Origin: an uncultured Acidobacteriota bacterium | Lineage (GTDB): Bacteria; Acidobacteriota; Terriglobia; Terriglobales; Acidobacteriaceae | NCBI GenBank assembly: GCA_903832055.1 | Contig: CAILAC010000016.1 | Coordinates: 806,001-870,000, forward strand | Reading direction: 5' to 3' | DNA length: 64,000 nt | Part shown: positions 1 through 64,000 of the stretch, piece after piece | Position numbering within the stretch: position 1 is the stretch's first letter | Layout: each line of letters begins with the position of its first letter | Program-made: the position numbers and the translations under genes | The notes under the pieces: generated by a model | What the model was told of the DNA's origin: nothing | Databases searched by the model: none | The model's input: the letters and a program-made list of their open reading frames with translations, nothing else

Positions 1-329
1 CTGAGAGTCGCAATGCCGGTCATCATGCGGGAACACCGATTATCGACCCCATACAAAGATGTGAACAGACTGGTAGTTAGAGACACTTTCATCGCCCAAA
101 AACCTCCCCTATTGCAAGAATGAAGCAGAATACCACTTCTGAATCGAGAGCTTGGGAAGTCTTACCTCTTCTGCGACATCTAGGCACCGGGAGGAGGCAT
201 AGCCTGTTGTGGGAGCGGCTCAGTTTTCATTCATCCAGTTACATCGAATTTGGATACCTCTCGATGAAATTGAGGGCACCGGATTTGTGTAGGGGTTCAA
301 ATTCTCAAAACCTTGTGGCACCCGGCGAT
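1..329. other. Window edge and intergenic region
   Basis: This stretch lies downstream of the response regulator gene. On the plus strand a frame open from base 1 closes with TGA at 121-123. It reads as about 40 residues ending in PPLLQE and could be the tail of a plus-strand gene entering from the left, but it is too short to recognise. No RNA gene or clear terminator was seen in the rest. Confidence 0.3.
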
Positions 330-1727
330 CTAGTCGGGGTCGGGATTGTCGGTTTGGGGGTCGATGTTGAGTTGTTGGCATTTTTTGTAAAGGTGGCTGC
401 GTTCGAGGCCGAGGGCGCGGGCGGTGCGGGCCATGTTTCTTTGGTGGCGGTCGAGCTCGGCGAGCACTACCTGGCGTTCGTAGGCGAGTAGGCGGGCAGA
501 GAGTGGGCCATCGGTGAGTGGACCTTCGCCTGCGGAGATGGTTGTGGCTGAGCCGTGTGTTGCCGATTTGGCGATGGGGAGGGCCTGGCGGACGGCTTCG
601 GCGTCGATGGGGCCGTCGGCGAGGAGGAGGAGGCGTTCGACGGCGTTGCGGAGTTCGCGGATGTTGCCGGGCCAGGTGTAGCTGGCGAGGGCGGCGATGG
701 CCTCGGGGGTAAAGGGGACGGGCTTCCAGCCGTTCTGCTGGCTGACCTGGCGGGCGAAGTGGTCAATGAGGGCGGGGAGATCTTCGAGGCGGCGGCGGAG
801 TGGGGGCAGCTCGACGGGGAAGACGACGACGCGGTGGTAGAGGTCGCGGCGGAAGGTGCCGGACTCGACGAGTTGCTCGAGATTGCGGTGGGTGGCGACG
901 ACGACGCGGACGCTGACGGTGGTGGGTTTGCCAGAGCCGATGCGCTCGACTTCGCCCTCCTCGAGAACGCGGAGAAGTTTGGCCTGCATGGCGAGGGGCA
1001 TGTCGCCGATTTCGTCGAGAAATAGGGTCCCGCGGTGGGCCTGTTCAAATTTACCGGTGTGGCGCTGTGCGGCTCCTGTGAAGGAGCCTTTTTCGTGGCC
1101 GAAGAGTTCGCTCTCGATGAGCTCGGCGGGGACGGCGGCGCAGTTCAAAGTGACGAAGGGGCCGTTGGCGCGGGGGCTTTTTTCGTGGAGGGTGCGGGCG
1201 ACGAGTTCTTTGCCGGTGCCGGTTTCGCCGTAGATGCAGACGCGGGATTCGCTGGAGGCGACGCGCTCGATCTGGGCGAAGAGGCGGCGCATGATTTCGC
1301 TGGAGTAGACGAGGGTGTGTTTGCCGACGCGGGCGCGGAGGTCGTGATTTTCGTGTTCGAGGCGGGTAAGCTTCCAGGCGTTTTCGACGGTGACGAGGAG
1401 TTTTTCGGTGGAGAGGGGTTTTTCGAGGAAGTCGAGCGCGCCCAGACGGGTGGCGCGGACGGCCATTTCGATGTGGGCCTGGCCGCTCATCATGACGACG
1501 GGGGTGGTGACGCCGGCGGCTTTGAGATCTTCAAGGAGTGCGAGGCCGTCGCGGCGGGGCATGACGACGTCGGAGAGGATGAGGTCGAAGGGTTCGGAGC
1601 GGGCGAGCTCGAGGGCGCGGGCGGCGTTGTCGCAGACGGTGGCCTCGTGACCGGCGAGGCGGAAGGCGCGAGCGAGGGAGGCCAGGGTGTTGGCTTCGTC
1701 GTCGACGATGAGGATGTGGGCCTTCAT
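330..1727 (-). CDS. NtrC-family sigma-54-dependent response regulator
   Basis: 465 aa. A receiver domain (about 1-115) has the acidic pair DDE near residue 9, the phospho-acceptor Asp in LILSDVVMPRRDG and the Lys of EKP. A sigma-54 AAA+ domain (about 140-370) has Walker A GETGTGKE, the sigma-54 contact loop ELFGHEKGSFTGA and Walker B GTLFLDEIGD. A Fis-type HTH lies at the C-terminus (ARTARALGLERSHLYKK). All three domains are complete, so it should activate sigma-54 promoters when phosphorylated. The open frame continues about 85 codons upstream, but that part overlaps the kinase gene. The ATG at 1727 begins the receiver motif and follows a GGGAG-like site, so it was chosen. It is the last gene of a four-gene minus-strand operon, and the kinase just upstream is its likely partner. 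Confidence 0.95.
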   Translation of the reverse strand: MKAHILIVDDEANTLASLARAFRLAGHEATVCDNAARALELARSEPFDLILSDVVMPRRDGLALLEDLKAAGVTTPVVMMSGQAHIEMAVRATRLGALDFLEKPLSTEKLLVTVENAWKLTRLEHENHDLRARVGKHTLVYSSEIMRRLFAQIERVASSESRVCIYGETGTGKELVARTLHEKSPRANGPFVTLNCAAVPAELIESELFGHEKGSFTGAAQRHTGKFEQAHRGTLFLDEIGDMPLAMQAKLLRVLEEGEVERIGSGKPTTVSVRVVVATHRNLEQLVESGTFRRDLYHRVVVFPVELPPLRRRLEDLPALIDHFARQVSQQNGWKPVPFTPEAIAALASYTWPGNIRELRNAVERLLLLADGPIDAEAVRQALPIAKSATHGSATTISAGEGPLTDGPLSARLLAYERQVVLAELDRHQRNMARTARALGLERSHLYKKCQQLNIDPQTDNPDPD

Positions 1728-1746
1728 GGGACGCTCCCGGTTTAGA

Positions 1747-3612
1747 TTACGGCAATTCTGATGTAGCGCGGGGAAAGAGGAGGACGAAGGCGGTGCCGCC
1801 GCCGGGCTGGCTGTGAACGGAGATGGTGGCGTGGTGGTCGGCGACGACCGATTGGACGATGGCGAGCCCGAGGCCGGTGCCGTGCTGTTTGGTGGTGTAG
1901 TAGGGGGTGAAAAGGCGGTCGCACTCCTCGGGAGTGAGCCCCGAGCCGGTGTCGGCGACGCGGATTTCGATTTTATCGCCAAGAGCCTGGGCGGACAGGG
2001 TGAGGATGCCGGGGCTTTCGTTCAGTGAGTCGGTTGCGTCCATGGCGTCCATGGCGTTCAAGACTAGATTGCTGAGGGCGCGGTGGAGCATTTCGGGGTC
2101 GGCGTCGATGAAGAGCGGCTCGGTGGGGAAGTTGAGGTTGCAGGTGATGTTGGTGTCTGAATTGGTTGCGCCGTAGAGCTGGGCGACGCGGGTGAGGGCG
2201 GCTGCGGCGTCGATGCGTTCGAGCTGAGGGGCGGGCATGCGGCTGAATTCGCTGAAGCGGCCGATGATGGTTTTGAGGTTGGCGATCTCTGAGCTGAGGG
2301 TTTGGGTGGATTCTCGGAAGACTTCGTCGAACTCCTCTTCTGAGTGGGAGCGGGCGCGGACGAGATTTTCGACGGTGATCTGGAGGGGGAAGAGGGGATT
2401 TTTGAGTTCGTGGGCGAGGCGGCGGGCGAGTTCGCGCCAGGCGGCGACGCGTTCGCTCTGGATGAGGCGTTCGCGCTGGGAGGCGAGCTCGGTGGTCATG
2501 TGGTTGAAGCTGCGGGCGAGGGTGGCGACTTCATCGCGGCTGCGGGCGGTGCCGGAGATGGGAACGCGGACATCCCAGTTGCCGAGGGCGACCTCTTCTG
2601 CGGCGCGGGCGAGCTGCTCGATGGGGCGGGAGACGCGGACGGCGATGGCCAGGCTGATGGCGATGGTGATGAGGATGCCGACGGCGGCAACGGTGTAGGC
2701 GATGGCGCGGATGTGCTGCTGGGCCTGGACCATGGCGCGGCGGGAGGCGGCGACGACGAGGACCGCCATGACCTGACCGGTGGCGCTTTTGAGGGGGAGG
2801 ACGGTGGCGCTGACGGAGTCTTCGCGGTGAGGGGTGAGGTAGAGCAGGGCTGTCGATTGCAGGCCGGAGTGCTGGGCTAATTCGATGAGGGGCTGGTAGC
2901 GGGCGGCGCTGGGGACCTGGCCGTTGATGCCGAGGAGGCGGCTGGGTTGGAAAGCGCCGGATGCGTCGGCTGTGGGGTCGGGGCTGGTGTAGAGATAGGC
3001 CTCGATGCCGGCGGGGGTGGGCAGATCGGCGAGGAACTGCTGGTCGAGGCGTTTGCCGCCGAGGAGCTTGACGCTGGGGGCACCGTGGACGGGACGGAGA
3101 GCGAAGATGCCGAGGGCGCTGGCCTGGTCGGGGAGATCTTCGCGCTTGATGAAGGTGGAAGCTGGGGCGAGGCTGGCGGCGGGTTCGGGGTATCCGAAGC
3201 GGGCCGGCCACTGGGCGGAGCTGACGATGGTGCTGTCGGGGGCGAGGATTTCGAGGAAGTCGAGCTGGGATTCTGTGGCGCGGGTCTGGGCTTCGGTGAG
3301 GTAAAGGGAGGCGGCGGAGGTGCCGGAATTTTCGGGCGCATCGGGGGATTCGGCGAGGTCGCGGGCGATGTTGCGGATGCGTTCGGAGGCGGCGAGGCGG
3401 TCCATTTCTGCGGCGACTTCGGCGGAGCGGTGCTGAAATTCGCGCTGGAACTGGGTGACGAGGAGGGTGGTCTTTTCCTGGTCCTGCTGATCAAAGACCT
3501 GGCGGACGCGGAGGAGGACGGCAAAGGTGACAGCGGCGACTGAGGCCGCGACGGTGAGCGAGAAGAGGAGGAGGAGCTTTTGACGGAGGGACATGCTCAG
3601 GTTCAGCGTCAT
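1747..3612 (-). CDS. NtrY-like membrane sensor histidine kinase
   Basis: 621 aa. One N-terminal membrane segment (about 13-35) is followed by a roughly 270-residue extracytoplasmic sensor region and a second membrane segment (about 305-330). HAMP comes next, then HisKA with the H-box HELKNPL and a HATPase domain with N (NLVLNAMDAMD), G1 (DTGSG) and G2 (GTGLGLAI) boxes. All catalytic boxes are intact. The ATG at 3612 overlaps the TGA of the solute-binding protein gene (ATGA), which argues for translational coupling; an ATG at 3594 is an alternative. The response regulator starts 19 bases after its stop. Because the binding protein is made from the same message, the kinase may sense a periplasmic ligand through it (inference). 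Confidence 0.93.
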   Translation of the reverse strand: MTLNLSMSLRQKLLLLFSLTVAASVAAVTFAVLLRVRQVFDQQDQEKTTLLVTQFQREFQHRSAEVAAEMDRLAASERIRNIARDLAESPDAPENSGTSAASLYLTEAQTRATESQLDFLEILAPDSTIVSSAQWPARFGYPEPAASLAPASTFIKREDLPDQASALGIFALRPVHGAPSVKLLGGKRLDQQFLADLPTPAGIEAYLYTSPDPTADASGAFQPSRLLGINGQVPSAARYQPLIELAQHSGLQSTALLYLTPHREDSVSATVLPLKSATGQVMAVLVVAASRRAMVQAQQHIRAIAYTVAAVGILITIAISLAIAVRVSRPIEQLARAAEEVALGNWDVRVPISGTARSRDEVATLARSFNHMTTELASQRERLIQSERVAAWRELARRLAHELKNPLFPLQITVENLVRARSHSEEEFDEVFRESTQTLSSEIANLKTIIGRFSEFSRMPAPQLERIDAAAALTRVAQLYGATNSDTNITCNLNFPTEPLFIDADPEMLHRALSNLVLNAMDAMDATDSLNESPGILTLSAQALGDKIEIRVADTGSGLTPEECDRLFTPYYTTKQHGTGLGLAIVQSVVADHHATISVHSQPGGGTAFVLLFPRATSELP

Positions 3613-5024
3613 GGCACGCGCTCCGGATTCAGTGGGGCAGGCGTGGTGTCGGCGAGGCTGGCGTTGGCTAAATCCGGGAGCCCATCGGAATCGAGGTGGA
3701 GGTCGCGGAGGCGGCTGGAGGCGGCCCAGGCGCGGGGGAGGAAGAGAAGCGGGATGACGGCGTGCTGGGCGAGGAAGTCGTGCTCGGCCTTGAAGGCAAT
3801 GCCGGGTTCGGTTGTGGCGATGGGGGTGTTGAGGCCAAGGTCGTGGAGGAGCCATTCGAGGGTGGCGGCGGGGGTGGCGGCGGCGACGGGGAGGGTGCGG
3901 AGGACGAGGTCGGCGCGCTGGGTGACGTTGGGGCCGGTGATGAGGGGGACGACTTTGACAGAGAAGCCGGCGTCGTGGAGGTTGAGAGCCAGGCGCTGGG
4001 CGGCGAGTTGCATGGGGGCTGAGGCTTCGGCGGCGAGGGTGAGGGGTGGCGGGGTGAGGCCGCCGCGCTCGGCCTGTGCGCGTGGGAGGTCGCGTTCAGC
4101 AGGAAAGAGGAAGCTGTAGCCGGAGATGGTGGCGGGGAGAAGGCTGGCGGTGATTTCGGCCTGCTTTTGGAAGATGACCTGCTGGAGGGCGGCGCGGTCG
4201 ACGGCGAGTGCGATGGCGGCGCGGAGCTGAGGGGCGAGGGCAGGGTTATTGACCTGGAGGGCGAGCAGAGAGATGGCGGGGGACTGAGTGATGCGGAGTT
4301 GCTGCTGGCGGGCGGCGCGGATTTCGCCGGGGGGGATTTCGACGAGGTCGGTTTTGCCCTGGGCGAGGTCGGGCCAGGAATCCCGATTGGTTTTGTGGAT
4401 GGAGAATTCGAGGGCGTCGGCGAAGGGGCGGCCCTGCCAGGCGTCGTCGTTGGCCTGGAGATGGAGGGCGGTGGGGGTGGATTCCTTGACGCGGTAGGGG
4501 CCGGTGCCAATGAGGGGCTGGGAGGTGGAGTTGTCTCCAGGAGAGATTTGGCGGATGAGGAACTCCGGGCGGGCGAGAATGGCGGGCAAGTTGGGCATGG
4601 GGGAGTCGCTGGTGAATACGACGGACTGGCCGGCGATGTGGAGAGCCGCTTGTCCAGACCAGGGGCAGGCGGTGAGGCGGCAGGATTGGTTGAGGGAGGT
4701 GACGACGGCGAGGGCGTTGAGCGGGGAGCCGTCATGAAAAAGGACGGCGGGGCGGAGCCAGAACTGCCAGCGGTGGTTGTTGTTTTCGCTGGTCCAGCGG
4801 AGCGCCAGGGCGGGTTGGATGCCGTTTTGCGCGCTGGACAGAGTGAGGCCGTCGAGCACGAGATGGAGGGCAGAGCCGCCGGGGGACTGGAGCGGATCGG
4901 ATTCGACGGCAACTCGAATTGTGCCGCCGTAGTGGGGGCGGGTGCGGGCCTGGGCTGCTGGCACGAAGAGGCTGGCCGCGAGGAGCAGGGCGAAAAGGCG
5001 GCTAGGGGCAGAGAGCGGAAACAC
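3609..5024 (-). CDS. Family 5 extracellular solute-binding protein
   Basis: 471 aa. The N-terminus has a Sec signal peptide ending near VPAAQA, followed by HYGGTIRVAVE, the usual opening of SBP_bac_5 (oligopeptide/nickel) proteins. Further family signs are LAVDRAALQQVIF and GTGPYRV. The GTG at 5024 is preferred: it has GGGAGG six to seven bases upstream and places the signal peptide at the start, while the frame extends further without an RBS. The gene overlaps the exported-protein gene by 23 bases and the kinase by 4. No ABC permease or ATPase is encoded nearby, so a sensory role with the adjacent kinase is as likely as transport. The ligand is unknown. Confidence 0.85.
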   Translation of the reverse strand: MFPLSAPSRLFALLLAASLFVPAAQARTRPHYGGTIRVAVESDPLQSPGGSALHLVLDGLTLSSAQNGIQPALALRWTSENNNHRWQFWLRPAVLFHDGSPLNALAVVTSLNQSCRLTACPWSGQAALHIAGQSVVFTSDSPMPNLPAILARPEFLIRQISPGDNSTSQPLIGTGPYRVKESTPTALHLQANDDAWQGRPFADALEFSIHKTNRDSWPDLAQGKTDLVEIPPGEIRAARQQQLRITQSPAISLLALQVNNPALAPQLRAAIALAVDRAALQQVIFQKQAEITASLLPATISGYSFLFPAERDLPRAQAERGGLTPPPLTLAAEASAPMQLAAQRLALNLHDAGFSVKVVPLITGPNVTQRADLVLRTLPVAAATPAATLEWLLHDLGLNTPIATTEPGIAFKAEHDFLAQHAVIPLLFLPRAWAASSRLRDLHLDSDGLPDLANASLADTTPAPLNPERVP

Positions 5025-6231
5025 GGTCCACCTCCCATTCTGTGGCGTTTTTGCGGAGGATAACGAGGGCGCTGGTGCCGTCGGGGGCGGTCGCAAGGGC
5101 GGTGACGGTGCCGCCGAGTTCGAGTGGGACGCTGGCGGGGACGGCTTCGAGGGCGGGGAATTCGTAGGCGCGGAGGCTGTCGTTTTCTGCTTCGCCGGAG
5201 GTGGAGGCGAGGACCTGGGTGCCGGAGCCGCAGCCGGAGCGGATGGCGGCGAAGTCGCTGCCCCAGTCGCGAGCGCCGGTGACGGGCCTGAGGCTGTTGC
5301 CGTCGAGGAGCTGGAGCCTGCCGTCGATGCCGCCGAGCAGAAGTCTGGGGCCGGGCAGGGCGGTGATGGAGTAGAAGGGAGCCGGATCGGAAGCCGGGCT
5401 GGGGGTGAGGACGCCGGTGAAGAAGTTGCGGCCGGGGTTGTAGAAGGCCCGTAGTTGGGTGCTCTCGGCGGCGGAGATGTTGCTGGAGTTGACCGGCCAG
5501 GGGTCGTCGGACTCGTGGCAGTGGATGGTCCATTCGGCAGGGGAGACCAGTTTACCTTCGCATTGGGTGTTGGCGGTGAAGGCGGTGAAGCCGTCGGGGA
5601 TGGGCATAAGCAGACCGCGGGGGTCGCGGGACTGGATTGAGTGGCGGCTGAGTTCGACGCGCTTCTCTTCGTGCCAGCCGCTGGGGGTAATCGCTTCGAT
5701 GGCGATCGCTTCCCTTTCGAGAAGAATCAGGCCGTTGGGGGTTTCGAGGGCGGCGAGGATGGGTGAGGCCGCTGCATCAGCTGAACTCCAGAGGACTTTG
5801 CGGGTGAGGATCAGGCCAGCTTCGTGGGCCGGGGCTCCTGGGGTTTCCCGGTCAAACGGGACCATGGCGTACTGGGTCTGGCTGCCCTCGATGATTTCGG
5901 CGACCCAGAGGCGCTGATGGTCGGTTTCGCTGAGGGTGATGCGGATCTGGTTGGCGCTTTCGGCTCCGGCGGCCTGGACGCCGTGGGCGCGGAGGGCTTG
6001 CTCGAGGAGGCGGCGGATGGGGGGAAGTTCGGCGGCTGTAATCGAAGAGCGGTTGAGGACGGTGAGCTGGGCCTGGCCAGGGCCGAGGATTTCGGCGATG
6101 CGGGTGGCGAGGTCGGTGGCAGGTTGGTCCCAACGGCTTTGCCCGTGGCCTGCCGGTGGCAGAATGAGCGCGAGAAGCAGGCTCAAAATTGGACTCAGCA
6201 GAAGGCGGGTCGAGTTGGATTTGGAAATCAT
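5002..6231 (-). CDS. Exported protein of unknown function
   Basis: 409 aa from the ATG at 6231. A hydrophobic signal peptide (SPILSLLLALILPPAGHG) precedes a soluble body with no enzyme motif I recognise. The C-terminal half has short segments of the kind GGTVTALATAPDGTSALVIL, resembling beta-propeller blades. The start is ambiguous: 15-base tandem repeats upstream supply in-frame ATGs at 6231, 6246, 6261 and 6276, and the frame is open to 6336. It is the first gene of the operon with the binding protein, kinase and regulator, with coding overlaps, so it probably belongs to the same sensing pathway (inference). Confidence 0.7.
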   Translation of the reverse strand: MISKSNSTRLLLSPILSLLLALILPPAGHGQSRWDQPATDLATRIAEILGPGQAQLTVLNRSSITAAELPPIRRLLEQALRAHGVQAAGAESANQIRITLSETDHQRLWVAEIIEGSQTQYAMVPFDRETPGAPAHEAGLILTRKVLWSSADAAASPILAALETPNGLILLEREAIAIEAITPSGWHEEKRVELSRHSIQSRDPRGLLMPIPDGFTAFTANTQCEGKLVSPAEWTIHCHESDDPWPVNSSNISAAESTQLRAFYNPGRNFFTGVLTPSPASDPAPFYSITALPGPRLLLGGIDGRLQLLDGNSLRPVTGARDWGSDFAAIRSGCGSGTQVLASTSGEAENDSLRAYEFPALEAVPASVPLELGGTVTALATAPDGTSALVILRKNATEWEVDRVSALCP

Positions 6232-6283
6232 GGTTCGATCAATCATGGTTCGATCCATCATGGTTCGATCAATCATGGTTCGG
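6229..6283. repeat. 15-bp tandem repeat carrying start codons
   Basis: Three full copies and one partial copy of a 15-base unit (CATGGTTCGATCAAT on the plus strand; the middle copy differs by one base). On the minus strand each copy supplies an in-frame ATG and reads T-M-I-D-R or T-M-M-D-R. The unit length is a multiple of three, so gain or loss of copies would change the number of candidate starts without breaking the frame of the gene at 5002-6231. Confidence 0.9.
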
Positions 6284-6342
6284 CGCGCCTTCCGTGAGGT
6301 TTGGGTGGACGGTTCTAGGGTAATTGGTGAGGGCATCCCTCA

Positions 6343-6449
6343 GGGGCTAAAGCCCCCGGCTGGTGGGTTACTTCATGTACGGGCTAAAGCCTATACCCTT
6401 CTATGGGCCGGATGAGTTGTTGTTTGAGGTACGGGATGGAGCCCGTACC
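6343..6449. repeat. Palindromic GGGCTAAAGCCC-type intergenic repeats
   Basis: This gap holds GGGGCTAAAGCCCC (6343-6356), a degenerate copy (GTACGGGCTAAAGCC, about 6378-6392) and an 8-bp stem with a 6-base loop at 6428-6449 (arms GGTACGGG and CCCGTACC). The repeated phrase 'tacggg, AAAG or GGAG, ccc' suggests a dispersed REP-like element of acidobacterial genomes (inference). It lies between two genes on the same strand and could also end transcription from the right. Confidence 0.6.
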
Positions 6450-6509
6450 TTTCAATGAGACAGGTATTGCCAGCTTCCAGCGATTGCAGAGCTGTTGATT
6501 ACAAGAACT

Positions 6510-7877
6510 TTAGCGAGACTGTCCTTTGGGGGTTTCTTTGGCGTCATCTGCGCTTTCGAGCTCCTGCTTGAGGGCGGGGTTGGCTGTGGCGGACTTGAAG
6601 ACGTCGTTGGCGAAAAAGAATTTGCCGTCAGAGGGAACCATCATGACTTGAATCTTGTCTGAGAGCCGCTCGGCGACGATCTTGTTGATGAGCAGTGGGG
6701 ATTGGTTGAGAAGCGCGGCTTCGCTCTTCATGCGTTCGGCGTTGGCCGTGGCGATGAGGCGGATGCGGTTGGCTTCGGCGTCGGCAAAGAGGTTGCGGCG
6801 TTCGAGCTCCGCTTTGCTGTCGATGACTTTGGCTTCGGCGTCGGCCTGGGCGTTTTGGATGGTGGCCTCCTTGCGGGCTTCGGCTTCGAGCTTGGACTGC
6901 TGGATCTGCTTTTCCTTGAGGGGCAGGGTGTATTGCATCGCATCGGCCTCGCCTTTGGCTTCGAGGACTTTGGACTGCGCTTCGCCCTCGGATTCCTTGA
7001 CTTTGGCGACTTCCTCGGCCTCGGCCTGAAGCTCTGCGATGCGGACCTGCTTTTGCTGGATTTCGGTGGTGACGCCCATCTGGTCGTTCTCCTGCTCTTT
7101 GAGGAGCAGGCCTTCGAGGCCCTTGGCGTATTCGGCGGGGAGCTGGATGTCGCGGAGCATGACTTCCTGGACGAGGATGCCGTCTGCGGCAAGTTTGCGG
7201 GTGATGGTTTCGGCGGCTTTGGCGCGCACTTCTTCGCGGCGAGTGGAGAAGATTTCAGTGACGGTGTAGCTGGGGGCTAGTTCGCGCCAGGCGCTGGCGA
7301 CGACGGGGGGAACGATTTCCTTATCGACGGGCTGTGGCAGTTGGGCTTCGACGTGGTCGAGGCGGCGGGGGTCGAGGTGGTAGCGGACGGTAATGGCGAG
7401 GCCGATGTTGAGGCCTTCGCGGGATTGGACGGTGAGGGGGGACTTCTGTTTGGGTTCCTGCTTTGATTCGGGTGAGCTTTCTTCAGTGACGCCTGCGGTG
7501 TAGATGTGGTCGCGGAGGTCGAAGGTCTTCACGGTTTCAATGAGCGGTGTGACGAAGTGGATGCCGGGGTAGAGCGTGCCGGGGACCGTGCCGCTGAACT
7601 GGCTGACGCGGACGCCGCCCATGCCGCTGGGAACGACGACGATGCTGGTGGCGATGACGGCGGGCAGGCAGGCGACGAGGGCTATGGCAAGCGGGGTACG
7701 CCAGGGAATTGAGTTGGTCTCCGAAGGGATAATGCCGCCATCGGTGAGGTTCAGGCCGTCTATTGACCTCATGAACTGGGCGCGGAGGCGAAGAATCAGG
7801 TTGGTGAGAGGGATTCCTACGGCGGTTGCGAGCAGCAGTGCTGCCGCCAGCATCAGGGCAAATTTCAGTGCGAGCAT
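6510..7877 (-). CDS. SPFH/Band 7 (prohibitin-type) membrane protein
   Basis: 455 aa. The N-terminus has two hydrophobic segments (about 1-30 and 63-85). A Band 7 domain follows (GGVRVSQFSGTVPGTLYPGIHFVTPLIETVKTFDLR in pieces: GIHFVTPL, VKTFDLR), then a long Ala/Glu/Lys-rich coiled coil (about 265-400: EAEEVAKVKESEGEAQ, AEARKEATIQNAQA). This is the layout of prohibitin-like SPFH proteins, which form large rings on the membrane and scaffold proteases or microdomains. Its start overlaps the end of the small upstream gene by 13 bases. A standalone SPFH protein without an adjacent NfeD-type protein suggests a prohibitin rather than a QmcA-type role (inference). Confidence 0.88.
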   Translation of the reverse strand: MLALKFALMLAAALLLATAVGIPLTNLILRLRAQFMRSIDGLNLTDGGIIPSETNSIPWRTPLAIALVACLPAVIATSIVVVPSGMGGVRVSQFSGTVPGTLYPGIHFVTPLIETVKTFDLRDHIYTAGVTEESSPESKQEPKQKSPLTVQSREGLNIGLAITVRYHLDPRRLDHVEAQLPQPVDKEIVPPVVASAWRELAPSYTVTEIFSTRREEVRAKAAETITRKLAADGILVQEVMLRDIQLPAEYAKGLEGLLLKEQENDQMGVTTEIQQKQVRIAELQAEAEEVAKVKESEGEAQSKVLEAKGEADAMQYTLPLKEKQIQQSKLEAEARKEATIQNAQADAEAKVIDSKAELERRNLFADAEANRIRLIATANAERMKSEAALLNQSPLLINKIVAERLSDKIQVMMVPSDGKFFFANDVFKSATANPALKQELESADDAKETPKGQSR

Positions 7878-8053
7878 GGGTTTTCTCCGGGGTGGGTGCG
7901 CTTCTTTTTGGTGGTGACTTCGGCGCGTGAAGCGAGTACGAGCCGGGTCAAGCCTGCGAAGGTCAACTCTTCGATGAGGAGGCCGATGGCGATCTGGAGC
8001 AGGAGTGCTCCAAGTGCGCTGACGGCTTCGTTGAGCACGGTGAGCAAGGTCAT
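7865..8053 (-). CDS. Small membrane-associated protein, unknown
   Basis: 62 aa. One long hydrophobic stretch (ALGALLLQIAIGLLIEEL) is followed by a basic tail (TTKKKRTHPGEN). The last codons overlap the first 13 bases of the SPFH gene in another frame, and no other gene occupies this space. The pairing suggests a co-translated partner of the SPFH protein. I do not recognise a family. A spurious ORF is possible, but the position and overlap favour a real gene. Confidence 0.5.
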   Translation of the reverse strand: MTLLTVLNEAVSALGALLLQIAIGLLIEELTFAGLTRLVLASRAEVTTKKKRTHPGENPCSH

Positions 8054-8069
8054 GGGGGAGGCGCTTTCA

Positions 8070-8690
8070 TTAGCGGGAGCCGCCTGTAAGGTTTTGAGTT
8101 TGGGTCTGGGTTTGAGCCGGGGCTGTCGTCGCCAGCTCGGTTGTGAGCGTGGTTTCAGAGGGTGAGGGAGTGGCGAAGAGGTGGGCGGTCTGCTGATCGG
8201 GTTGGGCGACTATCTGGACCTGGTCACCGACGGCGATGAGCGCGTAGAACTCTTCCAGATCGGCTTTGGCCATGCGGATGCAGCCGTGGGAGGCTGATTT
8301 TCCGATGGATTTGGGCTCGTTGGTGCCGTGGATGCCGTAGCCGGTTTTGCTGAGTCCCATCCAGCGGGTGCCGACGGGGTTGTTGGGGCCGGGGAGGACG
8401 GTGCGGTCGCCATGGTGGTAGGTGGGGTTGACGACGCGACGGGCGATGGTGAATGTGCCCTCGGGGCTGGGGGTGGTGGGCTTGCCGACGGCTACGGTGT
8501 AGACCTTGCGCAACTGGCCGTCTTCGACGAGGGCGAGCTTGTGGTCTTGCAGACTGACGACGATGACGCGTACTGCGATGTGGGCGGGAGCCGGAACCGG
8601 GGCGGGCGCCTGCTGCTGGCCCTGCGCTGCGAAGGTGGCTGCTGCTGCCAAAACTGTGTAAACGAAGCTCTTGATGGACCGGATGTTCAT
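8070..8690 (-). CDS. L,D-transpeptidase (YkuD domain), exported
   Basis: 206 aa. A signal peptide (YTVLAAAATFAAQGQ) precedes a YkuD domain with GIHGTNEP and the catalytic SHGCIRM motif, whose Cys is the nucleophile that crosslinks or modifies peptidoglycan. The fold core is compact, and the C-terminus ends in a Thr/Gln-rich low-complexity tail. The ATG at 8690 lies 6 bases after a GGGGGA site; an ATG at 8696 is directly against it. The open frame to 8834 has no signal-peptide logic and was not used. The protein acts in the periplasm. No partner gene is adjacent except the SPFH pair downstream on the same strand. Confidence 0.9.
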   Translation of the reverse strand: MNIRSIKSFVYTVLAAAATFAAQGQQQAPAPVPAPAHIAVRVIVVSLQDHKLALVEDGQLRKVYTVAVGKPTTPSPEGTFTIARRVVNPTYHHGDRTVLPGPNNPVGTRWMGLSKTGYGIHGTNEPKSIGKSASHGCIRMAKADLEEFYALIAVGDQVQIVAQPDQQTAHLFATPSPSETTLTTELATTAPAQTQTQTQNLTGGSR

Positions 8691-8983
8691 TTTCATTCCC
8701 CCGTGGCTTGAATGCCTTTGACCGGGAGTAGTGCAAGACATTGGCCAAACTTTTCCAATTGAAAACAAAGGGGTTAGTGGATTTTCAGGGATGTGTCTTG
8801 TGGCAGCCGAAACACGGTGTGGTTGAGCTGACACAGTTTTCGGAGGGGAGGAACATACAGCGGACCGGGAGTGAAGCGGAGTACTGGAATGACCGATAGA
8901 CAGGTAGGGGCAAGGGCCAAATATCGAGGGACTCCCCTCCCAACCAGCCTTTGACTGCTCTTGGTGCTGTCTGAAAGGTCTCT

Positions 8984-11900
8984 GTGATTGACGTGTGTTT
9001 GCTGCAAGCTACCGCTGGCGCAACGGTTCGCCGTATGCGCTCGCTGTTCTCTGGTATTTGCCAGATTGCGGTGATTGCATTGCCGGTTTCAGCAGTGGCG
9101 CAGTCGATCGCCTTTACGGGAGCGCAAACGCAGGTCATCACCGCTGCTGCGAATCTGAGCAGCCCCTACGGTGTGGCTGTGGATGCATACGGCAATGTCT
9201 ACGTGGCAGACACGGGGAATAGCCAGGTGGTGAAATTTGGGGTTGGCGGGGCGCTGCCGACGACGGTAGGAGCGGGCCTGAGTTTTCCCAGCGGCGTGGC
9301 GGTGGATGCGGCGGGCAATGTGTATATTGCCGATACAGGCAACAGCCGGGTGGTCAGAGTTCCAGTGGGCGGCGGGGCGCAGACTACAGTCGGGAGTGGT
9401 TTCAGCTACCCGAGTGGAGTTGCGGTAGACCCTGGCGGCAACATCATCGTGGCTGACACAAACCACAACCGGGTCATGCTGGTGCAGGCGCCGCCTTCAG
9501 TATCTGCGCCGACGTTGATCATGGGCGGTTTGAGCTATCCGGAGACCGCAGTCTACGATCCGCCGACGGGTGGTTACCTGATTGCGGATTCGGGAAACAA
9601 CCGGGTGCTGAGCGTGAATGGCAACCAGGTATCGGTGGTCGGCAGCAGCTTCAATTACCCGTCTGGCGTGGCCGTGGACAATATTGGCAACATTTATGTG
9701 GCTGATAGCGGGAATGGCCAGGTGGTAGAGGTGCCGTGGAGCGGCGGGACGCAATACGCAATTGGTTCGGGATTCGGCACTCCTGCGGCCCTTGCTCTTG
9801 ATGGCAACGGAAACCTGTATGTTGCCGACTCGAGCGCGAATACCGTGATGCAGGAAATGATGAGCTCGGTGCGGTTTGCCGGCGGGAACGCATGCCCAGG
9901 CTATGGGTGCTCGGGTGGGGCCGCGACGCTGAACTTCCGGCTGACGAATGCGCACAACTACGACTCGGTGAAGACGCTGACCGGGGGCGCTCTGCATGGC
10001 GACTTCTATCTGAGCTCGCCTTTGGCATGCACTGCGCCGGTAAGTGGAACTTCGACGTGCACATCGCAAGTCTCGTTCTATCCCCTGCTGCCCGGGCTGC
10101 GGGCGGGTGCCTTCCAGATTGGGTTGAATGGGACGACGCTGGTTTCGGTGCCGCTGTACGGGATTGGGCAGGGACCACTGATCGCCTTCACGTCGAGCGC
10201 GCAGACTTCGCTGGCAAACACCGTGCCGGCTGCGGATGTAGCCGTGGATGGCGCGGGCAATGTGTTTTACGCTTCACCGACTGCGAAGGCAGTGTACGAA
10301 TTACCTGCGGGTGGTGGTGCGCCGATCAGTCTTGGAGGGGTTAGCTGGAACAGCCCTTCGAGCCTGGCGGTGGATGGAGCTGGCAACCTGTACGTAGCCG
10401 ACACAGGGCTCGGTGCGGTGATGAAGTACATGAATCCAGTCAAGAGCAGTGTTTACAACGATCTCTCGACGGGGAGCTTTCCTCAACCGACGGCGGTAAC
10501 CGTGGATGGTGCTGGGAATGTGTATGTTGTGGATGGGCAAAAGGGATTGATCAAGATTCCATTTGTGGGCGGACTGCCAATTTCTCTGAATCCGGCTTTG
10601 CGGGGCAGCGGAATGGCTGTCGATGGGGCGGGAAACATCTTCATCGTCAACAGCCCGAATGTGATTGAGCTACCTGCGGGCGGGGGCGCACCGGTCAACA
10701 TCGGGACCGGGTTGAACTCGCCATCGAAGGTGGCGGTGGACGCAGCGGGCGACGTGTACATTACGGATTCCGGTAATGGCCGCATTGTCGAAGTGCTGCC
10801 GGGGGGTGGCCAGATCACAGTGGGTACAAATCTGACTGACCCGGTCGGGCTGGCGGTGGACGGCACCGGGGACGTCTTCACCTCAGATGAAAGCACCTAC
10901 GAGCTCTGGAAGATTCCGCGGTCGACGCTTCCAGCATTGAACTTCGGCTCAGCGCCGGTGGGCGTACCGAATTCGATTCCGGCGCAGGACATCAACATTC
11001 AGAACATTGGCAACCAGCCTTTGACGGTGACCAACGTGGGGGCGGCGGCAGATTTCCCGCTGGTTGCAGCGGCGGACCCGTGTACATTCCCGGGCAGCCT
11101 TGTCGCCGGGCAGGACTGCAGCCCGGCGATTGAGTTTCTGCCGGTTCAGGGCGGCAGTCTGACGGAGACGATCCTGTTTACTGACAACTCGCTCAATGTT
11201 GCGGGAGCGATTCAGTCGATTCCGGTCACGGGCTTTGGCCTCTACGCGCAGAGCATCACGTTTGGCCCGCTGCCCGGGGTGTCTTTTGGTGTCAGCCCTA
11301 TCACGCTGGCGGCAACTGCTTCGAGCGGTCTCTCGGTGAGCTATAAAGTTTCAGGACCGGCGACGGTTGCAGGCAACGTGCTGACGATTACCGGCCTTGG
11401 TATCGTCACGGTGACGGCGAGTCAGGCGGGCAGCAGCATCTATGCGCCTGCGGCGAGTGTTTTGCAGTCCTTTGTGGTGGAGCCGGCCGTTGGCAGCGTT
11501 GCCCTTGGCGGGTCGAGCGGGTTCACGACCATCACATTCCTGATGAAGTCGGCAGAGGTGATTGGAAAAGTGGCCGTGGTGACGCAGGGGACTCCTGGGC
11601 AGGACTTCATCGACCTTGGGACCGGGAATTGCCTGAGCATTGTGAAATTTGCGGCGGGTGAGACCTGCACGGTGAATATCTCCTTTACGCCGAAGGCTGC
11701 CGGTCTGCGGATGGGCGCGGTGGAGATCTTTGATTTGTCTGGCAGCCTGATCGCGACGCAGTACGTGCAGGGAATTGGAACTGCGGCACTGGCGGGATTC
11801 CTGCCTGCAGTGCAAAAGTCGGTGACGTACAGCGGAAGTTACCCAATCGGGTACTTTCCTGGAGTGAACAAGATCGCTGTCGATGCGACGGGGGATATGT

Positions 11901-14900
11901 ATGTTTCCTGGATCAGCACGGGGTCAGTGATTGGTGGCGTGGAGATGATTCCCGCCGTCTTGAATGGTTTTTCGACACCGGTGCCGATCACGTTCAATGT
12001 CAACGGACTGGGTCTGGGCGACGTGCCAGCAGATCTGGCAGTGGATGGCGCGGGCAACCTGTTTGTACTCGACGGTGGAAGGGTCTTTGAAAAGCATGCG
12101 GCGGGCGGGCCGGACACGATTGTGGGAACCAATATCAACAATGCCGCCGGGGTGGCGGTGGATGGGGCCGGTACCGTCTATATTTCCTCTGGGAGTGAGG
12201 TTTTGCTGGTTCCGGCAGGGGGTGGAGCGCAGACCGGGATGCAGTTCCCGTCTAATTACCCGGTTTCTGAACCGACTTCGCTGGCACTGGACAGTGTCGG
12301 CAATCTGTTCATTGCAGACTTAGGCGTGAACTGGCTGGTCGAAGTGCCGGCTAACGGGGGGCCCTCGATCAAAATTGCCAACTTGTACCCGCAGCATCCA
12401 GTCTCTCTCGCCGTGGATGTGGCCGACGATGTGTTTGTAGCGGACCCTATTCTGGGGACTGTGACGAAGTATTCCGGGGGGGCAAGTACGGCGATCAATG
12501 TGGGTGGCTTCTCTGCCCCGAATGGACTTGCGGTGGACAGCCTGGGCAATCTTTTTGTTGCCGACTCTGCCCAGATCAGGCAGTTTGCGTATGGCCAGGC
12601 GCCGTCGCTGAGCTTTGCCAACACCGACCCATTGAGTGTGAGCATGGATAGTCCGAAGCCTCTGACGATTGAGAATATTGGCAATTATCCACTTGCGCTG
12701 AAGCTTATGACGACGGGCTCTGATTTTCCGCATGACGCATCTGGCAATAGCTGTGTTATCGGCGGGAGCATCGCTGTCGGGCAATCCTGCATTGTGAACC
12801 TGGACTTCAAGCCGGGTTCGGCTGGGCAGAAGTCGGAGAGCCTTGGCTTCAGCATGCAGTTGGACGCCTATACCCTCTCTTCTCAAACGGTGGCACTGAG
12901 CGGCCTGGGCCGGACGGTGCAGACGATCAACTTCGCGGCGCCTCCGACGGGGCTGGTGTACTCGCCGGGGGCTACGGTTAACCTGAATGCGACGGGAGGA
13001 GCTTCCGGCAATCCGGTCACATTTTCCGTTTTCGCCTTGAGCGGTGGCGGAGCGACGGTGAACGGGAATGTGCTCAGCAACATCTCCGCTGGAACCATTC
13101 AGATTACGGCCAACCAGGCAGGCAGCAACACTTATGCAACAGCCGCACCAGTGATCCGCTACCTAACGGTTGGCAAAGCCACGCCGACGCTGACCTGGGC
13201 GACACCGGCGGCGATCGCTTACGGGACACTGCTGAGCGCCACCCAGTTGAATGCCAGTTCCGGGGATATCGCGGGGGAATTCAGCTATTCGCCGGGGGTT
13301 GATTATCCACTGACCACCGGGACGCATACGTTGACGGTGAGTTTCACTCCTACGGACCAGGTGGATTACGTAACGGCAAATCGGAGTGTTTTGATTACGG
13401 TGGTCAAGGCGACGCCCAGTGTCGCCTGGCCTGCACCGGACGCAATCACCTATGGCACCCTGCTCAGCTCGATTCAATTGAACGCAACTTCAGCGGTGCT
13501 GGGAACGTACGCGTATTCCCCTTCAGCTGGAACGAAACTTACCGGGGGGAATAAGTCACTTTCCGTTAAGTTCACACCGACAGATAACGCGGACTACGTG
13601 GCGACCATTGCGTCTACATCCATCGTTGTCAACCCGGCCCTGCCACTTGTCACGTGGCCGACGCCTGCTGCTATCACCTATGGCAAGGCATTGACGACGA
13701 CTCAGCTCAACGCGACAGCCAACGTAGCCGGAACCTTCACCTACACCCCGGCGTTGGGAGCTTTGATCCCGGCCGGACCCCAGACGCTCACCGTCAGATT
13801 TGTGCCGGCAGATAGTACCGATTATGTCGTTCAAACAGCTTCAGTTCAGATCGTAGTGAACAAGGCCACACCGACAATAAGCTGGGCCGCGCCAGGCGCG
13901 ATCAGCTATGGAACGCTGTTGAGCTCCACGCAGGATAACGCTACGGCTTCGGTTCCGGGCACTTTTGCCTACTCGTCGATTCCAGCCACGACGCCTCTGC
14001 CGGCAGGCATTCAGACGCTGACGGCCACATTTACCCCGACGGATACAGTTGACTACGGAACGGCACAAGCATCGGTGAAGATCATGGTCAACAAGGTACC
14101 GTTGACGCTTACTGCGGACATCTTGGCGATGACCTACGGATCCCTGCTTCCTACCTTGACCTTTACCTGTTCAGGCTTTGTCAATGGAGAGTCCTTTGCC
14201 AGTGCGGTTACCGGTATGCCTGCCTTCACAACCACGGCGAGTTCGACCGCTTTGCCCGGCTCTTATGGCATTACGATTTCCGCGGGTACGCTTGTTTCAG
14301 TGAATTACAAGCTGTCGTTCGCCGGCGGTAAGCTGACGATCAGCAAGGCGGCGCTGAATGTAGTGGCTGCGAGTGCTTCAACCACATATGGTTCAGCCTT
14401 GCCGACACTGAGCTACACGATCTCAGGATTTGTGAACAGCGATACTTTTGCGAGTTCAGCGTCGGGAGTCGCCAAGGTATCCACTGTGGCGACCGCGACG
14501 TCGGCCGCCGGAACCTACCCCATTACGGTTGCGATTGGGACGCTTGCTTCTTCGAAGTACTCGTTCACACTGGTGAATGCAGTTCTGACGATCAATCAGG
14601 CGCCACTGAGTGTTACCGCGAATGGTGCCACGCGACCCTATGGCGCCGCCAATCCGACGCTGACGGGCGTGGTGGCCGGTAATCTTCCAGGCGATTTTTT
14701 GACAATCACCTACACGGTCAACGCCAACGCCACCAGCATTCCTGGCAACTATCCAATTACCCCGACCGTCACCGGAACTGCTGCGGTGAATTACAACATC
14801 CAACTGGTTCCCAGTGTGCTGGCTGTTACCCCGGCAACGCTGACCATTGCGGCGACGAATCTGACTTCGTCCTTTGGTTCTTCACTGCCAAAGTACGTTT

Positions 14901-16327
14901 ACACGATTACGGGGTTTGCCAACACAGACACCGCCCTCACGGTAACCAGCGGCTTGCCAAAACTTACTTCAACTGCGATGAGCGGGGCGTCAGCAGGCAC
15001 TTACCCAATCACGGTTGCGATGGGGACGTTCAAAGCGAATGCTAACTACATGATTGTGCTGGTGAATGGAACCCTGACCGTCCAACAAGCGCCGCTGAGG
15101 ATTACGGTCAAGAGTTTGTCGCGCGCCTATGGAGCAGCCAATCCAGGGTTCAGCGGCACGGTTACAGGAATCGTCGGGTCGAATACGGTGACCGTCACCT
15201 ACAGTTCAACTGCGACGGTGACGAGTCCTGTGGGCTCGACCCCAATCACGGCGGTCGTGTCGGGCGCCCACGCACTGGATTACCTGGTCACCGTGGTCCC
15301 TGGTGTGCTCACGATTACACCCGCTTCGCTGACGGTCACTGCGGCCAGTGCGACGAGCGTTTACGGATCAACGCTGCCAGCCTTTAACTACGCAATCACT
15401 GGATACCTCAACGGCGATACGGCGACTACAGCGTTTACTGGTGCTCCTGCGATCACGACGACTGCCACATCGAAGTCCGGGGTGGGCACATATGCGATTT
15501 CGCCTTCCGTTGGTACTGCACTTTCAGCGAATTATGTCTTCAAGTTCGTCCCGGCTACGTTGACGGTGACCAAGGCTGGGCTGGTCGTGACAGCGCTCAA
15601 CCGGACCAAGGTTTACGGAGCGGCGCTGCCCAGCCTGGGCTATGCGATTTCAGGCTTTGTCAACGGAGACCTTCAAATCCACGCGGTAACGGGCGTGCCC
15701 AGCCTGGCCACGACTGCGACCGCGCAATCTGCAGTGGCGAGCTACCCGATTACCGTTGCGCCCGGAACGCTTGCTGCCGCCAACTACACCTTCAGCCTTG
15801 CGGCGGGCGCGCTTTCTGTGACACCCGCGACGCTGACGGTGACGGCGACGAGCGTGAACGTGACCTACAACCAGCCCATTCCGGCACTCAAGTACTCGAT
15901 CGGCGGCTATGTGAACTCCGACACCTCGGCGGTGGTAAGCGGCGCGCCCGCTGAAACGACGACTGCGGTGGCGGGCTCTGGAATCGGCAGTTATCCGATC
16001 ACTCTGGCGCAGGGCACTCTGACGGCGGCGAACTACAGCTTTGCGCTGAAGAACGGGACGATCACGGTGAAGGTCATCGGGACAGTCGCTACGCCTGTAT
16101 TCAAGCCAGAAGCGGGCACCTACACCGGAGCGCAGAACATCACGATTACGGATGCGACGGCAGGTACGGTCTTGTATTACACGCTGGATGGGACAACGCC
16201 GACGACTGCATCAACCACATACACCGGGCCCATTGCGGTTTCAGCTTCTGCAACCGTGAAGGTCATCGGAACGCTTACGGGATACACGCAGAGCGCGGTT
16301 GCCACGGCGGCATACACGATCCAGTGA
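8984..16327 (+). CDS. Giant secreted NHL-propeller/MBG-repeat protein
   Basis: 2447 aa. A signal peptide (about residues 18-40, ending AVAQ) precedes NHL-type propeller repeats (about 45-640), each with GVAVDxxGNxYVADxGN. A HYDIN/ASPM-like domain follows (about 652-760, LNFGSAPVG), then an Ig-like segment, a second NHL block (about 960-1205) and a second HYDIN-like domain. Four repeats with TPxAIxYGTLLSxTQLNA (about 1396-1700) and eight MBG_2-type repeats (about 1705-2360) come next. The C-terminus is a CHB_HEX-type domain (YYTLDGTTPTTASTTYTGPI). No enzyme motif or sorting signal was seen, so it is probably a surface or adhesion protein. The GTG at 8984 has GAAAGG upstream; the ATG at 9035 is an alternative that starts at the signal peptide. 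The gene is intact. Confidence 0.9.
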   Translation: MIDVCLLQATAGATVRRMRSLFSGICQIAVIALPVSAVAQSIAFTGAQTQVITAAANLSSPYGVAVDAYGNVYVADTGNSQVVKFGVGGALPTTVGAGLSFPSGVAVDAAGNVYIADTGNSRVVRVPVGGGAQTTVGSGFSYPSGVAVDPGGNIIVADTNHNRVMLVQAPPSVSAPTLIMGGLSYPETAVYDPPTGGYLIADSGNNRVLSVNGNQVSVVGSSFNYPSGVAVDNIGNIYVADSGNGQVVEVPWSGGTQYAIGSGFGTPAALALDGNGNLYVADSSANTVMQEMMSSVRFAGGNACPGYGCSGGAATLNFRLTNAHNYDSVKTLTGGALHGDFYLSSPLACTAPVSGTSTCTSQVSFYPLLPGLRAGAFQIGLNGTTLVSVPLYGIGQGPLIAFTSSAQTSLANTVPAADVAVDGAGNVFYASPTAKAVYELPAGGGAPISLGGVSWNSPSSLAVDGAGNLYVADTGLGAVMKYMNPVKSSVYNDLSTGSFPQPTAVTVDGAGNVYVVDGQKGLIKIPFVGGLPISLNPALRGSGMAVDGAGNIFIVNSPNVIELPAGGGAPVNIGTGLNSPSKVAVDAAGDVYITDSGNGRIVEVLPGGGQITVGTNLTDPVGLAVDGTGDVFTSDESTYELWKIPRSTLPALNFGSAPVGVPNSIPAQDINIQNIGNQPLTVTNVGAAADFPLVAAADPCTFPGSLVAGQDCSPAIEFLPVQGGSLTETILFTDNSLNVAGAIQSIPVTGFGLYAQSITFGPLPGVSFGVSPITLAATASSGLSVSYKVSGPATVAGNVLTITGLGIVTVTASQAGSSIYAPAASVLQSFVVEPAVGSVALGGSSGFTTITFLMKSAEVIGKVAVVTQGTPGQDFIDLGTGNCLSIVKFAAGETCTVNISFTPKAAGLRMGAVEIFDLSGSLIATQYVQGIGTAALAGFLPAVQKSVTYSGSYPIGYFPGVNKIAVDATGDMYVSWISTGSVIGGVEMIPAVLNGFSTPVPITFNVNGLGLGDVPADLAVDGAGNLFVLDGGRVFEKHAAGGPDTIVGTNINNAAGVAVDGAGTVYISSGSEVLLVPAGGGAQTGMQFPSNYPVSEPTSLALDSVGNLFIADLGVNWLVEVPANGGPSIKIANLYPQHPVSLAVDVADDVFVADPILGTVTKYSGGASTAINVGGFSAPNGLAVDSLGNLFVADSAQIRQFAYGQAPSLSFANTDPLSVSMDSPKPLTIENIGNYPLALKLMTTGSDFPHDASGNSCVIGGSIAVGQSCIVNLDFKPGSAGQKSESLGFSMQLDAYTLSSQTVALSGLGRTVQTINFAAPPTGLVYSPGATVNLNATGGASGNPVTFSVFALSGGGATVNGNVLSNISAGTIQITANQAGSNTYATAAPVIRYLTVGKATPTLTWATPAAIAYGTLLSATQLNASSGDIAGEFSYSPGVDYPLTTGTHTLTVSFTPTDQVDYVTANRSVLITVVKATPSVAWPAPDAITYGTLLSSIQLNATSAVLGTYAYSPSAGTKLTGGNKSLSVKFTPTDNADYVATIASTSIVVNPALPLVTWPTPAAITYGKALTTTQLNATANVAGTFTYTPALGALIPAGPQTLTVRFVPADSTDYVVQTASVQIVVNKATPTISWAAPGAISYGTLLSSTQDNATASVPGTFAYSSIPATTPLPAGIQTLTATFTPTDTVDYGTAQASVKIMVNKVPLTLTADILAMTYGSLLPTLTFTCSGFVNGESFASAVTGMPAFTTTASSTALPGSYGITISAGTLVSVNYKLSFAGGKLTISKAALNVVAASASTTYGSALPTLSYTISGFVNSDTFASSASGVAKVSTVATATSAAGTYPITVAIGTLASSKYSFTLVNAVLTINQAPLSVTANGATRPYGAANPTLTGVVAGNLPGDFLTITYTVNANATSIPGNYPITPTVTGTAAVNYNIQLVPSVLAVTPATLTIAATNLTSSFGSSLPKYVYTITGFANTDTALTVTSGLPKLTSTAMSGASAGTYPITVAMGTFKANANYMIVLVNGTLTVQQAPLRITVKSLSRAYGAANPGFSGTVTGIVGSNTVTVTYSSTATVTSPVGSTPITAVVSGAHALDYLVTVVPGVLTITPASLTVTAASATSVYGSTLPAFNYAITGYLNGDTATTAFTGAPAITTTATSKSGVGTYAISPSVGTALSANYVFKFVPATLTVTKAGLVVTALNRTKVYGAALPSLGYAISGFVNGDLQIHAVTGVPSLATTATAQSAVASYPITVAPGTLAAANYTFSLAAGALSVTPATLTVTATSVNVTYNQPIPALKYSIGGYVNSDTSAVVSGAPAETTTAVAGSGIGSYPITLAQGTLTAANYSFALKNGTITVKVIGTVATPVFKPEAGTYTGAQNITITDATAGTVLYYTLDGTTPTTASTTYTGPIAVSASATVKVIGTLTGYTQSAVATAAYTIQ

Positions 16328-16369
16328 AGGTTCAGAACAGGCGCACGGGGAATCGAATTGGGAGCAATG

Positions 16370-16402
16370 CAGCGGAGCGGAGTTGGTGACTCTGCTCCGC
16401 TG
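16370..16402. terminator. Bidirectional hairpin between convergent genes
   Basis: CAGCGGAGC pairs with GCTCCGCTG. The stem continues inward as GGAGT/ACTCT (one G-T pair) to a TGGTG loop, about 14 pairs in all. It sits between the 3' ends of the giant protein gene and the PQQ dehydrogenase gene. The T-tract is weak on both sides. Confidence 0.65.
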
Positions 16403-16449
16403 TTTGCTCTGCTTGAATGCGGTCTGGAATCTGCGGTTGCGGATGGGTT

Positions 16450-18024
16450 CTAGTTGACGGTGCCGGAAACATGGCGTGGCAGAGCCCAGGCGAAGAGAAC
16501 GCCGCCCGAGCTGGTGACGATGTACTGGCGGCCGTCAAGCTCGTAGGTGATGGGCGAGCTCTCCATGGATTCGCCGGTGCCGGCATGCCATAGAGTCTTG
16601 CCATCGACAGTCCTCAGGGCAAGGATGTTGCCCTCGGCGTCACCGGTGATGGTGATGCCGGAGTCGGTGGTCAGCACGCCTGCGCCAGAGCCGTCGTCGC
16701 CCACGTCGTGCGTCCAGCGAATCTTGCCGGTCTGGTAGTCGATAGCCTCAATGACGCCCTTGCCCCACAGGCCATAATCAGCGCCTGCCCAGCCATAGTT
16801 GCCATCGGCGGGCTTGGCGAAATAGAGGCTCCAGCTGGGGTGCGCATCGACGATGAAGAGGCCTGTCTTCGGGTCAAAGCTGGGTGCGCGATAGTTGGTC
16901 ATGCCGCCCTCGTCGGGGGCAATGAGGCGGCCATCGGGTTTGGGTTCCTTATCGGGTATCGGAACAGGCCGGCCCTCAGAGTCCAATCCGGAGGCCCAGT
17001 TTGTGGGGCCAAAGGTGGTGGTCAGGAGGCTTTTGCCGTTGGTCCGGTCGAGGACGAAAAAGTAGCCGTTACGCGAGCTCTGCATGAGCATCTTGCGCGG
17101 CTGGCCGTGGAAATCGGCATCGACGAGGACGGGGGTTTCGACTGCGTCCCAGTCGTGGGTGTCATGGGGGGAGGCCTGAAATCCCCAGGCAAGCTTGCCG
17201 GTTTCGGGGTTGATGGCGACGATGCTGCACGTCCAGGGATCGTCGCCGGGACGGGATCCGCCGCTGAGCACGGGGGTTGGATTGCCGGTGCCCCAGTAGA
17301 TCAGGTTGAGTTCCGGGTCGTAGGTGCCGGTCATCCAGGTCATGCCGCCGGTGGTGCTGTTGGGTGTGCCAGCGGGGGGAGTACTGTTCCACTGCCACTG
17401 CACTTCGCCGGTTTCCGGATCGAAGGAGCGCAGATAGCCGGTCAGGTTGTCGAAATCTCCGGAGACGCCGACGATAACGTGGGTTCGCCCGTCTTTTTGA
17501 ACGATCAACGGAGACATGGTCGTCCAATAGCCCTTGGTGACGTCGGCGACTTCCTTGGACCAGCGAACCGTGCCGTCTTTGGCATTGAGCGAGATCAGAT
17601 GGGCGTCGGGCGTGGTGTAGTAGAGCCAGCCTTTGATCATGGCGACGCCGCGATGTCCGATGTGCAGTCCCTGCTTTGTGGGGTGGTCGTAGTGCCAGAG
17701 CTGATGGCCAGAGCGGGCATCGACAGCCCAGATATGATCGGGCACAGAAAAGTAGAGAATGCCATCGACGAGCAGGGGTGATGCCTTGATATCGGCACCC
17801 TGGTTGGTCTGGAATGCCCAGGCCATGCTCAGATTGCCAACGTTCGCGGGCGTGATCTGAGTAAGGCTGCTGTGCCGTTTGCCGGAGTAATCGCCGTGGT
17901 AATTGGGCCAGCTGTCTGGCGCGGGGTGGAGTATCTGGCCAATTTCAAGGTTCTGTGCGGCCAGCGAAACGGGCCCAAGCATTAATAAAGCGGCCAGGGC
18001 CGTCGCGGGTTGAATCAGTCTCAT
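16450..18024 (-). CDS. PQQ-dependent dehydrogenase-type beta-propeller, copy 1
   Basis: 524 aa. A signal peptide (ALLMLGPVSLAAQ) is followed by W-type propeller repeats (SGHQLWHYDHP, DGTVRWSKE, ETGKLAWGF, DGKTLWHAG). The segment ASPHDTHDWDAVETPVLVD corresponds to the active-site Asp region of quinoprotein dehydrogenases. The vicinal Cys pair of classical methanol/ethanol dehydrogenases is absent, and so is any CxxCH, so it is a quinoprotein without its own heme. It is closely similar along its length to the gene immediately upstream (18049-19650), which points to tandem duplication. It starts 25 bases after that gene stops. The periplasmic diheme cytochrome encoded first in the operon is the likely electron acceptor. 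The substrate is not predictable. Confidence 0.82.
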   Translation of the reverse strand: MRLIQPATALAALLMLGPVSLAAQNLEIGQILHPAPDSWPNYHGDYSGKRHSSLTQITPANVGNLSMAWAFQTNQGADIKASPLLVDGILYFSVPDHIWAVDARSGHQLWHYDHPTKQGLHIGHRGVAMIKGWLYYTTPDAHLISLNAKDGTVRWSKEVADVTKGYWTTMSPLIVQKDGRTHVIVGVSGDFDNLTGYLRSFDPETGEVQWQWNSTPPAGTPNSTTGGMTWMTGTYDPELNLIYWGTGNPTPVLSGGSRPGDDPWTCSIVAINPETGKLAWGFQASPHDTHDWDAVETPVLVDADFHGQPRKMLMQSSRNGYFFVLDRTNGKSLLTTTFGPTNWASGLDSEGRPVPIPDKEPKPDGRLIAPDEGGMTNYRAPSFDPKTGLFIVDAHPSWSLYFAKPADGNYGWAGADYGLWGKGVIEAIDYQTGKIRWTHDVGDDGSGAGVLTTDSGITITGDAEGNILALRTVDGKTLWHAGTGESMESSPITYELDGRQYIVTSSGGVLFAWALPRHVSGTVN

Positions 18025-18048
18025 CGGTAGGCTCCAGTGCTCTTGTTC

Positions 18049-19650
18049 CTATTGCCCATGGGCAGCCGCGGCGGCGGTTGATGGAGCCAGGGGAAGTGTC
18101 CACGCAAACATGACGCCTCCACTCCCGGTGAGGATGTACTGGCGTCCGTCCAGAACGTAGGTAATCGGCGAGGTCTGCATGGACGCGCCGAGACCGGCAT
18201 GCCACAGGGTCTTGCCGTCGGCGGTATCAAGCGCAAGGATATTGCCGTGACCGTCGCCAGTGAAAGTTACGCCGGAGTCAGTGGTGAGTACGCCGGCGCC
18301 TGATCCACCTTTGCCAACTTCATGGCTCCAGCGGATCTTGCCTGTCTGATAGTCGATGGCCTCAATCACACCCTTGCCCCAGAGACCGTAATCGCCGCCG
18401 GCCCAGCCATAGTTTCCGTCTGCGGGCTTTGAGAAGTAGACGCTCCAGCTGGGATGGGCGTCGACAATGAATAGACCAGTCTTCGGGTCGAAGCTTGGAG
18501 AGCGGTAGTTGGTGAGGCCACCCTCATCGGGCGCGATGAGACGACCGTCTGGCTTGGGTTCCTTGTCGGGGTTGGGAATTGGCCTGCCGTCCTTGTCGAT
18601 GCCGGTGGCCCAGTTGGTGGGGCCGAAGGGGACAGTGAGCAGGCTCTTGCCGTTGGTCCGGTCGAGAACGAAGAAGTAGCCATTGCGCGAGGCCTGCATG
18701 AGCATCTTGCGCGGTTGGCCGTGGAAGTCAGCATCAACCAGAACCGGGATTTCGACAGCGTCCCAGTCGTGAGTGTCGTGGGGGGAGGCAACGAATCCCC
18801 AGACCAGTTTGCCGGTATCAGGATTGAGAGCGACGATACTGCAGGTCCAGGGGTCATCGCCGGGACGGCCAGAGCCTGCGAGAACAGGGGTGGGATTTCC
18901 AGTACCCCAGTAGAGCAGATTGAGATCCGGATCGTAGGTTCCGGTAATCCAGGTTGTGCCGCCGGTCGTCGCATTGGGGGTATTGGAGGGCGGAGTAGCG
19001 TCCCATTCCCACTGGAGCGCGCCTGTCTCGGGGTCGAAGGAGCGGAGGAGGCCGGGCAGATTGTCCAGGTCACCTCCGACACCGATGATGACGTGATTGC
19101 GCACGATGAGAGGAGCCCCGGTGGCCCAGTAGCCGAGCTTTACGTCGGCGATCGTCTTATCCCAGCGAACTGTACCGTCTTTGGCGTTGAGCGAAATGAG
19201 ATGAGCGTCGGGTGTCGAGAAGTACAGCCAGCCCTTGTAGATGGCTACGCCGCGGTGGCCAATGTGGTCACCCTCTTTGGTGGGGTGGTTGAAGTGCCAG
19301 AGTTGATGGCCAGAGCGGGCGTCCACGGCCCAGATGTTGTCAGGCACGGTGAAGTAGAGGACGCCATCGACCAGAAGCGGCGAGGACTTGATGTCGGCCT
19401 CCTGCCGGGTCTGGAAGGCCCAGGCAAGACCGAGGTTTTCGACATTGCCCGGTGTGATCTGGGTCAACTTGCTATGACGCATTCCGGTGTAGTCGCCGTG
19501 GTATGCGGGCCAGGTATCAGGTGCAGGATTCTGAAACTGCGCAGGATCGAGATTCTGCGCCTGCAGGAAGGATGGCCCGGCTGCCAGCGTCAGAAGTCCA
19601 CAAGCGAGTCCACAAGCGGCAATAACCTGGGTGAATCGTGACAACTTCAT
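18049..19650 (-). CDS. PQQ-dependent dehydrogenase-type beta-propeller, copy 2
   Basis: 533 aa from the ATG at 19650; an upstream in-frame ATG at 19680 adds ten residues. GAGAGG lies about 11 bases before the chosen start, and the signal peptide (ending SFLQAQ) begins there. Motifs match copy 1 one for one: the AYHGDYTGMRHSKL opening, DTHDWDAVEIPVL, GGLTNYRSPSFDPKTG and VLTTDSGVTFTGDGHGN. It likewise has no vicinal Cys pair and no heme site. It lies between the diheme cytochrome c gene (68 bases upstream) and copy 1, in one minus-strand operon. It probably oxidises an alcohol or sugar in the periplasm (family-level inference). No PQQ biosynthesis genes are in the window. Confidence 0.82.
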   Translation of the reverse strand: MKLSRFTQVIAACGLACGLLTLAAGPSFLQAQNLDPAQFQNPAPDTWPAYHGDYTGMRHSKLTQITPGNVENLGLAWAFQTRQEADIKSSPLLVDGVLYFTVPDNIWAVDARSGHQLWHFNHPTKEGDHIGHRGVAIYKGWLYFSTPDAHLISLNAKDGTVRWDKTIADVKLGYWATGAPLIVRNHVIIGVGGDLDNLPGLLRSFDPETGALQWEWDATPPSNTPNATTGGTTWITGTYDPDLNLLYWGTGNPTPVLAGSGRPGDDPWTCSIVALNPDTGKLVWGFVASPHDTHDWDAVEIPVLVDADFHGQPRKMLMQASRNGYFFVLDRTNGKSLLTVPFGPTNWATGIDKDGRPIPNPDKEPKPDGRLIAPDEGGLTNYRSPSFDPKTGLFIVDAHPSWSVYFSKPADGNYGWAGGDYGLWGKGVIEAIDYQTGKIRWSHEVGKGGSGAGVLTTDSGVTFTGDGHGNILALDTADGKTLWHAGLGASMQTSPITYVLDGRQYILTGSGGVMFAWTLPLAPSTAAAAAHGQ

Positions 19651-19717
19651 TTTGGAGATAACCTCTCGGGACAAATTCATTTCATTTCTCGAAGCACTTC
19701 AACGACGGGTGCCGGTT

Positions 19718-20536
19718 TCATCGCAGGGTCTGCAGATAGGCCATCAGGTTGTGGATGTCGTCATCGGTGTACTTGGGGAACATCTCAACGTGGGCATCAA
19801 CAGGGGAATCAACCTTGTACTGCACGTTTTCGATTGACCAGGAGTGATAAACACCATCGGCATCGCGGAGGCCAACCGTAAATTCATCGAGATAGGCCAG
19901 TTTTCCGGCAATCGTCTTGCCGTCGCGGGTGGTCACGGCTACCTTGCTGAGAACATCACGCGGGTAGAGCATGCGCATTTCGAGTTCGAGACCCTTGAGC
20001 TTGCTGGCGATGCCGGCGAGGTCTCCCGTAGGCGAGTGGCATTTGGAGCAGGTGCCCGCGCCCTCGAAGAACTTCTTGCCTTGTTCGACGTTTCCGGTCT
20101 GCAGATCGGCAACATCGACTCCGCGGCGACCACCCTTCTGGGCATCGGCTGCTACGACACGGGCGCGGATGAAGGCGACGAGGGAGCGCAGCTCGGGAGT
20201 TGCAAAGGGAAAGGGAGGCATCTTCTTTTCGATGCGTCCCTCGTGGATGACGGCCATGATCTGGTCGCCGGTCTTGTCACCGAGGACGAGCTTGGAGCGC
20301 GTGAGGTCGGGGCCAGTTTCGCCGCCCATAGCATCGCGGCCGTGGCAGAAGGCGCAGCTCTGTTGAAAGAGCACCTCTCCCTGTTTGGCAGCAGAGGCAT
20401 CCGTCGCCGGGGCAGGAGCCTGTGCAGCAGCGGCGGCCTGCACGGGTGGCTGAATGGAAGAAAAAGCCAGTGCCACCAGCGAGAAGACAAAAATACAACC
20501 AAGAAGAAGGCGTTGCTTGAGCAGGTGAGTTGTCAT
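19718..20536 (-). CDS. Exported diheme cytochrome c
   Basis: 272 aa. An N-terminal signal segment (IFVFSLVALAFSS) and an Ala/Pro linker precede two heme c sites: CAFCH (61-65) with distal KKMPPFPF, and CSKCH (163-167). Between and after them is a region (KVAVTTRDGKTIAGKLAYLDEFTVGLRD, in part) of the kind found in cytochromes of PQQ-enzyme clusters. It is the first gene of the operon with the two PQQ-type dehydrogenases, so it probably takes their electrons on to the respiratory chain. Confidence 0.9.
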   Translation of the reverse strand: MTTHLLKQRLLLGCIFVFSLVALAFSSIQPPVQAAAAAQAPAPATDASAAKQGEVLFQQSCAFCHGRDAMGGETGPDLTRSKLVLGDKTGDQIMAVIHEGRIEKKMPPFPFATPELRSLVAFIRARVVAADAQKGGRRGVDVADLQTGNVEQGKKFFEGAGTCSKCHSPTGDLAGIASKLKGLELEMRMLYPRDVLSKVAVTTRDGKTIAGKLAYLDEFTVGLRDADGVYHSWSIENVQYKVDSPVDAHVEMFPKYTDDDIHNLMAYLQTLR

Positions 20537-20740
20537 CCGAATTAAAGCGCTCCACTCATGTCTCGCCGATATTGAACCGGCGAAAGAAAATTCATTCAGG
20601 ATTTCTGAACAGGCGAATCCGATTGCTTGCGAAACCAGGCTGGAAAGAAAGCGTTATCCGGTCGATCGGGGAACGAATTCCGCTTCCATCCATTCCATTT
20701 TCCGTTCGTGCTGGAACAGGTCTGATACCGGAATGCGAAC

Positions 20741-20837
20741 CAGTATAGCGTCTCAGAATCATGTTGCGAAAGTCGCTTAAATCTCTGGTTTCAATTTCAA
20801 TTCAAACAGCAAATGTGCGGGGGCTCTCGCTATACTG
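20741..20837. promoter_or_regulatory. Divergent promoter region with inverted CGCTATACTG copies
   Basis: The 420-base gap between the divergent cytochrome genes holds CGCTATACTG twice in inverted orientation: plus strand at 20828-20837 and minus strand at 20741-20750. Both are followed by a similar GTTTCGG/GTTCGC. Each contains TATACT, a good -10 match, and each points toward the nearer gene. No consensus -35 is present. The region is either a pair of divergent promoters or a shared operator. Nothing else was seen in the gap. Confidence 0.4.
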
Positions 20838-20958
20838 TTTCGGAGCCGAGTAGATTGAGTGCCGGGGAATCCATGCAAGATGGGATGAGCCGAGGAGCCA
20901 GGCGGTTGAGGCCGCAGGGCGATTTCCATAGAGGTATCAGAAGCTTCCCGGGGGTTAG

Positions 20959-22035
20959 ATGAAGTACAAGTCAAAGCGCGCTGCCCTGGCAGGCGTGGGT
21001 TTGCTGGGTTTGCTGTTTTCTGTCGGTTGCCGGCAGGACATGCATAACCAGCCCAAGTTCATTCCGCAACGCCATTCTGCATTTTTTGAGGATGGCCGAT
21101 CAGCACGGCCCAAGGTGCCGGGCACGGTTTCGCGTTCTGAACCGGTTGAGGATGGGTATTTCTACACCGGCCTGATCAATGGCGCCGAAGGAAATGTTTT
21201 GCCGTTTGCGGCGAATCTTGCGGTGCTGATGCGGGGCCAAGAGCGCTTTAACATCTACTGCACGCCCTGCCACTCACGGGTTGGAAACGGGATGGGCGCC
21301 ATTGTTGGACGAGGCTACAAAGCGGCCGGAAATTTTCAGGGTACCCGTCTGAGACAGGCTCCGCTGGGCCACTTTTTCTTTGTGATGTCGCACGGTTACG
21401 GGGCGATGCCGAGCTACCGGGTGGAGCTGGCACCGGAAGACCGTTGGGCGATTGCCGCATACATTCGCGCGCTTCAATTGAGCCAGAATGCGACCCGTGC
21501 GGATGTTCCCAGCGGCGCAAAGATCACAACGGTGAAGGATCTTCTTGAGAAGGCAAGCTACTCGAAGAATTTTCTGGATTCATGGGGGGTTTCAGCAGAC
21601 GACGACATGTCGCCGGAGGTTGTGGCGATTGCAGCAGCTTCACCGGTAGCCGCACCGCCGGCAGAGATGAAAGCGGCAGCTGAGCCGGCTGCAAAGAAAG
21701 CAGTTGCAACCGCGCAGTCAAAGGATGCCCAGGCCGGCAGCGGCAAGCAGCTGGTGGCGGTAGCGGAAATTCATGCACCTGCTGCTCACAAGGGCGACGC
21801 GGAGCATGGCAAGGTGATCTATTCGGCCAACTGCATGGTCTGCCACCAGGCTTCACGCGCCGGCATTCCGCCCATCTTCCCTTCCCTGCTGGGCATTGTG
21901 GAGACGGATGGGGAAGCGAAGGTGCGGAGGGTCGTCAGGGAAGGAGTTCCCGATGGGAAGCCGCCGATGCCGCCTCACCCGGATTTCAAAGACTCTGACT
22001 ATGATGACCTGATCGCATATCTGCGAACGAAATAG
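20959..22035 (+). CDS. ActE-like lipoprotein cytochrome c with extra heme domain
   Basis: 358 aa. A lipoprotein signal (LLFSVGC, Cys24) is followed by QDMHNQPKF and FFEDGRSARPKVPGTV, the signature of ActE, the cytochrome c subunit of alternative complex III. The first heme site CTPCH is at 101-105. An Ala/Lys-rich linker (about 220-275) leads to a second c domain with CMVCH (292-296) and the distal motif KPPMPPH. The usual ActE has one heme domain, so the C-terminal domain is an addition. No other Act genes are adjacent. The ATG at 20959 follows a CGGGGG site. A strong terminator lies 38 bases after the stop. Confidence 0.85.
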   Translation: MKYKSKRAALAGVGLLGLLFSVGCRQDMHNQPKFIPQRHSAFFEDGRSARPKVPGTVSRSEPVEDGYFYTGLINGAEGNVLPFAANLAVLMRGQERFNIYCTPCHSRVGNGMGAIVGRGYKAAGNFQGTRLRQAPLGHFFFVMSHGYGAMPSYRVELAPEDRWAIAAYIRALQLSQNATRADVPSGAKITTVKDLLEKASYSKNFLDSWGVSADDDMSPEVVAIAAASPVAAPPAEMKAAAEPAAKKAVATAQSKDAQAGSGKQLVAVAEIHAPAAHKGDAEHGKVIYSANCMVCHQASRAGIPPIFPSLLGIVETDGEAKVRRVVREGVPDGKPPMPPHPDFKDSDYDDLIAYLRTK

Positions 22036-22072
22036 AGTACGAAGCGCTGTTCATGTCTTCGCACTGCAAAGG

Positions 22073-22118
22073 AAAGGGCAGGCTCCAGACCGAAATGCTT
22101 CGGTGGAGCCTGCCCTTT
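22073..22118. terminator. Strong bidirectional terminator hairpin
   Basis: The arms AAAGGGCAGGCTCC and GGAGCCTGCCCTTT are perfectly complementary, with a further inner stem ACCGAA/TTCGGT around an ATGC loop. Each strand has a short T run after the stem. It separates the convergent ActE-like gene and the TIM-barrel gene. Confidence 0.85.
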
Positions 22119-22149
22119 CTTGGGGCCACAGAGAGTCGTCTGCTGCGGC

Positions 22150-23109
22150 TTAGACCCACCAGGCGGCGGCGGGCTGCTCTTTGAGGACGATTTCGTTGAG
22201 GAACTGTGCGGCTCGGCTGAGACCCTCGTCGGGCGAGAGCAGGCTGTCTTCATGCTCGATTGAAAGAACGTCGTCGTAGCCGAACATGCGCAGGGTAGAG
22301 ACGAATTCCTTCCACCATTCGGCGCCGTGGCCGTATCCGCAGGTTCTGAATATCCAGCCGCGGTTGCGCTCATCGGTGTAGGGTTTGGTGTCGAGTACGC
22401 CGGTGCGCGTGAGATTTGTAGGATACATCTGGGTGTCTTTGGCGTGGACGTGGAAGATGGCATCGCCGAGGACGCGAATGGCGGCGATGGGATCAATTCC
22501 CTGCCAGAACATGTGGCTGGGGTCGTAGTTGCATCCGATGGCAGGCCCGGCGATGGATCTGAGCCGCAGCATGGTCTCGGGGCTGTAGACGACGAAGCCG
22601 GGATGCATTTCGATGGCGATGCGGATGCCATGATCGGCAGCCAGCCGGGCGCGCTCAACCCAGTAGGGCTCGACGACCTTGTCCCACTGCCATGCAAGAA
22701 CGTCAAGATATTCGGGCGGCCAGGGGCAGGTGACCCAGTTGGGAGCCTTGGCGCCAGGCTGGTCTCCGGGGCATCCAGAGAAATCAACGACCGTTGAGAC
22801 TCCCAGCTTTTCGGCAAGAAGGATGGTCTTGCGATTGACTTCCTGGGCTGCGCCGGCCTGCGCCGGGTCAGGGTGAAGCGGGTTGCTGTGGCAACTGAGC
22901 GCGCTGATCGAGAACTCGTGCTTAGCCAGCAGAGCCTTGAAGTTCTCAAGGGCAGCGGCATCTTCCAGCATGCCGAGGTCGCAATGCGCGCTGCCGGGGT
23001 AGCTGCCGGTGGCGAGCTCAACCGTGTGGATGTCGAGCGTTTTCAGTTTGGTCAAAACTGTCTCAAGCGGTAGCTGCGACAGCAGGGGGGTAAATACGCC
23101 CAGTCTCAT
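22150..23109 (-). CDS. Sugar phosphate isomerase/epimerase (AP endonuclease 2 TIM barrel)
   Basis: 319 aa. A xylose-isomerase-like TIM barrel with the metal-binding series expected for the family: E in IAIEMHPG, D/H in CNYDPSH, H/D in HVHAKD and E in LSIEHED. It starts MRLGVFTPLL; the frame extends seven codons further to 23130, but the ATG at 23109 follows GGGAGCAACAGGA. It lies 66 bases after the Gfo/Idh/MocA gene on the same strand. Such pairs commonly interconvert oxidised sugars or inositols. The exact substrate cannot be told from the sequence. Confidence 0.87.
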   Translation of the reverse strand: MRLGVFTPLLSQLPLETVLTKLKTLDIHTVELATGSYPGSAHCDLGMLEDAAALENFKALLAKHEFSISALSCHSNPLHPDPAQAGAAQEVNRKTILLAEKLGVSTVVDFSGCPGDQPGAKAPNWVTCPWPPEYLDVLAWQWDKVVEPYWVERARLAADHGIRIAIEMHPGFVVYSPETMLRLRSIAGPAIGCNYDPSHMFWQGIDPIAAIRVLGDAIFHVHAKDTQMYPTNLTRTGVLDTKPYTDERNRGWIFRTCGYGHGAEWWKEFVSTLRMFGYDDVLSIEHEDSLLSPDEGLSRAAQFLNEIVLKEQPAAAWWV

Positions 23110-23175
23110 TCCTGTTGCTCCCGTTATCAATTTTTGCCATCGTGAACTGCCGATGGGATGGTTGTGAACAGTCGA

Positions 23176-24348
23176 TTACGCGCCGGCTGCGGTGTACTGA
23201 ACCGGTTCCCATACGCTGCCAGCGCGATGGCTGCGGAGCATGGCGTCGACCAGACAGACGGAGCGGTAGCCATCCTCGAAAGTGGGCAACATCGAGGGCT
23301 TAGTTTCAGCTTTGCCCCCGGCATGAATCCATCCGTAGGCGTCGCGCATGAGATTGCAGAAGGCGTCTGCCCAGGATTCCTGATGGCCGCCGGGCAGGTG
23401 GGTGTAGCGGAGGGCCTCTTCTGAAACCAGCGAAGGGTCTTTAGCCAGCAGGGCGTTGGCGCGGTTGTAGTGACCAATCCACAGCTCGTTCTGTTGCTCC
23501 TGCTTCCATTTCAGCGACAATTTGCGGCCGTTGACCTCAAGCACCAGATCATTCTTGTGGCCGGGCAGTACCTGGCCGACCGAGAAAGAGCCCTTGGCGC
23601 CGTTGTCAAAGCGCAACAAGACGCTGGCCAGGTCTTCTGACTGCACGTTGACGGCTTGGCGATCGGCACCGCCCTTGGTCGAGAATGCCTCTGCCGAGGC
23701 TCCGGCCGAGTAGCGCACCGGGATGACGGTGGTGAGGTCAGCGAGGACAGAGACGATCTTGAGGCCGGAGACATGCTCGGCGAGGTCGCACCAGTGGGAG
23801 CCGATATCTCCCAGAGCCGAGGTGGCTCCGCCCTTGGCGGGGTCAGAGCGCCAGGAGTAGACATTGGCGTCGGCCATCCAATCCTGCAGATAGTGGCCGT
23901 GGACGAAGCTCAGGTCGCCGCTCTCGCCTTTGGCGACCATGCCGCGGGCCTGCTGGACGAGTGGGTTGCCGCGGTAGTTGAAGGTGACGACATGGGCCAC
24001 GCCAGCGGCGATGGCGGCATCGCGCATCTCCCGCCCTTCGGCAGGATTGATGGCCAGGGGCTTGTCTGAAATCACGTGCTTGCCCGCAGCCAGCGCCGCC
24101 AGCGTGACCGGCAGATGCAGGTAATTGGGCGTGGTGTTGTGGATGACGTGGATGGCCGGATCGGCAATCAGATCGTGGTAGTCGCCGTAGGCCCGGTCGA
24201 CCTTGTATTCGCGCGCCTTCTTGTCGGCTGACGCCTGCGAGGAACCTGCGACGGCGACGACATCCACATCGCCCAAACGGCGCACGGCATCGATGTGATG
24301 CCGGGCCACAAATCCGGGACCCACCAGTCCCATTCCAAGTCTCTTCAT
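23176..24348 (-). CDS. Gfo/Idh/MocA family oxidoreductase
   Basis: 390 aa. An N-terminal Rossmann fold has GLVGPGFVARHH for NAD(P) binding and SDKPLA, the family's (E/D)KP motif carrying the catalytic Lys. The C-terminal substrate domain is complete, with GDIGSHWCDLAEHVSG (the His-containing helix). Length is typical. It sits between the ThuA-domain gene (70 bases upstream) and the TIM-barrel gene, probably one transcript. The likely reaction is NAD-dependent oxidation or reduction of a sugar or cyclitol (family knowledge). Confidence 0.9.
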   Translation of the reverse strand: MKRLGMGLVGPGFVARHHIDAVRRLGDVDVVAVAGSSQASADKKAREYKVDRAYGDYHDLIADPAIHVIHNTTPNYLHLPVTLAALAAGKHVISDKPLAINPAEGREMRDAAIAAGVAHVVTFNYRGNPLVQQARGMVAKGESGDLSFVHGHYLQDWMADANVYSWRSDPAKGGATSALGDIGSHWCDLAEHVSGLKIVSVLADLTTVIPVRYSAGASAEAFSTKGGADRQAVNVQSEDLASVLLRFDNGAKGSFSVGQVLPGHKNDLVLEVNGRKLSLKWKQEQQNELWIGHYNRANALLAKDPSLVSEEALRYTHLPGGHQESWADAFCNLMRDAYGWIHAGGKAETKPSMLPTFEDGYRSVCLVDAMLRSHRAGSVWEPVQYTAAGA

Positions 24349-24417
24349 TGAATCCTCACCGGTTGAAGTGATTATCTTGTGCAGTACTGACCGCTTGCAT
24401 TCATGGTTGAAGGGGAT

Positions 24418-25302
24418 TTACCGGGCAGCCAGGCGGGAGTGCGAGGTTACGCTTCCTTCGGTCATGCCGAGCGCCCACCGGACGGCCTCAAAGTACATTT
24501 TGCGGATATCCGGGTCGTCCCACGACTCCTCGGTGTGTCCCAGGGTGGAGTAGAAGACGCGGCCCTTGCCGTACATCTTGCTCCAGGCCACGGGAAAGTC
24601 ATGGTCGGTGCGATGGATGCGGGTGTTTTTGGGATCAAAATTGAGCTTGGAAGCATCGAGGCTGAGCAGAACGTTGACCTTATCGCGTGACCAGGACTTG
24701 GGCTGGTAAATTTCGTCGAACTTGACGAATGCCTTGGGGAAGTGGCGTACGGCGGGGAAATCGGGGTCTTCGGTGATGATGGGTGCCTGGAAGGTTGTCC
24801 AGGGGTGCTCGTCAAACCATCCGCCAATCATCTCGCCGTACTCGGGCCACTTGTAGTTGGTGTCGAGCGCAGCGTGAATTCCGATAAAGGCCTTGCCCTC
24901 ATCATGGATGAACGAGAGCATGTCGGCCTTCTGGCTGTCGTCCAAATCGAGCTCAGAGGTGGTGCTGGCGAAGATGATCAGGTCGAAGTAGTTGAGATTC
25001 TTCGCATTACGGCCCAAATCCTTCTTGGTGAGCAGCTCGGTATCGGTGCGCATGGTGGTTTCCCACAGGCCGCTCTCCTTGCCGAGGTTGAAGATGGTCG
25101 CCATGGCGGTCGAGACGGAATCGTGCTCGAAGCCTTTGGTCTGCCCAATCACCAGCACATGCTTCATGTGAACCTGCTTGGATTGCGGGGCACTGGGCAG
25201 GGTTTCAAGGGAGGTGCTCTGGCTGAGCGAACTGATGGGAAGCGACAAAGCCAGACCCGTCAGGGCCAGCGAAAGCAAGAAGGAAACTCGGGTAGCGCGC
25301 AC
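24418..25302 (-). CDS. Exported ThuA-domain (trehalose-utilisation type) protein
   Basis: 294 aa from the GTG at 25302, which has GGAG five bases upstream; GTG at 25308 and an open frame to 25383 are alternatives. A signal peptide (LLSLALTGLALSLPISSLS) is followed by a glutamine-amidotransferase-like ThuA domain: HVLVIGQTKGFEHDSV, GKAFIGIHAALD, GGWFDEHPW and GRVFYSTLGHTEESW. It lacks an obvious catalytic Cys triad, as is usual for ThuA. It is the first gene of the set with the oxidoreductase and isomerase, suggesting periplasmic handling of a glycoside. Confidence 0.86.
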   Translation of the reverse strand: MRATRVSFLLSLALTGLALSLPISSLSQSTSLETLPSAPQSKQVHMKHVLVIGQTKGFEHDSVSTAMATIFNLGKESGLWETTMRTDTELLTKKDLGRNAKNLNYFDLIIFASTTSELDLDDSQKADMLSFIHDEGKAFIGIHAALDTNYKWPEYGEMIGGWFDEHPWTTFQAPIITEDPDFPAVRHFPKAFVKFDEIYQPKSWSRDKVNVLLSLDASKLNFDPKNTRIHRTDHDFPVAWSKMYGKGRVFYSTLGHTEESWDDPDIRKMYFEAVRWALGMTEGSVTSHSRLAAR

Positions 25303-25554
25303 GTTCACTCCAGTGTGGTGTTGAAATATATTCCCGAATCGGGAAGCTGATTGCTTCGCAAAAAGCCGTGAGCAGGGCTGCAAGAAAAAATCGCTTTAGT
25401 CGCCGGGAATTGCCCGGACGGTCGGAAACCCGTTCAGCGCAATCCCGAGCCATTTTTCTGTTCGCAAAGGAGTCTACTCGGGTATCGCGGGGGGACGCAA
25501 CCGGTGGCCACCAATGTGCGGTGTTTTCACATGGAAAGGGGCAGAAGCCACTGT

Positions 25555-26445
25555 TCAGGCTTGCACTGGTTCCGAGACCGGCTCCATATCGACAGCGACC
25601 TTGAGCGTGTGTGCACCGCCACCGAGGACCAGACCGCGCAGGGGGCTTACGTCGCTGTAGTCGCGGCCCCAGGCAAGAGTGACGTGGCCGTCTGAGGGGA
25701 CAACGTTATTGGTTGGATCTACATCGAGCCAGCCGCTGCCGGGGCAGTAGGCAGAGACCCAGGCGTGAGATGCATCAGCACCGATGAGCCTTGGTTTGCC
25801 GGGTGGGGGATAAGTGCGAAGGTATCCGCTGACGTAGCGGGCGGCGAGATTGAGAGAGCGGAGGCAGGCGATTTGGACGTGTGCGAAATCCTGGCAAACG
25901 CCCCTGCGCTTTCTGAAGACCTCTTCGGGAGGCGTGCGCACATTCGTGACTTTTGCATCGAAGCGAAAATCTTTGAAGATGCGGGTGGTGAGGTCGCGAA
26001 GCGCCTCTGGCAAGGGCCTGCGAGGAGTAAACGACAGGCGGGCGTAGGCAGCAAACTCTGGCCGAATGCGAATGCGCGGCGACTCAAAGCCGAACTGAAA
26101 GGCTTCGAGGCCTTCGGGGCTATGGTCGGATGGAAGAGCGGCGGCGGCTTCTTCCCAGGGGAGCAGGTTGTCTGGCGCCGTGCCGGTTTGTGCCGAGAGC
26201 TTTACTTCGCTGCGGGCCTCGACCACCAGTTCCTTATGGGGCTCCTGAATGGTGAAAAAGCAGAGAGTGTTGCCGAAGAAGTCGACGCGGTCGGTTCGTG
26301 TCACCGGGGTCGGATAAATATCCAACTGGGAGTGGGCGGACTGATGGTTTGCGAGATTGCGCGGCATGAGGCACGCGACGTGATTCCCCACCGACACGGG
26401 ATATTTGTATCTATACGTGGTGCGGTGGATGATCTTGTACATCAT
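25555..26445 (-). CDS. Transglutaminase-like protease/transferase with N-terminal beta domain
   Basis: 296 aa. An N-terminal Bact_transglu_N region (HRTTYRYKYPVSVGNHVACLMPR in pieces: TTYRYKYPV, NHVACLMPR) precedes a transglutaminase core. The triad Cys is in RRGVCQDFAH, His in ASHAWVSAY and Asp in LDVDPTNN. Its ATG overlaps the TGA of the ATP-grasp/alpha-E gene (ATGA at 26442-26445), so it is the last gene of a coupled three-gene operon. Family proteins act as amidases or peptide ligases; its partner ATP-grasp suggests formation or removal of an amide or peptide tag (published comparative-genomics hypothesis for this gene set; inference here). Confidence 0.92.
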   Translation of the reverse strand: MMYKIIHRTTYRYKYPVSVGNHVACLMPRNLANHQSAHSQLDIYPTPVTRTDRVDFFGNTLCFFTIQEPHKELVVEARSEVKLSAQTGTAPDNLLPWEEAAAALPSDHSPEGLEAFQFGFESPRIRIRPEFAAYARLSFTPRRPLPEALRDLTTRIFKDFRFDAKVTNVRTPPEEVFRKRRGVCQDFAHVQIACLRSLNLAARYVSGYLRTYPPPGKPRLIGADASHAWVSAYCPGSGWLDVDPTNNVVPSDGHVTLAWGRDYSDVSPLRGLVLGGGAHTLKVAVDMEPVSEPVQA

Positions 26446-28973
26446 TGGCCTATGGTAACTGGCAGAGTGCGGGCGTGGCTAAAGTAGCGGCTGGATAGAT
26501 TGTTGGACCAGGAGGGCAACAGGATTTCCAGTTCGCGCAGAAATCGTTCAAGCCGTGAAAGTCCCTCGGCGCCATTGGCGGCCATCGATTCGGCGGTTGC
26601 GCCCGGAAGCGGGTAGCTCAGGGTGCGCAAATCGATGGCACGCAGCAGATCTGTCGCTTCGCGCATGGCTTTCAGGTCCTCAGGAGCATGGCGGGGAAGC
26701 TTTTCATACAGCTCTTCGAGGTGGCTGAGCTGGAAGTCCAGAGACCGGGGGTTCTTCTCGTCCATCATCAACACATCGAGAAGCGCCAGGGGCTGCAAAG
26801 TTGTGTAGAATCTGCCGCGATAGGCCATGGAGCTGTCGGCGACTTCGAGCAGACACTCCAGCAGTGGCCAGTCTTCTTCGGCCAGCGGGGTGGTGACCTC
26901 GCGCAACTGGCGAGCGAGGAAGATAGCGCGTTCAAGCCGACGACCGATGCTCATGAAGAGCCAGCCAGAGCCGCGATTGATGTTTTCGCGCTCCATGCCA
27001 GAGAAGGCCGAAAGTAGCTCAAGGCAGTTGGTGAGGATTGCTGTGTATTCGAGGAACTGGGTCCCCGGTTCAAATTGCACCGAGTCGCGGAGTTTGCCGA
27101 TCAGAAAGGTCATGTCTGCCGAGAGGCGCTCTCGGACGTTGCCGCCGACACGGGAAACCTCTGCGAGAGTGGACACGAGGCTGTCTGGTCTCTTGGGATC
27201 CGCCAGAAGTGAGATCAGTTCCTTTTCTAATCCGATTGCGTTCATCGCTCTGCTCCGAGCCTTCGGGAGCCGACTGTAACGAGATTCAAGGCAACCATGC
27301 AGGCGAAGGAGGCAGCTGAGTTCTGGCATGTCAGCGCGGCGAACGCGGGAGATCATGGTGCGGGCAATGCGGGCGATGTTCTCTGCCCGCTCGACATAGC
27401 GTCCCAGCCAAAAGACGTTATCCGCAACGCTGCTTGGCACGGCGCGCTGCACGCGGTTCAGGTCGATAGGCTCACCGCGTGGGCGCAGCATGCTGAATGT
27501 GTCGACCGGGCTATCCCAGAGAACCCATGCGTCTTTGCTGTGTCCGCCACGCTGCATGGAGACGACCGGGCCTCTGCCCGCACCATCGGCCGAGTCTTCG
27601 CCTTCAGCAACTCGCACCAGGCCTCCGGGGATGGCTATCCAGCCATTGCCGGTGTTGAGCACATAGGCGCGCAGAACGACGCTTCGGGAATCGAGGTGGC
27701 CGTTTTCCCAAACCGGCGCAGTCGAGAGCGTCACCTGCTCCTGGGCTACATATTCATAGGGGCGGGCGCGCATCTGGTCGGCAAATTTTCTCTTTTCCGT
27801 TGCCGGGATTTCAGCCCCAAAGACTGGCTCCATGCCGCGCGAGGGAAAGGCCGGTTTGACGACGACGGTGTCGAGATTGTTGAGCACCCAATCAAGCGCA
27901 TACGACTGCCCGCACCACCAGGTGGCGACCGAGGGCAGCTTGAGCCGTTCGCCCAACAGGTGCCTGGAGAGGCCGGGCAAAAAGGGCATGACGGCTGCTG
28001 TTTCAATGACGCCACTGCCGAGGGCGTTGGCCACCTGAACGTTACCGGCAACGATGGCGTCAACCAGCCCCGGCACGCCCAGCAACGAATCGCTGCGCAG
28101 TTCGAGCGGGTCGCAGAAGCTGTCGTCAACTCTGCGGAGGATCACGTCAATCTGCTCAAGACCATCGACCGTCTTGAGATACACCGAACGATCGCGCACC
28201 GTCAGGTCTGCGCCCTCAACCAGGGTGAACCCCAGGTAACGCGCGATATAGGAGTGCTCAAAGTAGGTTTCGTTATGGGGGCCGGGCGTGAGCAGAACGA
28301 TGCGCGGATTGTCCTTTTTTGACAGGCTGGTCAGAGCGTCCCGCTGGGCGCGGAAGAAAGGTGCCAGCCGCAGCACGTTCGAGGTGCGAAACAGATCCGG
28401 CAAGACATCCGAGACGATAGTGCGGTTTTCAAGCGCGTAACCGCTACCCGAGGGGGCTTGGGTGCGATCAGCCAGTACCCACCACTTGCCGTCGGGTGAG
28501 CGGGCAAGATCAACCGCAAGCATCTGCAGGTAGCTGTGCGCCGGCACAGGGACGCCGACCAGCGGCCGGAGAAATGCGGGATTCGCATACAGCAGCGCCG
28601 CGGGAAAGTGTCCTTCTGCGACAAGTCGCTGCGATCCGTAAAGGTCCTCAAGCACCAGGCTGAGGAGTTGTGCGCGCTGGATGATGCCGGCCTCAATGAA
28701 GCGCCACTCGTCGGCTGGGATGAGGAACGGAACCACATCGATCTTCCAGGGGCGATTGGCACCGAGGGGGTCGCTGTAGATGTTATAGGTGATGCCGTTT
28801 TCTCGAATGCGCCTCTCGGCACGGCCCCAGCGCCGGCCCAGCTCTTCAGGGCCAATGGCTCTGAACGACTCGATCAGGTGAGCCCAATGCAAACGCGGCG
28901 TGACGCCGTCGGACGACAGTTCGTCGTAGGCGCCTCCGTAGCGGAGTGGGGTCTGATCGAGATCGACGGTCAT
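26442..28973 (-). CDS. Circularly permuted ATP-grasp fused to alpha-E domain
   Basis: 843 aa. The circularly permuted ATP-grasp part covers about residues 1-500 (ENGITYNIYSD, RPWKIDVVPF, LLTPGPHNETYFEHSYIAR, VVKPAFPSRGMEPVFG, VLRAYVLNTGNGW). The alpha-helical alpha-E part runs from about 510 (SSVADNVFWLGRYVERAENIARI) to the end. In many bacteria these are two genes; here they are one fused protein. Both gene junctions are ATGA overlaps. ATP-grasp enzymes form amide bonds through acyl-phosphate intermediates; the substrate here is unknown. Confidence 0.93.
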   Translation of the reverse strand: MTVDLDQTPLRYGGAYDELSSDGVTPRLHWAHLIESFRAIGPEELGRRWGRAERRIRENGITYNIYSDPLGANRPWKIDVVPFLIPADEWRFIEAGIIQRAQLLSLVLEDLYGSQRLVAEGHFPAALLYANPAFLRPLVGVPVPAHSYLQMLAVDLARSPDGKWWVLADRTQAPSGSGYALENRTIVSDVLPDLFRTSNVLRLAPFFRAQRDALTSLSKKDNPRIVLLTPGPHNETYFEHSYIARYLGFTLVEGADLTVRDRSVYLKTVDGLEQIDVILRRVDDSFCDPLELRSDSLLGVPGLVDAIVAGNVQVANALGSGVIETAAVMPFLPGLSRHLLGERLKLPSVATWWCGQSYALDWVLNNLDTVVVKPAFPSRGMEPVFGAEIPATEKRKFADQMRARPYEYVAQEQVTLSTAPVWENGHLDSRSVVLRAYVLNTGNGWIAIPGGLVRVAEGEDSADGAGRGPVVSMQRGGHSKDAWVLWDSPVDTFSMLRPRGEPIDLNRVQRAVPSSVADNVFWLGRYVERAENIARIARTMISRVRRADMPELSCLLRLHGCLESRYSRLPKARSRAMNAIGLEKELISLLADPKRPDSLVSTLAEVSRVGGNVRERLSADMTFLIGKLRDSVQFEPGTQFLEYTAILTNCLELLSAFSGMERENINRGSGWLFMSIGRRLERAIFLARQLREVTTPLAEEDWPLLECLLEVADSSMAYRGRFYTTLQPLALLDVLMMDEKNPRSLDFQLSHLEELYEKLPRHAPEDLKAMREATDLLRAIDLRTLSYPLPGATAESMAANGAEGLSRLERFLRELEILLPSWSNNLSSRYFSHARTLPVTIGQ

Positions 28974-31900
28974 GGTTTGCTTTCCAAGGGCATGCCCTCA
29001 AAGGGAACAACCTGCCCGAACTTGCCCGGTTCGGGGATTCGCAGATCCAAAGTCATTGGAAACAGCGGGTTGGTCTCTTCCTGGGGCACGATGATGCTAC
29101 CAAAGCTGTGGTCGTTGACGACGAAGCGCTCTTTGCGGCGCTCCGCAGCCTCGGCGGCAGTGACAGGGCGGTTAGGATAGACGCGGCCATCGGGCGGAGC
29201 GACGTAGTATGTGCAGCGGCCAATTGAACAATCGCGCCAGGTGTCGATCAGATCAAAGACCAGTGGCGCATGAATCGGCACGGTCGGGTGCAGCGCAGCT
29301 TTGAAGCGCCGTGCGCGGTAGCGTATCCCGGCAATGGCAACGCCGGGCTCACCGGTAGGAGTAAGCGGAACCCGGCGGCCGTAGCAGGAGACAACATAAC
29401 GGGAAGCAGTGGAGATGCCAGAGAGCCGCACCTGCATCCGCTGCATCGACGAATCGACGCTGCGTACCGTGCTGCCGGAAACCGTCTCTTCGGCAAGCAC
29501 GTTCCACGGTTCAAGAGCATGGCGCAGTTCCAGCTCCATGCCGTCGGCTTGAATGCTGCCGATTTTGGGAAAGCGGAACTCATGCTGGGCGCGGAACCAG
29601 CTCTGCTCAAAATGCAAGCCGGAGCGGGAGAGGTGAGCCAGCACTTCGCCAAGATCGCGCCACACAAAGTGGGGCAACATGAAGCGATCATGCAGCGAGG
29701 TGCCCCAGCGGATCAGTGCGCCTTCAAACGGCGTTTTCCAGAACATGGCAACCAGCGCGCGGATCAGCAGCGACTGCAAAAGGCTCATGCGCAGGTGGGG
29801 AGCCATTTCAAAGGCGCGCAGCTCCAGCAGACCGAGTTGAAGACCGAGACCCTCGGGGGGAAACATTTTGTCGATGCAAAACTCTGCCCGGTGCGAGTTG
29901 CCGGTCATATCGACCAAAAGATTTCTGAACAGCCCATCGACCACCCAGGGCGGGCAATCGTTCGGAGGCAGGTTTGCAAAAGCAACTTCCAGCTCGTAGA
30001 GAGCGTCTGTGCGGGCCTCATCCACGCGCGGATACTGGCTGGTGGGTCCGACATACATCCCGGAAAAAAGGTACGAAAGCGAAGGATGGTTCTGCCAGAA
30101 AGCAACCATGCTGCGCAGCAGGTCGGGTCGGCGCAGGAAGGGGCTATCGAGGACGGTCGCGCCGCCGATGACGATATGGCTTCCGCCTCCGGTAGCGAGA
30201 TGGCCGCCGTCAAAGTGGAATTTTTCCGCAACCAGGCGATTTTTGCGCGCCTCCTCAAAGAGCAACACATGCAGCGATTCGAGCTCGTCCCAGTTGCTGG
30301 CCGGGGGCAGATTGATTTCAAGCACACCGGGGTCAGGCGTCACGCTGAAGAAGCGCAGGCGCGCATCGGCTGGCGGAGTGTAGCCCTCTACCCAGACCTT
30401 GATTCCCAGGTGAGCGCAGGTGTCTTCGACCGCAGCAACCAGGTCAAGATAGTCGGCCAGCTCTGAGGCGAATGGGAGAAAGACATGCATCCGGCCTTCG
30501 CGAGCCTGCACGCAAAGGGCGGTGCGAATCAGCACTGTAGCTGTCTCGGCGGTGCTTGAGAGCGGCGGCAGCGGATCGGGCTGGGGCTCGACTGCAAAAA
30601 GTTCTGGATGGCGCGACGGCCGGGAGGGCAGCATGGCCTTATCGGCAAAGGGCGCAGCGTCGAACTCGTAGACCAACTCATCTGGCGCGACCCAGGGAAT
30701 GGCATCGGTCGAAATGCGAAAACCGATGGGTCCGTCGCCAAACATCAGTTCCAGGCGCTCTGGCCGTGGGAACCACAACTGGCTTGACCATGCCAGCTTA
30801 CCGCCGGGCTGGCGACGGCGGATGGGCAGAATGTATCCGGCCGGCTCAGTGGCGTCGGCGTTGTAGGCGGAAAGGAGATTTTCGCCGCTCACCTGGAGCC
30901 TGCGTGCTAGAGCCTCGGCAAAACGCAGTGCGTCGGCGACATCATAAGTTGACAGCTCGTCTTCGCGAGGAATCAGGTCAGGGTTTTCCCAGACCGGTAC
31001 GCCGTCGCTGCGCCAGTAGCAACTGAGGGCCCAGCGCGGCAACGGCTCTCCGGGATACCACTTGCCCTGGCCAAAGTGGAGCAGGGCGCTCGGAGCAACC
31101 TGGTCGCGGATGGCGCGAATCAGGTCCAGACCGCGGGTCCGCTTGATCGGCCCCAGCGCTTCGATATTCCATTGCGGGCTTTCCGGCTCGTCGATGCCGA
31201 CAAAGGTCGGTTCGCCGCCCATCGTCAGCCGGACATCCTGCGCGGCCAGATCGGCGTCGACAAGGTGGGCGAGCTGCTCAACCCTGGCCCAGTCTTCTTC
31301 TGAAAAAGGTTTAGATACCCGCGGCGCTTCGTTCAATCGGCGCACGGTCATGGAATAGCTCAGTTCAACCTGAGCAGGCTCGGCCGTACCTGCGATGGGA
31401 GCGGCCTGAACCGCAGTTGGCGTGCACACGAGCGGAATGTGACCCTCGCCGGCGAGCAGGCCAGAGGTGGGGTCGAGGCCAATCCAGCCGGCACCGGGCA
31501 GATACGCTTCAGCCCAGGCATGCAATTCAGCGGAGTCTTCTACGGGTCCCGCTGGACCTTGGAGGGGCGCTACATCCGGCGCAAGCTGAATCAGATAGCC
31601 GGAGACAAATCGTGCAGCAACACCAAGATTGCGCAGGGACTGCACCAGCAGCCAGGCCGAATCGCGGCAGGAGCCTGAGCCTAACTGAAGCGACTCTTCG
31701 CAGCCCTGGACGCCGGGCTCAAGCCTGGTTACATACGAAATCCGGTCCCGAACACTGCGGTTCAATTCCAGCAGGAAGCTGACGGTTCCGGTTTTCACTT
31801 CGGCTTCTGCCTGGTGAGTTGAGGCGAATCCTTCTAGAAACGACTTCAACAGTGGACCGGGCTTATCCGGAGAGAGATACGGTTCCAGGTCTTTGCTCAA

Positions 31901-32227
31901 CTCGGGGGCGTAAGCAAAAGGGTACTCAACGACGCCGGGGTCAAGAAAGAAGTCAAATGGATTGACCGGCGTGAGGTCGGCGACGAGATTGACATCAACC
32001 ACCAAGAGGTCAGTTTTTTGCTGAAAAATCACCCGGGCAAGATGGTTGTAATGCAGATCCATCTGCCAGTTGAGCATGTGATCTGCGGGTGCGACGTCGA
32101 GCGAATAGCTGAGTATGGGGGTCCGGGAATGCGGCGCAGGGCGCAACTGTATCACCTGGGGACCGAGAGAAACCGCCTTGTCATACCGATACTGCGTCCG
32201 GTGATTCAGAGCAATCTGTATACCCAT
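28970..32227 (-). CDS. Large transglutaminase with DUF2126 domain
   Basis: 1085 aa. The N-terminal transglutaminase part (about 1-290) has triad Cys in GSGSCRDSAW, His in ELHAWAEAYLPG and Asp in IGLDPTSG. The rest is the DUF2126 region (LTMGGEPTFVGIDEPESPQWN in pieces: TMGGEPTFVG, ESPQWN; later FHFDGGHLATGGGSHIVIGG). Length is normal for this family. It is the first gene of the operon, and its stop overlaps the ATP-grasp/alpha-E start. There is no signal peptide, so it is cytoplasmic. Confidence 0.93.
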   Translation of the reverse strand: MGIQIALNHRTQYRYDKAVSLGPQVIQLRPAPHSRTPILSYSLDVAPADHMLNWQMDLHYNHLARVIFQQKTDLLVVDVNLVADLTPVNPFDFFLDPGVVEYPFAYAPELSKDLEPYLSPDKPGPLLKSFLEGFASTHQAEAEVKTGTVSFLLELNRSVRDRISYVTRLEPGVQGCEESLQLGSGSCRDSAWLLVQSLRNLGVAARFVSGYLIQLAPDVAPLQGPAGPVEDSAELHAWAEAYLPGAGWIGLDPTSGLLAGEGHIPLVCTPTAVQAAPIAGTAEPAQVELSYSMTVRRLNEAPRVSKPFSEEDWARVEQLAHLVDADLAAQDVRLTMGGEPTFVGIDEPESPQWNIEALGPIKRTRGLDLIRAIRDQVAPSALLHFGQGKWYPGEPLPRWALSCYWRSDGVPVWENPDLIPREDELSTYDVADALRFAEALARRLQVSGENLLSAYNADATEPAGYILPIRRRQPGGKLAWSSQLWFPRPERLELMFGDGPIGFRISTDAIPWVAPDELVYEFDAAPFADKAMLPSRPSRHPELFAVEPQPDPLPPLSSTAETATVLIRTALCVQAREGRMHVFLPFASELADYLDLVAAVEDTCAHLGIKVWVEGYTPPADARLRFFSVTPDPGVLEINLPPASNWDELESLHVLLFEEARKNRLVAEKFHFDGGHLATGGGSHIVIGGATVLDSPFLRRPDLLRSMVAFWQNHPSLSYLFSGMYVGPTSQYPRVDEARTDALYELEVAFANLPPNDCPPWVVDGLFRNLLVDMTGNSHRAEFCIDKMFPPEGLGLQLGLLELRAFEMAPHLRMSLLQSLLIRALVAMFWKTPFEGALIRWGTSLHDRFMLPHFVWRDLGEVLAHLSRSGLHFEQSWFRAQHEFRFPKIGSIQADGMELELRHALEPWNVLAEETVSGSTVRSVDSSMQRMQVRLSGISTASRYVVSCYGRRVPLTPTGEPGVAIAGIRYRARRFKAALHPTVPIHAPLVFDLIDTWRDCSIGRCTYYVAPPDGRVYPNRPVTAAEAAERRKERFVVNDHSFGSIIVPQEETNPLFPMTLDLRIPEPGKFGQVVPFEGMPLESKP

Positions 32228-32679
32228 CTATCCTCTGGCGGCCCGAATCTGGAGCAGGGATCGGATCCCATTGACTATCAGCCCGCGCTGGCATTGATGT
32301 TCACTCGGAAGCCGCTACTTAAAAGCATACGTTACTATCCGCTGGGACGAAACCGGGCCTTTGCCAACGCCAGAGGTGCAGCCGATTGTGGTGAAAGATA
32401 TCGCGAGGACGCGCAATGCAATCTGCCGTCGCTCTTTCCGTGTGCTCGCGGCTTCGATTCCCGAAGACCGCTTCAACACAATTGGGACTCTCCTCGAGTG
32501 AGCGGTCGTGCATCATCTCTGCCGAGAGTCCCCACTTCACTTTTTCCGCCATCATCTCATTGAATGACGCATGCATCCTGGTCTCACCGAATTCTCAACG
32601 CATGAAGGATCGACCCTTAAGGTTGCTGTCTGTGCGGCAGCAACCGATGCACTCAGAACGATGAATGCAAGAATCCGTC
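32228..32679. other. Intergenic, 450 bases, no gene supported
   Basis: It lies between two minus-strand genes. Short open frames on both strands overlap each other and show no family features. The promoter of the transglutaminase operon is expected in its left half, but I see no convincing -35/-10 pair. No hairpin terminator was recognised for the esterase operon. Confidence 0.5.
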
Positions 32680-33495
32680 TCAGCGCGGGTTTCCGACTGC
32701 GTTGGCAAAACGAAGCGTCTCGGCTACGTTCCTTTGCCAGTACGGCCACTCGTGCGCGCCAGCAAACTCCTCATAGCTATGGGGAATATCCCTTGCTGCA
32801 AGCGCGCGATGCAGAGCGCGGTTGCCCTCAAGCAAGCTGTCGGCCACGCCGCAATCAAAGCGCAGCGGAGGAAGAACTGCGCGATGCCTTTCTATCCAAT
32901 ACAGCGCGCTCAGTTCTTCGCGAGGACTACAGCATAGGTAATCGTTCATTGGCTCTTCGACAAAGGCCTGCATCTCTGCGATATCAGTAATTGCAGAGTG
33001 CGCCGAGATCCCGGCGAACTTCGTCGCGTATTTTGCGCCGAGACGGAGAGCGCCATAGCCGCCCATCGATAGGCCGCCGATCACGATCTTCGCATTGGAG
33101 CGCAGCGCCGGTACCGCGAGACGGGCTATTGCCGGTACTTCGTCAACAATCCACTGCTCCACGTCTTCGCCCCCGGGATAGGTGAGATATCCGCTGCCGT
33201 CGCGGCCCAGCCCATCGCTCGGCATGATAATGGCCAGGGGATTGACCTCGCCGGCATCGATCATCCGCTGCGCTGTGCGGTGTACGCCAGCCTTCAAAGC
33301 CCAGGCCCAGTGACTTCCGTAGACGCCATGCAACAGGATCAACAGCATTTCAATCTTTCCCGCAGTTGGCGCCCACACAGTTGCGTCGGCACGCCGCTTG
33401 AGTGCGCTGCTTTTTACGGTAACGTGGCGCAGGCCTTCCTGTTCAAACTCAGCATTGGAAATCTCGACAGTGCGGAAGGCATTAGTCAAAGACAA
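32680..33495 (-). CDS. Esterase D-type alpha/beta hydrolase
   Basis: 271 aa. Nucleophile elbow GGLSMGGYGALRLG, oxyanion segment LLILLHGVYGSHWAW, probable acid D in FDCGVADSLL and His in GAHEWPYW. This is the putative-esterase (PF00756) family that includes S-formylglutathione hydrolase. No signal peptide is evident. It begins inside the last 14 bases of the alcohol dehydrogenase gene, so the two are coupled. With that partner it might hydrolyse an ester or thioester of the alcohol's oxidation product (inference). Confidence 0.85.
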   Translation of the reverse strand: MSLTNAFRTVEISNAEFEQEGLRHVTVKSSALKRRADATVWAPTAGKIEMLLILLHGVYGSHWAWALKAGVHRTAQRMIDAGEVNPLAIIMPSDGLGRDGSGYLTYPGGEDVEQWIVDEVPAIARLAVPALRSNAKIVIGGLSMGGYGALRLGAKYATKFAGISAHSAITDIAEMQAFVEEPMNDYLCCSPREELSALYWIERHRAVLPPLRFDCGVADSLLEGNRALHRALAARDIPHSYEEFAGAHEWPYWQRNVAETLRFANAVGNPR

Positions 33496-34555
33496 TCACT
33501 CCTTTGGCATTGATGCCGGCATGCATATCTGCAAAGGCCTGTTCAAGCGATGCCAGCGGATAGCGTCGTGTCACCATTTTGTCCAGCGGCAACTGCTTGC
33601 GAAGATAGAGATCAATCAATAGGGGAAAGTCGCGCTGTGGACGACACGCGCCGTACAAAGGATTGATGTAAAGCTTGTCCCATTCGAATAATTCCATATC
33701 GACAGGGACTGTCTGCTCGATGCCACTTACGCCAATTGCCGTGCCCGCGCTGCGCACCATCGCCAAAGGAGCGGAACCTAGTTCCGGGACCGCTGTGCAC
33801 TCGAATGCGTAGTCGGCGCCGCGTCCTCCATTGCGCCGCTTGACTTCCTTTGCAGCCTCAAGCAGGCCTTTGTCATTGCGGTCCGCAAGCAGTGTTTCTG
33901 TGGCTCCAAACTGCTTTGCCAACTCCAGCCGTGCTGGATTGACATCAATTGCAATGACTCGCGCAGCCTTGCAATAGAGCGCACCCAGAATTGTGCTGAG
34001 GCCTACGCCACCGCATCCCAAAACGACCACGGTGCTGCCTTCTGTGACCTGTGCTGCATTCACTGCCGATCCAAATCCTGTCATGACCGCGCAGCCCATG
34101 ATCGCGGCTACATCATAGGGCACGCCTTCCGGCAATGGAAGTACGGCGGCCTCTGGTACGACGGCGAGTGTGGACATCGTGCCAAGACTGAAGGAAGAGT
34201 TCATTGTGCCGCGCGGGTGGTGATAACGGTTGTCAGGAACTGTGCCGCGATTTTCGCAGATGTTCTCCTTTCCGCGTTCGCATTGAAAGCAGACGCCGCA
34301 GGGAATGGCCCAGTTGAGCATCACACGATCGCCCGGCAAAAATCGCGCCACGTCAGCGCCAACGGCCAAAACCTCACCTGCGCCCTCGTGCCCCAGTATC
34401 AGCCGCTTTCCCCATCGCAGGGAATCCCAGTCGGTGTGGCACACGCCGCTCGCTTTGATCGCAACCAGAACTTCACCTTGCTGCGGTCGGTCGATGTGGA
34501 TGGTTTCAATTGCAAACGCACCACTTCCATCCGTAATTGCCGCGCGGACTTCCAT
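33482..34555 (-). CDS. Zinc-dependent medium-chain alcohol dehydrogenase
   Basis: 357 aa. Catalytic zinc ligands lie in SGVCHTDW, LGHEGAGEV and later MGCAVMTGFG. The structural zinc loop has four Cys (CGVCFQCERGKENIC). The NAD-binding motif is VVVLGCGGVGLST, with an acidic residue (AIDVNP) that favours NAD. It resembles class III/formaldehyde-type ADHs. The ATG at 34555 has GGGAGA five to six bases upstream; the frame is open to 34600 but without an RBS. It follows the 2-TM protein by 11 bases and overlaps the esterase by 14. Confidence 0.9.
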   Translation of the reverse strand: MEVRAAITDGSGAFAIETIHIDRPQQGEVLVAIKASGVCHTDWDSLRWGKRLILGHEGAGEVLAVGADVARFLPGDRVMLNWAIPCGVCFQCERGKENICENRGTVPDNRYHHPRGTMNSSFSLGTMSTLAVVPEAAVLPLPEGVPYDVAAIMGCAVMTGFGSAVNAAQVTEGSTVVVLGCGGVGLSTILGALYCKAARVIAIDVNPARLELAKQFGATETLLADRNDKGLLEAAKEVKRRNGGRGADYAFECTAVPELGSAPLAMVRSAGTAIGVSGIEQTVPVDMELFEWDKLYINPLYGACRPQRDFPLLIDLYLRKQLPLDKMVTRRYPLASLEQAFADMHAGINAKGVIVFD

Positions 34556-34566
34556 GCTTTCTCCCA

Positions 34567-34785
34567 TCAGTGATGTCCTTTCGCCTTTCGCCACGGCCAA
34601 AACGCCACCACGTATGCCAGACCAATCGAGAGCAGCGCCGTTCCTGCCCAGAACACGGCGTGCTCATTTGCCAGGACGGTGGGCGGTGGATGCTTCCACT
34701 GATACATGCCCGCACCTGTCAAGAGGACCCCATACAACGACAACATGGCGCCGATATAAAACCACACTTCAAAATGTTTTCGCAT
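34567..34785 (-). CDS. Small two-helix membrane protein
   Basis: 72 aa. Two hydrophobic helices (YIGAMLSLYGVLLTGAGMY and VFWAGTALLSIGLAYVVAF) are followed by a basic C-terminus WRKAKGHH. It starts 9 bases after the symporter stop and ends 11 bases before the dehydrogenase start. Position and topology suggest an accessory subunit of the symporter (inference). No named family was recognised. Confidence 0.75.
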   Translation of the reverse strand: MRKHFEVWFYIGAMLSLYGVLLTGAGMYQWKHPPPTVLANEHAVFWAGTALLSIGLAYVVAFWPWRKAKGHH

Positions 34786-34794
34786 GAACTCTCC

Positions 34795-36501
34795 TCACCG
34801 GAACAACCATTGCAGCCACAGAAAAACCAGGGCTGCAGAGACTGCCCAGAAGACAGGCTGCTGCACAAGCGGGTACTTCTTCTGCTCGGGGTCGGCGGTG
34901 TAACCGTAGACCAGGCCGGCAAGTTCCTCAGCTGGCGCGGGCCGCGTGAACAGACTCACGCCGATGGTCACAATCAGGCATACCAGCCACGACCACAGCA
35001 TGCGATAAAGATTTTCTGCCATCGGTTGCGCGTCGTTTGAGAGTGCCATGATCTGCAGAGCCGAGGGTTGAATCTGGACCCAGGCCCACATCGCAATCGA
35101 CGAACCCATGCCGGCAAACAGTCCCCAGAAAGCGCCCGGACCAGTGGCTCGTTTCCATAACATGCCCAGAATCACGGTGCCAAAGAGCGGAGTCACAAAG
35201 AAACTGAATAGCGCCTGCACATAGTCCATGATGGAAGAAAAGTGCATGGCAAAATAGGCTGTGCCAATCGATACCAGCACGCCAAGCACGGTGCTCCAGC
35301 GGCCCACACTGAGGAGATCATGGTCGGTCGCCCTTAGTTTCATGAGCGGACGATAGATGTCATAGGTCCACACCGCTGAAAAGGCGCTGACATTCCCCGC
35401 CATACCCGACATGAAGCCTGCGATAAGGGCGGTGATACCCAATCCCAGCAAGCCCGGCCCGGCATAGCGAATCAGCAGCAAGGGCAGCACTTCGTTATAG
35501 GTATGCTGTCCCGCGTTGGCTGCTCCCTCGCCTACAAGGCTTAGTCCGGCGCCGGGGAGCACCGCCAGCCCTATAAGTCCCGGCAGAATCACAATCAATG
35601 GCACTGCCATTTTGAACCATGCGCCGATGATCGGAGCCATCCGCGCTGAGCGAAGATCCTTTGCCGAGAGCAGCCTCTGGACTACAAGAAAATCTGTCGT
35701 CCAATAGCCGAGTCCACCGACAAAGCCCAGCCCAAAGACAATCCCCGTCCAATGGATGCCCATGCTGTTTGACCGGAAATGCCCGAGCGTTGACCACAGG
35801 TGCAGATACTTGTCAGAGGCCGTGTTGGCAAGGATGCGGGCTTTCAAACCGCTCCATCCGCCCGTCTCAATGAGGCCGAGAATTGGAACCACCAACGCTC
35901 CGGCCCAGATAAGAAAGAACTGCAATACTTCATTGAGAATCGCTGAGCGAAGCCCGCCCATGGTGACATAGACAGCGACCGTGAGCGAAGAGACGAGAAT
36001 GGAGAAATTCATATTCCATCCCAGCACCACTTGCATGACCTTTGCCATGGCAAACATGTTGATGCCACTCATGAGCACAGTCATGCCAGCAAATGAAATT
36101 GCGCACAGGGCGCGGGTTGGTTCGCCAAATCGCAGTTTCAAGTAGCCCGGCACAGAGTGCGAACGCGAGATGTAATAAAAGGGCATCATTACCAGGCCCA
36201 GAAACAGCATCGCAGGCACAGCGCCGATCCAATACCAATGCGCCGCCAGCAATCCGTATTGGTAAGCAGCCGCTGCCCAGCCCATGAGTTCGAGGGCGCC
36301 CATATTAGCCGCAAGAAAGCTGATGCCCGCAACCCAGGCAGACATCTCACGGCCCGCGAGGAAGAAGTCTTCGCTCGTATGCGTCTGCTTCCGGAGCAGG
36401 AAGCCGAGACCGAGCACGGCAGCAAAGTAGATGATGATGACGGTTGTATCGAGCCAATGGAGCGGCGTGAGGCGCGTAGCGAAAAGTGCCGCAATGATCA
36501 A
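34795..36501 (-). CDS. Sodium:solute symporter (SSS family)
   Basis: 568 aa from a TTG at 36501, which overlaps the PhyH stop codon (TTGA). The frame is open about 29 codons further, into the PhyH gene. About 13-14 membrane helices are visible, with SSS signatures SEDFFLAGREMSAWVAGISF, ANMGALELMGWA, SVPGYLKLRFG and GFVGGLGYWTTDF. The C-terminus has two or three more helices around a Pro-rich loop. It imports a sugar, organic acid or similar compound with Na+. No Shine-Dalgarno precedes the TTG, consistent with coupling to PhyH translation. Confidence 0.9.
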   Translation of the reverse strand: MIIAALFATRLTPLHWLDTTVIIIYFAAVLGLGFLLRKQTHTSEDFFLAGREMSAWVAGISFLAANMGALELMGWAAAAYQYGLLAAHWYWIGAVPAMLFLGLVMMPFYYISRSHSVPGYLKLRFGEPTRALCAISFAGMTVLMSGINMFAMAKVMQVVLGWNMNFSILVSSLTVAVYVTMGGLRSAILNEVLQFFLIWAGALVVPILGLIETGGWSGLKARILANTASDKYLHLWSTLGHFRSNSMGIHWTGIVFGLGFVGGLGYWTTDFLVVQRLLSAKDLRSARMAPIIGAWFKMAVPLIVILPGLIGLAVLPGAGLSLVGEGAANAGQHTYNEVLPLLLIRYAGPGLLGLGITALIAGFMSGMAGNVSAFSAVWTYDIYRPLMKLRATDHDLLSVGRWSTVLGVLVSIGTAYFAMHFSSIMDYVQALFSFFVTPLFGTVILGMLWKRATGPGAFWGLFAGMGSSIAMWAWVQIQPSALQIMALSNDAQPMAENLYRMLWSWLVCLIVTIGVSLFTRPAPAEELAGLVYGYTADPEQKKYPLVQQPVFWAVSAALVFLWLQWLFR

Positions 36502-37337
36502 GCTTTTGCCCGCACAGAGTAGAGAATTGGATTCAGCGGCGAATTGATCGTCTCGCCAACCTGCACACCAGGGCACCAACGCTCCCAATCGGCCATCTGA
36601 TTCTTATTCCTCGGAGCCATCAACTGCATGTCTTCATCCATATAGATGATCGTCATTACTTCACGAGGACGGTCGGTCGTATTTGCGCCTGCGCGATGAA
36701 ACGTCCATCCTGCATGGAAACTTACTTCGCCGAGATCAAAGGCGCTTTCTTCCAGGCGATAACTATGGAGAGCCTCTTTGAGAGTCATCTCGCTTTCATC
36801 GCTGATTTCAAGGTCGCGCCCTAATTGAAAGCGATGGCTTTTCTCACAGAATGCCAGCGGGCCCATCTCCATGGGCGTTGCCTGCAGCGGTATCCATGCC
36901 GTCACTGTCTTTTCCGTTGAGACGGGCCAGTAATACTGGTCTGCATGCCAGGGAGTGATGCCGCCACCTGCCTCTTTGTAGAGAGCCTGGTCATGATAGA
37001 TACGCACACCAGAGGTCTCCATGAGTTGGCTTGCAATGCGGGCAAGCCTCTTGCCAAAGACAAATTCCTTGACTACTTCGGATTCCGTCCAAAGATTCAT
37101 GACCTGCAGAAACGCCTTGCCATAGGTATTGCGCTGTTCCATCGGGGGCGCGTCGGCTGAGAGTTCTTTGACGCGCGAGGTAATGGCTCGGCGGTAGTGC
37201 TCCAGCAAGTCCGGCGACAGCGCATGGCGCAACTTCAGGTAGCCGTTCTCACGGTAGAACTCGATTTGCTCTGCCGAAAGAGAGAAGGGCTCGTCCAACT
37301 CGTGACGAATCACCTCGAGATTGTCTGTGTCCAACAT
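36498..37337 (-). CDS. Phytanoyl-CoA dioxygenase (PhyH) family protein
   Basis: 279 aa. An Fe(II)/2-oxoglutarate oxygenase fold: HxD of the iron triad in TPWHADQYYW, the distal His in GWTFHRAGAN, and the 2-oxoglutarate-binding Arg probably in RPREVMTIIY. It starts LSAEQIEFYRENGYL, typical of the family. GGGAG lies 8 bases before the ATG. It is the first gene of a five-gene set (PhyH, symporter, 2-TM protein, ADH, esterase) that looks like uptake and oxidative breakdown of one compound. The substrate is unknown. Confidence 0.9.
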   Translation of the reverse strand: MLDTDNLEVIRHELDEPFSLSAEQIEFYRENGYLKLRHALSPDLLEHYRRAITSRVKELSADAPPMEQRNTYGKAFLQVMNLWTESEVVKEFVFGKRLARIASQLMETSGVRIYHDQALYKEAGGGITPWHADQYYWPVSTEKTVTAWIPLQATPMEMGPLAFCEKSHRFQLGRDLEISDESEMTLKEALHSYRLEESAFDLGEVSFHAGWTFHRAGANTTDRPREVMTIIYMDEDMQLMAPRNKNQMADWERWCPGVQVGETINSPLNPILYSVRAKA

Positions 37338-37553
37338 GCGCAGTTCTCCCAGGTTCTGGAACAGTGCAGCAGTTCTAACGAATCTCCGCGTGCACTGTCA
37401 AGAGAACGCTGGACTCAGCATGTACGTGCGTCAGAGGAGTAAAAGAACCGTCAATACGATGCGGTCAAACGATTGAAAGCAACTCTATGCCACAGTCTCA
37501 TCTCAGACTTGGTTAGGCAACCTGACTCCCTGAGACAAAACACTGCCTTCGGT

Positions 37554-38186
37554 TCAATCACCAAGCCTCAACTCCGGCTCAAATGCACTTCTTCCCCGGA
37601 GTTCAGCTCGTTCCTCAAGATGGATTGGGCAGGTTTGGAGTGTTTGCGGCCAATTGCGGAGAGCCGTATCGGCCAATAGACGAAGGTCCGTAAACAAGGT
37701 TGCCTTTGCCATGTAATTCATGTCCATGCACTGCTTCATCGGAAGCAGGATTTTATGGAAGTACTCCTCGAGCCGGTCTTCAGGGATCTCTGCCAGCAAT
37801 GACTCTTCGTTGGCAAAAGCAATCGTTGCCGCGCCAGTAATGCCAGGACGACAGTTGAAAACCTCGTTCTGCTGCCCCGGGACTTTTGGGCGTGGACCCA
37901 CGAGACTCATGTCGCCTCGCAGCACGTTTAAGAATTGAGGCAATTCATCGAGCTTCCAGAATCTGAGGAAGCGGCCTACCTTAGTGATTGTCGGGTCGGC
38001 GATGGTTGTAATCGCCCCCCTTCTCCCATTTGAAGAAGCCATTGTTCGGAGTTTCAGGATGGTAAACAAGGCTCCATCGCACCCAACTCTTTTTTGCAGG
38101 AATAGGGCCGGTCCCGGCGATGTAAGTCGAACCACGAGAGCCAAGACGACTAGAGCGGGCAGCAACACCGGAAGTGCCGTAACCAC
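37554..38186 (-). CDS. Bacterial sugar transferase, short form, start uncertain
   Basis: 210 aa. One membrane helix (ALPVLLPALVVLALVVRL) is followed by SPGPALFLQKRVG, ILKLRTM, LDELPQFLNVLRGDMSLVGPRP and CRPGITG, the hallmarks of undecaprenyl-phosphate sugar-1-phosphate transferases. The GTG at 38186 has no RBS and removes the basic stretch (RARHIIDTA) that family members have before the helix. That stretch is present in frame upstream, but without an ATG, GTG or TTG before a stop. Either a rare start codon is used or the 5' end is damaged. No other exopolysaccharide genes are near. Confidence 0.8.
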   Translation of the reverse strand: MVTALPVLLPALVVLALVVRLTSPGPALFLQKRVGCDGALFTILKLRTMASSNGRRGAITTIADPTITKVGRFLRFWKLDELPQFLNVLRGDMSLVGPRPKVPGQQNEVFNCRPGITGAATIAFANEESLLAEIPEDRLEEYFHKILLPMKQCMDMNYMAKATLFTDLRLLADTALRNWPQTLQTCPIHLEERAELRGRSAFEPELRLGD

Positions 38187-38981
38187 AATTGCGGTGTCGA
38201 TGATGTGCCTGGCACGGGGTCGGAAGTCTGCTCGGCCCTCCGCGCACTATTGATTTGGATCTCCTGCAGGTTTGGACCAGCCTTCAAGCACTCCTCCAGC
38301 CACATTTTGTTTGGATCAACCTTCGAGCGACCGAAACTCGCTCCCTGACCTAGGGATTCAGGAAGCGCAGAATTTGCTCTTCATCCTTTTCACTGAGGGA
38401 GGCCCTCGTGCAGATGCCCAAATTCACCATCAGTGATTTTTCACTAGAGATGTCGGTCCACGCCTGACTCAATCGGCCGCACCCTCACCTACATTGAGTT
38501 CGCAGCGGAGAGCTTTTCGGCGGAGGTGTGGCCAGGGCGCGCATATTCACCATTGGTGATGAAACTTTGAATCATCCAGTTGGAGACGATTCGCTTGCCT
38601 ACTCGGGGCCGGAATGGAAAGAGCCTTTTTCTGTCAAATCCCGCTTGTCAGAAAGCTCATCGCGCCCACTGGAGGCTCTTCCTGCACCGCTACCGTCATC
38701 TTCAGAATTAGACCGTCCGGAAATGCCGGTGGCATCATTCTGTGGCGCACAGAGGGGCCTTGGATGCGCTTGGGGCTTGTCCGTCGACGATTTGTCGGCG
38801 GCTTGCGCAGCCGGCATTTTGCCATTGCGCAATCGTCAAGAACGCAACAATGAACTTCCGAAACATTGAAGTGAAGCGTTTGGTGCTCGGAAAGGCACTG
38901 TGGCTTGTCGTGACGACAGTGCCCTTGATGTTGAGATTGCATCGCTGGAATCATCTCTCATGAAACCAGCCTGTTTGCTGG
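38187..38981. other. Intergenic, about 800 bases
   Basis: It lies between the sugar transferase and TolC genes, both on the minus strand. Small open frames around 38528-38963 overlap on both strands and have no recognisable features. The only structure noticed is the pair of TCACCAT-type palindromes listed separately. Confidence 0.5.
38424..38559. promoter_or_regulatory. Two related palindromic operator candidates
   Basis: TCACCATTGGTGA (38547-38559) is a perfect palindrome around one central base. TCACCATCAGTGA (38424-38436) is an imperfect sister with the same outer TCAC/GTGA. They are 123 bases apart in non-coding DNA. Their form suggests binding by a dimeric repressor, but no regulator gene is adjacent. 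Confidence 0.35.
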
Positions 38982-40379
38982 TTAAGGCTGTATCCCTGTC
39001 TGGAGGTTCAGGGTGGCAATGGCGAAGTTATATTGGGAGCGAACGTTCGCATTTCCTATGGCAGCTTCGGTCTGCTGAAGTTCCGCCTGACTCAATTCAA
39101 CAATAGAACTGAGGCCAAGGTCATACCGGGTTTTTGCCAGGTCCAGTGCCGTGTTTGCCTGCTGCAATAATTCGGTTGCGACGATGGCACGTTGTCGCGC
39201 GGTGTTGGCGTTGAGCCACGCTGTTCTTACGTCGCGGGCAAGCTGCTCGCGCAGGGCGCGCGTTTGTTCCGTTGCAGCCTGAGCCTGGAGAGATGCTTCA
39301 GACGCCTGTGCCGAGAAGCGGAAGCCGTTGAAGATGGGGATGTTCACATTGCCCCCGACGGCACCGTACCAGTTCGAGTTGAAGTACTGGCCAGAGCCGA
39401 CCGGAGTTTGGCCCACAACCCCCAATGCACTAATGGTGGGAAGGAACTGTTCCTGCTGGGCCTTCGTGAATTTCTTGGTAGCCTGTTCAATGAACTGGAG
39501 CGACTGAAGATCGGGGCGATTTTGCATCGCTTGGGTAATCAGTATGTTGGGGTCTGGGGGAAGTGAGGGCATCTGACTCTGGTCTTCAACGGCTTCGAAA
39601 TCCTGCCGCTTTTCATAGCCGAGCAGTGCGCCTAGTGAGGCCCTGGCTTCGTCGAGATTGCTCTGTGCATCAATTTGCAGGAGCTTCGCCTGGGAGAGAT
39701 TGACCTGCGCAAAACTGAGGTCAAGGTCAGACTTCAGTTTGGACGAGTTGAGGGCGCTCACCTGGTCCGTAAGAGCTTCCCGCGTTGCGACGGTCTGCGT
39801 GGCAACTTTGAGGGTCTCCTGGGCCTCAATGACAGCGTAGAAAGCCTGGTCGGTCGCAAACAGGATATCCAGTTTGCTTGCCTGCGCGGCAGCGATGCGG
39901 GCCTTCTCCTGCAGTCGGGCTGCGGCTACGAGATTCTGCGTCCGGCCAAAGTCTGTGATGAGTTGTCCCACCTGGACACCGATGCCGGCGTGTTCCAGAA
40001 GGGTTGAAGCCGTTAACGAACCGCTGGAGAGGCGGCTGCCATCTTTGGCCGCAACTGCAGTGAGATTGCCGCTGACCGTGGGCATCTGGTCGGCGAAATG
40101 CTCCCTCACCACCTGATGCTGTACCTTGGCTAACAGTTCGCTAATGCGGATACGAGGGTTGTTGGCGAGAGCCAGTTTTTCCGCCTCCTGGCGCGTCAGC
40201 GGGGTAACGGCAGATGCTCCCTTTTGATCGAGAAGAGGCTGAAGGCTGGATTGCTGGAAAGCAGCGGAGAAAGGCCGGGCCGTCGGGGCATTAGGGACAG
40301 TCGCGTTTTGTGCGACGAGCCGAGCACTCATCAGAACGAACGCGGCGAGTGAGATAAAGGTGCGGTGGCAAGCTGTCAC
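38982..40379 (-). CDS. TolC-family outer membrane efflux channel
   Basis: 465 aa from the GTG at 40379. A signal peptide (SLAAFVLMSARLVAQ) is followed by two OEP repeats with long helices (EKLALANNPRIRISELLAKV; later RYDLGLSSIVELSQAELQQTEA). Length is normal. It starts 3 bases after the stop of the RND pump gene and completes a tripartite efflux operon (adaptor, pump, channel). Confidence 0.92.
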   Translation of the reverse strand: MTACHRTFISLAAFVLMSARLVAQNATVPNAPTARPFSAAFQQSSLQPLLDQKGASAVTPLTRQEAEKLALANNPRIRISELLAKVQHQVVREHFADQMPTVSGNLTAVAAKDGSRLSSGSLTASTLLEHAGIGVQVGQLITDFGRTQNLVAAARLQEKARIAAAQASKLDILFATDQAFYAVIEAQETLKVATQTVATREALTDQVSALNSSKLKSDLDLSFAQVNLSQAKLLQIDAQSNLDEARASLGALLGYEKRQDFEAVEDQSQMPSLPPDPNILITQAMQNRPDLQSLQFIEQATKKFTKAQQEQFLPTISALGVVGQTPVGSGQYFNSNWYGAVGGNVNIPIFNGFRFSAQASEASLQAQAATEQTRALREQLARDVRTAWLNANTARQRAIVATELLQQANTALDLAKTRYDLGLSSIVELSQAELQQTEAAIGNANVRSQYNFAIATLNLQTGIQP

Positions 40380-40381
40380 GG

Positions 40382-43300
40382 CTAGGCTCTCCCTTCTATT
40401 GTTTGGTGCTCTTCTTTACCGTGGACAATCAGGTAGGCGCATGGAACGAGGAAGACAGTGACGACCACCGAGACAGTGAGTCCGCCGAGGATGGCGCGGG
40501 CCAGCGGGGCGTACTGTTCACTGCCTGGTTCAAGCGCTAAGGCCATTGGGATGAGTCCCAGGATGGTGGCCAGACTGGTCATCAGGATGGGTCGCAACCT
40601 CACCTTGCAGGACTCCACCAGGGCTGCTTTCAGAGCCATGCCGGACTTGCGAAGCGTGCCGGTAAACTCCACGATCAGAATGCTGTTGGAGACGGCAATG
40701 CCTGTAGTCATTACGATTCCCATGAGAGACATCACGTTGAGTGAGGTTCCGGTCCCAAGAAGGAATAGTAGAGATCCGGAAAGTGCGGGAGGAACAGCGA
40801 GAAGGATGATGAAAGGGTTGGAGAAAGAAGCGAATTGTGCCATCAGAATGAGGTAGACGAGAACGACTGCGAGAATCAATCCGATACCAAAGCTGGAGAA
40901 AGACTGCTCCATATCCCGAATCGTTCCGCGCACTCGGACGGTCACCCCGACAGGTGGCTGGATGGTCTTGACGATGGATTCGACCTCTGTGTCGACTCGG
41001 CTCAAATCCTCTTTCCTGGGCATCACATAGATGTCAAAGACGCGACGCAGTTGGTAGTGATCGACTTCTGTGGGGGTCATGATTTCGTGAATGTCTGCAA
41101 CGGACTGAAGCGGAGTGGTGTTGAGACCGCCGGGTGCACGAAGGGGAATTTGGCGGAAGTCGGTGAGTGTCTTGATCTGAGACTCAGGGTATTGAACCGT
41201 GAGCATGTAACTGTTGCCCGATTTCGGATCAACCCAGAAGCTGGGAGCGATGACGCCGTTTGAGGTGAGTGCGGTGATGACGTTGTCGACAACGTTCTTC
41301 GGCGAAACTCCGACGAGGCTGGCGCGTTCGCGATTGATATTAAGTTCGAGGCCGGGATAGTCGAGGTCCTGGGGGATGAGGACGTCGCTGACGGAGTTGA
41401 GTTTGCGCAGCTTTGAGGCAGTGGCCTGCGCGATTTCGAAAGCTTGCTGCAGATTATGGCCACTGATCTGAACGTCGATTGGGGCAGGCTTGCCCTGGTT
41501 CACAACTGAATCGACCAACCCTCCGGCTTGGAAATAGGTCTGCACATCTGGGAAATCCGCAGTGAGTTTTTGCCGGACTCGTTGCATGTATTCGTAGCTG
41601 CCGGTCTTATGATCTTCGTTCAGGCTGACCTGGATGAACGCGGTGTGCATGCCAGAGTTGGAGGTGTAAATGGCAGAGAGATCGGGTGCAATTCCAATGT
41701 TTGACACGATCATGTTGAGGTCTTTTTGCGAGACTACGCTTCGGATGTCCTGTTCCATTTTGGTGATGTAGTCGTCGGTGACCTCGATCCTGGTGCCGGC
41801 GGGGACTTTGACATTCACCACGAATTGGCCTGGGTCGGTTCGTGGGAAGAATGCTTTGCCGAGCAACGGATAGGCTGCCAGGGAGAGCATGATCACAATG
41901 CTGATAAGGCCAACGACCATTCCTGAATGCTCGAGAGAGCGCTTGATCTGCGACTCATACCAGGACTCCATCTTTCGGAATTTGAGGTTGAAACTCTCAA
42001 CCACAGATTGAAAAATGCGGAACTTGCGGGTGTCGGCAATGGTAGCGTCGAGGTCCTCTTCGATTGCCACCTCTCCTTTGTGGATGTGAGCCGGATTGAT
42101 CGTAATGAACCGGGCACAGAAGAGTGGCACAACGGTCATCGCCACCACGTAAGACGCGAACAACGCAAGCACCACGGCGAGCGCCAGCGCGGTGAACAGG
42201 TACTTGCTGACTCCGGTGAGCAGCATGACAGGAAAGAAGACAATGGATGTGCTGACCGTAGCGGCGAGCACAGCTAGCTGCACTTCTTTGCCGCCGAGTT
42301 CGGCTGCGACAGCGGGAGGCTCGCCCATCTCCATGTGGCGGAAGATGTTTTCGAGAACTACAACGGAGTTGTCGATGAGGCGGGAAAGTGCAAGGGCCAG
42401 GCCGCCGAGCACCATCGTATTGATCGAGCTGCCACCGAGGTTCAGTCCAAGGAAAGTTGCGAGTACCGAGATTGGAATGGAGATGAGCACGGCGATCGTG
42501 GCTCGGACATTCCCGAGAAAGAGCAGGATCATCAGGGCAGTCAGGCAAAGCCCGATCGTACCCTCGTTGATGACGTTCTTGACCGCTATCTTGACAAAGG
42601 CTGACTGGTCAAAGACCACGCTAGTTTTAAGAACCGACGGGATATCAAGCAGGTTTGCAACTGCTTTTTTGACACCGTCGACGATGGTGATGGTGTTTGA
42701 GTTGCCGCCCTGCTTGAGAACCGGGATGTAGACGGAGTGCTGGCCGTCGACGCGAACAATGTTGGTCTGCAACTGGCCGCCATCTTTGGCTCGACCGATA
42801 TCCGCAACCATCACGGAGGCGTTTCCAACGGTCTTGAGCGGCAGGTCGTTGATCTGGTCTACGACCGGCACTTGGCTGTTGGCGTAGATGTTGTAGTCTT
42901 TCAAGCCGATGCGTACGTCGCCCGCGGGCAGAATCAGGTTCGACTGGTTGAGGGATTCGACGACATCCATCACGCTCATCTGGTGGGCTTCAAGCTTTAC
43001 CGGATCAACGTAGACCATGATCTGGCGGTATCGTCCGCCATAGGGCGGGGGGACAGATGCGCCTGGCACGTTCGCGACCTGGTTGCGGACCGAGAACTGA
43101 GCGAGATCTTTCAGTTGCGTTTCGTTTAGACCCTCACCTTTGAGCGTGATGAGGCAGACGGGCAGGTTGGCGGCGTCAAACTTGAGTACAACGGGAGGCA
43201 ATGTACCTGGCGGAAGGCGCCGAAGGTTGGCCATGGCGAGATTGGAGATGTTGCTGACGGCTGCGTTGCCGTCCGTTCCTGGCTGGAAGTAGATTTTGAT

Positions 43301-43564
43301 AAGGCTGACGCCGGGCAGTGAACGCGACTCGATGTGGTCGATTCCACTGCCAAGGGTGAAAAAACGCTCATAGCTGTTGGTAATGTCCGACTCAATCTGC
43401 TGAGGGGGCATGCCGGCATAGAAAGTGGCGACAACTACGACGGGGATATTAACTTCTGGGAATAAGTCGACCGACATATTGGTGACCGTTGTGATGCCGA
43501 CGACCATCACGAAAAGGCACATCATGAGAATGAAGAATGGGTATCTAATGGCAAAGGATGACAT
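40382..43564 (-). CDS. RND-family efflux pump inner membrane transporter (HAE1-like)
   Basis: 1060 aa, full length. It begins FAIRYPFFILMMCLFVMVVG and has the NMSVDLFPEVNIPVV and AGMPPQQIE N-terminal signatures of HAE1 and related pumps. Twelve membrane helices lie in two blocks around two periplasmic halves. The proton-relay helix lacks the canonical DD pair seen in AcrB (here GGLALALSRLIDNSVVVLEN), as in several acidobacterial homologues. AGGAGG lies 10 bases before the ATG, and the adaptor's TAA is directly adjacent (TAAATG). The substrate is unknown. Confidence 0.93.
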   Translation of the reverse strand: MSSFAIRYPFFILMMCLFVMVVGITTVTNMSVDLFPEVNIPVVVVATFYAGMPPQQIESDITNSYERFFTLGSGIDHIESRSLPGVSLIKIYFQPGTDGNAAVSNISNLAMANLRRLPPGTLPPVVLKFDAANLPVCLITLKGEGLNETQLKDLAQFSVRNQVANVPGASVPPPYGGRYRQIMVYVDPVKLEAHQMSVMDVVESLNQSNLILPAGDVRIGLKDYNIYANSQVPVVDQINDLPLKTVGNASVMVADIGRAKDGGQLQTNIVRVDGQHSVYIPVLKQGGNSNTITIVDGVKKAVANLLDIPSVLKTSVVFDQSAFVKIAVKNVINEGTIGLCLTALMILLFLGNVRATIAVLISIPISVLATFLGLNLGGSSINTMVLGGLALALSRLIDNSVVVLENIFRHMEMGEPPAVAAELGGKEVQLAVLAATVSTSIVFFPVMLLTGVSKYLFTALALAVVLALFASYVVAMTVVPLFCARFITINPAHIHKGEVAIEEDLDATIADTRKFRIFQSVVESFNLKFRKMESWYESQIKRSLEHSGMVVGLISIVIMLSLAAYPLLGKAFFPRTDPGQFVVNVKVPAGTRIEVTDDYITKMEQDIRSVVSQKDLNMIVSNIGIAPDLSAIYTSNSGMHTAFIQVSLNEDHKTGSYEYMQRVRQKLTADFPDVQTYFQAGGLVDSVVNQGKPAPIDVQISGHNLQQAFEIAQATASKLRKLNSVSDVLIPQDLDYPGLELNINRERASLVGVSPKNVVDNVITALTSNGVIAPSFWVDPKSGNSYMLTVQYPESQIKTLTDFRQIPLRAPGGLNTTPLQSVADIHEIMTPTEVDHYQLRRVFDIYVMPRKEDLSRVDTEVESIVKTIQPPVGVTVRVRGTIRDMEQSFSSFGIGLILAVVLVYLILMAQFASFSNPFIILLAVPPALSGSLLFLLGTGTSLNVMSLMGIVMTTGIAVSNSILIVEFTGTLRKSGMALKAALVESCKVRLRPILMTSLATILGLIPMALALEPGSEQYAPLARAILGGLTVSVVVTVFLVPCAYLIVHGKEEHQTIEGRA

Positions 43565-44791
43565 TTACTGTTCGCCTCCTTGCCTGGATGTCGCGATGGT
43601 GCTGGCCCTGGGCTGTACTACTTGCCCGACCTGGTAATTGGTTTGCCCGGAGGTGATGACGGACTGATGCTCTCTCAGACCCTGCGCGATTTCGAATTCA
43701 TTTGGGCCCTTGATGCCGACTGAGACCAGCACCTTTTGCACCTTGTTGTCAGAATCGACCACGAGTACATAGGGCTGGTGGTCGGTGTCCAGTACGCAAC
43801 CAGCGGGGACCATGAGTACGTTCTTTTGCGCCTGCAGGACAATGGTGGCTTCAGCCGTCATGCCTGTGCTGAGGCTGAGGTCGGGATTCGGTAAGTCGAC
43901 CTCCGCGAGCATGGTGCGGGTAGACGCTGCCAGTTCGCGGGTGTAGCGGATAATTTTCCCGGGGATTATCCTTCCGCTCGACTGCAGCTTGATCTGCACA
44001 TCTCCACCCACTTGGATGAAGGGGACATCCTCTTCCGGGACCGGCATTCTGAGTCGCAAAATGTCGCTTTGCGCAAGTTTGATGACCGGCATCGATTGTG
44101 TATTGGAAGTGGTACCGGCCTGAATGAGCGAGCCGACGTCAGCATAGCGCATTGTGACAACGCCGTTGAAGGGCGCAGTTACGACGGAATAGTCCTGCAG
44201 CGACTTGACGCGCTGATTGTCTGCCTGCGCAACGCCCAGTTGCTGGTTGGCTGCTTCGAGAGCCGACTTCGCGGAGTTGATTTTTGCTTCGGCATCCTGA
44301 TCTTTGGCCTGAGCATCGTCCAGTTCCTGTGCGGCGATAAGACCTGGTCGCCGATCTGATGCCTCGCGAAGTCGCACATAAGCCGCATGAAGAGCCGCGT
44401 GGTTGGCAGCAGCGAGAGCTATTCCGCTCTGGGCGCGGTCAATCTCGGCCTGGCTCCGCTTTATCTCAGACTGAGAGGCACTTACCTGCGCATTCAGTTC
44501 CGGGACCTCGAGGGTGGCGATAACCTGGCCTGCTTTGACACGGTCGCCAATATCCACGTTGATGCGGCGAACGTATCCCGAAACCTTGGCGTGCAGTTCG
44601 ACTTCCTGAAAGGGTTGGAATTCGCCTGCAACGGTGAGTGTACTGGAAATATCCCCGCGGACAACGGGCGAAACCGATGCCGTTGCAACCGGGGCTGAAG
44701 CTGGTTCAATGGTGTGACATCCACAAAAAACAAGGCAGGAGAGCGCAGGCAACGCACCCCGAATGATGAGCAATCGAGTTCCCAAAAGCAT
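43565..44791 (-). CDS. RND efflux membrane-fusion adaptor
   Basis: 408 aa. The N-terminus is a signal segment with a Cys pair (LVFCGC) resembling a lipobox. A barrel-sandwich/lipoyl half follows (ELHAKVSGYVRRINVDIGDRVKAGQVIATLE in pieces: AKVSGYVRRI, GDRVKAGQ), then a long coiled-coil hairpin (about 100-210), then APFNGVVTMRYADVGSL and the beta-barrel and membrane-proximal domains. The ATG at 44791 is preferred over 44863 because the signal segment begins there; AGGTG lies about 8 bases upstream. It is the first clear gene of the efflux operon. Confidence 0.9.
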   Translation of the reverse strand: MLLGTRLLIIRGALPALSCLVFCGCHTIEPASAPVATASVSPVVRGDISSTLTVAGEFQPFQEVELHAKVSGYVRRINVDIGDRVKAGQVIATLEVPELNAQVSASQSEIKRSQAEIDRAQSGIALAAANHAALHAAYVRLREASDRRPGLIAAQELDDAQAKDQDAEAKINSAKSALEAANQQLGVAQADNQRVKSLQDYSVVTAPFNGVVTMRYADVGSLIQAGTTSNTQSMPVIKLAQSDILRLRMPVPEEDVPFIQVGGDVQIKLQSSGRIIPGKIIRYTRELAASTRTMLAEVDLPNPDLSLSTGMTAEATIVLQAQKNVLMVPAGCVLDTDHQPYVLVVDSDNKVQKVLVSVGIKGPNEFEIAQGLREHQSVITSGQTNYQVGQVVQPRASTIATSRQGGEQ

Positions 44792-44899
44792 GACTTTGAC
44801 ACCTATCGCAACGCGGGCAGACACGGGTGGGTCTACAGGTTCATTCCGGGCGCACAGGATCAACTGGTCTAGATCACGACTGATGCACGGAGGAACCGC

Positions 44900-45301
44900 T
44901 CAATTGGAAGGGGATAGGGCTGGAGGCGGGCGGAATGAGAAGTAGGTCGACGAAGCCCAGGAGATTTGTCCGACTGGTCGAGTGAATGAGAGCCGCCACA
45001 GGACGAGGGTAGCTGGCAACGAGAAGAACAACAGAAAGGCGGCAGCCAGAAGTCCAGGACGAAATCCGGATAGCTGAGGACTTGGGGATACGGGTTTCAG
45101 CGAATCCACAACCGTGAACGCAACTGGCCGCTCCCTTTGCGATAGCAGCTTGGCATGGGGTAGCGAACCCGAGTGGTTCGCCGATGGGCTGTAAAGGGAC
45201 AGCTTGTATTGCAAACCCCAGCCGAAAACCGAGATCGCAAGAAAAAGAACGCCTAAAGCTCTCGGCAGGAAGCTGTGTCGAGATTTTGTGGTGATCTGCA
45301 T
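44900..45301 (-). CDS. Two-helix membrane protein, unknown
   Basis: 133 aa from the ATG at 45301 (open to 45361). It has a membrane helix near residues 15-32 (ALGVLFLAISVFGWGLQYKL) and another near 83-103 (GLLAAAFLLFFSLPATLVLW), with an exported loop between. No family is recognised. It lies 108 bases before the efflux adaptor on the same strand and may share its transcript. It is the last chromosomal gene before the mobile element. Confidence 0.6.
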   Translation of the reverse strand: MQITTKSRHSFLPRALGVLFLAISVFGWGLQYKLSLYSPSANHSGSLPHAKLLSQRERPVAFTVVDSLKPVSPSPQLSGFRPGLLAAAFLLFFSLPATLVLWRLSFTRPVGQISWASSTYFSFRPPPALSPSN

Positions 45302-45530
45302 CTCGTAGATAAACTGATCCTGGACTCTGATAAGGGCTTGGATGCCACTACCAGATTGCACTCTCAGTATGCGTCAGATTGAACCTTCCAGCAAAGATTA
45401 AGACTTCATCGAGCGGAGATGGTGAGCATTTTGGGCTCTTCGGGACACATTCCAAAGGGCCAGCGGCTGTCTGAAGCTGACTATTTTCGCTTCCGAAGTC
45501 GCACCAATGAAAATTGGACGTAAAAACACG

Positions 45531-45557
45531 AAAGCCCCTGATTTTTCAGGGGCTTTT
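45531..45557 (-). terminator. Orphan terminator, probably of the disrupted tRNA-Ser locus
   Basis: Arms AAAGCCCCTG and CAGGGGCTTT around ATTTTT. On the minus strand the stem is followed by a T-rich run. It lies 43 bases beyond the displaced tRNA-Ser 3' end at 45600-45618, in the order expected for tRNA then terminator on the minus strand. Confidence 0.75.
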
Positions 45558-45599
45558 GGCATTTCCTCAGATGTCTTTGGATGTCTTAAAACAGGTCGC

Positions 45600-45618
45600 T
45601 GGCGGAGAGAGGGGGATT
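45600..45618 (-). other. Attachment site: displaced 3' end of tRNA-Ser
   Basis: TGGCGGAGAGAGGGGGATT is, on the minus strand, the last 19 bases of a typical bacterial tRNA-Ser gene: end of the T loop, T stem, acceptor strand, discriminator and encoded CCA. The rest of the tRNA body is absent to the right, where integrase-associated sequence begins. This is what an element inserted at the 3' end of a tRNA leaves at its distal border. The intact gene is expected at the other end, beyond this window. Confidence 0.75.
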
Positions 45619-45635
45619 ATTCTTTTGCCCCTAGA

Positions 45636-45674
45636 AACCCAACAAATAGTGGGTTAGCTCGAATTTAGCTCGAA
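45636..45674. promoter_or_regulatory. Inverted and tandem repeats upstream of the integrase
   Basis: An inverted repeat AACCCA/TGGGTT (45636-45655) runs into two direct copies of TTAGCTCGAA (45654-45663 and 45665-45674) with an 11-base period, one helical turn. They lie between the attachment site and the integrase start, where integrase arm sites or an autoregulatory operator are expected. Confidence 0.45.
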
Positions 45675-45717
45675 AAAGGAGGCGGAATCCGGGTATTGGA
45701 GGCAAAGGAGAATTGAA

Positions 45718-46929
45718 GTGAACTCTACTCTTACCCTACTCCGCTACGCCCCTATCGAAGGTAAAAAAGGTTGGCGTCGGGGTGCCGTCGTACTCACCAA
45801 GAACGGCAAAATCAAACCCGAAGTGATGACCATTGGCGGTTTTGAAGTCCGCTGCACCAACGGTCGCTACCTTATGCGGCGGTACCAAGGCAAGCTTCCC
45901 GTCTATACAAAACTTGGCAAAGACCCCACAGACGCTCTCAACAGGTTCCGGGCTGAAGAAACCAAACTGAATGCACGGGCCACGGCGGAAGCCGCTGGAC
46001 TTGAGGTTGTTTCCGATGACAATAGCCGGAAGACCCTCAAGCAATACGCAGCCGACTTTCTCTCCATGCACCGCAGTCTTCCACATCGGTCGGACGACTC
46101 GGAGAGGGTCTACACGCAAATCACCAGCAGCTTTCTCACTGTCTGCAAGGCCAGCTACCCCGAGCAAGTGACCAAGGATGACGTCATCCGCTGGCACGGC
46201 TGGATGAGGGGACAGCAAGGGTACAGCGACAGGACTTGCTCGAATTACTACAAAAGCTTGCGGGGATTCCTCCGGTATTGCAAGCTAAACCCCGGCGAAA
46301 TCATCCCAACAGGCACCCACCGGCTCCTGCAAGCCTACACAAAGAAGACGCCCAACTCATACGAACCGGAGGTCGTCCAGAAACTCATCGACGCGAGTAC
46401 AGACCACAGTCTGCTCTGGGATTTCGCCTACAAGACTGGGCTCCGCGAGGGCGAGTTGATGATGCTTACCCGGTACGACCTTCGTTTGTCCGGCCTGAAG
46501 CCCCTTGTACACCTGAAGGAGCGCGATGGCCTCGGAACTATCAAAGACCTCGAAGAGCGTGGCGTCGAACTGCATCCCACGCTCATCCCCAAGCTGAAAG
46601 CATGGCTGGAAGCAAACCCCAAGAAGGTTTTACTGTTCGGCACGGATGGAGACAAGCAGGACAGGAAGATGCTTCGCGCTCTCAAGCGGGATGCGCGGCG
46701 TGCGGGCCTCAATTGCGGTCACTGCAAGGGCTGCTTGTCACGCAACGATGAATGTCGCGAGTTCACGCTGCATAGGTTTCGTCGTACTTATGTGACCCGG
46801 ATGCTGGTCGCCACCGGAGGCGATTTGAGTACGGTGATGAAGCAGAGCGGCCACTCGGACCTCAAAAGCGTGATGCGGTACCTCGCTCCAAAGAGCCAGC
46901 TAACATCCGCACTCGCACAGGCGTTCTGA
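45718..46929 (+). CDS. Tyrosine site-specific integrase
   Basis: 403 aa from the GTG at 45718, with GGAG about 7-8 bases upstream. A SAM-like N-terminal core-binding domain (about 105-195) precedes the catalytic domain with R243 (KTGLREGEL), H352-x-x-R355 (LHRFRRTYVT), H379 (SGHSD) and the nucleophile Y388 (VMRYLAP). Four Cys at 333, 336, 339 and 346 form a zinc-knuckle-like loop before the H-x-x-R box, a known variation in some integrases. It lies 100 bases from the tRNA-Ser remnant, which is its probable target. All catalytic residues are present. Confidence 0.95.
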   Translation: MNSTLTLLRYAPIEGKKGWRRGAVVLTKNGKIKPEVMTIGGFEVRCTNGRYLMRRYQGKLPVYTKLGKDPTDALNRFRAEETKLNARATAEAAGLEVVSDDNSRKTLKQYAADFLSMHRSLPHRSDDSERVYTQITSSFLTVCKASYPEQVTKDDVIRWHGWMRGQQGYSDRTCSNYYKSLRGFLRYCKLNPGEIIPTGTHRLLQAYTKKTPNSYEPEVVQKLIDASTDHSLLWDFAYKTGLREGELMMLTRYDLRLSGLKPLVHLKERDGLGTIKDLEERGVELHPTLIPKLKAWLEANPKKVLLFGTDGDKQDRKMLRALKRDARRAGLNCGHCKGCLSRNDECREFTLHRFRRTYVTRMLVATGGDLSTVMKQSGHSDLKSVMRYLAPKSQLTSALAQAF

Positions 46930-46954
46930 ATTTATCGTTTGGAAATTGGGTACA

Positions 46955-46979
46955 GAGCCCCGGTCACTGGCCGGGGCTC
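46955..46979. terminator. Bidirectional terminator between integrase and excisionase
   Basis: GAGCCCCGG and CCGGGGCTC form a perfect 9-bp stem with a 7-base loop. On the plus strand it is followed by CTAGTTTTT, a good T-tract for ending the integrase transcript. On the minus strand it directly follows the excisionase stop. Confidence 0.85.
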
Positions 46980-47180
46980 CTAGTTTTTGGTGTGCCTGTC
47001 GCGAAGCCACTGAGCAACATCGTGCGGGTCGAGGCGAATGCTGCCGCCGATGCGGTAAGCTGGCAGACGACCGGCGCTTATTGCCTTGTACAGGGTCTTT
47101 GGTGACGAGTTGAGTAAGGTACCAAGTTCATCTACGGTAAGAGCAGTCTCTCTATTCTCGATAGTCTCTATGATGTTCAT
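46980..47180 (-). CDS. Excisionase/AlpA-like HTH DNA-binding protein
   Basis: 66 aa from the ATG at 47180; the frame is open to an ATG at 47255. A winged-helix excisionase-family domain is visible: TVDELGTLLNSSPKTLYKAISAGRLPAYRIGGSIRLDPHDVAQWL (DELGTLLNSS helix, PAYRIGG wing, DVAQWL). Such proteins direct excision or regulate the integrase. It is convergent with the integrase and downstream of the replication gene. The roughly 290-base gap upstream holds three GTAC-centred repeats (about 47263, 47305 and 47321) that might be binding sites. Confidence 0.85.
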   Translation of the reverse strand: MNIIETIENRETALTVDELGTLLNSSPKTLYKAISAGRLPAYRIGGSIRLDPHDVAQWLRDRHTKN

Positions 47181-47474
47181 GTATTCGATTACTGCCTTTT
47201 TCGGAAAGGCCACTCTGCTGAAATTAACTCGTTGGAACCCGCTCTGAATCAGCATGTTAGGTGTACGGTCTAGTTCAAAGGTAAAGCATATTTCGCTTGA
47301 ATCTGTACACTACTCAACTTGTACCCTACCTCGTGCCGAGTTACCGATGTGGTCTTCACGGCGTCGAGACTAAGGTTCGGGCTTGGAAGTCGGCACGGTG
47401 CATCGCCTCAATCCACGGTCAAGGCCGAAGGTATGGTATGCCGTGCCGGGTCTACTATACCCAAGCTTCCTTTC

Positions 47475-49838
47475 CTACCTGACGGCAATCTTCAGAACCA
47501 CGAAAGGAGTCTTCGACTTCTTAGTTTTGCCCTTCTCGTCTTCCTCTTCTTCCATAAAGGATTCAATGATGCCGTTATCGACCATGGACTTCCTCACACG
47601 GTCGATGAGGCCAGAATACTTGCGGTAGTACGACTTGTTGTTCACGGTGTCACGGAAGTGAAGCAACATCCAAAGGTCGCTCTCCTTCACGCCAGAAATA
47701 AGTTTGGCACCCTTGTGATGAACGTTGTTGAGCTTCTGATAGTCGCGACGTTCCTTGAGGGCGGAATACACCGCTTCATAACACTCGGACTCTTTGCTCT
47801 CTGCCACGCCCGGCTTGTAGACCTCGCGGAGTCGCAACTGCCACTCAATGAAGCGGAACGCGGCCTCAAGACAAGGAGCGGTTACTTCGGCATCTCCGTT
47901 GCAAGCGGCAGCGACGAGTGCAATCCGGAGGGCGTGCTCAGAGAGCCGACGCCGCTCAGCATCGTCGGCAATCCACTCGTCCTTGGCGTCCCATACCCAG
48001 TCAGGGATGGCGACCGGCTTCAGGTTGTCGAAATGAACCTGTTTGAACCCACGGAGTGGACGCGCCTTCACGTATCCGTTGTGGTAGCCAAACATGAAGC
48101 GGTCAGCGAGACCGTGGACGGTGCTTGCACCAAACATCTTGGCAAACTCGGAACCGTCCTTGCACGCCAGTCCGCCAACTATCGACAACTTGGCGTACAC
48201 GACCTGACGGCCCTTTTTCACGCTGCCACCGTCTTCATCATCTTCCCAAAATGTGCAGAGCATGGGGGGCAGATTGGAGCCTTGAATAGCACAGGCGTTG
48301 AGCACGGTCTTCAGTTCATTTAGGAACAGGATGCGGGGCAGCGGTTCTTCTGTTGACAACTGGTTCATCAGGCCGGAGTGTGACCCCGGAGCATCCTTAA
48401 TGACGGTTCCCTCACCGGGCAGAAAAATGGATGCCTGAGCGGCTTTCATGCAGAAAGTTTTCCCTGTGCCCACGCCGCCAAGGAGGGCGCAGTACATGTT
48501 GCTGCGGACAAAATGGTCACGGTCTTCGATGTCCAGCGTGGAAGCGTAGGTGAGGATGGCCGGGTATAGCCAGCCGAGTGGCAGAGACTGCGGACAGTTG
48601 TTGGCTATCTCAGCCAACTTGCCGTACATGGCACACTGACCCGGAAAGTCCAGTCCGGTGTTCTTGTCAGGGTCAACGATGTTCACTCTGTCAGGGGTTG
48701 GGAGGTAGTCTTCTGGCTGGAGGGGCAAATCCCCATCGCGCTTCTGCTCAGCGACGAGCGAGTCAAGGTCAGCTTCCAAACCCCCGTCATAGCTCGGCTG
48801 TATTTTTACTGCTTCCTCCGGCTCGGCAACGACCTCCACAGGTTCATCGCCGTTGAGTATACGCATAACCTCATCAAAAGTGAGGATTCTGCCCTGCTTG
48901 TCACAAGTGTCGCTTTCTTCCTCGTCGTCAATAGTCTCTACGTCCCACTTGGGGTCAATACTCACGCCGTCATCGGCGGCTGACCAGATGGCACCACGGT
49001 ATGGTTCGCCACCGTCCTCAATCATCTTGGCGTTGAGGAAGGCGATGACCTGCCCCACGGTCATCGTTGAACCCTTGCAACCGCCAGCGAAGCAATGCCA
49101 GCCAAACACGCTTCCATCGTAGTAGAACCCTGTCTTGACGGACTGCTGATGCTTGTAACCGCAGACCGGGCAGATGTCGGTGATGAACCATGGTTCTTCC
49201 CAGTGACCACCGATATGGTAGTGCTCCATGGTGTCTTCGAAGTCGAAGTCTTCATGGACGGAGACGCATCCCTTCGGCTCGGGCTTGTCCTTCTCTCCAT
49301 GTGCGGCAACCCACTCCACAAGCCAGTCGGGGGCCTCGACGATTTCGGCATCATCAATGACGGTATAGACGAACCCGGTCGGATGCGTGGAGCCGGGTGC
49401 GATTACCTGTCGCCGGTCTACCTGAGCGTCGAACTCATAAGGCGAGGCATGAGCCTTCCGGTTTCCCATGGCACGCGAGGCCGGGGTCTGCTTCCAATAT
49501 TTATGCTCCCCTTTGCGGCTCCCTGCGGTGAAGGTGCGTGGAATCGTGTTGCCGGTCTCTGACTCAATCAAATTCCAGAGTTCACGGTTGTCAGCGTCCA
49601 GCATCCATTGACCGTCAGGTGTCGCGACGGCACCACAGTTAATGTCGTTACCGTACCGAGCAATCCAGCCACAGATGACATCAGGCTTGGTGCTGGCCTC
49701 GAACTGCCAGTTGTTTGGCAGCGGCTTCTTGTCCATGTAGCGAACGGGAATTACCGGAACCCCACGCCTGACCATCTGGACAGCAATCTTGTTGAACGGG
49801 AGGGGTGTTGCCGGTGATGTAACCACGTTGGTCGCCAT
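47475..49838 (-). CDS. Bifunctional primase-polymerase with AAA+ ATPase, replication protein
   Basis: 787 aa. The N-terminal prim-pol domain (about 15-190) has RGVPVIPVRYMDKKPL, the catalytic LDADN at 80-84, RKGEHKYW (His112) and VDRRQVIAPGSTHPTG. A zinc-binding module follows (CPVCGYKH about 223-230, WHCFAGGC about 247-254), then an acidic linker. The ATPase domain has Walker A GGVGTGKT (454-461) and Walker B-like ILFLNEL (503-509). The C-terminus is a DUF3987-like region with an Arg/Lys-rich end. It should prime and unwind the element's DNA. It starts 1 base after the small HTH gene and 390 bases from the iteron cluster. Confidence 0.88.
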   Translation of the reverse strand: MATNVVTSPATPLPFNKIAVQMVRRGVPVIPVRYMDKKPLPNNWQFEASTKPDVICGWIARYGNDINCGAVATPDGQWMLDADNRELWNLIESETGNTIPRTFTAGSRKGEHKYWKQTPASRAMGNRKAHASPYEFDAQVDRRQVIAPGSTHPTGFVYTVIDDAEIVEAPDWLVEWVAAHGEKDKPEPKGCVSVHEDFDFEDTMEHYHIGGHWEEPWFITDICPVCGYKHQQSVKTGFYYDGSVFGWHCFAGGCKGSTMTVGQVIAFLNAKMIEDGGEPYRGAIWSAADDGVSIDPKWDVETIDDEEESDTCDKQGRILTFDEVMRILNGDEPVEVVAEPEEAVKIQPSYDGGLEADLDSLVAEQKRDGDLPLQPEDYLPTPDRVNIVDPDKNTGLDFPGQCAMYGKLAEIANNCPQSLPLGWLYPAILTYASTLDIEDRDHFVRSNMYCALLGGVGTGKTFCMKAAQASIFLPGEGTVIKDAPGSHSGLMNQLSTEEPLPRILFLNELKTVLNACAIQGSNLPPMLCTFWEDDEDGGSVKKGRQVVYAKLSIVGGLACKDGSEFAKMFGASTVHGLADRFMFGYHNGYVKARPLRGFKQVHFDNLKPVAIPDWVWDAKDEWIADDAERRRLSEHALRIALVAAACNGDAEVTAPCLEAAFRFIEWQLRLREVYKPGVAESKESECYEAVYSALKERRDYQKLNNVHHKGAKLISGVKESDLWMLLHFRDTVNNKSYYRKYSGLIDRVRKSMVDNGIIESFMEEEEDEKGKTKKSKTPFVVLKIAVR

Positions 49839-49839
49839 A

Positions 49840-50046
49840 TTAGCTGGCCTCGGTCAGGTAGCGGGGCTTGCGACCAGTAGGGCGGCGGTGTGAAGCAGCC
49901 TTGGCAATGTTGCAGACCGTCTTGCGGCTGACCTGATACATCTCAGCCACCTGTTGATAAGTCAGAGCCGGTCTGGCCTGTATCGTATCTAGGATTGCGG
50001 CCCGAACCTGCCGCTTAAGTTCATACACGTCTAAGTTGCTAATCAT
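49840..50046 (-). CDS. Small HTH DNA-binding protein
   Basis: 68 aa. A Fis/resolvase-type helix-turn-helix (LTYQQVAEMYQVSRKTVCNI) is followed by a basic tail RRPTGRKPRY. It immediately precedes the primase gene (TAATATG junction) and borders the GACTGC repeat region, so it is a good candidate to bind those repeats and control replication-gene expression (inference). Confidence 0.75.
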   Translation of the reverse strand: MISNLDVYELKRQVRAAILDTIQARPALTYQQVAEMYQVSRKTVCNIAKAASHRRPTGRKPRYLTEAS

Positions 50047-50223
50047 AAGTTTTGCGTAGCGTCCTGTTCTTTAATACGGCGTTTTTTGGCACTGCTTACT
50101 CTAAAGGGGATGAAAGTTTACTTTTTGCACGCGCTGGAGTGTTTGAATTTAGCTTATCGCCGGTTGGATGATGTCGAGCATCGCCGGAAGAGGGTCGGGA
50201 CTTCGCCATGGAACTGTGCAGGG

Positions 50224-50498
50224 ACTGCCTCAGTCTGGTGATGACTGCAATTGACTGCTGGCAGTCACGGAGTTGACTGCACGGGCAGCGGGTTAAAGCG
50301 TAGCAGTCAAGAAGTCATATATACTCGCGCAAACTCCGAAAGACCCAATCAAGCCATTGATAAATATAGATATTTCTACTTCGTTTTAGTCGTTAATGAC
50401 TGCATTGCAGTCACTTGCAGTCAGGGTTCGACTGCAAGGTTCGATTCTCAAACTTCTCCTGAAATGTTCCCATGTACCCCACGAGCAACATGACTGCA
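50224..50498. repeat. Iteron-like GACTGC cluster, candidate replication origin
   Basis: Eleven copies of GACTGC or its complement occur in 275 bases: at 50224, 50244, 50254, 50262, 50276, 50304, 50399, 50408, 50418, 50431 and 50493. Two pairs form palindromes, TGACTGCTGGCAGTCA (50253-50268) and TGACTGCATTGCAGTCA (50398-50414). These flank an AT-rich stretch (about 50310-50397) that could melt. The layout is that of an iteron origin or a multi-site operator next to the replication genes. No gene is supported in the surrounding gap 50047-50708. Confidence 0.7.
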
Positions 50499-50708
50499 AG
50501 ACTCCCGATGGTCGCTGAACCGACGCGGACAGGAGGCGACTCTTGACATGGCCATCCACATGAGCGATGACCCGGCAGGGCAGATGTCTTGGCAAATTGC
50601 CGTTGAGCAGAGTGAATCTAGCACCCGGCAAAGAAAAACAACTTCGAAAATCTTTTACGTGGGCGTTCATGCACAAGCATGTGCAATTTAATTCGAGGAG
50701 CCGTTTCC

Positions 50709-51350
50709 ATGGAAGAGCAATTCACAGATTCATACCGAGCATTTCTCAGGTCAATGTGTAGCTACTGGGCACCGGGACAGGACGAGTATTTGAGCGGCGA
50801 GATTGTCCATCAGTGGTCGGTGAGACAGTCATTCCGCCGTGAGATGTCTGGCCAACAAGCGGAGGTTTTGAAGCGAGAATCAGTGCTCGGCGAACTGCTC
50901 TACCGAAAGAAGCGTGAATTGTGCAGACTTGGTAGGAACGGGCGCTGGTGTGCATGGCTGCGTCAACGGAAAATCCCACGTTCGACGGCGGACCGCCTAG
51001 TTCTTCAACACGCTGAATTTTTCAATTTGACAGATGAATTCCCACGTCGCGAACGTTCCGAGCCACTTGAGGCCAGCATCTCCCAAGCTGCTTACCGCAC
51101 CAGCGACAGGCTCGAAAACATGCTGAGGTCGCCTCAGGCACGGATAAAGTTCGTCCGCTGTCTCGGCGATTTACTGGGCTTCGATGTCGAATATGGCGAT
51201 ACGGATTCTGTTCGGCTCACTATACCTCCTCCGGTCGATGAAACCGCCACCACAGATTTCGAACCCAACATCATATGTGTAGGCGATGACGGAAAGATTA
51301 TCCCGGTGGACTATGAACTTCGGGACGAGGCGGAAGATTCCGTCTTGTAG
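50709..51350 (+). CDS. Hypothetical protein with HTH-like centre
   Basis: 213 aa from the ATG at 50709, which has GAGGAG about 8-10 bases upstream; the frame is open to 50679. The middle segment (LCRLGRNGRWCAWLRQRKIPRSTADRLVLQHAEFF in pieces: GRWCAWLRQRKI, PRSTADRLV) resembles the DUF3102/plasmid-partition style of HTH, where a host factor 'sees' a substrate before acting; the likeness is weak. The C-terminal part is acidic. It is the first plus-strand gene after the origin-like region. Confidence 0.65.
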   Translation: MEEQFTDSYRAFLRSMCSYWAPGQDEYLSGEIVHQWSVRQSFRREMSGQQAEVLKRESVLGELLYRKKRELCRLGRNGRWCAWLRQRKIPRSTADRLVLQHAEFFNLTDEFPRRERSEPLEASISQAAYRTSDRLENMLRSPQARIKFVRCLGDLLGFDVEYGDTDSVRLTIPPPVDETATTDFEPNIICVGDDGKIIPVDYELRDEAEDSVL

Positions 51351-51482
51351 TCCCGTTCCATTCGCCGGGAACATCATGCACTCCGCAGAGCGCAATACAA
51401 AGAGTTTTTCTGATTGGAAGTTCGACGGTCATGGCCGTGAACGTCGTAGGGGAATGGTCAAATGGAATCCAAGGAGGGCGTA

Positions 51483-51686
51483 ATGCCTGATACAAGGTCA
51501 GCGTCATGTTGGGAAGTGAAGTGTGAGCGCGACGGTGAACATTATTGTTCCACCGTGGTCGAAGCTGACTCCGCCGAGGAAGCCTTGCGAAAGTGGGAAG
51601 CTGAATCTGCTCTCGTCGGATATGCGACACCCATAGAAGTGGCTCGCATGGGTAGCCGCCCCGTCATCGAAGCGGAGTTGAACTGA
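51483..51686 (+). CDS. Small hypothetical protein
   Basis: 67 aa. A near-perfect Shine-Dalgarno (AAGGAGGGCGTA) directly precedes the ATG. The sequence CWEVKCERDGEHYCSTVVEADSAEEALRKW reads like a small beta-beta-alpha fold. It overlaps on the opposite strand with the less certain frame at 51542-51931. Confidence 0.6.
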   Translation: MPDTRSASCWEVKCERDGEHYCSTVVEADSAEEALRKWEAESALVGYATPIEVARMGSRPVIEAELN

Positions 51687-51931
51687 GCACGGCGCGAGTC
51701 ACAACAGTCGGCGGCGGTCCTGCCAGTGCCGGTCACCACCGGAATCGGAATTCCGTTTGCAACTATGAGGCGAATGGCTGTCCAACGGGATGGGATGCGA
51801 AAAATGGTGACGCGGCGTGCCAACTTGAACAGTACATCGTCGCTGATAAAGCGGAATTGTTCGAGCGACTGTAGGTAGTGAAGCTCGTCTCGGTCGGTGA
51901 TGTCGGAAAGTTCGATATCGGTGATAGCCAT
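51542..51931 (-). CDS. Hypothetical protein, antisense overlap, doubtful
   Basis: 129 aa from the ATG at 51931, which has a strong GGAGGAGTGC site upstream. The first 60 residues (AITDIELSDITDRDELHYLQ, then FKLARRVTIFRIPSRWTAIR) look protein-like. The C-terminal part is Ser/Ala/Arg-rich and lies opposite the gene at 51483-51686. It follows the serine recombinase by 74 bases on the same strand. The real gene may end earlier if a frameshift is present. Confidence 0.4.
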   Translation of the reverse strand: MAITDIELSDITDRDELHYLQSLEQFRFISDDVLFKLARRVTIFRIPSRWTAIRLIVANGIPIPVVTGTGRTAADCCDSRRAQFNSASMTGRLPMRATSMGVAYPTRADSASHFRKASSAESASTTVEQ

Positions 51932-52005
51932 GCACTCCTCCAAAGGCGTCTCGTCCAACCTCCATTCGCACTTGCTGAATGGCCATAGTCCGAGATTTGG
52001 GGATT

Positions 52006-52707
52006 CTATCCCCTTTTTTCAGGTTCTCTGCTACCCCGGCTGGCAACGTCCCGGCGTTGGCGGAGACGAAGGATTCGGTTCACAACGATGGGATTCCACT
52101 GCTCTGAATGGCGAGGCTTGTATCCGGCTGCATCCAGAGCTTCAGCAATAGCCAGATACGAGTGGCCCGTTTGCCGAAGTTGCTGCATCAGCAGAACTGC
52201 CTCGGGCTCACCTAAGTGGCTTCCAAATGGGTGCTGTCCTTCGCAGCGGCCATTCTTGGCCTTCTTGCGCTGCCTTGCTCCACGAAGCTTGCTGACAATC
52301 ATCGACTTCTCATACTGGGAAAAGGCTCCGAGGACTTGCCGCATCAGAACCCGGCTCGGGTCATCGCTGCAAAGGTCGGGCTCGGCCACCGACACGACTT
52401 CGTACCCGTTCCGCATCAGGTCGGCGATGATGGATTCCTGCACCATCAAGTCTCGTGCGAGTCTGTCCACCCGCTCCACGATGACGGTCTTCACGCCGTC
52501 GCCGTGCAAGGCTTCGATAAGGGCGGATAGCGCAGGTCTATGGTCGAGTTCTTTTGTGCCAGATACTCCACGCTCTTCGAAGGTCTGAACGACGTGGATG
52601 CCATTCGATTTCGCATACTGTTTGATGGCCTGATTCTGCCGGGGGAAACCGTCCCCACTGAGTTGACCTCTTCCACTGACACGAAGGTAAGCAAATGCTG
52701 TTTGCAT
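52006..52707 (-). CDS. Small serine recombinase (resolvase/invertase)
   Basis: 233 aa. The resolvase catalytic domain has the nucleophile Ser11 in AYLRVSGRGQ, then FEERGVSGTKELDHRPAL, VIVERVDRLARDL and the E-helix GAFSQYEKSMIVSKLRGAR. A short C-terminal HTH (LMQQLRQTGHSYLAIAEALDAAG) follows. It is complete and of resolvase/invertase size, not a large serine integrase. It may resolve element dimers or invert DNA. No classic RBS precedes the ATG at 52707. The gene at 52806 is divergent. Confidence 0.92.
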   Translation of the reverse strand: MQTAFAYLRVSGRGQLSGDGFPRQNQAIKQYAKSNGIHVVQTFEERGVSGTKELDHRPALSALIEALHGDGVKTVIVERVDRLARDLMVQESIIADLMRNGYEVVSVAEPDLCSDDPSRVLMRQVLGAFSQYEKSMIVSKLRGARQRKKAKNGRCEGQHPFGSHLGEPEAVLLMQQLRQTGHSYLAIAEALDAAGYKPRHSEQWNPIVVNRILRLRQRRDVASRGSREPEKRG

Positions 52708-52805
52708 ACTACTGGTATACGAACGCGGCAGCGTTTTTAGCTACCTTTTCTACAGAATAAGTATCAAGTGGCTGAAAATTTTATACTTAACCTCAGGACG
52801 TGCCC

Positions 52806-53690
52806 ATGCCCCAAGAGAACCAACAAGTTCCTACCTCGGTTTACGGATTGGCTGATGCCGGAACCGCTTTTGACCAGCGGCACCCACAATGGACAGCAGT
52901 GATGTCCCGACTCGCTGATGCCATCAATTTGACGTCCACTGGCACACAGGTCATGAAGAACCCAATAGACAAGTTCGTTTACTTCTTCGGAAACCTCGTC
53001 GCTGAAGACTTTATGGAGTTGTTCCTGATGGCGGCGAACGGCTACGGATTTGGGGCGATGAAGCTACTACGCTCCATGTACGAGCACACTGTGACGCTCA
53101 AGTACGTGCACGACCATCCCGAGGAACTTCAGGCTTTCTTCGATTTCGACCGGGTGCAACAGTACAAGCTGACGAAGCCAATCATAGACACATTTGGCGT
53201 GGATGCATTGCCCTCAGAGACTGTGGCCGCGACGGAGCAGGAATATGCAAAGGTCAAAGACAAGTTCATGGTGAAGTCGTGCAAGTCAAAGACATGCAGT
53301 GAGCAGCGTGTTAGCACCACATGGAGCAAACTGGACTTCGTGTCCATGGCAAAGAAGACGGGTGTCATAGGTTCGGTCATCGTCCACGGCTACTACCTAC
53401 CGCTGCGACATGCTCATTCCACACTCCGGGCAATGACCGAACGCCTCGAAGTGGCGGACGGTCAGATGCGCTTCAGGCGAGAATCGCAGCCAAAAGAAGC
53501 GGACGAGGCACTCATGACAGGCCACAATTGTTTGCTTTTGGCGCTAGAGGTTCAGAAGGAAAGATTCAACGTCCCCGGTCTGGAGGAAGCAATTCAAAAC
53601 TGCGTCCGCGATTGGACGCTTGTATGGTCACCCGAGTTTCTTGCAAAGATGGAGGCTGAGGCAAGGGATTCAGGAACGCCTCTCATTTGA
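52806..53690 (+). CDS. DUF5677-type protein
   Basis: 294 aa from the ATG at 52806 (AGGA 7 bases upstream); GTG at 52800 is an alternative. An all-helical protein with GAMKLLRSMYEHTVTLKYVHDHPEE, FDFDRVQQYKL and LPLRHAHSTLRAMTERL, the pattern of DUF5677 proteins that often accompany defence or mobile islands. No catalytic motif is apparent. Upstream, AAGTAT (52759-52764) and ATACTT (52783-52788) form an inverted repeat whose right half contains a TATACT -10 candidate, suggesting repressible transcription. Confidence 0.7.
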   Translation: MPQENQQVPTSVYGLADAGTAFDQRHPQWTAVMSRLADAINLTSTGTQVMKNPIDKFVYFFGNLVAEDFMELFLMAANGYGFGAMKLLRSMYEHTVTLKYVHDHPEELQAFFDFDRVQQYKLTKPIIDTFGVDALPSETVAATEQEYAKVKDKFMVKSCKSKTCSEQRVSTTWSKLDFVSMAKKTGVIGSVIVHGYYLPLRHAHSTLRAMTERLEVADGQMRFRRESQPKEADEALMTGHNCLLLALEVQKERFNVPGLEEAIQNCVRDWTLVWSPEFLAKMEAEARDSGTPLI

Positions 53691-53827
53691 TTTCAGACCC
53701 TCAGCATAGCTACGTCGCATTGGGCACCGCCAGAAATAGAGCACGACGAATTGCTATAAATCGCCGTCACAATCGACCGATTTTGACAGGCACGAAAATG
53801 AAAGAAATGGCTCCGCTAAGTTGTTGA

Positions 53828-55381
53828 TTATAGGTAGGGGGCTGTAACTATGGGAGCGGACGATTTTGACGGGTTCAGTGGGGGCGTCCAGAGGTCAACC
53901 TTTTGAGTGGTGTGGCAGTCCGGCTGTCGCGTCACATCTGTAGGCTGCTGGCGCTTGGGGTATGGCAGGACAGGCCATTTCAAAGCATCACGGAGAATCC
54001 GCTTCGTCCTCCGGTCACCAAATATCCCAACGTACCTGTGCTTGGGTGTTCCCTCGAAGAACTCGCAGCCCTGCTCAATGAGAATTTTCTTCTGCTCGGC
54101 TCGGGTACGCTTGTATTTCAATATGCCGCCCGAGCGGTCGCGTGCTAGACCGCTGACCTGTCGGGAATCGTGAATCTTTCCATCGGGCGTCCTGAATTGT
54201 TCCGTGGGCTGAGTCGGGCCGCAATGAAAGAAGTTGACCGCTTGGTAAATCGTACCAATCTCGCCAGCAGCCGGGTCGGAGTAGGCGACGAAGACGTTGT
54301 AGCCCTTCGCGGTCATTGCCCTGCACGCACTACTTACCAGAAATGATGCCGAGTGTGGGTGAGCCCAGTGGACACAGGCTCCACGACAAAGCGTAATGAC
54401 CCTATGCCGATGCTCAGAACCGCAAATGGATGCAGCCACTTTACTCCCCGCTGTCGAGCCGAAACAGGCGACTCCTGCGAGGTGGGAGCCGAAGAACAGG
54501 CCATACGAGAACTCAGTTGAAGAGTTCATTTCTCCGAGGTATTCATTCCCAAGCACGATGCTTCTCGCTTCCGCATACGTGATTTCCCTTACAGATGCAT
54601 TCTTGAGGTTCGTCGCCAGCTTTCGCTTCTCCTCAATTTCAGGCTCCGACTGCTCCGCCATCTGTTCGCGGACGATACGTTGGTGAGCCTTTCCGTTGTT
54701 TGGAAAGTCTTGAAAGCCGCTGAAAAGTTGCTCCTCAAAGCTGGCAGCATCCCTCCTTGCGTTCCAGAGCGCAAGTATCAGCTTCTTCCTGACAGTCGGA
54801 TTCAACTGCTCACGCAACTGGACGACCGCCGCCAGCTTTTCCTTCCGGCTTGCTGATTCAATATCCCTTATCAACTCGGTCGCCACCAAGTTGATGTTTG
54901 GGTCAGCGATTACGGTCGCTTCGGGCTTCAATACGTCCTTGACGGCACGGAGCAGAGCCGCCGTCGTCAGTTCCTCTTCCCGTTCCTTCGCCAGATTGAG
55001 AGCCCTCTCAAACGCGGCGGCGTCCATCATCTGTGCCATGCGTTGCCATTTGGAGGACTGGTCTTTAGAGATGCCAAGGTCGGTCAGCTTTGGGGGATAG
55101 GCCTTCGAGCGGCTCGACCGCCTTATTTTCCCATCCTTGCGGGGTCGCCCTTCCCCTCGCGCTCCGGGATTTTTGGTCATGTCGAGTAGCAGATGCCCCG
55201 CCCGGTGTTCCGCGAGTAGCCGTATCTCAGCGGCCAAGTTTTGCATCGCGAAATCACCGGCCTGTTTCGCGTAGACTCGGACGGCCTCAGCCTTGTCGCG
55301 TATGGACTTTACTTCATCTACGCGGCTGGCAGCGGTGATGGCGCGTCTAGCCGCGTCGTACTTGATGAGCCCAACGTTCAT
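53828..55381 (-). CDS. Phage N-terminal domain fused to Mom-like DNA modification domain
   Basis: 517 aa from the ATG at 55381; the frame is open to 55642 but that part overlaps the divergent gene. Residues 1-150 match a phage protein type (YDAARRAI, VDEVKSIRDKAEAV, AEIRLLAEHRAGHLL, GISKDQSSKWQRM) that normally stands alone. From about 265 the protein has a GNAT-like Mom region: GVACFGSTAG, VAYSDPAAGEIGTIYQAVNF (366-384) and KHRYVGIFG (447-455). Mom of phage Mu hypermodifies adenine and blocks restriction. If it is active, the fusion would modify the element's DNA (inference). It is divergent from the PD-(D/E)XK gene. Confidence 0.72.
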   Translation of the reverse strand: MNVGLIKYDAARRAITAASRVDEVKSIRDKAEAVRVYAKQAGDFAMQNLAAEIRLLAEHRAGHLLLDMTKNPGARGEGRPRKDGKIRRSSRSKAYPPKLTDLGISKDQSSKWQRMAQMMDAAAFERALNLAKEREEELTTAALLRAVKDVLKPEATVIADPNINLVATELIRDIESASRKEKLAAVVQLREQLNPTVRKKLILALWNARRDAASFEEQLFSGFQDFPNNGKAHQRIVREQMAEQSEPEIEEKRKLATNLKNASVREITYAEARSIVLGNEYLGEMNSSTEFSYGLFFGSHLAGVACFGSTAGSKVAASICGSEHRHRVITLCRGACVHWAHPHSASFLVSSACRAMTAKGYNVFVAYSDPAAGEIGTIYQAVNFFHCGPTQPTEQFRTPDGKIHDSRQVSGLARDRSGGILKYKRTRAEQKKILIEQGCEFFEGTPKHRYVGIFGDRRTKRILRDALKWPVLPYPKRQQPTDVTRQPDCHTTQKVDLWTPPLNPSKSSAPIVTAPYL

Positions 55382-55538
55382 GCATCCATTGTGCTGCAAC
55401 CCGGCCCCCGACGCAAGCGGGGACTTCCGGGGCGCTCCACTCAGAGTTCCGGGCAACCGGGGTTGGGTGCAGGGTCGAGCATGAAGGTCAAAACGGACTT
55501 TGACCTCACAGGAGCTAGACTGTCCATAAGCCTCTCTC

Positions 55539-56807
55539 ATGAGAAATATCTTCGACCAGTACGACCAGCAGGAAAATCGGCTCACCCATGCCTTAACTTG
55601 TGCGTTGGATGCGGAGCCGAAACTCTTGGACAATTTCGTCAAATGGGTAACCGGAAAGAGTTCGCCGGCAAAGCGTCTCGCAATAGTCGAGCAAAACCTA
55701 CCCGGTGAGGAGAGCGTGGACGACGCGGATGAGGCACACCGCCGAGGACTTCCCGATGCGTGGATTCATGACGGCGAACAATGGTCGGTCATCGTTGAGA
55801 GCAAAATTGAGTCGCGACTAAACGCCGACCAACTCGAACGGCATCGTAGAACCGCTTATAGGCGCGGATTTCTGGACTGTCACGTCGTCGCGTTTGTTAC
55901 CGAACGACCCAAGTGGAATTGCCCAGACGCCACCGTATTGAGGTGGACAGACTTGTACTGCTGGCTGTTACAGCAGCACGGGTCAGAGTGGTCGCGGCGG
56001 GTGGCGCAATACATGGAAGTGTTGGAGGCAAAGCTCGTGGGCGAAGGATATTTGAAGAGCGGAACTCTAACGGTATTCGCTGGAGTGCCGTTTGACAAAG
56101 ACACTCCGTACAACTACTTCGAAGCCAAGCGAGTCCTTCGACTCGCCATGGACAAGCTTCGGGTACGCACCGACCTGCGTAAGGGACTACGAATTGATTC
56201 AACAGGCAGTGGGCGTCCGGCTATCACCGGCACGGGCAGCACCAGCGTCTGGGATTTTGTGCGCCTTAGCAGCGCAAAAGATGCAACTCAGTTCACAGAC
56301 TATCCTCACTTCACGTTGTCATTTGACCGGGGACAGGTATTAGCTCCTGTCATTATCCCCAACGCGATGAAAAGCGAGTTCCGAGCCAATCTCCTCGCGC
56401 TCGGGCCAGAGCGATTCGAAGGTGTCGTGTCCGAATGTCTGCGGGAATTTAGGACGTCGCTAGGCAAGGTTGCGGGTGCTACTCCATGGATGGAAGTTGT
56501 TCAACGCCGCTGGAACCGAGGTTTACGAGCCGAGCCCGTTATCGACGCACTGCTCCGGTTTGACCCTCGAACAGCAGCATTACGCGACGGCAAGAACGTT
56601 GGCTCCGTGAAGCAACAACGCGAATGGCTCCGCACAGCTTATGAAGTCATCGCCAAGAGGCGCTCAAATATACAACTGGCTTTCGGCGCGACGTTCCCAT
56701 ATGACAGGTGTCCGATAGTGCGAACGCCTGAAATCTTAGACCACATTGCAAATGCTTGGCTCTCCTGCAAACCGCTCTTAGATGCAATCATGTCATCACA
56801 TAACTAG
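55539..56807 (+). CDS. PD-(D/E)XK nuclease-like protein
   Basis: 422 aa. The N-terminus IFDQYDQQENRLTHALTCAL is typical of one PD-(D/E)XK family. The core is D73 (LPDAWIHDG), then E87-x-K89 (VIVESKI), followed by Q98 in NADQLERH. The C-terminal 300 residues are of unknown fold. It may be a stand-alone defence nuclease. It is divergent from the Mom fusion and convergent with the gene at 56864-57556. Confidence 0.72.
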   Translation: MRNIFDQYDQQENRLTHALTCALDAEPKLLDNFVKWVTGKSSPAKRLAIVEQNLPGEESVDDADEAHRRGLPDAWIHDGEQWSVIVESKIESRLNADQLERHRRTAYRRGFLDCHVVAFVTERPKWNCPDATVLRWTDLYCWLLQQHGSEWSRRVAQYMEVLEAKLVGEGYLKSGTLTVFAGVPFDKDTPYNYFEAKRVLRLAMDKLRVRTDLRKGLRIDSTGSGRPAITGTGSTSVWDFVRLSSAKDATQFTDYPHFTLSFDRGQVLAPVIIPNAMKSEFRANLLALGPERFEGVVSECLREFRTSLGKVAGATPWMEVVQRRWNRGLRAEPVIDALLRFDPRTAALRDGKNVGSVKQQREWLRTAYEVIAKRRSNIQLAFGATFPYDRCPIVRTPEILDHIANAWLSCKPLLDAIMSSHN

Positions 56808-56863
56808 GTAGACTAAACTGGCGATGGACGCAATTCGCTCTCCTCCGTACACGCTTTACATGC

Positions 56864-57556
56864 TCACTCCTTGAATGCTCGAAGCCGTTGCCCCATGTCT
56901 TTCCAGAACTCGCTGGTGATGCCTCTCGATACCGGGTGCGGTGTCATCGCCGCCACGGTTCCTATTTCCGCTATCCAGTGGAGTCCGTCAGCCCCGAACT
57001 TGCCACGGGCAATTTGTTCCCATTCCCCTCGCTGGCCGCTCCCATACATGACAATGAATTTCGGGCGATGAAGCCGTGCCTCTTTCCAAATGCGGTCAAC
57101 TCGCCGGGACAGGAAGCTGAGGCGGTCTCGCTCCACTCCCATGCTCGGAGCCGGGAGGCCCGAGAGTTCAATGACACAGGTCTCGCCATTTATCCGTCCC
57201 CAACGGTCTCGTTGATACGCTCGGATGTCATCGAGCGTGGGGTTCATTCCTTTGTATGCCAGCAGCAGACGAATCAATTGCCGCCATGTCGCTTGCATAG
57301 GCGGGTGTGACTGATGCCATTTGGTCATGCCGAATCCAAGGTGATGTTCGGAGCAGTCCACGACAGTACCACCGCCGAGGCGCTGCCATGATTTGAAGCG
57401 TGCCGCGATGCTGTCGATGCTGTCCTTGCCCATACCCGCTTCGGGGCCGACGAACCAGAATGGTGCGTCCCATCTGCCATAGCCAAAGAAGTGCTCGGCC
57501 ATGTGAACAGTGTCGCATGTGCCGAGTTCGCTTTGCTTAAGGACGGCATCACTCAT
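56864..57556 (-). CDS. Hypothetical protein, weakly uracil-DNA-glycosylase-like
   Basis: 230 aa. It opens with FGYGRWDAPFWFVGPEAGMG, which resembles the LVGxxPG motif of UDG-superfamily folds, and closes with MTPHPVSRGITSEFW, which resembles their HPS motif. The resemblance is weak and the catalytic residues are not secure. Its ATG overlaps the TGA of the Zn-ribbon nuclease gene (ATGA), so it is the last member of the Mrr operon. Confidence 0.6.
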   Translation of the reverse strand: MSDAVLKQSELGTCDTVHMAEHFFGYGRWDAPFWFVGPEAGMGKDSIDSIAARFKSWQRLGGGTVVDCSEHHLGFGMTKWHQSHPPMQATWRQLIRLLLAYKGMNPTLDDIRAYQRDRWGRINGETCVIELSGLPAPSMGVERDRLSFLSRRVDRIWKEARLHRPKFIVMYGSGQRGEWEQIARGKFGADGLHWIAEIGTVAAMTPHPVSRGITSEFWKDMGQRLRAFKE

Positions 57557-58485
57557 GGCTGCTCAACCAGCACCGGCATCATGCCGGGTAGTTTATCGTC
57601 CAAGTATTCCTTGAACCACAAAGGCCATTCTGATGGATTGCACTCGCTCAGGAAATCCCTCCATGTGGTAATTCGATAATTCCCCTTCAGGTAATTCAGT
57701 CCAGAGCGGAACTGTCTAATCTGGTTTGGTTCCTTATTCTTAATCATGAGATTTACGAGCGTGAATGGTCTGCCTTCTGCCAGTTCGACTCCGATGCGCC
57801 AGTTACGTGTAAGCTCGTACAACTCGGCATGACGGATTAGTTCAAGCTCAGTGAATGCATCCGTATCAGATAAGTATTTCTCGTGTTTTTCTCCAAACTT
57901 CTGCTGGTCATTACCCGAGCGATACTTGACCTCTACAATAATCAAACCATCGTCCGCGAAATCGAGGATGACATCGGGCTCAGAACGGCGACGTGGCTTC
58001 TCGCCCAGCCGGTCGCATATTTCAATGACTCGCGTTCGAATGGGTCCGCCACGAACCGAAGCCGCAGGGTGTGGGACTCCCCAAAGCAACATGGCCGGTT
58101 CATCCACGTTGTCTTGTACAAATCCACAGCCTCGTACGATTCTGCCGAGTTGACCGCTTGCGTGCAGGAATGAGAACACTGTCCATGTAAGCGCATCTTC
58201 AGAACTGCTGAAGCCAAACTTCAGCTTCTTGTTTGCCCTGTTGTCTTCGTTTAGTGCATTGACAAGCGCATCTTCGGCACCCGGCATGACCTCGGGGGGA
58301 ATATTGTCGAGAGAATTGCGATGGATTCTCGTCTGGCTGTGACGGCCATTTGAGAACCCAATTCCACAGGCGTCACATCTGCGGAGGCAGTCTTCAAAGC
58401 ATGTTGCTTGGGTCGGGTACCCCGTCCGTGGATGAAGTTCAGCCGCACAGCGCGGACAAACCAAAGGATTCAAAGGAACGTTCAT
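57553..58485 (-). CDS. Zinc-ribbon plus PD-(D/E)XK nuclease-like protein
   Basis: 310 aa. The N-terminus has a Cys4 zinc ribbon (C10, C13, C37, C40: CPRC and CDAC). The centre has EPDVILDFADDG (D171) and VEVKYRSG (E185-x-K187), a complete PD-(D/E)XK core. The C-terminus is helical. It starts 45 bases after the Mrr stop and overlaps the next gene, so the three are probably one operon. A nucleic-acid-binding nuclease is likely; specificity is unknown. Confidence 0.72.
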   Translation of the reverse strand: MNVPLNPLVCPRCAAELHPRTGYPTQATCFEDCLRRCDACGIGFSNGRHSQTRIHRNSLDNIPPEVMPGAEDALVNALNEDNRANKKLKFGFSSSEDALTWTVFSFLHASGQLGRIVRGCGFVQDNVDEPAMLLWGVPHPAASVRGGPIRTRVIEICDRLGEKPRRRSEPDVILDFADDGLIIVEVKYRSGNDQQKFGEKHEKYLSDTDAFTELELIRHAELYELTRNWRIGVELAEGRPFTLVNLMIKNKEPNQIRQFRSGLNYLKGNYRITTWRDFLSECNPSEWPLWFKEYLDDKLPGMMPVLVEQP

Positions 58486-58530
58486 CGAATCTCCCTTGCC
58501 TCAGCTACATCACCGCTTCACCAGTCTCGT

Positions 58531-59463
58531 TTATCCGTTTGTGCCACCCTCATCCTCGAAGAAGTCTGAGTCAATATGCTTTACAACGTACGTGCTCTCG
58601 GTGGAAACGCCCACCCCATAATCGAACATGAGTTCTGCAAGTTGTAGTCCGTCAATAAGAATGACTTTGAAGTCGAGACCAGCGGCATATTCTTCTGCGT
58701 CTTTTGTGAAGGACGAAGTGGTCAGGAAAATGCCCTTACGCGCCCTCTTGCCGTGTAGAGCCCCAACAAACTTCTGAATCTCAGGACGGCCAACCGAGGC
58801 ACTATCCCACCGCTTGGCCTGAATATAAATCTGTTCGAGGCCGAGTTTGTCCTCTTTGATTACGCCGTCGATGCCGCCGTCGCCGGACTTCCCAATCGCT
58901 TTCCCTGCGTCGGCCAATGAGCCACCGTATCCGATTGCGGTTACCAGTTTTACAACAAGCCGCTCGAAGAACTCGGGAGAGCAGGACTTGACCTTCGCCA
59001 GTACGTCTTGCTCAATTTGCCTCCGGCGATTCAGGTAGCCGGTCGCCATCAGGTCATCCGGAGAATCCGTTTCAGCCGCCGACTCATTGGTGCCGTTCTC
59101 TTCGGCTGCTGCCGGTCTAGCCGGTCTTTGGAATTCAATGAACTCAGGAAATCTGCTCAGATAGGCAACGTCGATGCGCTCCGGGTTCTCAGCCAAGACC
59201 TTGATGCCCCGTTCGGTGATTCGGAACTGGCCGCGTTGAACGTAGTCGATGAGGAGAGCCTTCTTGAGGTAGGTACGTGCCCAGCCAACACGATTGTCGA
59301 AGACCTCCTGCTTACCGCTTGGAAGGAGTTCCTTGCGCTCCGCCTCGGACACGCCAAACTGGACGGCAAGTTCATTTACCGTGTCCCGCTTGGTATGCAC
59401 TTTGCCGTCCCCGGCGACCTTCAGCAACGGCAGCATCAATGTCTGGTAGTCCGGTATCGGCAT
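58531..59463 (-). CDS. Mrr-family type IV restriction endonuclease
   Basis: 310 aa. An Mrr_N-like winged-helix domain (about 1-95: PLLKVAGDGKVHT, ERKELLPSGKQEVFDNRVGWA in part, RGQFRITERG) precedes the Mrr catalytic domain (about 160-280). The latter has GKSGDGGIDGVI (D199) and IYIQAKRW (Q215-x-K217), the QxK form of the PD-(D/E)XK core, then VGRPEIQKFVGAL. It is complete and of normal length. Mrr enzymes cut modified DNA. It is the first gene of an operon with a second nuclease-like gene and the 230-aa protein, and divergent from the methyltransferase operon. Confidence 0.93.
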   Translation of the reverse strand: MPIPDYQTLMLPLLKVAGDGKVHTKRDTVNELAVQFGVSEAERKELLPSGKQEVFDNRVGWARTYLKKALLIDYVQRGQFRITERGIKVLAENPERIDVAYLSRFPEFIEFQRPARPAAAEENGTNESAAETDSPDDLMATGYLNRRRQIEQDVLAKVKSCSPEFFERLVVKLVTAIGYGGSLADAGKAIGKSGDGGIDGVIKEDKLGLEQIYIQAKRWDSASVGRPEIQKFVGALHGKRARKGIFLTTSSFTKDAEEYAAGLDFKVILIDGLQLAELMFDYGVGVSTESTYVVKHIDSDFFEDEGGTNG

Positions 59464-59878
59464 CGTTTCCTTGCATTGAGGACATCAGGTCTGCCGTCGA
59501 GCGGAGTCAGACGCTCGAATAGCTACACAAGCCGCATCCTCAAGATGTGGCACTTGGTTCCCACAGTGAACGGTTGGAATTGATTATTGCTCTTGGGTTT
59601 CCCCCTGTCCATCACGGCAAAGGCCGCCATCTCATCCCACGCCAACCTGAGCAATCTAGCGAATTCAATGACTTCCAAGCGCACGTTGACCGAGGCTACG
59701 CGCAAGACTAGGCTAGGAGGTTAAGAATCCATCACTTACGGGCACGGCGGGGAATCTGGTCGCAGCCGCCAAGTCCAATAAGCAGTGGGCAGTGGGGTGC
59801 CGTCTGTGGCACCCGGTTTGACCGTCCTCGGATGGAAGCCATTTCAAGTCCGCCAGTCGAACCGGGAGGGATGTACCG
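59464..59878. promoter_or_regulatory. Divergent intergenic region between the two restriction-type operons
   Basis: 415 bases between mrr (minus) and the methyltransferase gene (plus). It contains a hairpin GGGTGCC/GGCACCC with a 6-base loop at 59795-59814, about 65 bases upstream of the methyltransferase start, and GGGAGGG 8 bases before its TTG. No convincing gene or consensus promoter was seen in the rest. Control of both operons from here is expected. Confidence 0.4.
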
Positions 59879-62665
59879 TTGAACGCCGTTGAAATTGAAG
59901 AGGAAGTTTCGAAACTGGCTGAGAAGCCATTTGACCCGGAGAACTTCCCCTACGCCTTTCTCGAAGCCTTCGGCAACAAGGAGACGACCATCAAGCGTCT
60001 CCGTGCCGGGGCGTCCAACAAATCCGACCTGGGCGGCGTGCTCCAGACCAACAATATCCACATTGATACTTGCAACCCCGGCGACGTGACCCGGACGCTG
60101 ACCGCACTGCGGGAGAGCCCTGCCACCGTCAAAGCCAAGGCGAAGTTCATTCTTGCCACTGATGGTGTGGATTTTGAAGCCGAGGAGTTGACCAACGGTG
60201 AGACGGTCGCCTGTGCCTACAAGGACTTTCCTGACCACTTCGGCTTCTTTCTGGCGCTGGCTGGAATCTCCACGGTGCGGCAAATCGCGGAGAACTCCTT
60301 CGACATCCGGGCGACGAGTCGGCTGAACCGGCTCTACCTTGAACTGCGGAAGGACAACCGCGACTGGGAAACCGGCGACCGCCGCCACGACATGAACCAC
60401 TTCATGGCGCGGCTCATCTTCTGTTTCTTTGCCGAGGACACCGGCATCTTCAACAGCGACCTGTTCACCGGCACGGTCGAGCAGATGTGTGACCGGGACT
60501 CCTCGAACACCCACGATGTAATTCGTACGCTCTTCCTTGCCATGAACACCAAGGCGGAAGACAGAGATGCGGCCAACATCCCCCGGTGGGCTATCGGCTT
60601 CCCCTACGTGAACGGTGGCCTGTTCTCTGGCAATCTACAAGTGCCCCGTTTCAGCAAGATGGCACGGTCTTACCTGCTGCACATCGGCAATCTGGACTGG
60701 CGAAAAATCAACCCTGACATCTTTGGTTCGATGATTCAGGCCGTGGCCGAGGACGCAGCCGACGATGACCGCCGCCAACTGGGTATGCACTACACCAGCG
60801 TGCCCAACATCCTCAAGGTGCTCAACCCGCTCTTCCTCGATGACCTGAGGGCAAAGTTGGATGAGGCTGGCGACAACCCTCGTATGCTCTTGAACCTGCG
60901 GAGCCGAATGGCACGCATCCGAGTGTTCGACCCGGCTTGCGGCTCGGGGAACTTCCTAGTCATCGCCTACAAAGAGATGCGTGCCATCGAAGCGAAAATT
61001 AACGAGCGGCGTGGAGAGTTGGAAAAACGCTCGGTCATTCCCAAGACCAATTTCCGTGGCATCGAGATTCGTGATTTCCCGGCTGAAGTGGCACGGCTTG
61101 CACTTGTCATCGCCGAGTACCAGTGCGATGTGCTCTATCGTGGGCACGCATTGGCACTCGCGGAGTTCTTGCCGCTGGACAGGCAGAACTGGATTACCTG
61201 CGGCAACGCGCTAGACCTAGACTGGTTAAGCGTCTGTCCCTCGACAGGAACTGCTGTGACATTCCGAGCCGACAATTTGTTTGGCATCCCTGAAGAACAA
61301 GCAGAGATTGATTTTGAGAACGAAGGCGGTGAAACCTTCATCTGTGGGAATCCACCGTACCTCGGCTCAACGTGGCAATCTGAAGAACAAAAAACTGACC
61401 TCTCTGGAATCTTCAGAAGTCGCACTAGCAACTGGAAGTCCCTTGACTATGTAACCGGGTGGTTCATGAAGGCGGCAGACTATGGAACAAGAACCAACGC
61501 TGTCGCTGCCTTCGTGGCCACCAATTCCATTTGTCAGGGACAACAAGTTCCGATTCTCTGGCCGCTCATATTTTCCACAGGCCACGAAATCGCCTTCGCG
61601 CATACCTCATTCAAGTGGGCCAACTTGGCAAGCCACAACGCAGGAGTCACTGTCGTGATTGTTGGGATTTCCAACCACCCAAGCAGGTTGCGTCGTCTTT
61701 TTTCAGTTGGCGAAGAATCGAACGTCATTGTCAAAGACGTCGAGAATATCAGTGCCTATTTGACAGCGGGTGAGACTGTAATGGTTAAGAAGGCTTCGAA
61801 ACCACTCACGACCGTTTCCGAAATGACATTCGGTAGCAAGCCTGTGGATGGTGGCAATCTCCTTCTCTCTCGACCCGAATTGGAGTCTCTTGGATTAAAC
61901 AGGGGCGACTACGAAAAATACATCAGGCCGATTTTTGGCTCCGATGAATTCATTGGAGGGGTACAGCGATTTTGCATTTGGGTCGACGACAAAGATGCCG
62001 CCGACGCGGCAGTACATCCCGTAATCGGCCCAAGACTTCAGGGTGTTCGGGCAATGAGACTGGCAAGCACAAAAATCGCAACACAAAAAGGCGCATCAAA
62101 ACCACACAGGTTTGATGAGCGACGGCAATCTGGCAACGAAGCAGTCATTGCCATTGCAGCCATTAGTTCAGAGAATCGCGATTACCTCCCGTGCGGAATA
62201 CTGCAAAAGGGCACCATCATATCGAATAAATGTTTCGCACTGTTCGACTCCCCTCTCTGGAACATGGCCTTAGTCGCATCGCGACTTCATTGGGTTTGGA
62301 TAGCCACCGTTTGCGTGCGTCTGGAAATGCGGTTTTCATATTCGAACACGCTTGGTTGGAACACATTCCCGGTTCCACTACTGACGGAGAAGAACAAGGC
62401 TGACCTCACCCGCTGTGCTGAAGACATCCTCTTGGCTCGGGAAGCACACTTCCCGGCGACGATTGCCGACCTCTACGAACCAGACAACATGCCCGAGGAC
62501 TTGCGCCACGCCCATGAGCGCAACGATGAAGTTCTGGAACGTATCTACATCGGTCGCCGGTTCAAGAACGATACCGAGCGATTGGAAAAACTCTTTGAAC
62601 TTTACACAAAGATGGTCGCCTCGGCGGGATTGGTCAACAGGAGAAAAGGGGAAATAGGAGAATGA
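59879..62665 (+). CDS. MmeI-type class I adenine-specific DNA methyltransferase
   Basis: 928 aa from the TTG at 59879 (GGGAGGG, 8-base spacing). The N-terminus (about 1-140: KSDLGGVLQTNNIHI, AKFILATDGVDFEAEEL) corresponds to the MmeI N-terminal region but has no (E/D)xK nuclease motif. A helical spacer (LIFCFFAEDTGIF) precedes the methylase with SAM motif FDPACGSGNFL (350-360) and NPPY (491-494), diagnostic of N6-adenine methylation. Target-recognition and MmeI_C-like regions follow (RLEMRFSYSNTLGWNTFPVP, LYEPDNMPEDLRHAHERND). It is methylation-only; cleavage would need a partner, probably the helicase gene downstream. Its TGA overlaps the next ATG. Confidence 0.9.
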   Translation: MNAVEIEEEVSKLAEKPFDPENFPYAFLEAFGNKETTIKRLRAGASNKSDLGGVLQTNNIHIDTCNPGDVTRTLTALRESPATVKAKAKFILATDGVDFEAEELTNGETVACAYKDFPDHFGFFLALAGISTVRQIAENSFDIRATSRLNRLYLELRKDNRDWETGDRRHDMNHFMARLIFCFFAEDTGIFNSDLFTGTVEQMCDRDSSNTHDVIRTLFLAMNTKAEDRDAANIPRWAIGFPYVNGGLFSGNLQVPRFSKMARSYLLHIGNLDWRKINPDIFGSMIQAVAEDAADDDRRQLGMHYTSVPNILKVLNPLFLDDLRAKLDEAGDNPRMLLNLRSRMARIRVFDPACGSGNFLVIAYKEMRAIEAKINERRGELEKRSVIPKTNFRGIEIRDFPAEVARLALVIAEYQCDVLYRGHALALAEFLPLDRQNWITCGNALDLDWLSVCPSTGTAVTFRADNLFGIPEEQAEIDFENEGGETFICGNPPYLGSTWQSEEQKTDLSGIFRSRTSNWKSLDYVTGWFMKAADYGTRTNAVAAFVATNSICQGQQVPILWPLIFSTGHEIAFAHTSFKWANLASHNAGVTVVIVGISNHPSRLRRLFSVGEESNVIVKDVENISAYLTAGETVMVKKASKPLTTVSEMTFGSKPVDGGNLLLSRPELESLGLNRGDYEKYIRPIFGSDEFIGGVQRFCIWVDDKDAADAAVHPVIGPRLQGVRAMRLASTKIATQKGASKPHRFDERRQSGNEAVIAIAAISSENRDYLPCGILQKGTIISNKCFALFDSPLWNMALVASRLHWVWIATVCVRLEMRFSYSNTLGWNTFPVPLLTEKNKADLTRCAEDILLAREAHFPATIADLYEPDNMPEDLRHAHERNDEVLERIYIGRRFKNDTERLEKLFELYTKMVASAGLVNRRKGEIGE

Positions 62666-63057
62666 GCATTGTGATTTGGCCGTCATTCTTTCCATCGGAG
62701 TGCCCACCTACAGAGGCTGAAAATGCATCTGTCGAGGTATTTAGAATCGTTTCATTCGACCCACCAGCAGCGTGCGATTTTCAATCTTTCGCGCAAACTC
62801 ACCCCAAGAAATATCAGGGCAAGTGCAAGCCTTCCGGGCTTTCGGTATTCACGGGGATGGAGGATGCACTGAAGTATCTGAGAAGAGTGCAGGGTGAGGC
62901 TCAGGGCGTAGTTCCAAGGCGTCTTATCGCACGTGCACTGCTTTCACCACAGGCTGGAAAAATTCAGCATACTCCGAGCGCCTCGCACAATTCGCACCAT
63001 ACATGGTGGGCACCAGATGGTTTCGACCACGCCGCGACATTTAAGGTGGTGACATAG
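62662..63057 (+). CDS. Hypothetical protein between methyltransferase and helicase
   Basis: 131 aa. The ATG overlaps the methyltransferase stop (ATGA) and its TAG overlaps the GTG of the helicase (TAGTG), so it is embedded in a coupled operon. The sequence has many Pro, His and Ser residues (SPQAGKIQHTPSASHNSHHTWW) and no recognised motif. Its position suggests a small subunit or regulator of the methyltransferase/helicase system. Confidence 0.65.
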   Translation: MSIVIWPSFFPSECPPTEAENASVEVFRIVSFDPPAACDFQSFAQTHPKKYQGKCKPSGLSVFTGMEDALKYLRRVQGEAQGVVPRRLIARALLSPQAGKIQHTPSASHNSHHTWWAPDGFDHAATFKVVT

Positions 63058-64000
63058 TGGAACTGTTTACGGAAGGAACGACCCTCGGAGCATTGAAGGT
63101 ACTCGAAGTCTACGAGTACTATGACGGCCCGCGTCTCTTCGCGTCGTTGAATGAACGACGTTCGATTTTCCTTGTACTTTGGACTAGATTCAGAGGCACC
63201 AGCGACGAATACTATGTCCAACCACTGTCGATTCAGCGACTCCGAGAACTGCGTGAGGGCGTGATAAGTCTCCGCGAGGCTTTCAGCCAAGACACCGGGC
63301 TCGTCGTTCTGGAGATTGACCGCGAGTCTGGCACGGCGAGTACCCGAAGTCTGAAAACTGGCCAAATGGAAATATCGCTACTTCCCTTGCAAGGTGAAGC
63401 ACTGAACTTGACCTCACCCTTACCAATGGCTGAATTGAAAATACAAATCCCCTCTGTTTCCGTAACCTACGCCCACAATGGCAGTTCAACCCGCTCCAAT
63501 GCTTTCGGCATGAGGCCGATGCAGGAGCGGGTCTACGAGAAGCGTGGAGAGCAGTACTTGATTATCAAGTCACCGCCAGCATCGGGAAAAAGTAGAGCCT
63601 TGATGTTCGTTGCCCTCGACAAGCTTGAGCATCAGGGCATCAAACAAGCCATCATTGTGGTGCCAGAACGTTCCATCGGCGCGAGTTTCAATGACGAGCC
63701 GCTTTCACAGTTCGGCTTTTGGGCTGACTGGCATGTTGAACCCAAGTGGAACCTGTGCAACGCTCCGGGCGGTGGGAACGGCGGCATGGTCAATGCTGTA
63801 GGCGCGTTTCTTGAGAGCACAGCCAAGCTTCTGGTCTGCACACATGCGACGTTCCGCTTCGCCGTCAATGAATATGGCGTGGAGAAGTTCGATGACCGTC
63901 TGATTGCCGTGGATGAGTTCCATCATGTCGCCGCAAACGAGGGCAACATCCTTGGCAGGTATCTCAGCCAGTTCATCGCCCGGAACCGAGTACACATTGT
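63057..64000 (+). CDS. DEAD/DEAH helicase with N-terminal extension (3' end outside window)
   Basis: At least 314 aa, open to the window end. Residues 1-110 form a separate domain (MELFTEGTTLGALKVLEVYE, LFASLNERRSIFLVLW), similar in style to DUF6575. A superfamily 2 helicase follows with Walker A PPASGKS (about 173-179), VVPERSIGASF, VCTHATFRF and the DEFH box (286-289). Such helicases are commonly encoded beside this methyltransferase type and may carry the translocase or nuclease of a restriction system. The GTG start overlaps the preceding TAG by one base. Nuclease motifs, if any, lie beyond the window. Confidence 0.85.
   Translation, partial: MELFTEGTTLGALKVLEVYEYYDGPRLFASLNERRSIFLVLWTRFRGTSDEYYVQPLSIQRLRELREGVISLREAFSQDTGLVVLEIDRESGTASTRSLKTGQMEISLLPLQGEALNLTSPLPMAELKIQIPSVSVTYAHNGSSTRSNAFGMRPMQERVYEKRGEQYLIIKSPPASGKSRALMFVALDKLEHQGIKQAIIVVPERSIGASFNDEPLSQFGFWADWHVEPKWNLCNAPGGGNGGMVNAVGAFLESTAKLLVCTHATFRFAVNEYGVEKFDDRLIAVDEFHHVAANEGNILGRYLSQFIARNRVHI

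Follow-up and report, generated by a model that had tools for sequence, protein, structure and literature searches.

Genomic islands that occupy tRNA or tmRNA genes are a familiar class, mapped by Islander in the part of its description drawn on here (PMC4383910). The DnmA–YeeB–YeeC cluster has likewise been described already; as the portions of the two reports used here give it, the Bacillus subtilis cluster restricted neither plasmid uptake nor the tested phages (PMC7261158, PMC9973331), and an effect on phage sensitivity is reported in Vibrio crassostreae (PMC9973331). We analysed a 64,000-nucleotide stretch of DNA from an uncultured Acidobacteriota bacterium (the window) and its rightward continuation on the same contig (C16). 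The best explanation of the right part as a whole, to which we assign a probability of roughly 85%, is a site-specific integrative element of 25,457 bp (~25.5 kb, left core to right core) with stacked, DNA-directed defence cargo (Table 1). What is new here is a variable slot between dnmA and yeeB and a fusion in YeeB; the island itself is of a known kind.

Table 1. Features of the element; window coordinates, or contig coordinates where marked C16.
Feature	Position	Strand	Evidence or remark
Left attachment core	45598..45618	+	Exact 21-bp copy of the tRNA-Ser(GCU) 3′ end
Two arm-type repeats TTAGCTCGA, 11 bp apart	45654..45673	+	Just inside the left end
Tyrosine integrase	45718..46929	+	PF00589 2.7e-15; phrog_1 5.3e-38
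AlpA/excisionase-like HTH_17 protein	46980..47255	-	PF12728 3.6e-13; PHROG excisionase families
Prim-Pol with C-terminal ATPase-like part, putative replication protein	47475..49838	-	PF09250 1.1e-21; PHROG DNA primase 3e-15
Small HTH-like ORF, 68 aa, between Prim-Pol and iterons	49840..50046	-	By eye
Iteron-like cluster, putative origin	50223..50497	.	11 GACTGC/GCAGTC sites
223-aa protein	50679..51350	+	No significant family in Pfam or PHROG
Serine recombinase, resolvase/invertase type	52006..52707	-	PF00239 6.1e-32
DUF5677 protein	52800..53690	+	PF18928 1.3e-13
Mom-like DNA modification protein, 518 aa from MNVGL start, N-terminal extension	53828..~55384	-	PF25680 2.4e-24; phrog_1384 2e-35
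Putative PD-(D/E)XK nuclease, divergent from mom	55539..56807	+	PF14281 E=0.29; full-length distant relative
Uracil-DNA-glycosylase-fold protein, 230 aa, last gene of Mrr operon	56864..57556	-	AF2 model, Foldseek, Z 9.4
REase-ARP-type nuclease, N-terminal Cys-rich part	57553..58485	-	PF22558 2.6e-07
Mrr-type restriction endonuclease (type IV family)	58531..59463	-	PF04471 2e-37, PF14338 4.1e-32; PADLOC mREase_IV 3.2e-85
DnmA/YeeA-like adenine methyltransferase, MmeI family	59879..62665	+	Pfam match, MmeI alignment; no recognisable N-terminal nuclease motif
PD-T4-10A-like (antitoxin-like) protein in dnmA–yeeB slot	62662..63057	+	PADLOC PD-T4-10_A 1.4e-05
YeeB helicase with in-frame N-terminal PD-T4-10B/DUF6575-like fusion, 807 aa	63057..64000, on to C16:871480	+	
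Two more TTAGCTCGA copies, 10 bp apart	C16:876917-876935		Just inside the right end
Right attachment core	C16:877055-877075 (window-equivalent 71055-71075, beyond window)		Matching 21 bp, reaching into intact tRNA-Ser

The initial annotation had proposed an integrative element from a tRNA-Ser 3′ fragment and suggested looking rightward for the intact gene and a direct repeat. Both are there: about 7 kb past the window lies an intact tRNA-Ser(GCU) (C16:877057-877149; tRNA-Ser(gct) by ARAGORN), whose end matches the left core exactly over 21 bp. An intact tRNA at one end, its displaced 3′ fragment at the other as a direct repeat and a tyrosine integrase inside, ~100 bp from the left core, are the marks of a tRNA-gene island. 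The repeat TTAGCTCGA is confined to both element ends across the 64-kb window and the 19-kb right region; two copies in the window compare with a shuffle mean of 0.24 (at least two in 3 of 100 shuffles), and two in the right region with a mean of 0.08 (at least two in 1 of 200). The integrase would recombine the 21-bp core with the 3′ end of tRNA-Ser(GCU), the TTAGCTCGA arm sites flanking the core in the circle, and insertion would restore the tRNA at one end and leave the 21-bp copy at the other; the end structure is read directly from the sequence, and the recombination we infer. A second, tandem element at 32237-45597 was considered and rejected: a further attachment core is lacking, and the closest non-self match between 30 kb and 64 kb agreed at 17 of 25 positions.

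The element is absent beside this tRNA-Ser in all ten congener regions read, of 14. When 18 element proteins were compared with these regions, the sole match was a weak one to 94 residues of the integrase (L038, E=1.5e-4), and the other nine gave none; one region (L032) covers just ~0.9 kb of that flank. The region is thus not fixed in all relatives and a second attachment site exists, the reverse of what the initial annotation had named as refuting its proposal. Together, the displaced tRNA fragment, the intact tRNA, the 21-bp repeat, the arm repeats at both ends and the absence from this site in congeners uphold the integrative element. The segment 32237-45597, left of the element, is likewise missing at this tRNA in genome G011. 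The left flank is therefore not plain shared chromosome, and the history of the site may include more than one event. We counted this gap against our best explanation, together with the lack of close relatives of the core genes in genomes and IMG/VR, owing to which recent activity of the element family is conjectural.

The predicted mobility and replication half is made up of the integrase, the AlpA-like HTH protein, Prim-Pol and the 11-copy GACTGC cluster; the first three reading frames are all intact. These components and the serine recombinase, all named in the initial annotation, were each borne out by a family match or, for the cluster, by site density: 11 GACTGC/GCAGTC sites in 275 bp, where the rest of the 78 kb has no more than 2 in any 300 bp, for a word picked only once the cluster had been noticed. 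From Prim-Pol and the iterons, a putative replicon of the element's own can fairly be inferred. The AlpA-like protein would probably govern excision, and Prim-Pol, starting at the GACTGC iterons, would probably replicate the circle once excised; movement between cells would have to use borrowed transfer or packaging, or DNA uptake. Relatives of Prim-Pol occur in 6 of 296 other genomes, spanning ~140-185 residues only, and IMG/VR holds none of it or of the integrase.

P4-like satellites are typically smaller than 25 kb, and P4 satellites have an alpha-type architecture, in place of which this element has Prim-Pol. The joint occurrence of Int, an AlpA-like HTH and Prim-Pol would nevertheless suit a phage satellite of the P4/PICI kind, excised on infection by a helper phage, replicated through Prim-Pol and packaged in helper capsids, with cargo that shields the host from competing phages. 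Mom genes of the same phylum lie in primase/split-terminase elements, terminase homologues adjoining Mom in five of the six above-cut-off Mom places outside this genome; the L065 Mom place also has HTH_17 and a primase-polymerase, and L092 has relatives of both. However, as the initial annotation had found for structural and conjugation genes, none of the scanned proteins (Pfam, PHROG) was recognised as a virion, capsid, capsid-size, terminase or packaging protein; the element has no known helper and its 25 kb exceeds the typical size, and we consider a satellite unlikely.

Prim-Pol and the iterons resemble a replicon, and 166 of 265 plasmid records with YeeB relatives are typed conjugative (118) or mobilizable (48), as would fit a mobilisable or formerly plasmid-borne island that behaves after excision as a replicating plasmid and depends on a conjugative helper for transfer. 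This possibility is tentative at best: a Pfam scan of the main element proteins recognised neither a relaxase nor type IV secretion genes. That core proteins have no close relatives would agree with a tRNA-linked defence island now past mobility, its integrase half a relic and selection acting on the cargo alone. The intact integrase, HTH and Prim-Pol frames speak against it, as do the two cores and four arm repeats, all preserved, which neutral decay would have eroded, and such a relic is improbable. The site-specific integrative element with defence cargo remains our preferred reading.

The assignment of the cargo to defence, made in the initial annotation, is supported by the protein families. 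The Mrr protein of its proposed Mrr operon has both Mrr_N and Mrr_cat, as type IV enzymes do. The AlphaFold (AF2) model of the 230-aa protein that ends this operon (pLDDT 88.7) has a uracil-DNA-glycosylase fold: it aligns with 4zby, a family 4 UDG, at Z 9.4 over 155 residues (3.6 Å), and among the 50 structural matches listed all are UDG-superfamily chains. Foldseek placed TDG at the top, with a best E of 6.9e-05 and TM-scores of just ~0.45-0.56. GxExG-like and TxHP-like stretches are conserved across a 17-sequence alignment, as judged from the alignment alone. IMG/VR and plasmids gave zero relatives of this protein, and a sequence search of the PDB nothing useful. A conserved operon of Mrr, REase-ARP and glycosylase was considered and dropped: REase-ARP relatives occur in 0 of 286 other genomes, and glycosylase relatives lie on 24 stretches (21 from one search, 3 from another), none of which matches any other protein of the 18-protein set. 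By their families, Mrr, REase-ARP and the glycosylase-fold enzyme would target modified DNA, and an unannotated UDG-superfamily family in one operon with two restriction nucleases is, on the strength of the model, a candidate for glycosylase-assisted attack on modified phage DNA.

The Mom-like gene also stood, with an extra N-terminal region; its protein scores 86.6 bits against PF25680 (curated cut-off 27.1) and matches the solved Mom chain 8bv8 by sequence (E=0.0061). By family, it may conceal element or host DNA through adenine modification. The neighbouring PD-(D/E)XK assignment held in part: a PD...ESK motif is visible by eye in the protein and in a distant full-length relative (25-29% identity), and the PF14281 match falls below the cut-off. 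Mom and this divergent gene were rejected as one restriction–modification pair. Relatives of the putative nuclease occur in 2 of 286 other genomes (one short, with an internal stop), both on stretches that, as far as read, lack a Mom relative, and seven other stretches with Mom matches (L064-L068, L091, L092) have no relative of the nuclease. Neither protein has relatives in IMG/VR; in plasmids, Mom has one distant relative and the putative nuclease none, and a PDB search by sequence gave nothing useful for the latter.

The methyltransferase/helicase operon of the initial annotation proved to be the known DnmA–YeeB–YeeC cluster with an unusual toxin–antitoxin-like insert: downstream of dnmA come an SF2 helicase and then a T5orf172/GIY-YIG gene, in the order of the known cluster, with 59-78% identity to the aligned plasmid operons. 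The DnmA-like protein has no ExK in residues 1-140, as in three plasmid relatives, and its alignment to MmeI (5hr4) begins at MmeI residue 108; the MmeI_N Pfam domain as a whole still matches (2.4e-33). Judging by these families, the DnmA-like enzyme would mark DNA, and the YeeB helicase and YeeC GIY-YIG nuclease would attack unmarked DNA. The inactivity of the B. subtilis cluster against plasmid uptake and the tested phages, as given in the portions used (PMC7261158, PMC9973331), was also counted against our best explanation.

Between dnmA and yeeB, the antitoxin-like protein matches PADLOC PD-T4-10_A over residues 13-129, by a model shown without a curated cut-off. The fused N-terminus matches PF20215 (2.7e-17, residues 1-81) and PD-T4-10_B (0.0011, residues 21-105); it is the N-terminal part alone of the toxin, ~81-122 residues against a 353-long profile, or about the first third. 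There is about an even chance that this piece is functionless debris, the remnant of a toxin–antitoxin pair that entered the slot and became joined to yeeB through a deletion. The truncation would fit, as would the rarity of the fusion, found in 0 of 23 IMG/VR YeeB loci and in none of 60 listed plasmid records out of 265. As a query, the fused N-terminus matched six plasmid records, five annotated as DUF6575 proteins and one unannotated; antitoxin and toxin N-terminus together gave 29 pattern matches and no relative on genome contigs, in a search that reaches close relatives only. Against debris, the frame stays open across all 807 codons; the antitoxin-like gene, which is intact, shares 1 bp with the start of the fusion; and over the remainder of YeeB, identity to the four plasmid proteins aligned at the outset is 73-81%. 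If functional, the antitoxin and the toxin N-terminus on YeeB might conceivably give a lethal backup that responds to an engaged or blocked helicase complex.

We surveyed this slot in 40 loci besides our own: 23 IMG/VR YeeB loci and 17 plasmid records, the latter a non-random choice by organism from match lists, 13 of them made once the slot idea existed. Of 33 other operons, 13 have at least 200 nt inserted at the dnmA–yeeB junction, with gaps approximate (estimated by aligning the proteins of this element to each locus), near duplicates among the loci (L132/L133, L140/L141, L128/L129/L135) and seven loci left out as uninformative (L119, L120, L121, L124, L131, L142, L145); the yeeB–yeeC junction holds such an insert in 0 of 40. 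Inserts include RhuM, a DUF1016 nuclease, RelE/ParE and others, and those in L052, L122 and L139 are of similar size (135-137 aa). It is possible, if doubtful, that dnmA–yeeB is a general docking slot for exchangeable back-up modules (nucleases, toxin–antitoxin pairs, RhuM-like and perhaps Fic-like proteins), wired in here as the restriction machine's built-in abortive switch, with the PD-T4-10B toxin part on the YeeB helicase restrained by its own antitoxin. Such modules may be likened to PrrC or RloC, found in some type I restriction loci. The operon is widespread and its role unsettled; if the docking slot is real, its variable toxin and nuclease genes would suggest that the passenger supplies part of the operon's defence.

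In common with phage Mu Mom, the Mom-like protein belongs to PF25680, and differs in its extra N-terminal region and in its setting, an island with no recognised phage structural genes. With P4-like satellites the element shares integrase, AlpA-like HTH and primase, whereas no packaging or capsid-remodelling gene was recognised among its scanned proteins. Brig1 is a member of the UDG superfamily. Brig1-type defence glycosylases, as the part of the report used presents them (PMC11078745), likewise pair a DNA glycosylase with a putative defence context, whereas the gene here shares an operon with two restriction nucleases; the likeness is one of setting. As far as the portions used describe them, Islander islands share the tyrosine integrase, the restored tRNA at one end and the displaced 3′ fragment at the other (PMC4383910); set against the class as a whole, this well-mapped member carries arm repeats with a sequence of their own, and unrelated cargo. 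PD-T4-10, in the account drawn on, shares the A-like antitoxin gene followed directly by a DUF6575 frame, whereas the toxin here is cut to its N-terminal part and runs on as the YeeB helicase (PMC9519451). With DnmA–YeeB–YeeC of B. subtilis and its relatives, within the same limits, the operon shares an MmeI-like methyltransferase without a nuclease motif, an SF2 helicase, a T5orf172/GIY-YIG nuclease, gene order and mobile setting (PMC7261158, PMC9973331), and adds to them a PD-T4-10A-like gene and a helicase-fused toxin N-terminus between dnmA and yeeB.

Two exact copies of the tRNA 3′-end pattern occur in the source genome (4.57 Mb, 18 contigs; the window is C16:806001-870000), at C16:851600 (window 45600) and C16:877057; with one or two mismatches it matches five more places, three of which are ends of other tRNA-Ser genes. 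Beyond the window's right edge, which we examined as L011 (C16:865001-884000), the second exact copy belongs to an intact tRNA-Ser(GCU) gene on the minus strand (L011:12057-12149), forming its 3′ end. The intact gene and direct repeat that the initial annotation proposed to look for on rightward extension are thus both present, the 21-bp repeat being exact and the core-to-core distance 25,457 bp (Table). Just inside each core lie two copies of TTAGCTCGA, with a spacing of 11 bp in the left pair and 10 bp in the right pair; the four share one orientation, and no further copies were found in the 78-kb stretch read. In an excised circle these pairs would bracket the core, like arm-type integrase sites. 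We regard the element ends as settled, and the element is real, well bounded and of a known kind. The sequence bordering the left core on its outer side (compared over window 45514-45618) shows 77% similarity, terminator-like hairpin included, to sequence that follows a tRNA-Ser 3′ end at C2:1-115, where the assembly breaks: contig C3 closes with tRNA-Ser(CGA), and C2 opens with the 3′ end of a tRNA-Ser gene.

Next, we read the tRNA-Ser(GCU) region in 10 of 14 congeners and found the gene intact in all ten. A search with 18 element proteins gave no match in nine of these regions and a single weak integrase match in the tenth (L038; 94 residues, E = 1.5e-4), with the L032 comparison covering only ~0.9 kb of relevant flank; the comparison with other strains suggested at the outset therefore places no such element beside the tRNA in the ten regions. 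In congener G011, chromosome matching window 16478-32237 runs to ~134 bp from the tRNA, so the source genome carries the element plus an extra 13.4 kb (32237-45597), reflecting either insertion in the source genome or loss in G011; no second attachment core was found for it. This segment contains dehydrogenase- and transporter-like genes (by eye) and RND efflux genes (Pfam). Still other genes follow the tRNA in L030, L031 and L033, for which open reading frames were listed. L033 (G009) has a 202-aa integrase-like gene by the tRNA with no catalytic-domain match, and in L030 (G001) a second tRNA-Ser(GCU) fragment (L030:13630-13685), 12 kb from the intact gene, marks a further island-like segment at this site, where the listed frames showed no recognisable integrase by eye. 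The tRNA-Ser(GCU) site is probably an integration hotspot.

The integrase, HTH_17, Prim-Pol and serine recombinase genes gave clear profile matches, and none of the element proteins scanned was recognised as a relaxase or as a secretion, terminase or capsid protein, in agreement with the original reading, in which no structural or conjugation gene was visible. Eleven GACTGC/GCAGTC sites cluster at 50223-50497, against at most two in any 300 bp elsewhere, and six of the window's seven copies of TGACTGCA fall there; the cluster resembles an iteron origin and may support replication. Prim-Pol matches, partial only, were found in 6 of 296 other genomes sampled. A second weak match in the source genome lies in a 182-aa open frame (G000:C16:330391-330825). 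The right part of the element encodes a DUF488 protein with an N-terminal extension and a 290-aa neighbour matching phage family phrog_25907 (1.8e-59; both in L011:8698-10381), and a dual-specificity phosphatase gene lies near the right end (L011:11006-11413).

The Mom domain scored 86.6 bits against a cut-off of 27.1, which was exceeded in 5 of 396 genomes of the phylum (source genome counted), at three places in one of them (G400). Terminase homologues adjoin five of the six Mom places above this cut-off outside the source genome (L064, L065, L066, L091, L092), L065 also has HTH_17 and primase-polymerase genes, and L092 has relatives of both, so that Mom is also carried by further elements of the phylum that are probably mobile. 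These five loci are satellite-like, the terminase beside Mom being encoded in two parts, an ATPase gene and an RNase H-like nuclease gene. The divergent PD-(D/E)XK gene was rejected as a Mom partner, showing no association with Mom in the other stretches checked.

The Mrr, REase-ARP and 230-aa protein genes are co-directional, the last two overlapping by 4 bp. The 230-aa protein had no match in Pfam, NCBIfam, PADLOC or PHROG; the alignment behind its AlphaFold model used 16 of 21 genome_contigs relatives, omitting five that were short, frameshifted or distant. Foldseek on its AlphaFold model (pLDDT 88.7) ranked thymine-DNA glycosylase best (E 6.9e-05, TM-scores ~0.5). A second structure comparison placed a family 4 uracil-DNA glycosylase on top (Z 9.4, 155 residues, 3.6 Å), in a tool where a top Z of 7 to 8 is common even without a true relative, and all 50 rows listed were UDG-superfamily proteins. 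The model points to a UDG-superfamily fold, which does not in itself prove glycosylase activity. The relatives (L093-L113) form a UDG-superfamily family without annotation, from Acidobacteria, Eremiobacterota and Verrucomicrobia plus a small number of other assemblies, and are by eye mostly lone genes amid ordinary chromosomal ones. No relatives of other element proteins lie beside them, so that, among the loci compared, the operon with two nucleases is seen only in this element. It merits follow-up.

In the third gene group, residues 1-140 of the DnmA-like methyltransferase contain no ExK, as in three plasmid relatives; it aligned to MmeI (5hr4) from MmeI residue 108 onward, although the whole MmeI_N domain still matches. 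The YeeB helicase shows 73-81% identity to YeeB of the first four plasmid records aligned and 45-79% to that of the IMG/VR loci, and YeeC matches T5orf172/MUG113. Between dnmA and yeeB, a 131-aa gene matches PD-T4-10_A (E = 1.4e-05), and the next frame, of 807 aa and continuing as YeeB, matches DUF6575 at residues 1-81 (2.7e-17) and PD-T4-10_B at 21-105 (0.0011). PD-T4-10 is described as an abortive toxin-antitoxin system with B as toxin (PMC9519451). The four plasmid YeeB proteins (681-686 aa) start at about residues 123-127 of this fusion. None of 23 IMG/VR relatives has it, their YeeB match always beginning at residue 107 or later; of 265 plasmid records, the 60 listed lack it too, the match beginning at residue 109 or later in 59 and consisting of a DUF6575-like part alone in the other. 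A-like and B-like matches adjoin in three plasmid records, with no YeeB among the matches listed there. Judged from a single copy, the chances are even that the B-like piece on YeeB is functionless debris.

Following up this fusion, we measured gaps in 40 operons besides the element's own. The dnmA-yeeB gap reached at least 200 nt in 13 of 33 informative loci, versus 0 of 40 for yeeB-yeeC (maximum 134 nt); since the loci are non-independent and the plasmid ones hand-picked, this contrast is suggestive and not a statistic. The contents of L133 were taken from L132, which has the same coordinates and identities.

Table. Attachment cores of the element and genes at the dnmA-yeeB junction, or upstream of yeeB, of compared loci (L-numbers)
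Feature	Location	Content or basis
Left core, 21 bp	window 45598-45618	base-by-base extension of repeat
Right core, 21 bp	C16:877055-877075	base-by-base extension of repeat
dnmA-yeeB insert	L130	RhuM
dnmA-yeeB insert	L127	RhuM remnant, by eye
dnmA-yeeB insert	L132, L133	DUF1016/YhcG PD-(D/E)XK nuclease
dnmA-yeeB insert	L123	CoiA-like protein
dnmA-yeeB insert	L052, L122, L139	135-137-aa proteins without assigned family
dnmA-yeeB insert	L137	260-aa protein without assigned family
dnmA-yeeB insert	L140, L141	294-aa protein without assigned family, ATP-binding protein
dnmA-yeeB insert	L143	RelE/ParE toxin-antitoxin pair
dnmA-yeeB insert	L134	203 nt without assigned gene
Upstream of yeeB, dnmA off stretch	L124	Mrr
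Upstream of yeeB, dnmA off stretch	L121	SoFic C-terminus
Upstream of yeeB, dnmA off stretch	L145	PDDEXK gene

The toxin-helicase fusion and the accessory slot are worth following up; among the papers listed in literature searches on this operon, titles and abstract openings hold no description of the slot, which may be in print. The element's dnmA-yeeB-yeeC genes correspond to the cluster known from B. subtilis (PMC7261158, PMC9973331), where transformation and the phages tested were reportedly unaffected, and phage effects are cited for Vibrio crassostreae.
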